This document shows, piece after piece, positions 1-64,000 of a stretch of DNA of 64,000 bases (positions within the stretch are counted from its first letter, which is position 1; each line of letters starts with the position of its first letter). Under the pieces are notes generated by a model that did not search any database, had not been told where the DNA came from, and saw nothing but the letters and a program-made list of their open reading frames with translations. The position numbers were made by a program, and so were the translations under genes. Source of the DNA: Trebouxia sp. TZW2008 (lineage: Eukaryota; Chlorophyta; Trebouxiophyceae; Trebouxiales; Trebouxiaceae); contig BDIU01000287.1 in the NCBI GenBank assembly GCA_002118135.1, positions 310,001-374,000 of the forward strand. Direction: 5' to 3'.

Positions 1-3000
1 TGGTCTAACATTCCTGCCCTTTTTTAATTGTGCTTGTGAAACTATACTTACTGGCAGCTTTGGCATATGTGCTAAGGTCACTCAGCTGCGTAAGCATCTT
101 GACATATGGGCTGGTATAATATTCCTGCCCTTTTGGATTGTGCTTTGGAGCTATACGTACAGGCAGATTTGGCATACATGCTAGGGTTATTGAGCTACAT
201 GAGACCACAGTAAACTCTCTTTGTAACTACTGCTTTGGTTGCCAAGAAATTTGTCCTTACATCAAACTATCCTTACTCAGAGGGACTGCTGCGTCAGAAT
301 GCAGTGATTGGTCACCAATAGTGTTGTCCTTAAATCAAGATTGTCCTTACATCGAGTGTCAAAGAGAGTTTAATGTATTGACAGGTGGGCTGGATCAACA
401 CCCTTGCCCTGTCATGTTTCTGTCTAACAGGGATGGGTGTAACATAGAGTTCAGCTTCACTGTGGCATATCACCTCAGCGAAAGCACTTTGCGCAACCAT
501 TTGCAGCAGCCTGACCACATCTTCCCTTTCTCTCCTTTCTTTCTTTTCATAACACGCTTTGATGATGGGTTTTCCAGCACAGACTGTTGGGCGCTGCAAC
601 ACCTGTGTGCTTATCTGTCGTGCCCTGTTATGCATCTGCTGCCGAACCCTTGTGTTGCAATGCTGCAGTCAAAGATCCTGAGCATACCCTGGGTTATCAG
701 AGGTTCTACGATGAAATCATAGATTCAGCCAAACAGGTATGCCTGATTTGGTTCTTGCTTCAACGCAGCCGTCAAAGTGTTTCTCCAAGATGCAAAAGGC
801 AAGCCACTTGATTTACTGTACACTGCTGTACGTGCTTGCCTTGCCTCGTGATACTTTTCATGAACATTCTGTAGCTGGATATTGTCAGCATCACATTTCC
901 AACGGACGCCACGCATCTCATCAATGTTGTGTTGCAAGCTGTTGTCCATATCACGTTTCCTAACAAGTTTCAGCTGTTGCTTGCAGACAAATCTTACGCT
1001 GATGGCCATTCCTGACAACGACGTGTATCTGCCTGACTTGCGAAAGAAACTAGAGCATCACATGACAGCGAACCTCAACCGTCTGCCACCAGAGATAGTC
1101 ACTGACCTTGATAGAGAGCTTCTCAGGCAGATGTGCAGTAGTGTCGATGGTGAGTCTGTCTGCCCCCGTGCATCTTTCACCTCATGCCTGCTAGGCTCTC
1201 TAGGCTCTACACGGCCTAGACCGTCACATGACAGGAACCCTTTTGAGCTTCTGCCAGCAGACAAGTCACCGATAATGACAGAGAGCTTCTCAAGCAGATA
1301 TGCAGTTGCATTGATGGTGAGTCTGCCTGCCCATGTGCACACATCACCTTATGCCTTCCAGGCTCTATAGGCTCTCAACACACTAGAGCATCACCTGACA
1401 GGAACTCTTGTGCCTTTGTCACCAATGATGGTCACTGAGAATGACAGAGAGCTTCTCAGGCAGGTGTGCAGTTCAACCCATGGCACATCTGCCTGCCCAT
1501 GTGCATCCATCACCTCATGCCTTTCAGGCTCTATAGGCTCTTCACATTTTAGACTGTCACATGACAGGAACCCTTGAGCTTCTGCCAGCAGACAAGTCAC
1601 CAATAATGACAGAGAGCTTCTCAAGCAGATATGCAGTTGCGTCGATGGTGAGTCTGTCTGCCCATGTACAGTCCTCACCTCATGTTTTCCAGGCTCTACA
1701 GGCTCTCAACACACTAGAGCATCACATGACAGAGAACACTAAGCTTCTGCCAACAGACAAAGTCAGTGATCCTGACTGAGACCTAGTGAAGCAGATGTGC
1801 ATGTCAGTTGATGGTACACCTGCCCGCCCATGCATCATATCATGCCTCCTAGGCACCATGACCCTGTCAGGTGCGTAAGATGCAATGATTCGTCTTCAAA
1901 CCATGCACACTCCTGCTACTTGGCACGTCTACATGGCACATCACACTAGCATCACTCACAGGCCTGCCCTTGTGCTGAGGATGTCATTGTGTATCGTCAT
2001 TGTTTGCATGCTTTCTCATGAGATTCTATGACCCTGTTGGGTGCATACAGAAGCAATGCACTGCCTCCAAACATTGTGCATGTCTGCCCTGTGACACACA
2101 GCTTGCACAGGATATCATCCCATCGTCACCCATACTGTTCACACAGCCCTAGTAAGATATGCTAGCAAGTGTAATCAGTGATCATTATTGTGGTGCATGG
2201 GAATGCTTAAAGGAAACAGGCATAACCAGGGGCAACTCCCATAACGCCAACACCAACCCCATGTTTGCAAGCCAGCTCAAGCTGAGGATCCACACGGAAG
2301 ATTGTGGTTTGTGTGGCGCGTGCGGGGGTCAACACTGCAGATTGTCATTTGTGTTGCGCCTGCAGGGAAATAGCTGAAGGAAACAGGCATAAGCAGGGGC
2401 AACTACTTCAAGGCCAACCCCAACCCCATGTTTGCAAGCCAGCTCAAGCTGAGGATCCACACGGAAGATTGTGGTTTGTGTTGCGCATGCGGGGGTCCAC
2501 TCTGCAGATTGTCATTTGTGTTGCGCCTGCAGGGAACTGGCTGAAGGAAACAGGCATAGCCAGGGGCCAATACCTTCTGGCTGACACCAGGATCATTTTT
2601 GCAGCCAATGCAAAGGGCGAGCTTGCAGCTCAAGGTGACATGCACTGCTTAGACAGGTTCTGGCCCATTTGTATGCAAAATCACCTGCCATTCCTGCACT
2701 TACTGTGCTGTTGGCTGGCTGTGCACACCATCACTTGCCATTTCTGCACTGGCTTTGCTTTCAGCTGGGTGTGCTTAGGAATCACCTGCCATATTTGTAC
2801 TGGCTGCAGTTTTGGCTGGTTGTAACATTTTTGCCTGTCATATCTACGCTTGCTGCATGTTCAGCTGGGTGTGCACAACATCACCTGCCACATCTGCCCT
2901 AGCTGTGCTTTTGGCTGCCTGTGCATATCACCACCTGTCGTATCTGCAGTAGCTCTACTTTTGGGTGGTTGTGCACAAAATCACCTGCCATATCTGTACT

Positions 3001-4367
3001 TGCGTTGTTAGCTGGGTGCACCATTCTGGCCTGTGTATGCAGCTTCTACAAATCTGTTGCAGGTTGGTTATGGCATGCAAGCATGACATCTTCAGCAGTG
3101 GGCAATGGGGCTCACACAATTTACCTTGCTCTTCATCAGCTTGTCCATAACATATACAGCAACTCCTCACAGACTTAAGCAAAATATGCTGATGCATACT
3201 GCACAGTAGTCATATCCCTTGATACTCAATTTTCCACTGCATTAATGCATATCAGTCACAACCCCTGACTTGACTTAAGTTTGCTTCGTCACTCAAGCAA
3301 GCAGTCAGCCAGTCAGCTAAACAGTCAGTCAGTTAGTGAGTGAGTCAGTCCGTCAGTTTGTTCATCAGCTAGCCATATGTTCAGTCAGTCAGTCAGTCAG
3401 TCAGTCGACCAATGGACAATGAAGCTTACTACCTGGCCTGACAATGAGCATGCATGTGTCTGTTGCAGCTATCCAGCCAGGTGAGGACGGGCTGGAGTTC
3501 ACTGCATGGATAGCAAGGAGTCCCCGCCTGACTCATGCGTTCTTCTCCTCATTCATTGGGCCCGATCCCATTGACGAACATGCGAAGCAGAACATTGGAG
3601 GAGGGGCTCTGTGGCTAGCCAGACACAAAAAGTATGCACCCTTTTGCTGTGCTACAAAGTGCTGCTTTGCTTGCCCGTTTTGCTGTGCTTTACAATGTGG
3701 TGTGACCTGCCTGTTTTGCTGTGTTTTACAATGCATGGCTTGCCTGCTGCACGGTGTTCAATTTTGGTACATGGCCTGCCTGTTTTGCTGAATATCACAG
3801 TGCTGCATGGCCTGCCTGTTACACTGTGTTTCACAGTGCTGCATGGTCAGCCTATTTTGCTGTAGTTAACACTGCTGCATGGGCTGCCTGGTTTGCAGTG
3901 TTTCAGTGCTCACGCTTTGGAGAAGAAGCTGTGCTTGCATGCAATGAGCTTTGGCCCATCAACTGCAGACTCACACTCTCACATTCGACTGTTTGTTGTT
4001 TTCCTGCAGGTTCCCACGAAATCAGAACTATATGATTCGGCCAGGTCTTGTCCCTCCAGGAGGACGGTCTATTGTTGATTACATTGTTGGGTATCTGCCG
4101 GCAAACTTCTCCGTAGTGAAAAAGCAACACAAGAATGACAGCATCCTGAATGCATTTGACCTTGACTTTGAAAAGGGTCCTAGCCAAGTTCTGAGCACCA
4201 AGATGACTTTCATATATGAGTGGAAACGGCACAACATCCGAGATAGGATGAGAGCAACAAGGCATCGTCTCAACAAGCGTGGAGGTTACATCAGAGGTCA
4301 TCGCTCAAAAGCAGAAAGGGAGAGAATGAAGGAAGAAAAAAGAATCAGAGAAAGCCAGAATGCCTAG
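1..4367 (+). CDS. Unrecognised conserved-looking protein, 3' part (5' end outside window)
   Basis: Four phase-consistent exons are visible: 669-736, 987-1149, 3469-3631 and 4010-4367 (stop TAG). Earlier exons must lie upstream of the window, because exon 669-736 enters in phase 1. The joined product reads FYDEIIDSAKQ, then DNDVYLPDLRKKLEHH and DRELLRQMCSSVD, then RSPRLTHAFFSSFIGPDPID, then RPGLVPPGGRSIVDYIVGYL. It ends in a strongly basic tail (RHRLNKRGGYIRGHRSKAER) of the kind seen in nucleic-acid or membrane-surface binding proteins. I do not recognise the family. Introns are very large and repeat-filled (1150-3468 and 3632-4009). The 3' region contains AATAAA near 4577. The reading frame, codon use and all three phase matches make a real gene likely; the function is unknown. 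Confidence 0.7.
8..200 (+). repeat. Tandem duplication, period about 110 bp, two copies
   Basis: The block beginning near position 8 (taacattcctgcccttt) recurs near 117 (taatattcctgcccttt), with the following 80 bases also matching (ctatactta/ctatacgta, ggcagctttggcatatg/ggcagatttggcatac). It lies in an intron of the first gene. Confidence 0.8.
221..365 (+). repeat. Dispersed repeat family R1, copy A
   Basis: About 145 bp starting tgtaactactgctttggtt and containing ttgtccttac three times and gaatgcagtgattgg. Related copies lie at 30623-30770 (same orientation) and 25914-26052 (inverted). All three are in introns. The copies begin near GTAAC and copy C ends near GTTAC, so a small non-autonomous element is possible, but no clear target duplication was seen. 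Confidence 0.75.
1055..1830 (+). repeat. Five-copy array of exon edge plus 5' splice site
   Basis: The 3' end of exon 987-1149 together with its donor is copied downstream about every 166 bp. The real donor is at 1150 (gatg|gtgagtc). Copies of the exon edge (gagagcttctc..gcagat) are followed by donor-like sites at 1317 and 1648 (both gatg|gtgagtctg), a destroyed one near 1481 (ggcaca), and one at 1814 (gatg|gtacac). Copies of the upstream part (actagagcatcac) precede each. The copies contain frameshifts and stops, so they are treated as intronic. Confidence 0.85.
2200..3010 (+). repeat. Two intronic tandem arrays
   Basis: At 2205-2560 a unit of about 165 bp (aggaaacaggcata..aggggc, then gaggatccacacggaagat) is present twice with a partial third copy. 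At 2660-3010 a unit of about 55-60 bp (aatcacctgccat, then ttggctggttgtgcac) recurs roughly six times. Both are inside the intron 1150-3468. No coding potential beyond repeat-derived open frames was seen. Confidence 0.75.
3295..3412 (+). repeat. Degenerate (AGTC)n microsatellite
   Basis: A run of cagtcagtcagt-type tetranucleotide repeats, imperfect in the first half and clean near 3383-3405. Intronic, just upstream of the exon starting at 3469. Confidence 0.9.
3640..3905 (+). repeat. Intronic tandem repeat, period about 36-60 bp
   Basis: Repeated units of the type gcctgcctgttttgctgtg followed by a tttacaatg-like segment fill most of intron 3632-4009, starting only a few bases after the donor. 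The real acceptor at 4009 is outside the array. Confidence 0.75.
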
Positions 4368-4857
4368 TCCACCTAATCAGAACGATTGGCTTGTTTGCCT
4401 TGCTGTCAATATGCTACCAGTGCATTCAGTCTGTCAAATGGTTCTTTTGACACTTGGAAAGCTTTGTGGTGGTTTTAGTGCAGACGGTGCAGCAAATCCT
4501 TCAGCACTTGAGTTCACTTGTCGACTAGCTGCTTTTAATTTAGTTGTGCCGTGGTTCACACAGCATGTACAACACAAATAAATCACAGGACGTCAAGCAC
4601 GAGCAGCGTGCGTCGTATGTACATATGTTTTACCCCATCTGGTAAACATGCGTGCAAAGCACACCTGATGCAAATTTCATTTGCTCAAACTACTTCTCAG
4701 TGTAGATACAGCAACATCAAAAGCAGATGTCAACACTTTACTCTGTGCGATTTCGAAACTGTGCGGCTTTTGCATCAGCTTAGTTTCGAGTTTTGCCACA
4801 GATGCTCTCATGCCCAAGCGGCCGTCGATTCTCAAATTCTGCTTGCCCATGTGAATG
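4368..4857. other. Tail-to-tail intergenic region
   Basis: 490 bp between the stop of the first gene (+) and the stop of TAF8 (-). It holds AATAAA near 4577. No TGTAA motif and no open frame with coding character were seen. Confidence 0.6.
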
Positions 4858-7800
4858 CTATTGGTTGAGTTTGAGTGCATCACTGCCCGCTGCCAAAATC
4901 TGCTCAGCATGCAACAAAGTAGGATCCCTCTTAGACTTTGCTTGTGTCAATGAACGACTGCCAGCTTGAACGCCTTCTAAGTCGCTATCGGGTGCAGCAA
5001 AAGCGTCTGGCACATCCCTGCAAAGGCATGCCACGTCAATTAATCATACAGAGCATCTGAAAGCACAAGAAGTAGGAGCAAAACAATGTGCTCAAGGCCA
5101 AAGCCTGTACATGTTTTGGCTTTGCAGTGATGTCAACACCAATAACAAATTACAGATGAGCGATGCGTCAACAATCCAATGATGTTGGAATCTATGTGGA
5201 AATTTCTCTGTATACACACAGAACGCCCTGCTCAGGTGTGAGTGGTGTTGCAGATACTCTCACGCCGAATGACCCTTGAGTCTCATACAGAATGCCCTGA
5301 ACAGGTCGAACATGGTATACACAAGTATGTATACAACTGTCCTTCTCTAAGCTAATGCTGCATCTGCAATGAAGCTGGTCAAGAGTGGACTTGATACCTT
5401 TGAAGTCTTGATGAAACTGCCTTCTGCTTGATGCTGTCTGTCAAGTGCAGACTGAAAGGCACAGCAGACCCTACAAATAATGGCCCTGCAGCTTGTCCAG
5501 GCTGTGACTCCCATCCACCAGCGCCTGCAGTGCAGACAATGACATCTGCACTATCTGCACCATCATAATCAGTTCTGCATGAACACTTGATTTTGCACCT
5601 ATGCAGTGTGATGGATTGCCTACTGGCGCCAACGACCTTGAAATTGAACAAATGAGTGAACTCTTCCATGTGCGTCCAGTTTTGCCTTCATGAGAATGAA
5701 GTGACAACTTATCTTGATGATGTCTGATGAAAGAAATGTGTATCATCAAGATGAGCTGTCCCTTGCTAGGAATGGTTATGATCCTTACTGACAGGTGCAG
5801 CGTCAAGTGATTGATGTGCAAATGCCATTGCAGACCTCTCACACAATTCCAAGAGGAATAGCAGTCTTGAAGTGGAACCACAAACGAGACATCGTCAGCT
5901 GTTGCCTCTTGTTGTGTTTCTTCTCAGTGCAGCTCCAACCGGGTGATATGTGTGGACATCAGCCCTGATGCAGCATGCACCATGACAGCTTGCTCATATG
6001 CTCAACAGTAACAAAGCGCCATCAGCAAATGCCAGCATTGCTGATGTGTCTTGCTGTTCAGCCAATGCAAGCAAAATGAGAGATGTGTTCACCTGGTGAT
6101 CTGGAAGCAGACTTCCAAATCATGCACTGACGAGCATGCTGTGAGAATTGGCCGAGATCGGTATTGCATGTTGCAGCAATTGTCCCCAAGCAATTGCGCT
6201 CCAAGAACCGTGTTAGTCTTGTGACACAGCTGATCTTTGCCAAAACCTAGGCGCTCACGTGCAATCTCAGCAAGGACTCTACAGGATTGGGCATGACGGG
6301 CACCAATCTTGACCATTATGATTTGTCTGATTGGAAATCCCCCACTCACCTGCAGCATCCTCAGTAACCCCTGCCATAGGCTCAGCCTCATCTTCGTCTT
6401 CATCGCCAAACTCATCACCAAAATGCGCATCTTGTTCAGGGAATGCAGCAGCAGTCGGCTGCAGGGCAGCTTCTGCTGGTGGAGCTGTTCTACCAGTATC
6501 CTCCCATAAGGGGGCAGCTAGAAAGGGGTTGGTGTGCTTTTGACGAGGGGGTGGGGGGCCCATGGTCGCGGGTAGCTTCAGGCTGGGAGGTGGCATGGAC
6601 CCAGGGGGGTGCCTGGGGGGTGGGGGTGGAGGCATAGACCTGTCATGCAACTTCACCAGGGACTTCTCAGCCTGCAGTTGCAGCCAACACACTGAATCAC
6701 AGTCAACAGGTTGTCTGATCTAAAGATAGCGTGAGCAGGTAGCAGCAACCTCAACGCGCACAGTTGAGTGCCACTGAGGAATCTGAAACTTGTCATGCAT
6801 TTGAGTAGAGCATCACTCGCATTGCCATGCTGAACTGAAACATGACACAAAGCACCACCAAATTGGGTGTTTTGCCCGATGGAACAGCAAGAAGGCAGCT
6901 CTGTACGCTCTGTGACAGTCAAGTGCAAAGACAAGCCACCGCAGGCTATACAATAACGTGAGCTTGAAGCTTGCCTGTCGCCGCGCCTTGTCAGCAGCCA
7001 GGCGCTGCTGCCGTGGGTCCTGCTCATGCCCAGCATAAGCAGCTGTCTGTATATACCTATTCACAGCACAAAGGAGATGTTTGTGATGTCAGACGAATAC
7101 TGCTGCTCCCAACCAGACCAGGGGTCAAGGTACTGCAGCCAGTGACGCAACAGCTTTAGCAACATGCCTGATGCCTCAATGCAGGAATGCAGTCATGCTT
7201 AGACAGGGGGTCAAAGCTATATAATAAGTAAAGTAAGAGCTTTGCACGCCTTCTTGGTGCCTCAACCTAGAGGTGCATCTAGGTCTTGCAAACCCAGCGT
7301 GCATGCCCGCGAACACTGAGTTGCCAGGCATGCAGAGCAACTCTCACGTGTGTTTGTCTGGGAAAGCTGGAAGGAATGCTGGGATGTGGGCTGGAGGTGT
7401 CTGCAGGTCACAGCGCAATTTGCACTGACCGTAATGCAATTGACAGGATTGCAGCAAGTCGTTGCTGTTTTGAGCTTTGACAACAACATACCTCCTGCTT
7501 GTCAGCAAAAGTTGGTGCAAGATGCGGTCGTTTGCTAACAGGATATTGGGGCAAGGGGTGCGCAAAGGGAACCTCTTGCTGCAACAGCATGTAGCCATGT
7601 TTGTCAACTTTTGCAAAGACTGAAGAAATTGTGGTATAGCAGCAAGAGCTATTTTGATTATGCTTACCCCTGCCTCCGTGTATGATTTCAGCTGATTTAG
7701 GTTAACTCCCATGTCGTCAAAGGTAAGCAACTACAGTGCAGCATGTACAGGCTTGAGCGCATGCTCTGCCGATACTGAGGTCCACGATGTGGTCGACTCA

Positions 7801-7999
7801 CAAGATCATTGATGTTGCAGTCCGTTCGGCCCGCTAGCTCGGCGTATGAGTGTGAAGCTGACCCGAGCTGAGCGATGTAGCGCAGCATTAGGTCAGCTAA
7901 TACGTCTACTGCAGATTCATGCACCGCGTGAAAGCCGGCACCTTCGGCCAACTGTCCCACGACGATCTTTGAGATGTGTCGGGAGTAGCTTTCGGCCAT
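4858..7999 (-). CDS. TAF8: TFIID subunit TAF8 homologue
   Basis: Nine phase-consistent exons: 7802-7999, 7668-7730, 7492-7578, 7348-7400, 6975-7056, 6350-6671, 5843-5898, 5475-5524 and 4858-5017; 356 residues. Residues 1-75 form a histone-fold (bromodomain-associated, BTP) domain, with ESYSRHISKIVVGQL, AELAGRTDCNINDL and TFDDMGVNL. Next comes the TAF8 C-terminal signature, EVPFAHPLPQYPVSKRP and then PAHIPAFLPAFPDKHTY. A basic helix, a proline-rich stretch, NPFLAAPLW and an acidic segment follow. In TFIID, TAF8 pairs its histone fold with TAF10 and bridges to TAF2. The start is the first ATG after an in-frame stop. The intron between exons 5 and 6 has a GC donor. The last three exons are joined by phase only and are less certain. 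The gene diverges from the BAR gene with 276 bp between start codons. Confidence 0.9.
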
Positions 8000-8275
8000 T
8001 TGCCGTATCAACGCTGTGCTATCTGGTGATCAACCGTGAACGTACTTCCACTGGTTGTACATGGCAATTGCCTAGAGGCGCGCGCAGATCAGCAACAGGA
8101 GCACTGCGATCAGGTTTGCGACGGGTGTCATGCACAAGAGTTTGATGAACGTCGTGCTTTGCTTGAGTGAGGAGTCGCGCGTTTCGCTTTGGCGTTAAAA
8201 TTCGTCGTGGTTTTCAAAATCCGTAGCTAATGCTTCCCGACTTGCGGGTAGTTGACTGTGCAATTTGCGGGCACG
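8000..8275. promoter_or_regulatory. Bidirectional promoter region TAF8 / BAR gene
   Basis: 276 bp between two divergent start codons. No TATA box is obvious. The region is slightly richer in CpG (gcgcgcag, gtcgcgcg) than the flanking introns. The promoter call rests on position only. Confidence 0.5.
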
Positions 8276-9852
8276 ATGGGGATGTTTGGGAGGTTTCGTG
8301 AGAAGGCATGTACTTGCTTGCTCGTCACATTTGACGTGGTTCATGATTATCTGTCTGACATTTTGTGACCTGCAGGTCTCAGAAGTAGGCCATCCTGGCC
8401 ATTTCAAAGCTACCAGCAACGAACGCGTCAACTTGATGTACAAGGAAGCCTCGGAATTTGCACGCAGACTTGAGAAATGCTCGAGACAAATCAAAGCTGT
8501 CGAAGCAGCAACAGCAGGTACTTTCTGGTGAGAAACACTTGCTGTACAGATCAGAACTATGCAATGCCGGCAACATGGTTCTGCAATCCACATGCGCCAG
8601 CTCAAACCCTTCCTGTTAGGTTTCAACCTTGTTTCAATCAACATATCTTTACGTTCACACCCATTCTCCATGCTTGCAGCAATGCTTCTTTGCACAGAGG
8701 ACACTCTGTCAAGGCCACTGCCACATGTCTATCAGATTGATGACAGCAATCAGCTTGCGCCTGTTGTAATCCCAGAAGCTGCTCAGCAGGCAGCAGCAAC
8801 AGCAGCAGGCAATGACATTGGGGCTTTGCATGATGTGCGAGTCAAGGAGCTCAGAATCATTGCACAACAGCAGGTACAAAATAACCCTGAGCAGAGAGCT
8901 CTTACATTGCCTCTCTGAGCCCGTTTTTCCAATCTGTACAGACTATTGTGTGTGTCCAACAGATGAGCATATCAGCTTGTGCCAGACATGACAAATGTCA
9001 TCATATGTATGCATGCTGCAGGGCCAAAAGATGCAAGTGACTGTGCTGAACCCACTGAACCAATGGCTGACAGTGTACAAGTCTTTTTCTGGACGGATCA
9101 AGACCCTAGAGAGCCGTCGATTAGGTACAGCAGAACTCTTGGAGTTTCCCTTTTGAGTCACACATGGTATTGTGCAGCTACGAGGGTTGCATTTGTCTTT
9201 CACAGCTATGTGTCATTTGCTGAGGTCTGCCTCCAAAGAGTTTCAAGATGCAACTTGAGAACATGCATCTTGGCTGTGCAGAGTTTGATGCAGAAAGACG
9301 TGCATTCAGCAAGCTAGATCTTAAGCGAGTAAGGCAACAGCAAGCCCAAGATAGAGTAGAGGCTGACTTGATGGCCAAAATGGAAAGCAAAGATGCTACC
9401 CTGTCAGGTATTTCGTGTACAGTACCTGCTCATTTGCTGTCTTGAGCATGGCATTGCCAATTGCTACTGTCGCAGTCTGGATCATGCTCCGCTGATGCTC
9501 AACCACGCTTGTCCCAGACAGCCAATCTGCTGAATAGTTGCTAAAATGACTGCCATTGACCAGAACAGTGGTCATGCACAGTATGAGTCTTGCGCCAGAT
9601 TGACTTGCATGCCTTTTTGCAATACTGATGACAGTGAGAGCAGTAATGATGATAACTGAGCTGCCATCTGCATGCCATCTCAACAAGCATGCTATCTTGT
9701 ATGGTGCAGCCAGACGCACGGAATACCAAGGATATGAGAGAGAAGTCTTTGAGAGTCTTGCATCATTGGTCAAAGATGCGGCATCACTCAGGGTCTATCT
9801 GGCAGCTGCCATGCGCGTGGAAGCAGAGACTTTTAACAGAGCCACAATCTGA
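8276..9852 (+). CDS. BAR-domain protein, BIN3/Hob3-like, without SH3
   Basis: Six exons: 8276-8305, 8376-8517, 8680-8873, 9022-9124, 9282-9407 and 9710-9852; 245 residues, close to BIN3 length. The N-terminus MGMFGRFREK resembles an amphipathic membrane-inserting helix. The rest is helical with BAR-type landmarks: RRLEKCSRQIKAVEAA, VLNPLNQWLTVYKSFSGRI, then ESRRLEFDAERRAFSKLDLK (the R-x-D-a-x-R region of the fold), and a last helix with SLVKDAASLRVYLAAAMRVE. No SH3 domain follows. BAR dimers bend membranes in endocytosis and trafficking. The first intron uses a GC donor (aag|gcatgt). An Ala/Gln-rich loop (about residues 85-105) interrupts the fold. Family membership is inferred from pattern, not from alignment. 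Confidence 0.85.
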
Positions 9853-10972
9853 TCAATGCCAAAATGCCAAGTCAGCATTTTTTACAGCCGAGAGTGCCAG
9901 TTTGTCACCGCTAGGCTTGCTGATGCCCATACTCCGAAACAACATGATGCTTCCGCCTTTGATGCCAAGTTCATTCCATGACTTGCGAGGAGCAATGAAT
10001 GCCGCAGTTGAAGTAAGCCACCCGTCAAGTATGCGCAGCTTTGGTGTCGACATGTCTGAGAGTAAGCACGGTTTGTTAGCTTGTTTAGGACTGTTGGGCT
10101 GTAGCTACAATGTGTATCTAGCTGTAGATGGGCTGGTGAATGAAAACCTTGTATACCATTGACAGTGTAGTGCGTAATCCTTTCTGTTACTGCAGCAGCC
10201 ATGCATCACAGCCTATGATCACAACAGTACCTGAAAAACAGAGTCCCGCAGCAGATGTAATACATTTAAATTTGCAGTGCAAAGTCTGCATGCAAATGTT
10301 ACAGCCACGACACAGCTGAGGAGCAAAAGTCAGCGTGAAACAGGGTGATTGCCTGTCTACTCAGCTGTTCGAAATGCCCCTATCACAGGTCAGCAGACGC
10401 TGCAGTTTAGAAAGTCTGCAGGCCAAATAGACCGTACTTGACGATAGCATCTAATCTATGGGTTCAGTCTTGTCACTACTTTCTGATGCTGATCATTCAA
10501 CAGGAAATTTCACTTTAAAGCTTGATGGAATGTATCATGTGAGACAAGGCTTTGATGCCTGCAATGCACAGCAACTATGGCTCCCTCGTGCAACAAACAA
10601 TCAGGCTGCAACATGACGCACATTTCATGTACAAATTTGCAAAATTGCACTGACAGCTTTTCTGTGGCGTTTCTTTCGCTGCTACGACCAGTTCCGTTAC
10701 TGTTTGTTGAGCTCCACATACTGTTCCAAAGCGCATTTCGCGTCATTGCGTTCATCACACACGGTGCTGCATTGCCGCAATCACTTTCACCACATCGGTC
10801 CACTGATCTGAACATGTGTTCAGAGGTGCACTTCTCCACACAGCTCACTGTGTTTGTCACCGAAGTTTGACTGAAGCGACGGAACGCAAGCCAGTTCAGT
10901 ACTTACAGGCATGTCCCAGCACCTGAGAATGCCGCACTGACTGCTGTCAGCACTCAAGTACAGCAACAAGAC
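9853..10972. other. Intergenic, no gene seen
   Basis: 1.1 kb between the BAR stop and the CEP41 start. A TGTAAT motif near 10255 is a plausible poly(A) signal for the BAR gene. Open frames present (for example 10577-10870) look random on both strands. Confidence 0.5.
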
Positions 10973-13796
10973 ATGCCTCTTCAAGCTAAGCCTATGGGAG
11001 GGACCCCAAAAGGCCCCCCGCCCCCTAGCAAGAAGTACGCAAACGTGAAAGCCACCTTGGACACCGGTTTCAACGAGCTGAAGATCAAATCATCAGAGTC
11101 CAAGGCAAATGCAAGATTTCACAAAGGAGAAAACTTCAGGAGGCTGAAGGTGACAAGCTTGTCAACTTGTCGATACCTTTGCACAAGGGTGCTTTCAAAT
11201 GATATTTGCTGATTCAGCAACACATTGCAGGTCAGCAGCTTGATAGCACTTATGCAAGAAGCCACTGTGGACATGCTAGTGCTGGACTTGCGTGATGAAG
11301 ATGACTTTGCCCAGTATCATCTGCAAGGGGGTATGCCATGCCTGCTGGAAAGTGTTGCCGTCTGAGTTCGCTTTCTCTGTACTATGCCTTGTCAAGTTTG
11401 AGCATTGAAGCTTGCTCTGATGACTGCGCTGCATACACTGCCTATGCACAGTAGTCAATTTGATATCATGCAATGATCATTTCCATAGTTTTGTTGCCCT
11501 GATTGGGTGCCAAGCAGAACATGAGCATCACAGGTCTGCAATATATAACTATCATGCAGTCATCACAGCCTCACATCGTCTGACTGACGGCCTTGCCCTG
11601 TTGCCTACTATGGCTCTGGGCATTGCATGACAAAGTGCAGTCTGAACATGGCATGAGGCACAATTGGTGTATGCCTTGACGCTTACTCTGACCTGCACAG
11701 TGCAGCTGTGTCCTTTTGCTCGTTGCTCCACCAAGCATCAAATAGTGGAGTCCAATCTTGACATGGCACAAGGCATCTGCGTATGCCTTGACGCCTACTC
11801 TGAGCTGCACTAGCATCAATCAATGATGTCCTATCTCAGCACGGCACGAGGCATGACAACGCATGCCTTGATGCTTACTCTGAGGAACTGCACAGTGCAC
11901 CTGTGAGCTACCCATCTGCCTACTGTCACAGAAGAGCAACCCCAACATCAGCATGGCATGAGGCACAACATAGCGTGCCTTGACGCTTGCTGTGATCTGC
12001 GCAGTGCAGCTATGAACAGAAAAGTGATCATAGTGTCACTATCAGACTGTAAACCCTTTCCTTGACTGGTCTCAACATGGCATGAGGCGTAACAGCGCAT
12101 GCCTTGACGCTTACTCTGATTTGCGCAGTGCAGCTGTGAACTACCCTATCCGCCTGCTGTCAAGGCAGTGCAACCCCTTCACGACAGAGATCCTGGCATA
12201 CATCAACAAGGCACCTGAGAAGATCATACTGCTGTCAGACCTGGATGAGCACATGGCCTTCACTGCTGGCAACTCCTTCTATGAGAAGGGGGTTGACAAT
12301 GTCTTCATTGTGTCTGGTGGTAAGCAGCCCTCGCATTGGCTGTTCTGATTGTCATGCTGTACCTGCAAGCTTGTATCTGCCAGCTTGTGCATGCACCATG
12401 CAAGCATCGATGACTTCTGTGAGAAGAGGGCGGACAATGTTTTAATTGTTTCTGGCGGTAAGCAGCCCTCATAGTTGCCCTCACATTTGCTGTTGTGACT
12501 GCAAGAGAAAGAAAAGGTCTGTAAGATCAGGCGTCTCACCACGAGTCTCAGTGAATGGAAGCAGGCCAGGCTTATGACTGCAATGCTGTACCTACAAGCT
12601 TGCACCTGCAAGGTTGTCAAAGCATCCTGCGTGCAGCATTGCATCCCATGCAGCATGCAAAAGCCAAATGTCTTTTTACCAAATCTTGTGAGGTAAAAGC
12701 TCGTCAACTATCAAGGTGTAATCAAAGTCAATCAGCCATCACTCGTATGCAACACGTGTCCTCGCATGCCGGGTGCATCAGCCCTCTCACCAGCAGCACC
12801 TACATCACAAGCGTCACTTCTCACTATCAGCTCTGGCATGGTGATCTTGCCCAAGTGAAATTCCTGCATATGACAAGCAGTCAATCGCAGACATGTGCAT
12901 GCTTTTGAGAAGGGGATAGTCGTGCAGCTCGACATGCCAGCCCACTCTCCTGTGTGACTGCATGTGTATCAACAGGCTTTGCCTACATATCAGACTGGTC
13001 ATTCTTGTTTGCGCTGTCATCAATCTGAGTTTCTGAGTTGATGGCAGTCTAGCCATACCTGCAAATCATGTATTCAGGTGCCTCAAAGGTGGGTCTCTTC
13101 CCAGAGAGCTCTATCTTGACCAGAAGCGCCAATGGCGTTGGCTGCTATGTCAGTAGCCTTAAATGAGACGAAGAGATTGCTCGGCTTATACATCTGCATG
13201 GTCAAAGTCAGCACAGGAGGTGGGCGGCTGACATACTGACCATACACGCATTGCCTGCTTCGACCCACTTGACACAGTGTCAGCATCTTTGCAGGCTTGG
13301 CTGCTGTGTCCTGTCAGCAGGGCAATGCAGATCTCGACATGGACTATGCTCCCTGGCGCCAGCCATCCTGATGCAGACTATGAGGCGCGCCGTGTGCGCA
13401 GGTCCGTGGGACAACATAGGCAGCACTCACTGCCTGTAAAGCATTGCAGGTCTGAAGCAGGTGCACAAAGGACATTGGAGGCTATCATTGTTCAAGTGTG
13501 CTGCAGGTCCACAGGAAATATACAGGGACCATAGGAGGCAACCAACAGTCATCTCATTTGCCCAATGTGTTGCAGGTCTGAAGGAAGTGTTACGGCAGGC
13601 GCCAGAGATGTGTGAGGGTCCCAGGGTACCCCAGCCCCTGACCCCCAGCAGGCCCAACTCCAGCAGGTCGCGGGCCCAGGCTGACCCCCTGATTGCAGTC
13701 CCCAGGCAGGGGTACACCCCCACAGGCAGCATCAGACCCAGGACCTCTGCTAGCAGACTGTCCCTTGACATCCAATCACAGCATTGGAGACAGTAA
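10973..13796 (+). CDS. CEP41: Centrosomal protein of 41 kDa (CEP41), rhodanese-fold ciliary protein
   Basis: Four exons: 10973-11149, 11231-11330, 12134-12319 and 13576-13796; 227 residues. The N-terminus matches the CEP41 N-terminal motif (YANVKATLDTGFNELKIKSS, then ENFRRLKV). It is followed by a rhodanese-like domain: VLDLRDEDDFAQYHLQGG, then NYPIRLLSRQCNPFTTEIL, IILLSDLDEHMAF and VDNVFIVSGGLKEVL. The catalytic cysteine position of true rhodaneses is replaced in the loop SDLDEH, as in animal CEP41 (YDDDER), so it is probably not a sulfurtransferase. CEP41 is required for axonemal tubulin polyglutamylation. The C-terminus is basic and Pro/Ser-rich. It is shorter than animal CEP41, lacking much of the middle linker and the tail. 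Both long introns are packed with copies of splice junctions. Confidence 0.9.
11560..12133 (+). repeat. Array of acceptor-plus-exon-edge copies in CEP41 intron 2
   Basis: About five units of 110-135 bp share catggcatgaggc, then gcatgccttgacgcttactc, then tgcgcagtgcag followed by ctgtgaac-like sequence. The last unit supplies the real acceptor of exon 12134 (gcagtgcag|ctgtgaactac). The copy near 11895 also retains a version of the next 35 exon bases (gtgagctacccatctgcc versus gtgaactaccctatccgcc). Confidence 0.85.
12375..12480 (+). repeat. Decayed copy of the 3' end of CEP41 exon 3 with its donor
   Basis: The sequence around 12416-12470 (tctgtgagaagagggcgga, then tctggcggtaagcagccctc) copies 12278-12331 (tctatgagaagggggttga, then tctggtggtaagcagccctc), including the GTAAGC donor. 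The flanking cttgtatctgccagcttgtgc / cttgcacctgcaaggttgtc blocks show the duplication extended further. Confidence 0.8.
13435..13580 (+). repeat. Copies of the acceptor and start of CEP41 exon 4
   Basis: The real junction tgttgcag|gtctgaaggaagtg (exon 13576) is preceded by gcattgcag|gtctgaagcaggtg near 13450 and gtgctgcag|gtccacaggaaat near 13509. All three are followed by similar downstream sequence (ggaggctatca / ggaggcaacca). The 13450 copy still encodes GLKQVHKGHW, resembling the true GLKEVLRQAP. Confidence 0.75.
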
Positions 13797-13870
13797 CAGC
13801 GCTGGAGACAGTAACAGCATTGGACCCAGTAACAGTGTTCATGACAGTAATAGCATTGGAGACAGTGACT
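13790..13870 (+). repeat. Short minisatellite at the CEP41 stop codon
   Basis: Units of gacagtaacagcattgga (about 15-18 bp) recur four to five times from the last CEP41 codons into the 3' region. The first gacagtaa supplies the stop codon. Confidence 0.8.
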
Positions 13871-15465
13871 GCCGCTGAGCAAAATTATCTAGACATTCAG
13901 CCAAAACCTGGATGTGATCAGACCTGAATTCGGCGTACAAGGTTGAGCAATAGCTGTTGTTGTTGCCTGTCAATCTATTTCTGTGCAGCTGTGCAAGAGA
14001 CCAGGGCTGCAGTATGAAAGCTTTTGACAGCTAATGTGTGCACAGCACTGCTACTCAGGTTTGCAGTACATCTAGGTGCAGTTGCAGAGGCAAGCATCAT
14101 GGTAGCCTGTAATGGCAAGGCTCAGAATGAGGGTCTTGCATCGAATGCAAACAGCCTTTGCGTTGCCGCTTTCATGCCTTGGACAGTAGGCTGCTCAGTC
14201 TGGACAGCTGTTTCACTGACAGCAGCGAGCAGTTTGCCATTGCACGCTGTAGGCAGATGAAGCACTTGCCAATGCAATGCAAAGCCTGCAACCTGCATAT
14301 GCTCCTGCCGATGCTGCAACAGCTCTGCAGTACTGCTGCTTGTGTCTTTCTGGCATTGAGACTCTGACTGCTGATGCTTTTAGGTGTTGCTCGGCATTGC
14401 CAGAACAGGTGCTTTGCTGCGGCACTTGTGCCTGAATGTTGCTACAGTCTGCATCACTGATCTTTGCTTGCTTACCCACTGGTTGAATTGATCTGTGGAA
14501 AGTGGAGGTAGGTACAATCTTGGTACAGGGCAGGCGCTTTGCAAATGCAGCAGCATTGTGCCTCGTGACAGCTTATCAATATGGAGCGCATCTGACTTAC
14601 GCTGAGCTGCAGCATTGACTGCATTTGAGCAGGTCTAGTCACAGAAATGCTCAAGATGTCACAATTTACTCATGAACAGATCCATGGCATGCTGCACAGC
14701 TCAAGGTGAACATACCTTCAAGCTTTTTTGCTCCATGAATGCATGCAACTGTGCTGTGCATAAACCAACTGGAAGGCTGTGCATATGCAGTGGTGCTCAT
14801 GCATTGCCAAAGGTACATATTTGAGGTCGTGCATTATTACAAAGGGTGGTTACTATCCAATGTCACGTCAGTCTCTTGCAAACATGCAAGGATCTGTACA
14901 TAGGAGTTGCCAGACAGACAACTGACCAATAAAATAGCACCGATCAGCACTGCAAAGGCAGCTGGTCACACTATCAGACTGCTAGTAGTCGTTTGTTGAG
15001 GATACTTCTTAAGGCAAAGTGCACAAGCTGCCAATGCTGAACAGTGCTTGAACTTTGGAGGCCTCAAAGCTAACCTAGACAGTGAAATGGTCAGTCAAGG
15101 AGTTTACAAATATATTGTTTTGTTGCATTGAAAACAACACATCTGGCAGTCAAGTCAGACGCAAACTGTTTTTGGCAACTGGACAATGTCATCTGTATAG
15201 AAAAGACGGGTGAATGAAATGCCACCCATGTACACACTGCCTCAATGCACTACGTCAAGTGTACTTTTCTGCTCAATTCAATATTGGGACTTTAGACACG
15301 ACTGCATCCCGCACGTCAATCCAGACTGACACCACCCTGCTCAAGAGACTTGACTTATACAATAAACAAAACAGAAGGGGGTCAAAACGTCAAATCCTAT
15401 CTACAGCTGTGACATCCCTCTCAATACAGAGGCATCCTCACTGTCTGCAGCAACTGCCTGTTGCT
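13871..15465. other. Intergenic, no gene seen
   Basis: 1.6 kb between the 3' ends of CEP41 (+) and the Pro-rich gene (-). TGTAAT near 14106 and tttaca (TGTAAA on the minus strand) near 15108 are candidate poly(A) signals for the two genes. No open frame has coding character. Confidence 0.5.
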
Positions 15466-16887
15466 TTAGTGCCCATAGTATCCAGCCCGATTGTATGCAT
15501 ACGGTGTTGGTGACGGTGTAGCAGGGGCGGCGCCAAATAGGGTGGGTGAGCTGGGGCTTGATGCCGGCCTGGGTGCTACGTACGGGCTGGGAGAAGACGC
15601 ATATGGGCTGGGACTGTATGGCCTAGGGCTTGCGTAGGGTGCAGGTGCTGGCACATAGGCAGCAGGTGGTGATGCTGCGCCAAAGAGAGTGGGTGAAGGT
15701 GATGCAGGCCTAGGTGCTGGTGTTGCGTAAGGTGTGGGGTATGGTGTTGGTGCTGCTGTTGGTGCTGGTGTTGGCCTGACTGTTGGAGCAGGTGTGGGGT
15801 AAGGTGTGGGTGCTGGTGTGGGTCTGGCTGTGGGTGCTGGGGTAGGGTATGGAGTTGGGTAGGGTGTTGGAGCAGGTGTTGGCCTGCTGGTTGGGGCAGG
15901 TGTGGGGTAAGGTGTGGGTGCAGGTGTTGGCCTGGCTGTAGCGTATGGAGTTGGAGCAGGTGTGGGTGCGCTGGTGGGGGCAGGTGTGGGGTAAGGTGTG
16001 GGTGCTGGAGTTTGCCTGCTTGTTGGAGCAGGGGTTGGGTATGGGGTTGGTGCTGGTGTAGGCCTGGAAGTAGGGGCAGGTGTGGGGTATGGTGTGGGTG
16101 CAGGTGTTGGCCTGACAGTTGGAGCAGGTGTGGGGTATGGTGTGGGTGCAGGTGTGGGTCCAGTTGTGGGTGCTGGGGTGGGGTATGGAGTGGGTGCAGG
16201 TGTTGGCCTGGGACTGTATGGTGCTGGTGTCACTGCCGGACTGCTGTATGGCCTTGGAGTTGATGAAGAGCCTGCAGTGAAGAAAGAAATGATAAGACAC
16301 AGAGCACATACACTATCAGGAATGACAGTATAAAGCAGGTACAAGATATCAGATGTGGAATGCGGAACTGAACAAACTGCTCAGATGCTTTTCTGAAGCA
16401 TCAAGCCCTCGCATGATGCTTTAGGCAAACTTGCACTTCTGGGACTGTGCAAGGCTGGACATGCAAAGCAGATATACTTAAGACAATGCATTACATTCAT
16501 GATGCAGAGCAGAACAAAATATTTACAGGCACTTACCAAACAGAGGAGTGGCTGCAGGTGAGCTGATTCCATAGCCATACCCATAAGGGGAAGGTGAGCT
16601 GTATCCATAAGCCTGCACAACAAGTTGAATGTCAATGTTCCACGTCATACAAGCATGACGTTTATCAGGCATCATAGCCAGGACTTGAAGGTAGTGGGCA
16701 GACCAGTAAAAGCATTGGAGCTGGCATTGCAAAGAGCACTCACCACAGGAGACCTGGCTGCACTAGACTGCTGAAGGTGCCTTCTTGATACTGGTGCGGC
16801 GTGGGCACCAGCCACCAAGAACACAGCTACCAAAGCAGCATACAACTGCAGCAGCAAAAGAATGAGTGTCAGACTCGGTTGCGGCAT
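15466..16887 (-). CDS. Secreted Pro/Thr-rich repeat protein (hydroxyproline-rich glycoprotein-like)
   Basis: Three exons: 16744-16887, 16537-16612 and 15466-16271; 341 residues. Residues 1-30 are a strong signal peptide ([20 protein letters not shown], then AGAHA before AP). The mature protein has a Tyr/Ser/Gly segment ([10 protein letters not shown]) and then about 150 residues of the repeat [14 protein letters not shown] with substitutions such as ARPTPAP and SRPTPAP. The C-terminal third is Pro/Ser/Tyr-rich with the motif TLFGAA twice (and TPLFG in exon 2), ending NRAGYYGH. The composition fits an extracellular, O-glycosylated cell-wall protein of the HRGP/pherophorin type. No folded domain is seen. 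The repeat DNA at 15720-16215 is a minisatellite, so length is likely polymorphic. Introns have acttac/actcac donors on this strand. Confidence 0.85.
15720..16215 (-). repeat. Coding minisatellite of the Pro/Thr-rich protein
   Basis: Units of ggtgtggggtatggtgtggg type (plus-strand reading), nested periods of about 12, 30 and 60 bp. It gives long spurious open frames on the opposite strand. Confidence 0.9.
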
Positions 16888-17126
16888 CAGCTGCTGGCAA
16901 TGCAAGCAGTGACAGCATGGCAGCAAGAGCGCTAGCTAGCTGTAAGGTTCTGACGGCCCGCGTGACCCGGCGACGCTACTGCTGCCAAACGGTCAAGTCT
17001 GCCAATGCGCTGCGACAGGAAACGATCTGCCACAATTCCTTACCCTTTGTTGCATTCGTGAAGTTGCGTCTGCCTGTCCAAAGAAAGCCAGCGTACTGAG
17101 CTGACCTATCTGGATGAAAGGTGCTG
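16888..17126. promoter_or_regulatory. Divergent promoter region, Pro-rich gene / 17127 gene
   Basis: 239 bp between divergent start codons, locally richer in CpG (cggcccgcgtgacccggcg). No core promoter motif is clear. Confidence 0.4.
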
Positions 17127-18292
17127 ATGTCAACCGCGACTGTTCAACAAAAGCTGCGAAAGCCTGCGAATCTGACTGCAGCTGATGCGCGCCTGCGCCG
17201 TTCTGTTAACGCGATCTGCGAAAGAAACAAAGCTGACACTCCGCTGACAGGTGTTGCTGGCTGTTGGGTGTCCTACAACGTCTGCTGTGTATGCTGAAAG
17301 ATGCTGAGCTGCTGCGCTATACTCTTGCTGCTACCTGCGACAGGGCACAAAAGCTTCGGTGAAAGGCTAAAGAAGTTGGCCGCTAGATGCAGGCTGATGC
17401 GTCGGTTCGCCGACACACGGATCTGACAGCACAACCGACTGCGGTGGGAATGGCTGCGCAAATGATGCGAAACTGGTGACGTCGCAGCGCTAAAGCCGAT
17501 GCAAACAGGTCACAGCCAGATTAGACAATGACATTTGCTGCATCACGGAAAAAAAGCAAGTCGAACAGCAGAGTTGCAGCAGGTAGGGTGACCGACCTGC
17601 GATGTCAGCAAAACTAGCCGCAAGAGACAGCCGCAAGGCTGAGCAGCACAGGGCAGCAGAAGCAAGGCAAGCAGTAGCCGGCGTGCGGATGCGGGTTGAT
17701 AGCGCACAAAAGGCCGCCAAGATCTGTAACCTTACAGCCGGGCAGGCTCGGTCGGGCCCTCGCTACGCAACACTGCAGAGCGTCAACCCCTGAGGCCCCA
17801 CCACCGTTGCCAGATGGCAGCTTAACGATCGATGATCCGGTTTTGCTAGTACTTTATGCTGTGTTGCAGGGTATGGGATCGATTTCCCGACCCAAAAATA
17901 ATAATATTGCCTAACCAAGGTTGACGCATTTAGGGCGGCTACCAGGGCGGCTGAGGTCGCCCTTCGCCAATCTGCAATGGCGCTGCAGTAAGCTTCCGAT
18001 GCGCCTGACCACGAATGCATAGCTGTCGATGGCAAGGCTTAGGCATTGCTCTTGTGGCTTGGCATTGGGTTGGTGACGGCTATTACGCGTGCTGGCCTGC
18101 AGGAAAATAAGCGCAGCGCCTCAGACGGTTCAAGCAGAGAATCGAAGGCATGTTGCACAAGGCAAGCCAAGGTCAGCATGCAGGACAGCTGACCTCATCA
18201 TTTTCTCTGATACGCAGCTGCGCCTTCTGTGTGAGCTGTCTATCGCTCTTGCGTGGGTACAGCGTTCCTGTGTACCCAGCAAGGCCCACTGA
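17127..18292 (+). CDS. Small helical protein, tentative gene model
   Basis: A phase-consistent chain of exons can be drawn: 17127-17250, 17301-17358, 17631-17682, 17920-17987 and 18103-18292, giving about 163 residues. The pieces read MSTATVQQKLRKPANLTAAD, then LTDAELLRYTLAATCDRAQK, RKAEQHRAAEARQAVAG, DAFRAATRAAEVALRQ, and finish SIALAWVQRSCVPSKAH. The first four exons are Ala/Arg/Glu-rich and predicted helical or coiled. I do not recognise a family. The middle splice choices are uncertain; an alternative ends the third exon at 17694, and a segment VDSAQKAAK near 17695 resembles VDAFRAATRAA at 17920. Codon use and the shared promoter with the Pro-rich gene support a real gene. Confidence 0.42.
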
Positions 18293-20881
18293 CTGACTTG
18301 ATCAGCAACATTTGGCTCCCTGAGAATGTCATCCTGTCAGCATGCAAAAGGCCATGCAGAAGTGCCCAGCACATCTTTGCAGTGGTTTGGTTTGCAGCAA
18401 AGTATAGGTCATGCTAGCTAGTTACCCAGCCATGTTTCCTGCTTGCAAGGACCAAGATTGTTGGAAGTAGCCTTAGCATGTCATGGACAAAGCAACCCCT
18501 GTTACAGCATGCTATGTACTCATTCACAATATGTCTCAGCAGCCTGCAAAGGTGCACTGTCACCAGTGTAGTCTGTCTATGACTGTACAGCAAAGCAGGC
18601 TCAACTGCTATTGCTTTGTGGCATGTCGGAGGCAAATGCTGCAGCTGGCTTCCAATCCATCAGGTTGTTCTAGCTCTCTCGGAAACTGGCAGCATATAAA
18701 GTTGCTTTCCATGTAAAAATACCAGACATATATTTGCAGCGCCGTCGTTTGCTGCATAGCAGAGGTCACCCTGGCTGGTTGTACAGGTGCATAGTCTGCT
18801 TGTACGAAGCATCCTTGTCTGGTCATTGTCAAAGCAGCTCCTAGGAGGCCTGGCACACTATCACCATTGCAGTTTGTCTGTAACTGCACAGCAAAGCAGG
18901 CTTACCTGCTGTTGCCTTGTGGCATATTGGGGCCAAACGCTGCAGCTGTGCTCGCAGTCAGCAGGACATGTCTGGTTGCAAAGTCTGTCAAGGCTTCACC
19001 ACTTTCTCAGTTGCTTCTATGGGACCAACAACTTGTTGTATTGCCGTTATGCATCTACAGAGTGCAGGCATGTATAACATGAATCATAGTCAGGCATGCT
19101 GGACACTTGCAGATGACATGTTTGCCGTCTGTGACAGCTCACCAGTGCCTGCTAATCATGGCTGCTCAAACCTCAGCAGGAGCAGAATGCAGCCTGATTA
19201 GATGCATCTACATGGCTCTGCAGCACACATTTCTCACTGCATTACTAAAGTCCGCTCTGGAGCATGCACCTGCAAGCTTACATAAGCTAGCAACGACCTC
19301 CGTTGGTTTGACATTTTGATTGAACAGCATTCAGTTGGACTGAACTCAAAGCGGCTTTTTCAAAGCCTGCATGTGGCAGCAGCACAAGTGATGCAGTGGC
19401 AGGCTCTAGAGTTCTGGAAAGCTGCCTTGTTGGCTCATAGATGTAGAACTTGTGCCAATGAGGCAAGTTTCTCACTACTGCATCAGGCAGCCTACAGGTG
19501 TTGCTACCTTCTTGCTTGATCATCATTGACAGAGTGGTCCATCATGCGGTTCTATCCCATTACCATGACTATTGAAAGCCTGCGCATCAAGTGCTGTTCA
19601 TGCAGTCAGTAGATCATGGAAAGAGGGGTGTGCTTTGGTGTTTGACTATGACTGCCACAAACAGCATGTCCAAGCATACAGGGTTAGCAGGTCACCAATT
19701 GAGTAAACAGCATGTCAAATCCATGCAATGCACAATGTAGAACTTGTGCCCTGCCAGGCTGCAAAGCGTCAATCACTGTAGAACTCTTTCAGCAACACAG
19801 GCTGCAAGAGTTGCCGACTGAGCCATGCATACGCTTTGTGTGCCTGCTGCCAGTGAGATCTGCAGCAAGGTATGTACACACGTGCTGTGGTAAGCATGCA
19901 CCAAGATTCTTGTCCTTCTGCTCGATAATTAGCATCTACACTCATTGGGATCGCACAATGATGATGAAGTTGGGAAATTGCGATGAAGCGCAATTATAAT
20001 TAGAGGACACTACATAAGGTGTGATCTCATGAGGTTGGCCTTGCCTGCCATTAGGCGCCAGCGTTCGATGGCTCCTAGCCGATGCCTGCAGGAAGCCGTT
20101 GGCATGCTGTCATAGCGACGGGCACCTTACTCAACACGTGAAACTCGAGCAGCTACTCGTCACGTAACTGTCATGATGACCAAGTCACTTCGACGCTGCC
20201 TGATGACTCAGTGAGCCGCGGCCGTGAGGTCATCAGCTGCTTACGCTTAGCGTACAAGCGGAAGGCGTGAAGTCCATGTGTGGGAGTATGTCCTGCATCT
20301 GTTCTCCGCTGTGTCGAGCGTCGTGACGCCTGTGGTCGCTAAACAGCTGCTATAGGCTTTGTGTAATCGCCTTGTTGCTGGTCAGAGACAGTAGCGTCTG
20401 CTGGAAGTGCGCAGAATCCAAGCCTGCATGATACCGGCAAGGTTCTAGAGGTTTTGCTTCTGACTGACCAGACGGTTGGCACGGGTGTGACGAACGACCT
20501 CAAGCCGAGTACTGACAGGTGGTTGCAGGCCGTTTTCAGCTTCGGTCAAATCATTCCTGTGAGCATTTGTAACTCCCTGACTGGTTTGAAATTCACTCGA
20601 TTTGAGCTGCATACCTGCTTTCAGCCTTCCTGCGCCGAAGTCGAGCCAGATCTGCTCTCGCATTGCCCTTTGACAGTATTCCTGGTTGCTTTTTGCTGCT
20701 GTGTCAGTTTCGTAAGGCTTAACTGTATGCAACAGGGATTGCTGCGCTTTGACTGTGTCACAGCATGCCCCTGCCTGTATGTCGTGGGAATGCTGGGCTG
20801 TGTTGATACATGCAATATGCTGCAGGAGACATCTGTCAGGGCTCACAGGCTTTTCACAAGTTGCAGTACGGGACTTGCGAT
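18293..20881. other. Repeat-bearing intergenic region, no gene identified
   Basis: 2.6 kb. It contains a duplicated block of about 110 bp, 300 bp apart (18545-18660 and 18845-18965). A short match, tgtagaacttgtgcc, occurs at about 19441 and 19736. The segment 20100-20450 is CpG-richer and could hold the promoter or 5' leader of the E2 gene. Open frames at 19712-19999 and 20454-20948 lack recognisable content. Confidence 0.5.
18545..18965 (+). repeat. Direct repeat pair, about 110 bp each, 300 bp apart
   Basis: 18558-18660 (tcaccagtgtagtctgtct, then acagcaaagcaggct, then ttgtggcat, gctgcagctg) matches 18858-18960 (tcaccattgcagtttgtct, then acagcaaagcaggct, then ttgtggcat, gctgcagctg). Confidence 0.8.
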
Positions 20882-21768
20882 ATGTCGACACAGAACAGAA
20901 GGCAGGTTGATGTACCAGCAGCAGGCAAGCAGGACACAGCAAGAGTGACCAGCACTGTGGACAGCCATGCTGTCACCAAGCGTCTTCAGTCTGAGCTGAT
21001 GTCTCTGATGGCAGCAACAGACCCTGGAGTGTCAGCTTTCCCTGATGGGGACTCGCTGTTCTCATGGGTGGGGACAATCCAAGGGGCCGCTGAAACAGTT
21101 TATGAGGGCATGAGCTACAAGCTTTCTCTCAAGTTCCCCACAGACTATCCCTTCAAGGCACCCACAGTCAAGTTTGACACGCCATGCTTCCACCCAAATG
21201 TGGATCAATATGGCAACATCTGCTTGGACATCCTCAAAGACAAGTGGAGTGCAGCATACAGGTGAGCTTGATGTCAGAAGCTGTCCTCACGTAGCATTGC
21301 TCCGCTGAACAATCTGTGCCAAGTCTAAACTCGCCTACTGCTTTGCTGGTACAAAGTACTCCTGCCTTAAGTGCATACAAGAATGCAAAGTGACCACCAT
21401 GCATGCCATGAAAGTTGCACACATACATGGAACGCTGGTGCATGGCTCAGTCGTGATATGTCTACTCGCCAACACTGACTAGAATGGATGTAGGTATCAC
21501 AAGCACCAGCAGTATGCAGTACATATACATGATTGCATTCTGTACAGGCAAGCCGGACTGACTGACTGAGTGTTCCCTGATTGAGCAAGTGTACAAAGAG
21601 TAGCTCTCCTGTGATTGCAGTGTACGGACAGTCCTGCTGTCGATTCAGAGCTTGCTTGGAGAGCCAAACAATGACAGTCCTCTCAACAGCTACGCTGCAA
21701 AGCTTTGGGAGAATCAGGCAGAGTACAAGCGAGTGCTGACAAAGAAGTATGCTGAGGCTCAGAAATGA
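20882..21768 (+). CDS. UBE2C: Ubiquitin-conjugating enzyme E2 C (UBE2C/UbcH10 type)
   Basis: Two exons, 20882-21261 and 21621-21768; 175 residues. A 30-residue variable N-terminus precedes the UBC fold. [13 protein letters not shown] is helix 1, [18 protein letters not shown] is the UBE2C-type strand region, and [15 protein letters not shown] follows. The HPN motif is at about residues 104-106 and the catalytic cysteine is in [13 protein letters not shown] (about Cys114). The C-terminal helices contain [21 protein letters not shown]2C is the initiating E2 of the anaphase-promoting complex, driving cyclin B and securin degradation. The SAFPDGD segment and LLGEPN are diagnostic of the UBE2C/UBC19/UBC20 group. 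The single intron splits a serine codon (phase 2). No tail or degradation-box extension was seen beyond the extended N-terminus. Confidence 0.96.
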
Positions 21769-22395
21769 GCTGCAAGCAGCTTGGCTCTTCATGCCTATCA
21801 AATGGCTGCTTGAGCCAGCAATACCAACGAATGCTGCGTACTGACCGACTGGTCACCATGTATACATTACTAGTATGACTGTTTCAAGTTCAACATGCTT
21901 GTCTGCTTCTCATGACTGCAATGTCTTCTGAAGTTCTTTCTGCTTGGAAAATGGCAACAGATCTAGGCTAGCTAGCATAAGTGCTTGCAGTCAGGGGAGA
22001 CCTCTGCAAAGAGGCATCCTGCGTAACATTTTGACTGTCTGCATCCTGGAGGACCTAGGTATCCCAGATTCTTGTAAGACTTCTGCATTTCATGACCATG
22101 GATCACACTTGCAACTTGGAACGCTGCTGTAATTTTGAGTTGATGATGATGATGTCTGCAAGGCCTCTAGAGATTTTGCGGTGTCCTGAAAAGTCTTGTA
22201 GCTATGCATTCAAGCGTTGTAGCAGACAGAGCTGGTACAAAGTTGCGTTGCGTTTCCTTGCTTCTCCTTGCAAGGTTTGGGGGGCGTCTGTTAGATTGTC
22301 TGTCTGTCCGTAGCACTTGACGTTTGGTCTTCGATGCGCCGTTGAACTCCTGCCATTGCTGCGTTAAAGCCGCGCGCGATCGCCAACAAGAAGGT
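21769..22395. other. Intergenic, UBE2C 3' region and TRM82 promoter
   Basis: 627 bp. TGTAAT near 22128 may be the UBE2C poly(A) signal. The last 60 bp before the TRM82 start are CpG-rich (gccgcgcgcgatcgcc). No additional gene seen. Confidence 0.5.
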
Positions 22396-25300
22396 ATGGC
22401 ACCAAAGCGTCAGAACAAGAAGCAGAAGAGTTCGCAGCAGAAGCAGACTGCTTTGCAGCATCGGCCCGACCCTTCAGTTGCTTGCTTTGCTTTGCATTCT
22501 AGCGGCGACTTCGTAGCGGTAGCTGTCGGAGGAGTAGTCAGGATAAACCGAATCAGGCATGCACATTTCAGCGAGCATTGCCTTTCATGCATCCTCTCAA
22601 CCAATGAGTTCATCATTCCTGCTATTCAGGGATGCTTCCGCAGCAGACCAAGTTACCCACAACCATGCAGCACCAATCAGGGCTGTCTCGTTTGATGCCA
22701 GTGACAAGTTCTTGTCAGCAGGAGACGAGAAAGTCTTGAACGTCTGGGACACAACTTCTTGGAAGCAGCTGCAGTCCATGTGCGCTGAATGCTTCTGCTT
22801 TGACTCTGTACATGTGCATATGCAAACGTCTATGCATGCAAACATATGTACCTGCACACCTACCCTCAATTCATTTGTGTCTTTGGGCTGTGACTGATGA
22901 CATGACATGCAGACAGTCCCCGAAGAAGATCACTGCAGCAATTTTCAGTAACGATGGCAGCTCTGCCATATTTGCCGACAAGTTTGGCGATGTTTTGACA
23001 GCCAATTTGCAACCCAACATATCTCCCCAAACAGAACGTCCAGCTGTGCCTCTGTTGGGGCACTTGTGCAGCATCATCACGTCTTTGGCCTTTTCACCTG
23101 ATGGCAAACATCTTGTCAGCACTGATCAGGACTGCAAAGTACGCATCAGTACAATGCCAAATCAGCTCCACAAGGTGAGGCGCCCAGCTATACGTTCTTG
23201 GGTCAGAAAGCCTTGTTTGTATTTGCTTTTCAAACACAATTGCGAGGCAGACTTGAAATTGAGCAACTAGGTACACACGTACGCATCAGCCTTTGCGCAA
23301 ATCTGTCAGAAGCGGTCTTGAATTCAACTGGACATGCAAGGCACACACAGCATGAAGCCTGGCATCATTGCAACCTGTGCTTTGATGCAACCACCAACTT
23401 TTTGCACCATCCCAGGCTGCTTCTACTCACACAGGCTCCCATGATGCGCTTGACGGCATAAAGTTTTCTTTGCCATTTCAACCTGCTTGTTGATCCTGCT
23501 GTGCTGACTTATGCTGCAGGGCGCACATTCAATTCAGAGCATTTGCATGGGCCACAAGAACTTTGCAAAGTGTTGTGCCTTTCTCACCAAGAAAGGTGCT
23601 GAGCCGCTTCTCCTATCTGGCGGAGGAGATAGCACCATCAGGTGATGCTTTTGCAGCTGGCTCATTTGTACAGCTCACCATTAATGCTATGCCAGTGCCT
23701 GTATCCTACACAGGCAAACCAGAAGTAGCTGCACAAATTTGCTCATTAAAGTGATCATGAATGAGTACACCACAGACTGTCCAGTAGGTGCAAGCAACTT
23801 GTTGCAGGCGCAGCAGTGACAGTGCCAGATTGCGACAGATTGTGCAAGTGCTATGTCACTTTGTACACAGAATGCCTCGGGCTTCAGCCATGCACACTGT
23901 ATTGGCTACAAACACAGTTTTCTCCTGCTTGGTACATGGTCTTGATGCATGTGCCAAGCAAGACACCACCTGACAGCATGCTTGGCTTCAGCAGGTCATG
24001 GCAATACCAAGATGGCAAGCAGCTAGACTGCTACACATGTACATCACCAGATGACCAGGATGATGTACCCAGCAATGCATCAACTTCATCAATCACTATC
24101 TACCAACATAGTGTGTGCTTGGCTTGGCAGGTCATGGCAATACCTAGGCGGCAAGCAGTTGGACTGCTTCACATGTTCAGAACCAGATGCTCAAGATGAT
24201 GCACCTGGCAATGCACCTGTTTCATTGGTCACTGGTGTGTCAGCTGATGGCGGTGTGCCAGCTGCTTCTGCAACGGCGCAGAGCGATGCAGAAAGGCAGG
24301 ACTTGGGCGATGAAGATGATGCTGACATGGGTACGCAACAACAGCACAGTACAAGTTGCCTGTGACTTGTCAGCAGGACATGGACATGTCAGATGCACTC
24401 AAGAGAGCTTCTGCAAGCAGCAGCATAAAATAGCACATGACTGCTTCCAGAGCTTTGTGGTCCAGCGTGAACTGTGCATGGCATCAGCAGCGCATCATCA
24501 GAGTGTTGCCTGATATCAACCTGGTGTGCAACGCTGCTTTGGGTGCTGCTCAGCCTAGCAGAAATGCCGCTGATGGCAGCAATCCCACAGATGCTGATGA
24601 TCATCTTCTCTTGTCTCGAGTCTTGCGTATGCAGTGTCCAGCACCTTGCAGCCATGTCATGCGCACTGCTGCTGCAGGTGCTGCTCAGTCAAGCAGTGCT
24701 AAAGCAGATGGCGGAAGTGTCCTTGATGGTTTTGCTGCAGATGCAATCAACAACGCGCCAGATGAAGACTGCAATGCTGCTGCAGGTGCTGGTCAGCCAA
24801 GCAGTGCAGCAGATGGCAGCATTGCCACAGCTGCTGATGGTGCTGCTGCAGACGCATCCAACAATGAGGAAGATGATAGTACAATGCTGCTGCAGGTGCT
24901 GCTCAGCCAAGCAATGCAGCAAATGGCAGCATCCCTACAGTTGCTGATGGTCATCTTCTCTCGTGTCCAGTCTTGCACAGGCACCCTCTAGCATTTTGCA
25001 GGCATGTAATGTGCAACGCTGCTGCAGGTGCTGCTCAACCAAGCAGTGATGCCGCTGATGGCAGTTATTCAACAGACACATCTGACAACGGGCCAGATGA
25101 GGACTGCAATGCTGCTGCAGGTGCTGCTCAGCCAAGCAGTGATGCAGCAGATGGCAGCAATGCCACAGCTGGTGCTGGCGCTGCTGCAGATGCATCTGAC
25201 CGTGAAGCAGATGAAGGAAGCGAACCTGATGAAGAAGCTGATGGGGAAGCTCAGATGCCAGGAGCAGCTACAGCAGGAGGCAATGCACAGCAGGCTGTGC

Positions 25301-27756
25301 TGTCCATCAGTGCTCACAGCGACGGGTACAGATGCTGCTCTTGCCTGTCTCTTCTGTTGCATCTGTTCTGTTGCATCTGTTCTGTTGCATCTGTTCTGTC
25401 GCATCTGTTCTGTTGCATATGTTCTGTTGCATCTGTTCTGTTGTATCTGTTCTGTTGCACCAACAAGCAGCTCCCAGCTCAGACCACCCTTGCCTGCAAA
25501 CAGGTTGTTTTGTTTTGCATCTCATGAGGTTATCACATGAATTGCAAGCTTCTATCATTTTGGGCTGGACATAGTCTGGGATTTGCCACAATGGTGCTGT
25601 GAAGTGCTGAGAGTCTTTGCGCACTTCCCAATGTCACTTGCAGTACATGGCTGTTCTGCTTCATGCTGCAGTTCAACTCAGTAACAGCAATTGAGCAGGT
25701 GAATCATGGTGGCTTGCTGGTCTACAGCAGCAGCAGCGTTTACCAGAAAAAGCACCTGAGCAGGTTGGTTCTGCTGGCTTGCAGGTGTACAGTAGCAGCA
25801 GCAGTTGAAGGCAGAGACACTATTCTCATACTATACTGTGACACCCAGTCAGGCAAGCTATCACACCAACAAGACTTGCAGCTCCCTGGAGTCACCCTCC
25901 CAACACAGGTACAGTAACCTCTTTTTAAGGACAATTCTGATGTAAGTACACCATTGGTAACCAATCACTGCATTCTGACTGCAGTGGTCTTTCTGAGTAA
26001 GGACAATTCAGTGCAAGGACAAACCTCCTTGGTTACCAAAGCAGTTGTTACAAAAAAAGTTTACTGTATTGTGGCATTTGTTGGGCTTCTGTACTGCTGT
26101 CCAAGGTGCGCTTCTGTACTGCTGTCCAAGGTGAAGTACAGGACAGCCAGCTGGCATATTGCAACAGAAGCATGATGCAGAGCATGCCAGGTATGCCTGT
26201 CATATGTCAAGCTTTGTTGATAATCCCAATGCTAGCTCTGTCTTACTTACAGGCAAAGCTGCCTTTTTTGAGGGCACTCACTTGAAATCAGGAGATCGCT
26301 CCAGCATTTGAAGCCACAAAGCTGCTTGCTTGCTTGCTTACTTGCTTGCTTGCCTGCTTGCTTGCTGCCTGCACATCATCTTCAGAATGACACCAGACGT
26401 CCATCAGTCTGCTGGCACTTGGAGATGCCAATGCATTGCTTTGAGCCTTCCTGATTTCAACCATCAGGCTGCCTAGCTCTTAAGCTGCCAGACTCTCAGG
26501 CCTGCATGTAAGACTTATCACGCTGTGCAGGTCCAATTTGATACCGAAGGGCGGCTGTGGGCAGTTGGTGGACCTTTGCCAGGCACAGAGCATGCAGTCT
26601 GCATAGGAGTGGCAAGCCTCACCAACAACACCTCACACAAGCAGGTAATCTGCCATTGTATAACAGGAATCAAGATGGTCACATCCCATGCTGCAGGCAA
26701 GTCATGTGCTTCAGACAACACTCTTTCAAAGCGTACATCTCACTGGGCTCATAAGCAAAGGCTTACGCCTGCTGTATGCTGGAACATGAAGGTAGCGCAG
26801 CAATCCAGAAACAGTCTGTCTGGTTTGTCCTGATCCGCATTGTACTTTTGATGTGCCACCTGCGCAGTAAGTGTAGCTTGTTTCAGCACTCACTATCATG
26901 CCTGTCTTCCAAATGCGCTGTAGTTGACTTCGAAAGCATATGATCTGCTGCACTCTGATTGTGGCTTGCACAAATGACAGTGAATACACTTGCCCTGATA
27001 TACAAAGTCTTGCTCACATTGTCCTGCACAATTTGAGTATGGGTCCTGTGCTGTTGGATTGGCTGCAGATCATGCAAGTGATTGCGGCGTATTTCGCATA
27101 CAGCAACTTGGCTTTGGACGCGTTTCCCTGGAAATTGCATGACATCTGTAGGCCATCGCGCAAGAGGCATATTTGAAGTGTCGTGTTGATGAAATGTGCA
27201 GTGGCAGTCAGATGACTCAGTGCTGCCTGAAGATGTGAAAGTAGCTCTGGAGACCAGAGAAGCAGGTAGCAATGATTTGGACCCTGCATCAGCTGCAGCA
27301 AAAGACCAGCAGCAGGTATTGCCCCTCATTTAGACACCATTCGTTCACTCATGCTAAACATGTTCTAGACAGGCTCAGCAGGCCCAGCTAAATGCATACT
27401 GCAGCAATCATCTGTGTCCAACCAGTGCGGTCCTGTCTCACATATAGGCATCATGGTAATCCCAACGGGGCCTGCACTCAACATCAAGTACAGGCATGAC
27501 AAATTTGCGCTGATGGTACTGTTGTGCGACTGCTTGGGGGCACTGATCTTGAGTCTGTTCATGCATATCACAAATCTTGTCACAGTCAATGCTGCGTACA
27601 CGATCATCAGGTGCAAGACAACCATTTTGTAAGGTTGAATTTGTAACAATCTGCCCATTTCCGTTTCAGGTGAATCAGCAGCTCAGGAAACGAGTGTATT
27701 CTGATGCTGAGAGACACGCGCGCAAGAAGAACCGCAATGATATGAAGAACACATGA
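22396..27756 (+). CDS. TRM82: TRM82/WDR4, WD40 subunit of tRNA (guanine-N7) methyltransferase
   Basis: Ten exons: 22396-22556, 22630-22779, 22913-23174, 23520-23641, 24131-24330, 25121-25309, 25793-25908, 26531-26644, 27202-27315 and 27670-27756; about 504 residues. The basic N-terminus MAPKRQNKKQK is followed by WD repeats: APIRAVSFDASDKFLSAGDE with VLNVWDT, then ITAAIFSNDGSSAIFADKFG (the FADKFGDV signature), LLGHLCSIITSLAFSPDGKH, and MGHKNFAKCCAFL with LLLSGGGDSTIRSWQY. An acidic Ala/Asp/Glu-rich insert (about residues 255-345) precedes the last blades (AVEGRDTILILYCDTQSG, FDTEGRLWAVGG). The basic C-terminus ends RKKNRNDMKNT. WDR4 stabilises METTL1/Trm8 for m7G46 in tRNA. Intron 1 has a GC donor (cag|gcatgc). 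The exon 2 donor (gtgcgc) and exon 6 donor (gtgctc) are weak, so those joins are provisional. Confidence 0.9.
23985..24200 (+). repeat. Duplicated acceptor and exon start, TRM82 exon 5
   Basis: The exon 5 start at 24131 (ggcag|gtcatggcaatac) has a near-identical copy at 23995 (agcag|gtcatggcaatac). They share 65 following bases encoding RSWQY-GKQLDC-TC. The copies are 136 bp apart, not a multiple of three. The upstream copy leads to a stop, so 24131 is taken as the productive site. Confidence 0.85.
24530..25210 (+). repeat. Six-copy acceptor/exon-start array at TRM82 exon 6
   Basis: Consensus acceptors gctgctgcag|gtgctg occur before positions 24678, 24786, 24896, 25028 and 25121, plus a copy without AG near 24548. 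Each is followed by cagccaagcagt and a gcagatggcagc-like segment, encoding GA(A/G)QPSS-AADGS. The last two acceptors (25028 and 25121) are 93 bp apart, so both keep the frame into the rest of exon 6. Confidence 0.88.
25350..25468 (+). repeat. 14-bp minisatellite
   Basis: About eight units of tgttctgttgcatc, in the intron after TRM82 exon 6. Confidence 0.92.
25914..26052 (-). repeat. Dispersed repeat family R1, copy C (inverted)
   Basis: The reverse complement reads gtaacaactgctttggtaac, then ttgtccttactcag, then gtcagaatgcagtgattggt, ending aaaaagaggttac. It begins 5 bp after the donor of TRM82 exon 7. Confidence 0.78.
26318..26372 (+). repeat. (TTGC)n microsatellite
   Basis: Run of gcttgcttgcttacttgctt with few interruptions, in the intron before TRM82 exon 8. 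Confidence 0.92.
27365..27430 (+). repeat. Dispersed repeat family R2, copy 1
   Basis: A 60-bp element beginning CTAGACAGGCTCAGCAGGCC and continuing cagcta, with gcagcaatca near its end. It starts 50 bp after the donor of TRM82 exon 9. Other copies are at 39049-39107 and, inverted, 41972-42034. Confidence 0.85.
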
Positions 27757-28443
27757 TGCTGAGGTTTCACACACAAGTCTGCAGCTTGCAACACCGCGTG
27801 CAACCTGAGCTTTGTCAGGATCATCTGCAGATTGCTATTGTCATGCTGCAGTTGTGGCGCACAGCAGCATCTGTAGCAAGGGGGCAGCCATTTGCATGCA
27901 AGTGTTGACTGCTGTACAAGGCTGCCTTGCCTTGAACAAGGTTTATGTCTGCCTTGCAGAACTTGCTCTGATGCGGAGATGACGCACTAGCACATGGCTG
28001 CCCCTTCGCACACCCTCATCTTGCGTTTCTAAGCACAATCTACTGTCCCAAGCAAGTTTCATCCTAGCCCGCGTAAATTCCACCATCTTCTGAAATTAGC
28101 TTTGGTGCAAACAATGGGTCGATACATTCCTGCAGGTTTGCTGCAACGCGCATGATAAGGTCCTCTGCTCCACAAAATTGTAGCCGCTCAAATTTTTGTA
28201 AACCTCCTCTGCAGAATCTGATGCAACAGGATGCAGACTACCTCGCCTTGGGTGCCACAGCTGACTACACAAACACGGCAAAGCTTGTCTATCTTCTATG
28301 CTGCATAAAGGGGAACAGAGAACAGGAGCAAAAGCTCAAGAAGACTGCTTGCTAGAGAGGAGGGAAGTGAATTGGGGTGTACGCAGTCAAGGGTGACATG
28401 CATGACTGCTAGCTTGGGCTGGTCTGCCAAAAGTTGGCGCCAC
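27757..28443. other. Tail-to-tail intergenic region
   Basis: Between the TRM82 stop (+) and the H2B stop (-). No gene or repeat recognised. Confidence 0.5.
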
Positions 28444-29233
<790 letters not shown>

Positions 29234-29250
29234 GTTGCTCTACGGATGGA

Positions 29251-29454
29251 GCTCGCGGTGCCCAGTCTATTGCTTGTTTTGGAGAGGCTGGGCAGGAGCT
29301 AGGCCAGCAGAACGAAGAAGAAGCTGCTATAACGCCCGCTCAATTGCAGATTCAGCCCATACTGGCATGTGCGCAACAGATCTTCAGACATGCCATAAAC
29401 GGCGCCAGACCAGATGGAAGAGTTGACTTGACTCTGTACAAGACACGGTCATGA
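29251..29454 (+). CDS. Possible exon of an unrecognised gene divergent from H2B
   Basis: An open segment ends at a TGA at 29452-29454 and reads NEEEAAITPAQLQIQPILAC, then QQIFRHAINGARPDGRVDLT and LYKTRS. The composition looks like real protein and unlike the flanks. There is no in-frame ATG between the H2B start codon and this segment; the only upstream in-frame methionine (29032) would place the start antisense within the H2B gene. It may therefore be a terminal exon whose start was not found. Confidence 0.3.
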   Translation, partial: ARGAQSIACFGEAGQELGQQNEEEAAITPAQLQIQPILACAQQIFRHAINGARPDGRVDLTLYKTRS

Positions 29455-29705
29455 TCAGTTCGTAAGCTAAGGCAGGTCAGTAGAGCTGGTACCACCTGCG
29501 CTGTTGTAGTGATTCAAATATGTGACACTATAGCCTACACGTACTGTACGGCTGAATCAGATGTGTGTGCTGATAAAGAATGGGTCAAGCATTTCTGCGT
29601 TCTTGCTCTGGAAATAAAAGCACAAGGTGGACCTTCGACTTTTGCTTAACATGTCAGCAACAGGACTGGTTGACAACAAATCGGACTGTCATATCAGCGA
29701 ATGGG

Positions 29706-32700
29706 TTAATCTGCAACAATGCGACTTAGAGCTTCCACAAGCTGTCTGATGTTGCCTTTGACTTTGCTATCCCCAGTCAACACACCAACGTCACCAGTAA
29801 TGCCCTCAATGTGCTCAAGCGTGCGTGTTAGGGTGACAACAGATTCTCGCAAAGCCTTGACATTCTCCTCTGTCAGTACCTGCAGCAACAGCAGGCACTT
29901 TTGGACGCAAGAATAGTCAATAAACGGCGCACAGATGCATAACGGCAATTGACCCAGTGCTTAGCAGATACCCCAGTCGTCTGATACCTGAGTGCTTGCA
30001 TCCAAACCCATCACGAACACAGGCTGCAATAGCCAATATGTGGTGCAGCCAGTGAACAACCATACTCTCCGTTCCAGTGGTTGATACTCTCAATTGCTTG
30101 CGTACTTGGTATAATGTGTTGGCGCCACGTATTGCGTACTCCATAGTTTGCACTGCTTCTCGGTGGTCCATACTCTCAAATACCATGTATTGCACACTAC
30201 GTACTGGATATTGAGTATTACGTATGTTGAGTCGGTGCAGCAGAGTTTGACTACATTGTATCTGCATTTCCGGAGGGGTTGTATTTGCCTCAGCAGCTGT
30301 CGTCAAATGCAGTGTACATGCACAGTGTATGACCAGGTATGCCCCTTTCAAACGATCAAACATGAAAACCATCTTGTCGCTGGCAGCAAGTCATATGCCA
30401 CTACGTCAACATGTTGCACGGTAAGTATTGGAGATGTGACAGGTCACAAATACATCAGACTAGTCATGCGGTGCCTGCTGTTGCAACAGCTTAGTAAGAA
30501 AGGCACATACACAGCCTACCCTCAGGGCTTGTGCATGCTAAAAAGATTGAAGCCTTCCATTTCAGCGCAAATCTGCTGTGAGCTCGTTCCCTGACATAGC
30601 ATGACCACTACAATAACTTCTCATTGTAACGACTGCTTTGGTTCCCAAGAAACTTGTCCTTACAGCAAACTGTGCTTACTCAGAGGTACGGCTGCATTCA
30701 GAATGCAGTGATTGATTTGCAATTGTGCTGTCCTGACATCAAGATGGTCCCTACATTGAGTGTTTGTAAAAAGGGAACTTACTGTATGCTGGTGAAACAA
30801 GGACATTGCAGGCAAGATGTACCTCAGTCTGAAGATTGTGAATGTCGGTGGCAGCCTCTGATGCAGACTTGGTGAGGGCTTCCAAGTTGCCCACCAAGTT
30901 GCCTTGCCTCAGCTCATTCAGCAGTGGCGTGATCTGCAGGCACAGCGCAGAGTCAACTGATCATAACTAGATACATATTGACTGTCATAGGGACCCAGTA
31001 AAGGCTCATGCTTGTACCCGTATTGGCTCAATGCGTACAGTATGCACTGAAGTCCTCGCTGCACATGGATTCCTAGGCACTGCAATTTGACACACTGCGT
31101 GCTGAAATGATGGCTCTCATATGCTTGTGTGTGTTGCAGGAGCACTCAAGACATCCATCAATGGCACCTCATGCATTATGTAGGGTTGAAGCTGTATTCC
31201 GGCATGTTGCGTGTAGCAAAGAGACGTCGCAGATTATGGTCTGAAGTCATCTTTTTGAGAGATGTGCACACATGCTGTTGCAGCAGTCTGATCCACTCCG
31301 CAATTGGTCCATTTGTTTGGGATGAGATGCCAGGCTGCCCCTGTAGACAGAGGCTCCTGTTATGACGCCTGCCGGCATAGATTGTTCATTTTTCTCTGGG
31401 ATTAGCTACAAAGAGGTGAACAGCACGTCTGCATGAGGTAGGTGGTCAAGACCAAACAGCACGTGTGCTCAAAGCTGACCTCATCAACCAGCTTGACACC
31501 GTTTTCCAGAAGCGGCCTGGCGTCTTCAATGGCAGCTGTGGCTGTCTCAGCGGCATCAAACACCTTGCTGAGGCCATTTGAATCCATCTGGCGGGCAATT
31601 TTGGTGCAGATGTATACCAGATCATCCAGTGCAACACCTACACCCAGTATCTGCCATAGTCTATGTTTCCTCAATGGCCAGACAAGTTCACACAGTCTGG
31701 GTTTCAGCAGTGAATCATGACAATGCACAATGCTGTTTGATGAGATGTACAAGCAAGCTGCAAATTTGTGCTGTGGTCCTGAGTAAGCTGCCTTGAAACA
31801 AGGCAACTGGCTAGGCAAGGCGTACAAGGCGCTTGGATGAAGCCTGGGTTGCCTGCCTTGTCATGTTAGGACGTCTGCTGCAACATACGAGTCAGTATTT
31901 GCCCTACAGTGTGATACCTGGCTGCCCTCTGATGTGGCCATCTCTGCAAACCACTTTGCCCTCCTCTTCACATCCAGGCGAGGTTGGGCTGGCCTGCATG
32001 CGCCATCCCTCACTCACAGTCAATGCCCTTTGGTCATGAAGTGTACTTCTAGCCAAGCAACGTACATGCACTGTCTGACAGAGCAAAAGGCAGATTGGTC
32101 GCCAAAACAGGAAATTGCAGCAACACAGTGACTGCATGTCCAAGTACAGTAGCTTGCTCAGGCTTTTGCATGCACACGGTTCTGCAAAGTTGTGGCTACA
32201 AGAGACCATGAGACATACAACAAAGCAAGGACAGACACAAGGCTCCAACGGTCGATGCCAAGCAGCTAGCCAAATCGTGCTGCTCAAACACAAAACACTT
32301 TCAGCATGACAGGAACATGCAAGGCTATGGTATACGTTGACATCAAGCAGTTGGTATCTACCTTGTACTCAGGGATGGGCAACTGAGGGGTGATGTCAAT
32401 CAGAGACTCAGCAATGAGACCAGACTGGTTGGCCTCAATCAAGGAGTTGCGAGGAATGACAGTGGTAGGCTCCTTGATCTCCACTAGTACGTTGACTTGC
32501 TGAAGGCTGGGCTGCACACTAAGCACACTGCCCACAGGGACCCCTCGTATCTGCACACACACACAGGCTCATGCACACCTTGCACAGCTGCACAAATATC
32601 TTTCACAGCCATCCAATGGCTGATTCATTCAGACTTATTGACCCATGAACGACACATGCCCCACACCCAAGCTGCATTGGGAAGCACTTGCTGTTTACAA

Positions 32701-33626
32701 CAGACATCAAAAGTGCAAACTCTTGAGCAGACACTTTGTACAGCAGACAACACAACTTGTGTTCTGTGACGGCACGCATGACTCAAATGTGCCCGTGATG
32801 GTGTCATCTAAATGCCAGCCAGCTCACAACCAGCAGCATGACGTTTAGAGGCTGCAATTACAGGCGATGCATGTGGTATCGGAAGTTGTGTTGTCTGCTG
32901 TATAAAATGTTTTGTTGCAGCCTCAATTGTAGCTAGCAAAGCTTACCCTCACAGGTGTACCAGTGGAGATGCCACAAGCCAGGGGGAACTCCAGCACAGC
33001 CTGCAGCAACAGCTGAAAGGACTCAGCATCGCCTGAGCCACTGCACACAGTATCGCTCGCATTACACTGTGCATAGGTGTGCATTAGGTCTGAGCCATGC
33101 TGCCATGCTCTGATGCATTACTCTCACATACCATTTCAGCATTTACCTGGTATCCCTTGCCACGCTTGCCTAATTGGCCTCCTCTTGCCCAAGTGATGAG
33201 CATCAGGGCAAAGCCTGCGCTTCAAGAAGTTTTGCTTGCAGTGCTTGAGCTGGTGACTTGCTGCAAATGCCTGCGAGAAGATATCATACCAATGCCAGCA
33301 AAGATAAACATCCCAACTCCACCCTCCCATAGAGAAGATTTCCCAAGGCCAAAATCTCGCAGCGGCCGTATGAGTTTGGTGAAAAAGTTGGTCTTTTCAG
33401 GACCTTCCCTTTGACTTTGTGGCCTTGCTGCTGCTTGTGTGAAAGTTGCACGTCTCCTGGCACGCGATACATCTGGACGATAGTGCTTGCTGCATGTACT
33501 GAAAGGCTGAACGTAGAGGTGAGGGAGCACAGGGCGCCTGATTGGGCAAAGCTGCTGATTGAGTGAGCCGTGTGGTTTGACGACGCGCGTTTGGAGAAAA
33601 TGTCCACAGCTGCCAACAGGGCCCAT
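29706..33626 (-). CDS. TGD2: TGD2-like MCE-domain protein of the chloroplast inner envelope
   Basis: Eight exons: 33290-33626, 33147-33214, 32947-33000, 32362-32550, 31918-31993, 31480-31637, 30823-30933 and 29706-29879; 388 residues (plant TGD2 is of similar size). An Arg/Ser-rich N-terminus (SRARRRATFTQAAARP) suits a transit peptide. SSLWEGGVGMFIFAGIGFAL then MLITWARGG is the single membrane span. The MCE domain follows: AVLEFPLACGISTGTPV, RIRGVPVGSVLSVQPSL, VIPRNSLIEANQSGLIAESL with IDITPQLPIPE. The helical C-terminal region has GKVVCRDGHIRGQPG, LDDLVYICTKIARQMDSNG and LTRTLEHIEGITGDVGVLTG. TGD2 oligomerises as the substrate-binding part of the TGD1/2/3 ABC importer, which moves ER-derived lipid into plastids. 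The intron between the last two exons carries repeat R1 copy B. Confidence 0.93.
30623..30770 (+). repeat. Dispersed repeat family R1, copy B
   Basis: Matches copy A (tgtaacgactgctttggttc, cttgtccttac, gcttactcagagg, gaatgcagtgattg). It lies antisense within the TGD2 intron between exons 7 and 8. Confidence 0.78.
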
Positions 33627-35906
33627 GGCCCACCTCCCACAGACTGCCAACCTGCTTGCAGCTACAGCACAAAGTCGCGTATGGTCAGCATGTCCGATGA
33701 CCTGGATTGATCGCTATTGACTGTCAACGCAAACTTTTCACACCCTCGAAATGCCGCAACTCACGGCCCTGGAACAGATCAATACAGTCTTGCACGTGGC
33801 CCTGCGATGCGCGTCGTCACGGACTTGATCTCGGTCAGTTCTGAAGTCAAAGCATCGGAACGAAAGCAACGAAGAAGAGTAAAAAGCCAGAAGTTTATGA
33901 GTTCAGATGCTCTCATGAGCATCCTTGCAAGGCAACCTTGTTGAGCCAGTCTTAATTGCTTCAATCAGCACACTACCACTCAATGGTCATCAGCTATCTT
34001 CTCAGATACATGATTGCCGGATCCTGAGATTATCCTCTCATACGGTGAGGATAAGGAGGAGTGTCGCTTGAGACAGCCTGTGAGCTTCGAGTGTGTTGTT
34101 CCTTGCTTCCTGTGCTGAGTGGCAAGCATACGCAAGCAGGTGGGTACTTGCAAGCTGAGCAGATGCAGTCTCTGAGCTGGATGCACACACACATATACTG
34201 CAGTATTGCACTTGTCCTGCACATTACTATACTGAATCCTTTGGCACAGCCAAAGCAATGACAATGCGTTCAAGTTCGCCAGGCATGTCATGTTGCAAGC
34301 TGGCACTGTGGCTGCACTGTTTCAGGTGTCCTTTAGCACTGCTGCAACACTCAGCAGCCTGCAAGCTGTGGGCACCAGCAACTATCGCTCAGCAGAGATG
34401 GCTTGCTTGCCGTTCTGAATGTGTTACTGGCCTCACTTTAAAACAGATTATGCACAATGCACGACTGGTGCTGGCTCTTGCATGCCGGCACCAATGGACA
34501 CAGCTGATGTCTGTGGTCATCTTGAGTGCAGCAGCAAGCAGACAACAGTAACTGCCTCAATTATCAAGGAAATGGCACAAACCTTGCAATGTTGAGCACT
34601 GCAACAAACAATGCTGTTTCTTGCATTGCCAGCTTGCTGCAGCAAAGCCTTGTTTTGTTTAGAAGCCAGCTCTCAGCTGTACATGTGGCAGATGGACAGG
34701 GACATAACACCTGCAGATGCCGTGAACTTTGTTCTGATTAGACTTTTGGCCATCTGGCAGTGACACTTTGACACCAACGTTAATGGCAGAATGCTGTCTT
34801 CACACTGTCAAACACAACATGCACAAGGCATGGCTCAGAGATGCAGCTTGTGCTGCTGGTGGCAAAGACTCGAGCATCATGCTTGAGTCGGGTGCACACA
34901 CATACTCCCCCGGGCCCAGCAGAAGTCATGCACACCCTCAGTTGCCACAAGTTAAGCCTCCTGATGTCACACAGCTGCTCATGCCTCCTGACACTCTACT
35001 TTCATGCCAGGGCACCCTGTACAACCCCTGCAGGCATCACACTGCACACCTATCACAATCAATGTGTTATTGTGTGCAAGCCCAGCATGCATTGTATGAC
35101 ATGGGAGTCAGACCAGCTCGGATCTGTGAAGCATTGGACACGCTGATGCAGACCGGCAGAGCAAANNNNNNNNNNNNNNNNNNNNNNNNNNNNNNNNNNN
35201 NNNNNNNNNNNNNNNNNNNNNNNNNNNNNNNNNNNNNNTGCGCAGCTTTGTGGCTGAAATGATCACCATTGGACAAGGCAGAATGCAGCACTGCATATGT
35301 ATTAGACACTGCTTTCGACTGTTTATCGCTGCTCTTGCAGCATTTGAATGTCAGACATGAAATGTGGTCTCTCTACTTTGGTACACTGACAATCAGGCTC
35401 GACAGAAGAACACAGCTGCATTAGTTCACTGGCTCACACCTGACATAAGAAAGATCATGTACACCTATCAGTGCAACTTGCAAGATGCCATGGGAAAATG
35501 CATAGCATGTGCACTGCAGTCCTAACATTGTTGCCTACGCAGAGGAAAATGTAACGCGTCATGCGTTATTGTGAAGAGATGTACATCACCAACAGACAGC
35601 AAATGCTCTATCTAGCTGGAAAATAAGCAGCTATGATTCCAATTGCTGTTGCAGCAAGGGTTCATGTGTTTATGAAATGTTCTGAGAGGACTCAAGCTCA
35701 ACCTATGTTCCAAAGAGTGCAATGTCAGCAGGACCCCTGCAGGAGTCCAATGTAAACAAGGTCATCTAGTCTCAAACCTGACTGGAAAACACACTCACTT
35801 CAGAAGGGCCCAGAACTACGTGGAAAGCCTGCATTTTGCCATCAACTGACAGCAACCTGCAGCCTGTTTGGCTGGTCTGCAACTTGCGCAAGCTTGACAT
35901 AAAGCC
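33627..35906. other. Intergenic region with assembly gap, no confident gene
   Basis: 2.3 kb between the TGD2 start (-) and the 35907 gene stop (-). A 25-codon ORF at 33751-33828 (MPQLTALEQINTVLHVAL) on the plus strand is isolated. Frames at 34258-35160 look random. Confidence 0.5.
35166..35238. other. Assembly gap, 73 N
   Basis: Run of 73 undetermined bases; the true length is unknown. No gene model crosses it. Confidence 1.
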
Positions 35907-36875
35907 CTATTTGCTTGCTTTCAACTTTTCCCCTGAGTCCTTGGGTGGCAGGTACCCTTCCAACCCTGTCGGCTGACCCATCTGCTTCTTCTTGACCATT
36001 TTCACAAGCGCTGAATGGACACTCTTCAGGTTGTCACGAAATTCCTGCAGCCGCTTGTTTTGCCTGTGTACTGCTCTCACTAACGCTTTGATCTGCACCC
36101 CCAGTGTCTGAACATGCATCCTTATAGGTCGAGGCTCCAACCAGCCCTCAGATGAACTGCTGCTGCATGATGACATGTCTGAGTCCAGATCACGCAAGAC
36201 TCTGATGCAGCGCCTGAGACTCTTTTCAAGACTGGGGAATCTGTTGCCTGAAGCATTGAAGTCTCGTTCCAATTCATCCAGACGGAATTGCAACTGAGCA
36301 CTCTGCTGTTCTACTCTGTCCACTTCCTGCAGCATTAGATGGCGTTGTCAGCGACTGAGATAGCATCACATGCTGCAAGCTGCTGCGATTTGAACGGCTG
36401 AAGGACGAGCCCCGAGCAAGCTGCCAATGCGGATATGCCAGCAACAGCGTTCAACGAAAAGGCATGCTGATATATTCGGCGAAGTCAACCGAACGAGTGA
36501 GCATCTCGTCAGGTAGGACCAGTTCATCAAGCAATCACACATCAAGCAAATCAGCAAAAGCACTAGATAGCCAAGGCACGCGAGTTGGAATGACGCGCAG
36601 CCCTAACAGACATGTCCAACAAGATCTGACGGCCCGCGTTGGTGGTCCATGCATGCGGCGGCAAGACATAGACCTATTGCAGTGATGCACTGCACTAAGG
36701 TCACCTGCTGTATCAAGGCAACCTCGGTATCGCTCAGGTCTGCCGTGCCAGTATGCCCGTCAATGCCCTCACCGACGTAGCATTGCTCCAGCGTGATGAC
36801 CTTGGTCGATAGCTGGTGCATGTCCAGCAATGCTTGATCGCATAGCAAGAGCACTCGGCCCAACTTGGTGCTCAT
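35907..36875 (-). CDS. Coiled-coil protein, unrecognised
   Basis: Two exons, 36705-36875 and 35907-36326; 196 residues, phase 0 junction. MSTKLGRVLLLCDQALLDMH, then TGTADLSDTEVALIQQ, is joined to EVDRVEQQSAQLQFRLDELE, which forms a clear coiled coil. A Ser-run linker (SSCSSSSSEG) and a second helical part (VHRQNKRLQEFRDNLKSVH) follow. The basic C-terminus (KMVKKKQ) ends KDSGEKLKASK. The heptad pattern and single intron support a genuine small cytosolic scaffold-like protein; no family was recognised. The start is the first ATG in the exon; upstream in-frame codons lack an ATG. Confidence 0.7.
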
Positions 36876-38000
36876 GCTGATAGCACAGGCCCTTTTCGCG
36901 CTGTGTTGTTGTACCCCACGAGTCAAGCAGCCAAGGCTTCACCCGACGGGCTGAATTCAGCACGTCATGCCTGAAACTTGCGATCAGATCAAGCGCACCA
37001 AGACGATGCGCAGGCGCACGCTGTCGGCCGTGACTGGCGGGCTGCCGCGCCTGCACGAAGCTCGGTCGGGAACAAATTGTGGGTTGCAGCCCAAAGCTGC
37101 TCCAACAGCTGACGCTGGGTAAACGCGTATTTACGGTCACATGAGCACCATAAAGAACCGTCATGATCTCCCACGTCGATGGCATAATCTCAGCTCATCT
37201 CAGGTCCAGCGGTGGGTGACAATTTGATCTCAGCCTCAACAATCACCTGCATTGTGTCATGCACTTGTCATGCCCGTTGAAGCAGCTTCACGTTCAGGGG
37301 CATCAATCCTTCTTGCGAGCACACGCTGCAGTTGCTCAGAGACACAGGATTCCGTCCAAAGTTTACTCGGAGGTGAATGACACAACAATGACGCAACCAA
37401 AATCTAGACAGCATGCAAGCTACGACCCAGCGTTGCACGAATTGCCACTGCTTTGCAAACAGCTTGTTGATTGCCTAGTAGCAAAGAAGCAAGGCCATCA
37501 AGAAAGTTACATTTGAAACTAGCATTTGCCCTGAGTGTACTCATGCAAACAGTATTGGAACAACACAACAATGGTACGAAGCTGTCATGAGTAACACAGC
37601 AGACAAGGGCGTCTGCAGCTTCACAATCATTATGCACCTCACTTGCATTGCATTTTATTGCTTGACCGCGTCTGCTCGCCAGTCTATTCTATCTTGAGCC
37701 TATCCTATTCCACATGAGAGCGAAATTCACCAGCACACTTACATGCATGGACAAAACCGCTTCATCTCCTCCTGTCTCCCTGCTCTTTGCGTTGTCAAGA
37801 TAAGCTGTGAACCATGCATTCCTGCTGTCCTGATGCATGTATGCCACACTGAAAATTGCTCAACCTAGTTGTCCAGCGGCCTTCGCTGTGAAGGTGGCTT
37901 GCCGCAAGCGCTTATCTGCATTCGGTTATCGTACGCAAGCATAGTCATGCGTGAGAACTCCGGCTGTCGTCTGCATTGCTAGCGTGGCGTCTAGCTCAGC
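36876..38000. other. Divergent intergenic region
   Basis: 1.1 kb between the start codons of the coiled-coil gene (-) and the 38001 gene (+). It is CpG-rich near both ends (ctgtcggccgtgactggcgg at about 37020; gcgcgcggcact at 38006). No additional gene seen. Confidence 0.5.
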
Positions 38001-41000
38001 ATGGTTGCGCGCGGCACTAGCCGACAGGAAGCGCCTCCAATGCTTCAGCCTGTCAGGCAGAAGGTGCGGGTGTACAACTCTGGGCTGCTATCAGATTTGC
38101 TAGCCGAGGCAGACAGGGCTCATGCAGCGCAAGCTCAGGTCAGATATAGACGTGCAAGACATGCATATGTTGGCTGCTGACTGCTAGTCTGAGCTGCAGC
38201 ACATCTGCACCTGTAGACAGACAAACAAGCTGCTGTGGTGCGCAGCAGGAAAGTGCCCTGCAAACAGCGAGCAAGCCAACTGTCCACTCGCACGACTTCT
38301 CCCAGAGCGACAGTTTACAGAAGCGCATTGATCGCATCAAGCTGCTGAAGTATCAAGAGCTTAACAGGGTTGGAGAGCTGACCAGGAAGCAGCTTGACAG
38401 GACCATGCAGCGCCTGTCCAAGCAGCGCGAGGCCTCGTTCCAAGACAACTTTGACAAACTGCAGCATGGTCTTACAAGCCAAGATGGCATTATCGCACAG
38501 GTCAATGACCTGCTGAAGCAGTCAGCGTCGATCAAGCATCAGAAGAAGGTTCAGCTGTTTGATGAGTGGGACCAGCAGGTGGGCCTGTGCAGTTGCACTG
38601 AAACACTCAATTGTCAGCAAGTTTCGTCGTGGTTGCTACCTACAAGCTGGCAATCTGGCTTGGGATGGACTTGAGGTCTGACTCAAAGGAATTGTCAGTG
38701 CTGCTGGGATGGTTGTGATGCTCTGATGCAGATTATAAGATAGTCTTGCTGAGCTTCTACAAGTTCTATGAATAGTCTTGGCCATCATCATACATCACAC
38801 TGACAGAGCTTGGCCTCTCTTTGTCAAGCAAGTTGCTTCGTGCCTGTGCCAGGTGTTCCAAAAGATTCAAAAGCGGTTGAATCAGGGCTTGAGCTTGCAC
38901 AGTCCACAAGAGCTGGAAGACCGGTTGGCAAAACAGTTCCAGGAGTACTTGCACACCGTGAACACCACAGCTGGCGTGTTCAGAGACACCATTGAGGCAA
39001 AGGAGTATGATCCACTTGCGCCTAGGTGAGCATCATTTGAATTGCATGCTAGACAGGCTCAGCAGGCCCAGCTAGGTACAGACTGGAGCAATCCATGGTC
39101 TCCCATCGTACTGTGCTAAGCTGAACAGGTTGTACTGAATACGGAGGGTGGAGATGAGCAGCCTGCACTTTTGCACAGCAGCTGCACTTACGCACGCATG
39201 TGTCAGTCATGACCGTGGATAGCTCATGGGTGCTATGAGGTCTACTGCCAAACAGGTGTCTTGACACGCTAGCTGCGCATTGGTATGCAGACCAGTCCTT
39301 TGCATTGCTGCTTCTGTAACTCCCCCATGCAGCAAACACAACAAGTCAAACCACCCAGCTGGTACTGCCACAACCAATTGCTGACTTATTTACATTTCCA
39401 CCTAAGCATTCACACATATACACACATCTATATATGTCAGTGGGTCTGCACACGCAAGTCATGCCCTTTACGACATGCCCTACATGTCCTTTAAGACATG
39501 TCCTTTATGATGCATGCAGGCAGCATACTTTGCGATTCCCAACAGGAGATTTGCAAGACCCAGTCAAGCGTGATCTGGAGAAGTCTCTCAGAGAGCGCCA
39601 GCTGTTGTGCCCAACCAGGCTGCGCACTCCACCTGTTGCCGGCAAGCAGACTCTGAGCACAGCCCTATGGGACAAGCTAGATTCCACCCCATGTGGGCAT
39701 CACATGAAACCAGATGGCTCATATGCTATCAAGCCCCTCACCCCTCAAGAGCTGCTGCTGCGCCAGAGCGATGTGGTCTTTGATGACTACAATGTTGTCA
39801 AAGGTGAGCTGTGACGCTTGACTGTATGCAACAGGCCAGCTGGCACTACATCCCCTGTCTGTTGAGCAGCTCCATGCACCTTGCATTTGCCCTTGCTGAC
39901 ACCCAGGTCACATGCCCAGCCTCTTGCAAGTGGGGCTTGACAGCAGCAGCCAGGATTCAGCTAAATAGTGCGAAGGCAAATACCCTCAAATTGTAAGCTG
40001 CATACCTGCAGACTCTCTGTGCATGCGACTGCACAATGTGCAGTCTGCTGATGTCATGGCCATGCCATGATGGTGTCGCATTGCTGCTACCCCAGAATGT
40101 CCAGCTGTAACAATCTGAGGTCGTTGCCCATACGGGCTTGCACCTCAGGCATTCATGCAGAGCAGCACCTTGTGCATCAGCATTGTCCTCCTCAGGTGAT
40201 GCAATAGCAGATGTGCCACAGTCAGCTTTCATTTGACCACACACATAAGTCAACAAGCTAAACAAGTCAAAGCTTTGCACAGAAATTGCATAATCTGGAT
40301 CACAAATTGCATGGCAGACCCAGCAAAGCGCTTGCTATCCTTCAACACTGTGCTTGCGCTTTGCGCATCAGGTGATGCAGTCGCTGTCATCAGCTTGCCA
40401 CACACAACTGATAGAGCCCTAGGAGCTAGTCCTATAGAGACTGAGCAACCCAAATCTGACGCTACACTGTCCAGTCATCACACTCCTTTCTCCCATACAC
40501 CACTGCATTTAGGCTGTGCAGGCAGAGGTGATGATGGCAGACCTTCTCCCCAATACTCTTTTGCAGATGTGCTTTGCAGTCAGAGAGGTGACGATGGCAG
40601 GCCTTCTTGCATATGTCACTCCTGGGCTGCCTCTTTACACAGAGGCTCCCACCATAATGCCTAACGCCGTAGACTTTTCTGTTCTGTGTCACTGTAAATG
40701 TGCTTTGCAGAGAGGTGTTGATGGCAGACCTTTTGCCTAATACTCCACTTCACATGTGCTTTGCAGTCAGACAAATGACGATGGGAGACCTTCTTGCACG
40801 CGTCAATGTAGATGTGCTTTGCAGGCAGAGGGACTGATGATGGCAGACCTTCTTGCATGTATCACTGTAGATTGTTTTTGCAGGCACAGAGGTGACAATG
40901 GCAGACCTTCTTGCCTGTGTCACTGCAGATGTGCTGTGCAGGCAGAGAGGGATTGATGGCAAACATTCTTGCACGTGTCATTGTAGATGTGCTTTGCAGG

Positions 41001-44000
41001 CAGAGGGAGCGATGATAATACACTTTCTCCATGTACCCCTGTGGATGTGCTGTGCAGGCAGAGATGTGACGATGGCTGGGCTTCTTGCATGTGTCAATGT
41101 AGATGTGCTTTGCTGGCAGAGGGGAGTGATGACGGCAGTCCTTCTTGCATGTGTCACTGTAGGCGAGCTTTGCAAGCAGAGGTGGTGATGATGATGGTAT
41201 ACCTTGTCCCGTTCACCACTGTGGATGTGCTCTGCAGGCAGAGAGGTGATGATGGCAGACATCATTGCATGCATCACTGTAGATGTGCTGTGCAGGTAGA
41301 GATGTGATGATGGCAGAGAACATGCAGAACGGGTGTGTGAGACTGAGAGAGAGTGATGAGGGCCGGGGTTTGTTCCCCCTGCTGCAGCCCAGCGGTAATG
41401 CCTATGCTGAGGTTCATCCTGTTGGTGACTCTTGGCTGCAGTCCATGTGGAAAGAAGGTAAAAATCACTTGCTACATTTCAGTGAACTCACATCCTGTCC
41501 TGTTCCTTCCTTACCTGTCCTTTTCTGACTTGTCCTGTCTTGTCATGCCCTGTTATGTCCTGTCCTGCTTGTGACTAGTGACCTCAGGGTAGAAGAGTCT
41601 CACCTGGCAAGCAGAGTCCTGTGTCATGTGCCCACCTTCTGCTGTGGGCTGGTCCGGTCTGGTCAACTGTTATCCAACCAAGGCCAGCATGACTTTTGGA
41701 AGGCCTTCGTCTGGAAACATCTGCTTTGTTTGCTGGATTTATGTTGTCAAGCACAAGTTGTGCTACAAATGTAGGCCTGCGTGATAGCCCCAGCGCAGTT
41801 TCAGACACTGCATGGACCTTGCTGTCTTTGGTGCATTGATGGTGCACTGCATGTTGTACTTGTTCAATCACCGCCTGGAGATGTTCAGCATGAATGCTGT
41901 GTACAACATCATTCAGACAAGCATGCACAAGTCATGCACAATTCAAAGAGGTCAGGAAAGCACAGGACCAAACTGGGTGGAGACAGTTGATTGCTCCAGT
42001 AACTACCTAGCTGGGCCTGCTGAGCCTGTCTAGCATACGTCTATGAATGCATGCAGGCAAGGCCAAGGCAGCAGGGCCAGAGGTGAAGAGAGGGCGCACT
42101 GATTTGGCAGAGACGTTGTGGCAGACCAGCAACCCATATCAGGATGGGCGGTCTCTGGGAGATCAGTGGATGGAGGCCAAGGGCAAGCAGCGGGTGGAGG
42201 GTCCTGAGATGCGCAGGGGCCGCAGGGTACTGCCCTCTGCAGCTTTTTGCTGCTGTGCATGCATTTGGTGCCTACTGATCTACACGCTGCGATGTTGTAA
42301 AAGGCCCCAGCAGGGTGCTGCTCTGCCCTCATCATCTTGCCTGGATTGATCTTGCTGCTTGTTACTGTTGCATAGTTTGCATGTTGTCAACCATACATGC
42401 GTGTCAGATCAAGTGAGTGGCAAGAGGGTGCTGCCCCCTATATCATTCTCTGCCCGGCATTCATTTGACCTCAACATAACCTCGGCGTGACTCAAGGGCA
42501 GTCTGCATGCTAAGCTGGCATCAAGTCAGTCTCGCAGAAGTTTTAAGAGCTGTTGTGAGACAGTTGCCTTCTTGATCCTCCTGTTGCATCTGCGCTGGTA
42601 AGCTAGTGGAAACAGACTGCTCTGCATGTGATGTAGTCTGACTGCTTGAGTCAGTCAGCAACTGCTGCAGCTCATTGTCCAACAGCTCCAGCATTGCAGT
42701 CGTGTTCATGCATACCCTTTTGTATGTAACAATGTGAGTTATTGTATGAGTCTTTGACACTATCAGTATGATAGCACAGCTGTTGTTGTCTGCCTATGCA
42801 GCTACAGCTTGCTACAGCTATGTAGAAACAGCATAGCTGTAGAAATATGATATATGGTCAGCATCAGGGCATCATGCCTTGCACAATCAGTCAGCTTATG
42901 CAGTCAGACTGTCTTGGGCAGCCATAGACTTAGCAGCTATGCAGAGGAGCAACTCGGGCAGCACCAAGCCCCAGAGGGCTTGTTTTCAGGTGCAATAACT
43001 ATCATGCGGGCAGTCATGGCAGCTTCTACTTGGTGATTTGGCAGCAGTGCAGCTGTGACTGCACAGCAAACCAGTGACAGCGCTTGAGCACTATGTTCAC
43101 GCAACTTCAGCCTGAATGAAATCTGTTGATATATGCGACTGACAGGAAGTGAAGGTGTTGGGCCAGCTGCATGCATGCCTGGCAGATCTTGTCTGCAAGG
43201 GCGGCCATGCAGCAGCAGTTACCAATCAAAGCAGCTATATTCTCGACTAGTGACTCTAAGCTTCAAAGCGCAAAGCAGAGGTCTTGATGCTGGCAGGCAA
43301 TGTATGCTCAGCATTGCTGCATCGGGAGTTACAAGAGCCTTCAAGGGTTGGAGTGTGCAGCAGGCAGTGCAGAACTGTGTAAGGTGTCGTGTGGGAGCTT
43401 TGCCCTGACAAGAACATTCAGGAGGAAACAGCCCTTGCTTAGCATTGCTGCATAGTCACTGTTGCACATATCTGCAGCCCGGCAGCAGCTAGAATCAGAC
43501 AAGGCACTGCTGCACAGCCTCACCGGAAAGCATCAGAGCCCAGAAGAAAGAGAATGCCAGACTGTACAATGTGACAGCTTTGGATGCTGCAGGAAGGTCA
43601 TGATACTTTTCCTGCAGAGCTTGGATTCTGAAACGATTCATGCTATGCAGGACATGTTTGGGACGCTGCAGCAGGGCAACAGCCCTGTCAAGAACAGGGA
43701 GGAAGCCACAGCCAGCGGAGACCGCTGGATAGAAGACATCTGGAGTAGGGGCAAGGCAGTGAACCCTCCTGCCCCACCTGCCCACTGCCAGTTCGTAGAC
43801 ATTGTGCAGCAGACGTATGACAACCCCTATAAGTCTACCAGACTGGAAGACAGGGCTGGTGACACTTGGCTGACCAGCAGGGGCAAAGCAGCTGTGCCAG
43901 GATCTGCAGGTGATCTTGCTTTTCATTCATTCATTCATGACTGTTTCCATTCATTACAAAAGCTTGTTAGGAAGGCTATGAATCCTATTGACCAGATATG

Positions 44001-44787
44001 ACAGCATACGCTTTATAAGCTGCCGCTCTTTGCACAGCCATGTCAATACTTTCCGCAAGTTTGCAAGGTCATGCCCTGTTCAGTGCTCTTTGCACAATCA
44101 TGTAACTGCTTGCTGCAGTTTGCAAGGCCATGCACAGTGCTTGCTGCTCTTTGCACAGTCATGTGAATGCTTGATGCAATTTTCAAGGGCATATTTGGGC
44201 TTGCTGCAGTTTTCAGGGCCATATGAGTGCTTGCTGCAGTATACCAGGCCAAATCAACGCTTACTGCAAATCACAAGGCATGCTCAATGCCTGCTGCACT
44301 TTACAAGGCAGTGTCAACTACAGAAACACATCTGCTGACTGAAGAACCCATTATGACAGTCTTGAGGATGGCTGATGGTGCAGCTTTGCAATGTTGCAAG
44401 CAGGACAGCAGGATAGATCGCTGCATGTGTCGGCACTTGCACTCCGTTATTGGCAAGACTGAGTTGAGAGTGAGTCAGACTTGACTGACACGCTGGGCAG
44501 TCATGTTTGTCCTCAGATATGGGCACTTGCGATCTGTTGCCAGCAAGACTACGACAATAACATCTGGTACACCTGCAGGTACTGATCACCAGCATGAGAT
44601 GCAGTGCACACTGCAAGGTATCAGCGCTGTGCAGCCCTTACGCCCTGTCAAGACTCACCACACAGCGTCCCATCTAGAACAGCAGCTCAGCTTGCATCCC
44701 AAGGGGTCTGACAAGAAAGCGCAGCCCAGGAATGCAGCCTTTGCAGCCTCACATCTGGAAGCACGTAGCACCCTACACCCCAAATGA
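38001..44787 (+). CDS. Protein with GD-W repeats and coiled coils, unrecognised; candidate ciliary protein
   Basis: Exons 38001-38138, 38246-38578, 38853-39025, 39520-39803, 41317-41457, 42057-42226, 43618-43909 and 44579-44787 join in phase to about 579 residues; a 37-codon phase-0 cassette (43486-43596) may be included. The N-terminal third is helical (LKYQELNRVGELTRKQLDRT, FQKIQKRLNQGLSLHSPQEL). The middle has DYNVVKG and PCGHHMKPDGSYAIKPLTP. A spaced motif recurs: GDSWLQSMWKEGKA, GDQWMEAKGKQRV, GDRWIEDIWSRGKAV, GDTWLTSRGKAAV. The C-terminus has two copies of ASHLE-(5)-LHPK. No catalytic domain was seen. The ciliary idea rests only on the repeat style and on CEP41 in the same contig. Four introns carry long repeat arrays or R2 elements. 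Confidence 0.75.
39049..39107 (+). repeat. Dispersed repeat family R2, copy 2
   Basis: Begins CTAGACAGGCTCAGCAGGCC and continues cagctaggtacagactggag. It starts 24 bp after the donor of exon 3 of the 38001 gene. Confidence 0.87.
40500..41316 (+). repeat. About 14-unit array ending in a real 3' splice site
   Basis: Units of about 60 bp (tgtgctttgcaggcagag, gtgatgatggcag, accttcttgcatgtgtc, actgtagatg). The last unit's gatgatggcag is the acceptor of exon 41317. Every earlier unit therefore carries one or two acceptor-like AGs in similar context. Confidence 0.88.
41972..42034 (-). repeat. Dispersed repeat family R2, copy 3 (inverted)
   Basis: Ends tagctgggcctgctgagcct then gtctag, the reverse complement of copies 1 and 2. 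It stops 22 bp before the acceptor of exon 42057. Confidence 0.87.
42521..42701 (-). CDS. Possible exon of an antisense gene nested in an intron
   Basis: An open minus-strand segment ends at a TGA at 42521 and reads LELLDNELQQLLTDSSSQTT, then AEQSVSTSLPAQMQQEDQEG and ALKTSARLT. It is Gln/Ser-rich with coding-like codon periodicity and starts MNTTAM after possible acceptors. A second minus-strand open segment at 42937-43176 (SFRLKLREHSAQALSLVCCA) could belong to it, but I could not connect them. Both lie in the 42227-43617 intron of the plus-strand gene. Confidence 0.25.
44030..44330 (+). repeat. Intronic tandem repeat, period about 32-65 bp
   Basis: Units of the type catgtgaatgcttgctgc, then agtttgcaaggcca, repeated about eight times between exons 43618-43909 and 44579-44787. 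Confidence 0.85.
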
Positions 44788-45918
44788 TAGCCCATCACAG
44801 CTGCTCTCATACCTAAACGACCACTGAGTCCCAAACGATCTCTCAACAAACAGCCGGTGCAGCATCTGCAGCACAAAACAGCCATGCATCATGATGAGTG
44901 TGGGTGATCCTACAGTGTTTGACATCATCTGTAGAAACAAGCTACGCATCGCCAATGTTCAGCAGCAGCTGACATTGGAATGTCAAAGGCAACATGTCAA
45001 TTGTGTTCTATTCGCAGCAGTGGTGTCCCAGCAGGTGGCGCTACTGCGCCCGCTTGGCCTGTTACAAGGTAGTACATGCATGACACCTGCAGAACGATTC
45101 TGGAAGTAGACCTGGAGGCTTTTGACGTGCGAGACATGTTTCTTCCCTAAACAGCAATGATGGTTGATGCCGTGCAGTAGGTGATGCCATGCTTGCAACT
45201 GGTCGCAGTCACTCTAGCCAACGAGCTAACAGTTTACTGCTGTGATGATCTAGCATGCTTCTGCCAGTACAGGGCAGCTGTGTTGTGCATGTCTGGCATA
45301 TGATCGTATCAGGAAGAGCATCGTGATGAAAGTTGATATTTGAGGGGTTTGTTGCCTGACTCAGGCTGCCTCAGCGACTCAGTCTACTGACTCAGTTGCC
45401 CTGCGAGCCATTCACCTGTTCGACGGTGACTATGCCGTCTCCGCTAAGCCCTAAAATGGCTGCTGTTGAATCCTATTGGACATCTTTGCTTGAGGGCCGA
45501 CTACCAATCAATCAAACAAACGCTGTGGGGAAGAGGAGCGGGCACATGCTTTGCTCGTGCGTAATTAGGTCAGTTTCCAGACGTTGTGTACCCACGCGTG
45601 GCTTATTGAACGCAGCGCATCAGTGCACATAGATTGCCTTTCCTGTTCGCAAACGTCTGAAGATTTGCATGATCGCCGATATCAGCTGAAGGCTACGTTC
45701 AAGCGCCATCCGTCTGCGCTGCGCAACGCTGATCACTGTTTTGACTCTGAAAGTTTGACTGCTTCGGTAAGAGCATCTTGTGCGTTGTACTTTGCTGTGC
45801 TGCTTTGTGGGTTGTTTCCTCTCCAGATCTGTCTGGTGCAATCCCCGCAATCCGTTTCTGAGCTCGCTCGTGACTGCCACTTACAACTGTTGACTGCAGG
45901 TTTGCCATATACTCAGCA
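44788..45918. other. Intergenic, no gene seen
   Basis: 1.1 kb between two plus-strand genes. The last 450 bp (45400-45900) are CpG-richer and could contain the nitroreductase promoter. Open frames lack coding character. Confidence 0.45.
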
Positions 45919-48656
45919 ATGTTGTCCTTCATGCAAGACACCTTCGTGACGATGTTCGACGGGTCACCCGAGAAGGCTTTGCGTGCTGTCTTGGTGGTGA
46001 TGGGCATCTATGTACTCACAGCCTTTCCTCTGGTGTCTTGGGTACTCTACAGCCTGTTTCAGAAAGACCCCAAGGTCAGCATCTTAGAGCTGCCTTCAAA
46101 TTTTTGTAGCCAGGGTTTGCATTGATGCTTCCTTTTGCTGCAATCTTTGCACTGAGTTCCATTTGGATCAATTACAGGCCACAAAGCAATCAGCACCTGA
46201 GGTTCAGGCAGCGCAAGTAGACACAAAAGCGAGCTCTGAGCAGCTCATGCAGCTCATCAAAAGCCGACGATCTGTGTTTCCAAAGGACTTCACAGGCCAG
46301 CTTGTCAAGCAGTGAGCCTTTTACGCACCCATACTAGGCTAGCCATACATGTGGTGTATGTTTAGCATTGTCAGCCTGGGCTTCATGACCACAGAATGTG
46401 CTGACACTGTTGCTAAGTCAAGCCAGACGCAGTTCATGTTGCTGCCCTCAAGTTTGGCAAACAATGTCTCAGTTCTACACAGTGTTGCGCTGCCAGCTAT
46501 GTGCATGCGGATAGCAGCATGTAGGAGTTCATACAGGTGGTCATCTTTTGCTGGACAGCCAATCGCTTCTGTTTGCATCACATTGGCCTGCTCTGCATGA
46601 TGCACATTTGTCCTTGGTGCAGGGACAAGATAGAGCAGATGTTGGAGGCTGCTAATTGGGCCCCCACACATGGCAGGACAGAGCCATGGCGATTTGTGGT
46701 GCTGAGTGAGGATGCACTGCAGGACATGATCAGACTTACAGACCAGGTGAGCGCAGACATGCTAGTTTAGACAGCACAAGGTGTGTTGCATAGGCCACTG
46801 TTTTCGCATGCCTGTCATCACCATGTAGCCACTTCCCAGCTATGATTGACATTGAAACAGGATCTTGCAGTGTTACTCTCGAGATCACAATCAATCATTT
46901 CTACCATCCTGATGCAATGTGCACATAGCCTGAGTACACTTGTCCACACTATATTGTAACAGTGCACTGCTGATCCAGGTGTTACGAAGAATATGTGATG
47001 ACTCCACTTATGCCAAAAAGAAAGCAAAGATGCAGTCAAAGGCAGCCACATACATCAGGGCCACCTTCATAGCCATTTGCAGCAAGCGCCAGGTGAGCTG
47101 CATGTCCAGCACATATGTAGAAGCCTGCAACTGTGACCCTCGTTCACATTAGTTGTCGCGCTCCAAATCCTGACGCAGACTGTTCTGTGCAGCAGCTTGC
47201 AAGCCAGCATTGTCAGTTAGATATTGTAAGAATTTCATCAATCACTCAGTTTACCTTCCTGCCCTTGGAACTTGAACGCTTTGTAAAAGACAATGCCAAA
47301 CATGCACAAAGCAGACAATTTGACAACTTGTAGCATATGTGTCATGATTGTGTCGGCCAACTTGCGCTGTGCTGTCCCTGTAGACTCAAAAGGTCACGCT
47401 TATGTCACAGCTAGATCTGCTATGTTCTGTTTGTGTACAAACAGAAACAATTTGCAGGCCAACCCTGACAAGCTGCAGCCTGAGTGGGAGGAGATGGCGG
47501 CCACCAGCTGTGCAGTACAGAACATGTGGCTCCAAGGCACAGCCCTCGGTGTAGCAGGTGGGCCTCACTACCTGCAAATCAACAGTCTTGATGTATGCAA
47601 GCTGTCATGTTGCTGGAGGCTCAGTAGGGCGTTGCGTATGCATTGCGTGTACGGTACTCTGTATAAACGTACGTAAATATGCTTATATTGCCTCGTTGGC
47701 CGTGTATATCCGCTGAAAACCATGCGTATCAAGGATGCGTACATCGTGCAGATTTTGCCTCAACTTTGGGCATTTCAGCCTCATTTCCATTGATTTTGGC
47801 CTTGTTTCTGGGCATTTTGGGTATGCACAATAATAGACATTGCATTGGGCGGTGCAATTTTCAGTAAATTTGCCCATAGAAGCAAAACAAATTCTGAAAA
47901 AGTGGCTGAAGCATGACTCATCGTGTCATGACAGGTAGGTTGATGCAAGAAATTTTGAGTCACATGCAACAGTTGACTCATATTTGACTAAGAATACATG
48001 TTTTTGTACGTTTGTACACGCTGCACAAGCATCCTTTCAGTGTCACGCCCTGTTGGGCTGCATGTCTGCAAGAATGGGTCTTTGAACGGATACATGCATA
48101 TTATACGCGTTATGCGTACAAAACTCTCAAAATCTTTGTGTACATAGCAATTCTAGTGCTCAGCATACTGTTTTGGACATGGCTTGACTCCATGCCGTGC
48201 TCGCCAATCTATTTGGCATGCAGCAGGCCTAGCCTCAGCTTCTGTGTGTTTTATAGTAGCGCCTGCAGATGCCGCAACCTGCTGCACAGGGTGCAGGAGA
48301 AGCAGCTGTTGCACACAATCCATTGCATTAACCTGCACTCCAACCTCATCTTGGCATCCTTCACTACAATTGTGTGGCTGACCATGTGTATATTATAATG
48401 GACGATGCGGTGCGATGAACAGCTGTGGGGCTGCGGTCATGCTCCTGCTCAAGCAGATTGTGTCATGTGTGCAGGATACTGGAGTAGCTGGCAAGGGGAA
48501 GCTGCCTGCAACAGTTCAGAGTTCAAGCAGTTTCTAGGACTTGACAACGATGACAGCTGCTTGGGGTTCTACATTGTGGGCAACTGCATGCCTGATGTCA
48601 TCTCTGCTTACCGATCAAATCGTGGTGCCATGTCAGACAAAATTCTTTGGAAGTAG
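45919..48656 (+). CDS. Membrane-anchored nitroreductase-family flavoprotein
   Basis: Six exons: 45919-46074, 46178-46311, 46623-46746, 46979-47092, 47458-47557 and 48475-48656; 269 residues. The N-terminus carries a membrane span (AVLVVMGIYVLTAFPLVSWV). The nitroreductase fold follows: LIKSRRSVFPKDF (the FMN-contacting RRS motif), EQMLEAANWAPTHGRTEPWR with FVVLSEDAL, and EEMAATSCAVQNMWLQGTAL with GVAG. It ends with CLGFYIVGNCMPDVISAYRS. Such enzymes use FMN and NAD(P)H to reduce nitro compounds, quinones or halogenated phenols; the substrate here is unknown. The N-terminal anchor, reminiscent of iodotyrosine deiodinase layout, is unusual for a bacterial-type nitroreductase. The basic insert TYAKKKAKMQSKAATYIRAT sits in the middle. 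It converges on the DUF3431 gene. Confidence 0.86.
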
Positions 48657-49223
48657 ATAGCTGCCCTTCTCCTTGTGGATGCCAAGTAGATTTGACTTGT
48701 ATTGTTGGAGACCTCTATGTCAGCTGCCCTGGCACACTTTGCGCGTGTTTTTATGCCATGTTGTACCACGTAGACTGAGTCGTAGGTGCTTGGATGGCAT
48801 GCAATTTGGTTCGAGGATGTGGTTGTGCCTTGTAAATTTACAAGGAACCAATCCTACAGCTTATTGTAGCCTGATGCAGCAAGGGGCGTCTGTTCTCGTT
48901 TGCATGATCATATCAGTGCGGGCAACTGCGCTTGCATGGATGCCATTCAGTGATCTTCACTTGTCTACAGCAGGTATCATTGATCAGTCTTAACAGTGCT
49001 CACTGAATTATGAAAGTCATTTATACGGCTACTCTACCTCCTACATAAACCAGCTGGAAGCTGAGCTAAATTTGAAAACAAGTACTGAGACACAGGCACG
49101 AACTGGAAACGAAATGCGCGTTAAATGTACAGCTGCACATTGCAATTGGTAGTTTCCTAAGCGTCATAACTTTGCTGCCAGCAGGTTGCAATTGGTGGTT
49201 TCCTAAGCGTCGACGCGTTACTG
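48657..49223. other. Tail-to-tail intergenic region
   Basis: 567 bp. It contains the palindromic poly(A)-type signal at 48828-48845 and a direct repeat (ttgcaattggtagtttcctaag at 49139 and 49186, 47 bp apart). Confidence 0.6.
48828..48845. terminator. Palindrome with back-to-back TGTAA poly(A) signals
   Basis: CCTTGTAAATTTACAAGG is a perfect 18-bp palindrome. It carries TGTAA on both strands, 172 bp after the nitroreductase stop and 379 bp after the DUF3431 stop. TGTAA is the chlorophyte poly(A) signal. Function is inferred. Confidence 0.5.
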
Positions 49224-50378
49224 CTAGCAGAACAACAGTTCACATTTGTTTGGCGCATGATACAAAGCTGGCTCACCAAAGATGATGTGCCACACATACT
49301 CAAATATCCTTCCTGCCCAATACCTATCTGAGCTGGTTGCCTCAAGCCATGACAAGGCCTCTTCATAGAATGACAAGGGGCGCGCATGAATACGCTGTTT
49401 GGAAACAAGAAACTCAGCACAACAGGGAGAATGTACATACTGAGGCAAAGGACCAATTGGGGATGAAAACAACTCATCCCAAACCTCAGCAAACAACCTA
49501 GATTGATTCACTCTGAGGTCATCCCATATAACCTCTTCACTCGGAGGCCGTTCTATTGGGTTTTGTGGGCACAGCCAATCCCCAGTCCACTTGCCCCATA
49601 GATTGAATGTAATGTTTGTGTAGCGGAGATTCGCAAACCAAAAAGAATCCCATCTAAGCTTTTGCAACAACTCCAACTTGTCAGGCATGTGCGGGGCCTC
49701 CTGATGTGCGTGCATGAACACCATTGCATCAGGGAGTGTGTGGTACTGCTCAACTATGTATTGCAGATACACCGCAGTCTCCCCTTGATTGACTCGCACT
49801 GGTCTCTCTGCAGTTGCATTGTCTGTCTGGTAGATGAACTGCTGAATGCCATCGGGTAGCGCCTGCAGCCAAGCTATGTCTTCTCTATGCTGAGCAACTA
49901 CAAGCGCCTTGCTGATGTTCTCTGCAGCTGTTGGCAAAACTGATGTGGGTTGTGTGCTTGCATCTGTCTCAGGCAGGTCTTGGTTGAAATCTGCTGCAGG
50001 CGCTTGCTGCTTGACAAAAGATGCAGGTGTGAGCACTGCACTCCCTTTTGTATCTGCTGGCATGCCCCAGGGCGACCCTGCCAACTGACTGGTCTGCTGT
50101 TGTGTAGCAGGACTGCTTGCCAAAGAGTCAACTGAGGAATGTACTCCAGTCTTGGAATAAAGAATTGCCACTAGCAGTAACAGCAATAGAGTGACTGCTG
50201 CCAAGACTTGCTTGTTGCGAAGTCGCTCTGAGAGTGTGCCGTTTGGGCCGTGCGCTTCTGTCTTGGATGGCGTTTCTCTAGAGGGGAAAGCATAAGGGTT
50301 GGCAGGAATGCGCACCCTCAGGGGAGAGGAACGCTTCTCTTCTGGCAGACCTAACAGGCGCTCGGTGTCAAGGTTCAT
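49224..50378 (-). CDS. DUF3431-family type II membrane protein
   Basis: One uninterrupted exon, 384 residues. A cytosolic basic N-terminus (about 55 residues) is followed by a signal anchor (AAVTLLLLLLVAILY, about 60-75) and a low-complexity stem. The luminal domain begins near residue 158 with KALVVAQHREDIAWLQALP, then NQGETAVYLQYIVEQYHTLP and AMVFMHAHQEAPH. The C-terminal part has PQYVHSPCCAEFLVSKQRIH, RPLSFYEEAL and GRIFEYVWHIIFGEP. This order of motifs is that of the DUF3431 family (fungal and algal, with a glycosyltransferase-like look but no proven activity). There are several N-x-S/T sites (NITF, NATA, NQSR). The lack of introns is striking beside intron-dense neighbours. Confidence 0.86.
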   Translation of the reverse strand: MNLDTERLLGLPEEKRSSPLRVRIPANPYAFPSRETPSKTEAHGPNGTLSERLRNKQVLAAVTLLLLLLVAILYSKTGVHSSVDSLASSPATQQQTSQLAGSPWGMPADTKGSAVLTPASFVKQQAPAADFNQDLPETDASTQPTSVLPTAAENISKALVVAQHREDIAWLQALPDGIQQFIYQTDNATAERPVRVNQGETAVYLQYIVEQYHTLPDAMVFMHAHQEAPHMPDKLELLQKLRWDSFWFANLRYTNITFNLWGKWTGDWLCPQNPIERPPSEEVIWDDLRVNQSRLFAEVWDELFSSPIGPLPQYVHSPCCAEFLVSKQRIHARPLSFYEEALSWLEATSSDRYWAGRIFEYVWHIIFGEPALYHAPNKCELLFC

Positions 50379-51393
50379 GATGAGGAGGCGAGGCCTGTAA
50401 ACATAGGCCGGTCTGAACTGTGGCCGACAGTACGGATGCTGCTAGGTGCTTGGATCAGGCAGATACGCTGATGACAGCCTGCGGCAAAGCAGTATTGAGT
50501 GCATGCTGACACTTTCTCGGACTGAGTAACACGAGGGAAACAGTCGGAGCACAGTCGATCCTTGACCAACTGGGGAAAATAAACACAGAGGTGCTGCTCA
50601 ACGTACCCAAAAGCAAGTTGGCTTGTTCGTCAAGCTGTCGGTGCCACTAGCGATCGGTGCAATAAGCGACAACTTCTGTATGATGCAGCTTAGCTTATGC
50701 TGGCGCAGAGAAAGATTCGACGCCTTCAATTTAGATCGAGCGAGGACCTTTCCGCGCCGTGGCTGTGTGCGCTGTTGTCAAACGGCAGAAGCAGGAGTGT
50801 CACCATGCTCAGCTGTAACTTCATTTCCGCGGCCGCCCGCCGCATACGGAGTAGGCGGTAAAGTGCACGCCACTTCTTACGGCGAAGCGCATGCATTATA
50901 GCGCCAGAACGGCCGGCGGAGACAGAAATTGAGGTCACATGGCGTCACATCACTTTAGTGTCGGTGCTGCAATTGTCATCGGCCTGCTTGATGGTCAAGT
51001 AGATGGTCAAGCTTGCATGCTGAACACCCTGACATGCTAGCGCAAAACTCATGTCCAGTTCGTTATTTCTGACCGTCTGCACGCGCTTTCGGAAGCTGTT
51101 TCCATGAGCTTCATGATCAGGCCCTGGTTGAGCTGTGCAAATTTGTTTTGTGTATCATATGCTGTGATTTGCGGCAAGACCGATGATGTAACGACAGGCG
51201 TCTGGCAGCATTCACTCTGTGTTGCACCATGCGCATATGCATGTGCTGCCTGGCAAGCCAACAGCATGCTAGCATGGCTCTGCCTAGCCACTTTTTGACC
51301 TGTCCAAGCTTGGTCATGATTGCTATGTAGTAATGGACCCCTGCAAGCTATCCTTTTTCCGGCAGCACTTCCGGTGCTCTTGTTTCATGCAGC
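50379..51393. promoter_or_regulatory. Divergent intergenic region, DUF3431 / 51394 gene
   Basis: 1.0 kb between divergent start codons. It contains a CpG-rich core (ttccgcggccgcccgccgca at about 50824). No core motif or further gene was identified. Confidence 0.4.
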
Positions 51394-52566
51394 ATGCGCA
51401 TCAGTTGCTTTTGCGGGCGACCACAGCGCGATTCGCTCGGGGGTAATGAAGGCGAAGAACCAGCACCAAGTAGGCGTCCGGGTACCACAGGCACCGCTGC
51501 TCTGACTGGCGTGCCACCAGTGACACCTGTCTCACCTGCCGACGTACGAAGAACAGCGAGCGGTCGTATCATCAAGCAGCGCAATGATGCTGTTCAGCAG
51601 TCACCTCGAGAACAAAATGGCAGAATTTGGGTGCTCGGCGGCAGGCAGCAAACCCCTCTTGGCCAAGCATACACTGACTCTGAGAAGCACAGCTTGTCTG
51701 GTCAACAGCCTGGAATTGCCAAAGCATTGCATTGTGTGCAATCCAAAGACAGAACTGCCAGAATATTGCAGCCCTGCCGTAGCCCTGCAACAGTCCCACA
51801 GAAGAGCGTTCTGCAGCACTTGCCGTCGTTCAAAAACAAGAGGACAGCAAACATAGAATTGCCTTCAAAGCTGACAGCGTCACCTCCCTGCAAGAGCATT
51901 CTAGAGGCTTCAGCACGCCGCCTTGAAGTGCACAAGAAAGCACAAAATGCCTCCTGCCTTTCAAGCCAGTCAGCCACAGTGCAGCTTTTCTCTGACGCTT
52001 ACCTGTCAGCTGTTACAGCTGGTGACGAGCATTGGGCAAGCGCTCCCAACATTGCAGCCTTATTCACCCCAGACTTTATGCTGAAGACTCAGGACAAGCA
52101 GACCTTCTACGGCAAACCAGCTGCACTCAGACGCTTGAATACCAGTAAGTTGCGCCCGCTTGCTTGTCAAAAGCAGTTGCAAGCCAGCAGCACAGTAGAC
52201 ATGGTCAAGCCCATGTGAAGCTTGGATCAAAAGCCTTTGCTCATCTGCGAGCTTGCCATCAAAGCAAAACTGCAGTTGCTAGCAGATTCTAAGCTCCCAC
52301 AAACCACATTCTTTGTCAAATGCACATGCTAAGGCTCATCCTGAAGCTTCTGTGATCCTGCAGGAGTGGGCATGCTTGCCAAGATGCTGTGCAATGGCTC
52401 AGCAGCAAGCTTGCCAAAGCCCTCAGTAAGGGGTCCTGACAAAGTGGATGACACAACCTGGACGATGGTGTATAGCTTCAAGCAAGGCGTGATGAAATTC
52501 AGCATCAAATCTCAATATACCTTCAGGGGCGACAAGATAGCCTCAATTTATTTTTCTAGGGTGTGA
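51394..52566 (+). CDS. Protein with C-terminal NTF2-like/SnoaL-type domain
   Basis: Two exons, 51394-52144 and 52364-52566; 317 residues, phase 1 junction at A|GTAAGT. The first 190 residues are low-complexity and basic (PPVTPVSPADVRRTASGRII, QHLPSFKNKRTANIEL) and could be a transit region or a disordered linker. The C-terminal 125 residues resemble an NTF2-like cone: LFSDAYLSAVTAGDEHW, IAALFTPDFMLKTQDKQTFY with GKPAALRRLN, TTWTMVYSFKQGVMKFSIKS and DKIASIYFSRV. Such domains bind small hydrophobic ligands or dimerise; the function here is unknown. The start is the first ATG of the open frame. The stop lies only 96 bp from the stop of the opposing PPR-SMR gene. Confidence 0.75.
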
Positions 52567-52662
52567 AATGGTTCTGTTCTGTCGCATTAATCTGCCAATC
52601 TGGATTTTGGCAAACTCTTAACAATTGCAGCAGCGCGCTGAAAGTCACAAGCAAATTAGTCT

Positions 52663-55600
52663 TTAGCAAGCACCTCCTGGTGCTTTATGCCTGAGCCACT
52701 GCAACAGTGTCTCATGTGAAATGGTGATTCTGCCTAGATTGCTTACTGGCATGTCAGCTGACAGTGTCGAAACAGCCAATGGCAGTATGTGCTGAGTATC
52801 ATACTGCTTGCTGCCTGTAAGGGCATCAGATGATTGCGCACGACGCTCTGCTGCAATGTCTGTGTGGGCTGCATAATCAGACTCGCTTTGGCTTGGATCT
52901 GTTGTTGGTGTCGCATTCTGGAGCTTTTGGTCCTGTGCATTGACAGTGCCAAGCGGAGCTTTGACCTGGACCAGAAAATGACAAGGCGACATTTAGACAA
53001 CGGAAGTATAAATGCACAGAAGCTTTCACGTCAACACGCACTGCAACATGCAATGAAAATTTAGCTGTTGGCAAGCAAGATGCTCTGATCTAGTCGCTTA
53101 CAGGGACATGCGTGAAAGCACAACTGCAGCTATAAAGCATCTGACATTACCTGAAAACAAGGCAGGCATACCTGGTCAAGCTCCATATGCAGATGCTTTT
53201 GCAGAAGCTGCTCAATGGCCCAGCGCAGCTTTGGCCCTCCTGGCTGTGCGTGCTGGCCTTGACCAACAATGATGCAAAGCTCCCCAGGTATGGCCTTGCC
53301 TGTCTTGAAGCGCTCCTGCAAACATAGATCAGAAGATCACTGCTGCATTCCAGCATGCAAGGTGTACATTGGATCTCCAAGCAACAAGCTTGTTGCAGCA
53401 GCATGCATGCTTCAGAGGATCACTGTTGCGTTTCAGCATGCAAGGTCTATCTTGGCGCTACGTGCAAGTAGCCATGGTCCAGTAGCATGCATGTTTAGCC
53501 TCCATACTTTGCAGTTGTGGCAATGACGATGCGCCAAATGAACTGCAGACCTAGTTGGACTGCCAATTCAGGAACATATGATGCGCAACAATTCCAAACA
53601 CTTAACTTGACATAATTAGCCAGTGCTGAACATCTAAGATGTACCTCAAGACATGAAAGTCAAGCTTACCTGAATGTTGCACAGCACGCACAGCACAGCA
53701 GCCCTTGCTTCCTTGGCACTCAAGTTGTGCAAGTCCACGATCTCCTTCTTGCCCTCTTGCTTGGACTGGATCAGAAAATCTCCTACCTGCAGCAAATGCA
53801 TGTGACTCGGCATGTGATTCATTTAGATGACTGCCCGTCTGCAGCAACAAACAAATTGACCATGTTTGGCAAGGACGTCGAGCACCAGCTAGACTGAGAC
53901 TGAGACTGAGTCTGAGTCTGAGGCTGGTCAAAGACAGCTCTATGGCAGCATTTGTGTCTGCACTAACAAGAACAGAATTGCTAACAAGGAAAGAATTATT
54001 CACAAGAAACTAAACTGGCAACAGTGCACTGCACTAGGCATGATGGTGTAGAGGGTATAGCCACCTTGGTCTTCAGCTCACTGTCATTGGTCTCAAGCGC
54101 TGCTTCAGCGCAAGCTTTGACCAGCTCCTGGAACTCAGAGTTCACGCCAGGAAACCCTGCAAACCGCACATCGCATGTTGGCCCTTCAACACTTGCTTGG
54201 CATGAGCCTGACAGCAATGCTCTGTCCAACCTTGCACATCATTTGCAATGATCATGTGACATGCACCTTGAACTGCTTCTCAAAGCTGTTATGCCAACAA
54301 TTGCAAAGATTTTGATGGGCACAATATGCAGCGTCAGCATGCATTTTGTGAGGCTATGTATGTCATTGATAGGCAACACAATCAAGCCAGGCGCACAGCG
54401 CATCTTGACAAGGCGCAGGCAGGCAATACACATGCACACAAGATGCACTACCCAGCGCCACCCCCAATTGAGGCACATCAACTCTCCAAGTCAGCGTATA
54501 CACTGTGCCATAGCTGCCTTGTAGGGGATCACATAAGCATTATTTTGCAAGCATGATAACGGGGCATAAGGTACCTGCTCGCCGCATGCCAGAGTACACG
54601 TCCAGGGCCTCATGCAGGTGGTTGGCCTCCCTGAGCACACGCATGCAGGTGACAAAGGTGATCTGGTTGGGCTTCATGCGGCGAGGGCCCCACACCATCT
54701 TCTTGAAGGCTGCATGGGCGTGCTCAGCCAGGTCAGGGCTGCTGCCACAGGCCTTGATAAAGGCTGTGTACACCACTGTGTTCAGCTTCGTCTTGCTCTC
54801 TTGCAGGCTCTGCAATCACAGGCTGCGATGTTTGCTGCTGTACATCTAAAGGCAGGGCTGTGCTCAACTTGAATTTGCGTCCCTGTAGGCTCTGCAGGCT
54901 AAGACCAATGCTGCTGTGCCCTCAGGCTGGGATGTTTGCTTCTACTGTGCATCAAAGACTGGCAACTTTGCTGCTGTACATCACAAACTCGGGTTTCAGC
55001 TGCAGGGCATGAAAGGTTGAGATCTTCCTGCTGCGCTTGCACAAATGTAGAAACAGGCCAGACTTGCACAGTGATCACGCTTGACAGGACTCAGTTGCTG
55101 GCCCTTGACAAATCTGACTGAGGCCCTAGCAGATACAGACCCAGAGAAGACAGCCTGGTGATGCGTGATCAAGGTGACTAGCCGCCCAGTAAATCACATG
55201 GCGGCTAGTTTGATACTGGCAAAGCAGTGGCTGCAGGGGGTGGATGCTTTTCTGCCTGAAGAACCCTTAGCTGGGATAGCTGTGCCACGACACACTCACA
55301 CACGCAGGGAAACAGGCAGGCAGGCAGACAGGCATCAGTTCAATCCGCTGGGTACCTGCATGAGTTGAAGGGCTTGGTGGCCCTGGCGGGCCTCAGCACA
55401 CAGATTCAGCAGGGTGCTGTAGGTGATGTCATCTGCTTCAACGCCGCGCCCCCTCATCTCTTCCAGCAGCCCGAATGCCACATCTAGGTTCTCTGCCTGT
55501 ACAACAGCAGGCGTGTTTCTTGACATGCCAACTCAGGCATTATCAAAACAAGATGCATAAGTTGGGCACAAGCGGACTCTGGTTGTGCGTGTTGATTGAG

Positions 55601-58600
55601 TCAAAGGAAGAAAACAAAGAAAAGCCAAAGTATCTGCGATCTACCAGAAGTTTTACGTAGAATGTTGCGAGAGCTGCTAGCTTTGTCAGTGGGGAAGGCA
55701 ACTGATCAAACGTGATAGGAATTCAGTCACAATTGTCTGCTACTGAAGCAGCAAAAGCACTTGCCTACACGCAAACAGCATGCTATCATAACTATGTTTC
55801 ATACGATGCTGACTCACGCTTCCTTGCAATGATTCATTGAGCTGTTCAAGGTGCGGGGCATTGAAAGCGCTAGCATCATGCTTGCAAAACATAGCTGTGA
55901 TCCATGTGCAAGCCCAGAGTTGTGTCAGATCCTCACCGACATCTGATGCCCTGGTGAAGCGCCACATGTGGCCATGACGCAGTTGTAGACCGTCGTGTCG
56001 CATGGAACTCCTGCACATATCAGCAGCGCCTGTCAGTCTGTGATTGCACTGATAGTGTTTCGCAAACAGCATATGGACTACACATCTTACACTGCCTGAT
56101 GATAGGCGCCACTAGTTGCCACTTCACAGCGCATGACTCAGACTGCTGGGCATTCAGAAAACAGGGTCAGGTAGAAAAAACAAGACTCACACAAGTTCTT
56201 AGCCATCTGGCATTGACAACAACAGCTGCAGCCTGAAGGCAGCACGCACTCCAAGGCCAAAGCCAAGCGTGAAGGCCAGTCAACAGGCAGACAGCGTTCT
56301 CGCAGTGATGCAGCCGAATGGTATGCAAACACTAAGACGGCAAACAGGACTTGGCAAACAGAGGCAAAACAGCTGAAGCAAAATTGACACTGTATCTCAG
56401 CATGGCAGATTCATTCTAGGCGCGGGGTGGGTACCTGCTGCTTTCATCTCCTCTAAGACCTTGAGCGCTGGGTGCAGCTGATATGCCTGACCACAAGCAA
56501 TCAGCAACGCCTTGCAGGGTCCAGTGTCAGTGATGTTATGCAAACCCCCTCGAGCCTGCTTGAATTCCTGCCATAGACTCAGGGCTGACTCCAGCTGCCC
56601 TGCCCTTCCGCAGGCTACAATCAGGCTGCCCCACACTGTGTCTGTGGCTTCGAACTTGGCCAGTTGCATGCTTTGCTGTACCTGCACTCCCACAGAAATG
56701 TGTTGTTGATGAGTGGTCTATTACAGCAGCATCAGGAAATACTCTGATGCAAAGTGCCTTCAGTTGCAGGTAAACTCAGGTGTCGACAATGGTTCTATGG
56801 ATGCCTTGAGGTGTGGGAGAGCACGCGACTGAACATTGAGAGATGCTGCTTGCATCTGTTTCTGAGCAGGATTGTGTTTCAGGTCAAGCAGTACTGAGCT
56901 GGCTTTTCATGAGCTGCGCCGATGGTGTCTAGCGGCTTATAGCGCTGGCAGCTGCTATGCGTTGCTGAGTGACTGCATCAGGAGGCAAGTGTTGCATGCA
57001 AGTGCTTTGCAGTAGAAAAAGAAAATGACCAGATGTTGTTTTCTGGTCACCTCACTTGTTTGTAGAGATGCTCCCAAGCACACAAATTGTCAGAGCACTG
57101 CACACTGTGGCCGCTGTCATATGGCTAATCTATGCACATTGGCAGCATGCAATGGGTGTGCAGCACATAGTTTTTCCAGAACAGTATGCTCCACCGTATG
57201 TAACATCATGTTGTCATGCTTCAGCCTCACTCAGTTTCGCAAATGCATAGTAGCTTTGCTTGGGCTGTTCTGTTTGCACATCAGTTGGCATACACAATGC
57301 TGCTTGAGCGTGCAGCAACTATCCAATGGAAGATGCACAATGCGCACAACTTCTGTCTGTATAATTTGCAGAAACCTAAGCTAATTCGTCACGACAGTGT
57401 ATCTTTGTATGATGCTACCAGGGCATTCAGGACAAGTGCAACACACCTGCAAAGCCTCGTCCACCCGCCCAGTATACGTCAGCGTCTTGATTAGGGTAGT
57501 GAAGGTAAACTCATCAGCCTGGAGAACAAATCGTTGGCATCAGGGCCAGTGGTGACCAGCAGCGACTTCATGCACATCATGACTGACAATCAAACTGTCA
57601 CACAGATACTTGCTTTGGGATTTGCATCCTTGTGCAGACAAAATGTGGTACCACCTTACTGCATCAGATGATGCAATCAATGCAAAAAATGGTGTTTGCT
57701 GAATCATGGGTCGCGTGCATGCAAGCTTTGCAAACTAGCATCAAAGAACTAAGAAGTCTTTAAAAGCATTAAACTGAAACAGGTGCTCAATGCAAGCCAT
57801 TGCACCATATGCACTCTGCACAGACCAGGCTGCCTTCAACATACAGCTGTGCAAATGTTGGCGCACCAAGCACTGCTGGGCATGCAGGCCTTACAGGTAT
57901 GTTCTGTCTGGTCAACTCGCCAAAGAGATGAAGTGCCTTGTCGGGCAAGTTGTTCCTCATGCAGCACTTCAACATGGTGTTGTATGTCACCAAGTCTGGC
58001 TCCAGACCTGCTGCAGTCAGCATCTCAAACCTGCATCACACAGGCAATGGGAGTCATCACTCAGAAATCAAGTTGCAATTGTCAGCTCGTATCTAGCTTG
58101 ATGTCCAGTGCAGCACCTGCGCCAAGCATGACTAAACTTTGCCAGAGGCAACAGAGGCAGTACATCATGTGGACATAAAGCAACGATAGACTATTTGCAC
58201 GAAGTCTACACTGATGCAAAGTGTTGCCTCGCTCAGTTTAATGTGATGCCAGGGGCAAGTGTCTGAATGTTTGCAAAGTGATGTGCAGTGTCAGTACTCC
58301 CTGGAAAGCATCTGAAATTCAGTAGCACAAACTCCCAGCACAACTCACATACAATGTCAGCGTCGCAGCAAGGTGTACCTGTCAAACATTTGGTTTGCAT
58401 CTGAGAGGATGGCATTCAGCAAGGCATTGGCTGTCTTCTTGTCATTTGGCCGCCACACACCCAGGGCTTGCATCTCATCAAAAGCAGCGATTGCAAGATC
58501 CGGCCGAGACAGCAGCCCGTAAGAGTACACTAGGCCAAACCTGCATGCCACGGCGGCTTCACAAGGAATCATAAGGCACAATTTAGTTGCTGACAGCTGC

Positions 58601-60065
58601 CGAACTCTTTCAACTTCACCATCAAGCTGCTGAGATGTGCCACAAGTACTGGACTCAGTGTATGAAGGGCTGAGGGTCATTTCAGCAGCATTGATTGACA
58701 CCAAGACCTTGTGGTTGTGAAAGAAATCACTACCTTGAATGCTGGGTTGCTCACAACAGCAAAAATGGATGCCAGTCACCTAAGCTGTAGCACTTAGTGC
58801 TGCATCACTGCAATTTTGACAAGCATGACATGTTGAAATGCATGACGGACCACGATCAGCTGTGCCGTGATGTATATGGTCCACAGTCCAGTCTGGAAAT
58901 GTCACACTGTTCTATTGCTGACACAGCAAGTGAGATGAGCTGCTGTTATGCCAAACTAGGGAGGCAACATGCAACTATGGTTCATGCATTACAGCATCAA
59001 AGCTGCCGTGGGCTGTCTTGCTTACCAAGCAGCACCAGGGTATTGCTGGAATGTTTTCCACCTGTGGTCTGCAAACAGCGCTTTCTGCAGCCTGCCCAGC
59101 GCGTAGCAGTTGCCTTTGCTGCAGTAGTGCTTGATCAGCTCAAAGTAGTAGCGACCCCTCTCAGAAGGTAGTATTTGCAGGCAGTCCAAGGCAGGCTCAA
59201 GCCGCCCTTGCTTACCTGGACTGGCAATGGCCTGTGCACAAAAGGCTGCTGGTGAGGAACTAGCTCAAACCTGATTGAGCTCATAATCAGGCACAGCTCA
59301 GTACAATCCAGTACTGCCAAACAAATTGCTTGTGACTGCATATCACTGTAAATTCTGAACTGTACAGTTCGCTAGAACTGCTACAAATCTGACAGGACTA
59401 GACAATGGTTCACTCAGCCTGCTTGCGTTGCACACAGTAGTCGGCACTCAATGACAGCCTTGACAGCTTTGGAACCTGTGTCCATCAGGCACAGAGTAAC
59501 TGCAGCAGGATCTGGACTCACTGTGGGCCTTGATGCAGAGCATTGTTTGATGCAGCAGAGTCTGGATCCAGTGTGGGCCTTGATGCATAGCTGTGTCTGA
59601 TGCGTAGAGGCTCACCAGCAAGATGGTAAAGCCATCAGCCTTATCAGGAGGGCCATGCTCCCCAATCAGCCGCTCAAGCAAGTCCAAGCCCAGACCAGTC
59701 TTTCCCTGCTGAATGAGGTTGAAACAAGACCTGAAGACAGAGCCTGGCAGCATCTGTGACTGCTGCGGCTGTGCGGTCTCACTCAAAGGCCGCGGCCTGG
59801 CAATTGCCGATGCGACATGCAGCGTCCTGGTGTGAGGACAGCAATTGAGCTGATTTTTGCTGTATGAAGAGTCCCTGTGAGGCGACGCCTGGTGCTGCTG
59901 TAGTGAAGCATGCAGCAACTTTGGTCTTGATCGCTTGAGCCTGCTGTGTGCTGTGCATGCAGGTAGCCCTGCCTGGGTGCCTCTAAAGTGTGATTTGAGC
60001 CTGTCAAAGTTCGGTAGAGAACGACAAAGGGCAGCACTGTTTGTTACAGGGGTTGTGTGTCGCAT
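52663..60065 (-). CDS. PPR-SMR protein, probably plastid-targeted
   Basis: Thirteen phase-consistent exons: 59616-60065, 59026-59231, 58379-58540, 57895-58030, 57447-57518, 56435-56681, 55937-56010, 55356-55496, 54575-54809, 54065-54156, 53670-53786, 53172-53315 and 52663-52965; about 792 residues. The first 100 residues are Ser/Arg/His-rich (transit peptide type). Pentatricopeptide repeats follow, for example EPDLVTYNTMLKCCMRNNLP, DEFTFTTLIKTLTYTGRVDE, DDITYSTLLNLCAEARQGHQ and PNQITFVTCMRVLREANHLH. An SMR domain lies at about 620-692 (EIVDLHNLSAKEARAAV, then ELCIIVGQGQHAQPGGPKLR). The SMR motifs are degenerate (VDLHNLS for LDLHG, VGQGQHA for TGxGxHS). Relatives such as GUN1, pTAC2 and SVR7 act in plastid RNA or gene expression. 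A 100-residue C-terminal tail is unusual. Its ATG is 5 nt from the upstream gene's stop. Confidence 0.92.
53890..53930 (+). repeat. (GACTGA)n short repeat
   Basis: ctgagactgagactgagtct-type hexamers in an intron of the PPR-SMR gene. A further (CAGG)n run lies at about 55312-55335. Confidence 0.85.
59490..59600 (-). repeat. 55-bp direct repeat beside the first PPR-SMR donor
   Basis: gcagcaggatctggactcac, then tgtgggccttgatgcagagc, recurs as gcagcagagtctggatccag, then tgtgggccttgatgcatagc. It lies within 120 bp of the exon 1 donor at 59615. Confidence 0.8.
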
Positions 60066-60070
60066 TGTGC

Positions 60071-60771
60071 CTACTCTACTTCTAATCCCCTGACACCTGT
60101 GCCTACTGCTTCTGTATCATACTCAAACACTGGCGGTGCTACTGTTGGCTTCTTGCCATTATCTGGGGCTCCCATGCCTGCAGCTTTGACTGCGTCTTTC
60201 TTTGTGTGAGGTTTTGCACCAAATAAAGACTTCACCCTGCACCAATTTCAAGTAGACCGGCTCAAGGACTGACTATCCCAAATGCCAAGCACATACTCAT
60301 AACACGCTTATTGCTAATACCTCCGTTTGTGTGGCTTGGTGCTTTCGTGCTCTAGCAAAACCTTCTCTGATACAAAGTAACGACTGCAAGGGAGAGACAC
60401 AGATCAGAAAGACTGAAGCTAGACGTCACAGGCACATGCATATGCACCACATTTACCTGCACGGAAGGCAGTAGTGCTGCCCGTGTGCTGGAAGGTCCTC
60501 GTCAAGTTGCGCCCTGTGCAAGTAGTTTCTGGTGTATAAGCCTGCCCAGCCTAAAGCAAATGAGTCTAAGCGCCTCAAGATGTTTGTACCTGTCAGTTGT
60601 TCCTACAGGCGCTGTTTTGCCGTCGTGCACAGCGACCGCCTTTCTAACGTCTTCCCAAATCTGGTCCAAGTGTCTGCTTTCGAACTGAGCCCGCAGCCCC
60701 TGCTTGTGTGTTTTTCTGGATTTGCTGCTGCCGATGCCGCGCTTGCCGACACCCTTTGCTTTGCCGCCCAT
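60071..60771 (-). CDS. BUD20: Bud20/ZNF593-type zinc-finger ribosome export factor
   Basis: Four exons: 60590-60771, 60457-60513, 60321-60383 and 60071-60236; 155 residues. The basic N-terminus MGGKAKGVGKRGIGSSKSRK is followed by DQIWEDVRKAV. DEDLPAHGQHYCLPC joined to SRYFVSEKVLLEHESTKPHK makes the single C2H2 finger (C-x2-C and H-x5-H). The C-terminus has LFGAKPHTKKDAVKAAGMG and APPVFEYDTE. Bud20 is a shuttling factor of pre-60S ribosomes with a U1-like finger that contacts the particle. Length and layout match the family. It diverges from the UVDE gene with only 56 bp between start codons, and is followed on the same strand after 5 nt by the PPR-SMR start codon. Confidence 0.93.
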
Positions 60772-60827
60772 CAGTGACTGCTCATGCGACGAAGGACGAT
60801 CGAAAGCGCTGCAGGAGCCGCGACTGT

Positions 60828-63800
60828 ATGCCTTTGCTCACAAGCTCGCAGGGGAGACCAAACGGCAAGCATGCAACCCTAGCAGGGTTGTCTCTGGCAA
60901 GTTCTCTTCAGCGTCTGCCTTTGCCTCTCACTCGAGTGGTGCTACGAAACTTGCTGAGACTTCTTGGAAGACCGCTCAAATTTGCTCAGTCAAGTTCGCA
61001 GCGCTTGAAAGGTTTTGCACGCGCTGTCCTTCCGTGCCAACAGGTGACAGTGCTCGCCAAAGTTGCTGCACTCCTTGCCTTGATCCTGCAGAGCTCGCCG
61101 AGTGCTTCATGTCGACCAGTGGATAGTGAATTCTGCTAAACGACTTGTGAGATGAGTTGTGTGTGCAGAGACCAATTCTGGCCGGTGTGCTCAGAGTTCT
61201 AGCTACACCGATTCGCTCAAACTTCTTAAACTTCAAGATTACAGGCAGCATTGCCTTCACAACCCGGGGTGCGGGTGTGCCAGCAGCCTTCTGCACAGCA
61301 CGCCAGCACTTCGCGCTCGCTACCGTGCACACACAGCCTTTCTGGAGACAATTGGCGCCTTGTCAAGTGAGATTTGCCACACCATTACTCACAACCAGAA
61401 ACAGGCATAGCCAAGTAACATTCAGCATGCCACGGCAGCAGCAGGCGGTGGCTGTGTCACAGCCTTCTGGCTCAAGTGAACAGACAGAGACAACAGTAGA
61501 CATCCCTCTATCAATCAGCACCCCAGCCAAGAAGTCGTCGAAGCCAAAGCAAAGCACAAACGGCAGTGACAGCGCCCAACTTTCAGATGCACTCATTCCT
61601 GCAGCGTTTGGTGAGTCATTAGCTGACAGGATCAAAGCTGGGACAGGTCGGCGCAGAACAACTCAGCAGAAAGCACATGTGCCATCAGCTGCAGTGGTCG
61701 CTCTAGCAGAGGCTGTAGACAGAGCCTTAGCACCTGAAGAGGGTGCAACAGAGCGCTACCTTGACAGCAGGGATGCTGATCACAGCGTCCCAAGTGACAT
61801 TCCAGGGGCATCAGCAGAGCAGCAGCAGCATGCTGCAACATCAATAATTGCTTCAGATTTTGGTCAGCAAGATGCTGGACAGTCCGCAGCTCATGCAGCA
61901 CCGGAAGCAAAGCAAGATGCTGTTGGGAAGTCCAAGAAGCCCAGAAGGCAGAAGAAGGACAGCTACAGCAACATGGATGGATCAATTCAGCCTGCCTCTC
62001 AGCTTGCACAAGGGCCGAGTGTTGTCACAGACATGCTTGAAGAGAATGCAAAGGTGTGCCTTGTCTCCAGGGAAGCGCTCCTGCTGCCTGCATGCATGGT
62101 GTGTTGCCAGCATGGCTTGATACAGCAATCCAGGTACTTGCAGCATGCTGCTGTCAAAGTTGTCACCTGCAAGTGGCAGGTTGTACCTGGAGATGCAGCA
62201 ATGCTGCCTGTTCAAAGCAACATGCACTTCTACATCTACAGCATCAATGCCGTTCAGTCACTTGTTGCTGATATGCAGGTCACTCACAGGCGCCACGCAA
62301 GACAGCAGGTCAAAGTTGAGGATGCCCTAGCAGCAACAAGCAACAACGTAAGTAACCAAGACACATCCAACACCAGCAGCATGACTGATGCCCCTGCAAT
62401 GCTAGCCATACCCAAGGCTCCAAAAAGGAAACGCACTGCAAAGGTCAAAGCAGAGCCTCACACTACAGCTGAAGGCGCTCTTGCTCTCGTAGCAGAAGTA
62501 ATCAGAGAGGATGCAGATGCAGACCAGACAGCAGTCACAGCACCAAAGAAGCAGAAGAGGCAGACCAAGGGAAAGGATCAGGTCAACCCTGTTGAGGCTG
62601 TTGCTGCTGCTGTTGATGCTGTGGCTGTTGATGAGCCAGGCAAGAAGAAGCCAAAGAGGCAGAGGGTGAAGGCGACTGAGCTGGCTGTGGACACAGAAAC
62701 AGAACTTCTGGAAGATGCCCCTGTCAAAGGTGCAACCCGTTCTGCTGCCTTTGGTACTGCATCAACACTGACTTTTGCAGTCATTGAGTGTGGCCCATTG
62801 CTGCCTGGCCACAATGACCTTAGAGTTGAGTTGCATGAAGGAGAGCCTGTTGGAGTCCCTTCCAAAAGTGCTTGCCAGTGAACCAGTTCTATGCTTGACA
62901 GCCACACTGTCGTTTGCCTGTTGCCAACTGCACCTTGATGTTCTTTATAGACCTTTCATTGGTGATTAATCATATAGCAGTATCAGCTACATTGAGGTTT
63001 TTGATGGCAGTTCGCGACGGTTGTCAGCAAAGTCAGTAATACTGGCTGCATGAGGGTGCAGGTAACACTGCAAAAGTTTGTATCAAAGTACCTATAATTC
63101 ACTGTGAGATTGGCACTGCAGGCAAGCGCAGCAACAAGAAGAAGAAGGAAGTGCAGGCTGATGAGGTCGAAGCCCTTGTGGAAGCCACAGACGAGGGAGC
63201 CAATGTCACAGTCACCAAGAAAAAGAGCAGAGCCAAAGCTGTCAACAAGGGCCCTGTCTTTGGTGAGCCTTCTGTGTCTCTTCTGCTGATTATTGTGATT
63301 ACCCTTTTGCATAGGTTTTGCTGATTGGAGTGCCCAGGGAAGCGGGACATCGTTTCTGTGCATGCTGCTTTGCATGGGGTGCTGCTCCCCAGAATATTGC
63401 GATCAATACACATGAAGGTGATCTGTCCATACCACTGGAGTTTGCATCTCTGTGAGGTCATTGCGAGGGTCCTGCTGACTTTCATGACATTCTCCTGCAA
63501 TTTTCATGCTGTATGAAAGATGATGTTTTGTTGAGAGGTGCTGATTAGCCACGTTGTTGTGCAGAGATGCCTACAAGGGATGTGCTGGATACAGCTTTGC
63601 AATGGCAGCCTACAGCACGGCCTGTACCCAACCTGGGCTATGCCTGCCTCACTATGGCGCTCAGAGAGCAGAAGCCTCCCATCTTCACCAACAGGTTTGC
63701 AGCCCAGTATGCTGCTTTGCCATCTGCATCCCAACATCCAAGATTTTTACATGCCTCTAGCGCCAAGCGTGATCAATGAGCCTGCAGTACTTGCTGCCAA

Positions 63801-64000
63801 GTGCCTTGACACCACAGCACAGCCATAGCTCAGTGCATCTGGGCATTGCAAGAACAAGTGCTGCACAGCTCATTGTAAACACAGTGGCTGCTTATAGCTT
63901 TAAACATCGGTGGTGGTGCTGCAGGGACATGCGCTTGGCTACTTTCAAGCAGAAGGGCATGCCATATGTCAGCCAGCTGGCACTGGAAAATGTGCAGGCC
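60828..64000 (+). CDS. UVDE: UV-damage endonuclease (UvdE/Uve1), 5' part, cut at window end
   Basis: Exons 60828-61043, 61169-62053, 62279-62729, 63122-63262, 63565-63694 and 63925 onward join in phase. Residues 1-72 (RLPLPLTRVVLRNLLRLLGR) are Arg/Leu/Ser-rich, typical of organelle targeting. About 500 residues of Lys/Ala/Gln-rich, disordered, nuclear-protein-like sequence follow (SKKPRRQKKDS, KAPKRKRTAKVK, KKQKRQTKGK, GKKKPKRQRVK). The catalytic TIM-barrel domain starts near residue 580: RPVPNLGYACLTMALREQKP, FTNR, RDMRLATFKQKGMPYVSQLA. UvdE nicks DNA 5' of UV photoproducts and abasic sites. The catalytic His/Glu metal ligands lie beyond the window. Whether targeting is nuclear, plastid or mitochondrial is unresolved; an internal ATG at 61429 could give a shorter form. 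Confidence 0.92.

Follow-up and report, generated by a model that had tools for sequence, protein, structure and literature searches.

Long introns in a stretch of the Trebouxia genome contain tandem units that each repeat an exon edge together with its adjoining splice site, and the question raised by this locus is whether such copies are produced by a process acting at splice junctions or by tandem duplication of local DNA that happens to include them. The stretch analysed (hereafter the window; C273:310001-374000, 64,000 nucleotides) belongs to a genome of 68.5 Mb in 527 contigs, and its first-pass annotation had regarded the anchoring of arrays on exon boundaries as more frequent than expected. 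The reading favoured by the present data, with a probability of roughly 0.8, is that the arrays are degenerate minisatellites generated by ordinary local tandem duplication and placed without regard to splice sites.

The junction-spanning arrays (Table 1) lie in four unrelated host genes, as had been proposed. The gene at 10.9-13.8 kb encodes CEP41 (81% identity to the protein of Trebouxia sp. C0005 and 78% to that of C0010), and the gene at ~22.4-27.8 kb encodes WDR4/TRM82 (62% identity to the Trebouxia sp. C0004 protein and 51% to that of A1-2). These matches point to a Trebouxia-like lichen alga. The gene at 1-4.4 kb had no relative among the 8000 candidates scored in a protein search and no match in Pfam; Pfam, the sole search for the gene at 38-44 kb, likewise returned no match, and the junctions in these two genes were assigned by phase and open reading frame. 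Rfam at gathering thresholds had no match in the window. A predicted gene for a long repeat protein, extensin-like by look, occupies 15466-16271 on the minus strand. The exon chains of CEP41 and WDR4 were spliced with all array copies omitted and aligned to Trebouxia proteins: the full 227-residue CEP41 product matched protein P0001 with 81% identity, and the WDR4 product (from the exon at 22644 onward) matched P0010 with 62% identity over residues 2-387 and P0012 with 56% over residues 46-451. These array-free alignments thus identify the true junctions in the two genes, and each ortholog-supported junction is the outer end of its array.

Table 1. Intronic tandem arrays and duplications of the window, with the splice junctions that they span
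Feature	Span (strand)	Unit or spacing	True junction	Support and remarks
Donor-side array	1049-1854 (+)	166 bp, ~4.5 copies	donor after 1149	TRF, self-blastn and scan; decoy GTs at 1317, 1648, 1814
Acceptor-side array	2194-2607 (+)	167 bp, 2.2 copies	exon start 2533	
CEP41 intron 2, acceptor-side array	11634-12177 (+)		exon start 12134	ortholog-supported
CEP41 intron 3, donor-side single duplication	12276-12470 (+)	138 bp apart	exon end 12319	ortholog-supported
CEP41 intron 3, weak acceptor-side copies	13444-13589 (+)		exon start 13576	ortholog-supported
WDR4/TRM82, acceptor-side single duplication	23979-24233 (+)	137 bp apart	exon start 24131	ortholog-supported
WDR4/TRM82, acceptor-side array	24525-25214 (+)	~93-110 bp	exon start 25121	ortholog-supported
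WDR4/TRM82, short acceptor-side duplication	25679-25802 (+)	65 bp apart	exon start 25785	ortholog-supported
Acceptor-side array	40488-41317 (+)	~58 bp (116 higher order)	likely exon start 41296	phase only
Intron array, no junction spanned	2676-3034 (+)			TRF and scan
Intron array, no junction spanned	3642-3903 (+)			TRF and scan; starts 10 bp inside intron
Intron array, no junction spanned	18366-18948			
Intron array, no junction spanned	25348-25459			
Intron array, no junction spanned	44021-44308 (+)			TRF and scan
Intron array, no junction spanned	53329-53496			
Intron array, no junction spanned	54815-54982			

Six of the seven junction arrays listed in the first-pass annotation were borne out by self-alignment, exon edge and splice site being repeated in each; the seventh, at 13435-13580, is weak, its sole passing match pairing 13444-13463 with 13570-13589 over 20 bp (E 2.8e-4), short of the cut-off used in the systematic scan. 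The proposal, made at that stage too, that an end unit holds the true junction stands for CEP41 and WDR4 through the Trebouxia proteins, and in the other two genes it follows phase and open frame. This position has a ready explanation, since in a run of exon-edge and intron units at a donor the first donor alone keeps the mRNA unchanged (acceptors being mirrored), while use of an inner copy would put intron sequence into the mRNA, so that selection retains the outer junction. The single duplications are clear in self-blastn, with 12276-12332 of CEP41 intron 3 repeated at 12414-12470 (86% identical) and 23979-24097 of WDR4 repeated at 24116-24233 (80% identical). Copies in the junction arrays listed earlier are 68-90% identical by self-blastn, and TRF reports higher-order periods of 331 over 166 and of 116 over 58. 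The arrays at 2194 and 25679 had not been listed before, nor had the seven intron arrays clear of junctions, which are counter-examples to boundary anchoring; two of these seven (3642 and 54815) start within ~10 bp of a predicted junction.

The possibility that the copies are retained because they supply alternative sites or exons for splicing bears directly on the fate of the decoys. Many decoys score like the true site: the acceptors at 24678, 24786 and 24896 score 8.5, as does the true site at 25121, while decoy 41238 scores 8.5 against 8.3 for 41296 and decoy 13507 scores as high as 13576, the last two decoys lying less than 100 bp from the true site. However, with exon filter 5 the GT was kept in 19 of 25 copies of true donors (0.76) and the AG in 30 of 36 acceptor copies (0.83), and control GT and AG elsewhere in the same alignments were kept in 59.8% and 72.7% of cases, respectively. 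Constraint on the true site leaves the copy alone free to drift, so that under neutrality the square root of the control value is expected, namely 0.77 for GT and 0.85 for AG; with exon filter 10, GT was kept in 12 of 14 (expected 0.76) and AG in 28 of 33 (expected 0.85), all of these being few cases that are not independent. Loss of decoy GT and AG is therefore close to the neutral one-branch rate, with retention at filter 10 not below neutral, and selection on decoys is unnecessary to account for their retention. Further, stops in the frame of the true exon are hit by scored decoys at several places, namely 14 of 14 in the 40-kb array, two of two in CEP41 intron 2, the WDR4 decoy at 23995, and seven of 11 upstream of the WDR4 exon at 25121; donor decoy 1317 meets no stop, but at 167 bp downstream it would shift the frame. 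The four remaining WDR4 decoys (24896, 24920, 25002 and 25028) are open to 25121, all in phase except 25002, although annotated Trebouxia orthologs of WDR4 carry a single copy of the segment repeated before that exon. Taken together, the decoys are probably mostly unused, and retention of the copies for an alternative splicing role is very unlikely. A narrower version, in which the WDR4 acceptor copies 24896 and 25028 would be used, adding 75 or 31 acidic-linker residues, such that a ladder of competing sites could evolve coding length, is itself unlikely. Were it true, random exon-edge tandem duplication would be a route to repeat-containing linkers.

A junction-linked process, whereby transcription- or splicing-associated breaks, or template switching at exon edges, would preferentially duplicate exon boundaries, is suggested by the sheer number of eight junction arrays and one weak one in 64 kb. 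Chance placement was evaluated in a sample of 312,643 bp of the 68.5 Mb, comprising the window, an adjoining 140 kb and nine further contigs that contribute 108.6 kb; 204 kb of this is one stretch of the window's contig, and the sample is accordingly not random. A self-trained ab initio gene finder predicted 51 genes with 645 exons and 594 introns (intron median 277 bp), and was itself fooled inside arrays, where it called false exons in CEP41 and WDR4. With 26 introns of less than 60 bp dropped, self-similarity was present in 97 of the remaining 568 introns (extended by at most 100 bp on either side), in 79 with a copy mostly intronic, versus none of the 568 when introns were dinucleotide-shuffled and held to the same threshold. 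Local repeats cover 9.1% of the sampled bases, and TRF repeats with a period of at least 15 make up 5.0% of the DNA predicted as intron, compared with 3.9% of that predicted as exon and 2.1% of that between genes. Arrays occur in nine of 295 introns shorter than 300 bp versus 44 of 273 longer ones, and account for ~5% of intron length by a rough estimate. In the sampled DNA, local tandem duplications are old, decayed and common in introns. Across the sampled stretches, the data support the proposal that introns grow, and come to hold splice-site copies, through tandem duplication of local DNA rather than through dispersed insertion.

The median array unit is 121 bp and the estimated median unexpanded intron is 371 bp, and with units so large relative to unexpanded introns, chance should place ~45% of arrays across a junction. 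This expectation was formalized as a probability of approximately 2(u-19)/(L0+u-19), in which u is the duplicated segment and L0 the unexpanded intron, for an overlap of at least 10 bp. An initial straddle test (27 of 53 against 29.2 expected) rested on gene models that split arrays into false exons, which inflated its expectation, and it was therefore replaced by repeat-masked and sliding tests. The main test drops predicted exons mostly made of repeat, leaving out 159 of 645 exons as well as introns below 60 or above 3000 bp, and in it straddling is seen in 30 of the 73 intronic arrays, where 33.1 +/- 3.7 are expected (P(>=30) = 0.83). The corresponding figure beyond the window is 24 of 58 versus 26.5 expected, within it the automatic count is six of 15 versus 6.5, and over ten filter settings 21-34 straddling arrays were observed where 23.6-36.3 were expected, a ratio of ~0.73-1.10. 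A sliding control, which uses no length formula, moved the 59 arrays of contig C273 (51 of them mainly intronic) randomly 300 times, and 23 of 51 (45%) spanned a junction as observed versus 47 +/- 9% of slid arrays. A repeat copy whose partner lies mostly within the intron spans 3.7% of donors and 3.5% of acceptors in the 568 introns, against 4.0% of random interior positions. The position profile of repeat coverage has no peak at the junction, and its rise deeper inside introns arises partly because only long introns extend there; divergence is alike in arrays that straddle a junction and in those that lie inside introns (79% versus 82%, P = 0.23). Junction overlap is about as predicted for random placement, and no process that seeks splice junctions is needed. 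Self-alignment of introns with their flanks, put forward in the first-pass annotation as a genome-wide check and applied here to 312.6 kb, places boundary overlap at about chance level, and neither the unexpected frequency of boundary anchoring nor a process acting at junctions, both claimed from the window, is supported by it.

Some results nevertheless point toward junction preference. By hand curation, eight of 15 arrays in the window straddle versus 5.3 expected (P = 0.11), or nine of 16 if the weak copies at 13444 are counted, in a window that was chosen for this feature and with intron limits that are ortholog-supported in CEP41 and WDR4 and predicted elsewhere. The automatic models had lost the exon ending at 1149, so that two window arrays were scored as non-straddling, and these are restored in the curated count. 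When exon-score filters were tightened with no array masking, straddling arrays numbered 28 of 54 against 25.4, 21 of 45 against 17.1, 12 of 26 against 8.9 and seven of 16 against 3.8 +/- 1.5, and with the strictest filter 17% of acceptors were spanned versus 8.8% of interior positions. However, the last three filters retain 88-263 of 645 exons (59-86% discarded), such that the resulting "introns" swallow real exons, the unexpanded length is overestimated and the expectation becomes too low; the strict-filter excess is therefore distrusted. A mild acceptor bias in array placement may nevertheless exist. Among 99 introns of at least 500 bp, 11.1% of donors and 7.1% of acceptors were spanned versus 9.2% of interior positions. 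In absolute numbers the sliding control gave 51 intronic and 23 straddling arrays against slid means of 27.9 and 13.1, and 23 was reached in none of 300 slides; the excess of intronic arrays over slid arrays is read as the exclusion of arrays from exons. With no excess among the 73 arrays, in the sliding control or in the position profile, preferential duplication of exon boundaries is highly improbable.

Introner elements alter algal intron content as dispersed similar units, and the arrays could in principle have arisen through repeated insertion, at one place, of units of this or a transposable kind. Introners are near-identical and carry both splice sites, whereas for five of the six arrays searched the 68.5-Mb genome gave matches at the array's own locus and nowhere else, in a search that skips very common words; within these limits the array units are private. 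The sixth, the 40-kb array, holds one dispersed insertion at ~40617-40685, and the other matches listed for this array, in a search whose scoring covered 40 of 286 candidates, lie within that insertion or close to it. As that dispersed element is a single insertion and not an array unit, repeated insertion of dispersed units is hardly tenable as an origin. An assembly or sequencing artefact is of negligible probability, given that copies 68-90% identical are too diverged for duplicated reads and that nothing was found in its support.

The insertion in the 40-kb array is a SINE-like dispersed element of ~55-60 nt, which may be among the shortest retroposed elements. Further copies lie at C273:305855, C273:220201-220268 (minus strand) and C1:122350, and a weak copy is present around 31333 of the window. 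The element has a TTTTC-rich tail and, as folded for six of 20 copies, a pair of hairpins, the first formed by GGGCTGCCTCT..ACAGAGGCTCCC and the second with the stem CGCC..GGCG; the first-hairpin pattern, with up to 2 mismatches, occurs at 597 places (306 on the plus and 291 on the minus strand) versus none for the reversed pattern. Flanking direct repeats of at least 8 bp accompany 12 of 20 copies versus 4% of mismatched pairs, and a further 5' hairpin is common to ~5 of 20 copies by eye. Separately, 208-372 and, reversed, ~25910-26075 are similar stretches, the first of which has matching inverted ends by eye (CAGTAAACTCTCTTTG..CAAAGAGAGTTTA) and looks like a MITE. A motif, TAGACAGGCTCAGCAGGCCCAGCT, is common to 27365-27390, 39047-39075 and 42003-42037 in both orientations, apparently within introns, again by eye.

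The present data allow a model for degenerate minisatellites formed by ordinary local duplication. Private units, higher-order periods and identities of 68-90% argue for slippage or unequal exchange that acted on local DNA repeatedly and long ago. In this model, slippage or unequal exchange would long ago have duplicated local DNA repeatedly, and a duplication that included an exon edge would be tolerated, as the outermost copy could splice as before; everything inward of that outer copy would then become intron, and the inner copies would be free to drift. The arrays resemble minisatellites in their head-to-tail copies at one locus, in units that are private (five of six) and in positions independent of junctions, with a mild excess under strict exon filters. 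A related genome is instructive for CEP41 intron 2, where an unspliced gene call, P0004, reads through from the counterpart of the exon with its end at 11330 to the counterpart of the exon at 12134 and spans the intron in ~43 codons (129 bp), versus 803 bp here. The intron is thus common to the relative and much shorter there, such that the array enlarged it or the relative reduced it; at this one intron compared, tandem duplication did not create a new intron. Just beyond the window's end (C273 ~64345-66398 in window coordinates), a predicted gene that resembles UV-damage endonuclease by eye encodes a segment in two closely similar versions, RMTSSMPSFCTLYD and RMTSTMLPFCTFYN, which is possibly another exon-edge duplication.

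Known systems offer close parallels. Internal tandem repeats that reach across exon-intron boundaries give human duplicated genes additional splice sites or novel introns (PMC2812944); the Trebouxia arrays likewise overlap boundaries and supply extra splice sites, but the human repeats are recent, variable in copy number and supported by RNA, whereas the copies in this alga, described here from DNA, are old and diverged. The Rogers model derives a new intron from tandem genomic duplication of exon DNA that contains AGGT (PMC3443670, PMC4974935). Tandem duplication supplies duplicated splice signals in both cases; however, that model makes a new intron, and CEP41 intron 2 is a shared intron differing in length. 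A 2013 survey of Chlamydomonas and Volvox reports that green-algal introns are rich in tandem repeats, as here, and that these are denser near intron ends (PMC3887541), an enrichment near junctions that is not seen here for long-unit arrays. The titles and abstract openings searched, mostly from outside subscription journals, contained no account of arrays of this kind in Trebouxia.

Junction-spanning arrays in Trebouxia are a real, common and ordinary feature of a known kind. They mislead ab initio gene prediction, and they provide a null model in which units about one-third the length of the unexpanded intron lead ~45% of arrays to copy a junction by chance, such that claims of boundary-targeted repeats in short-intron genomes need a chance baseline. 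The arrays further constitute a natural experiment in splice-site choice, in which sites of equal or higher score lie within 100 bp of the true one.
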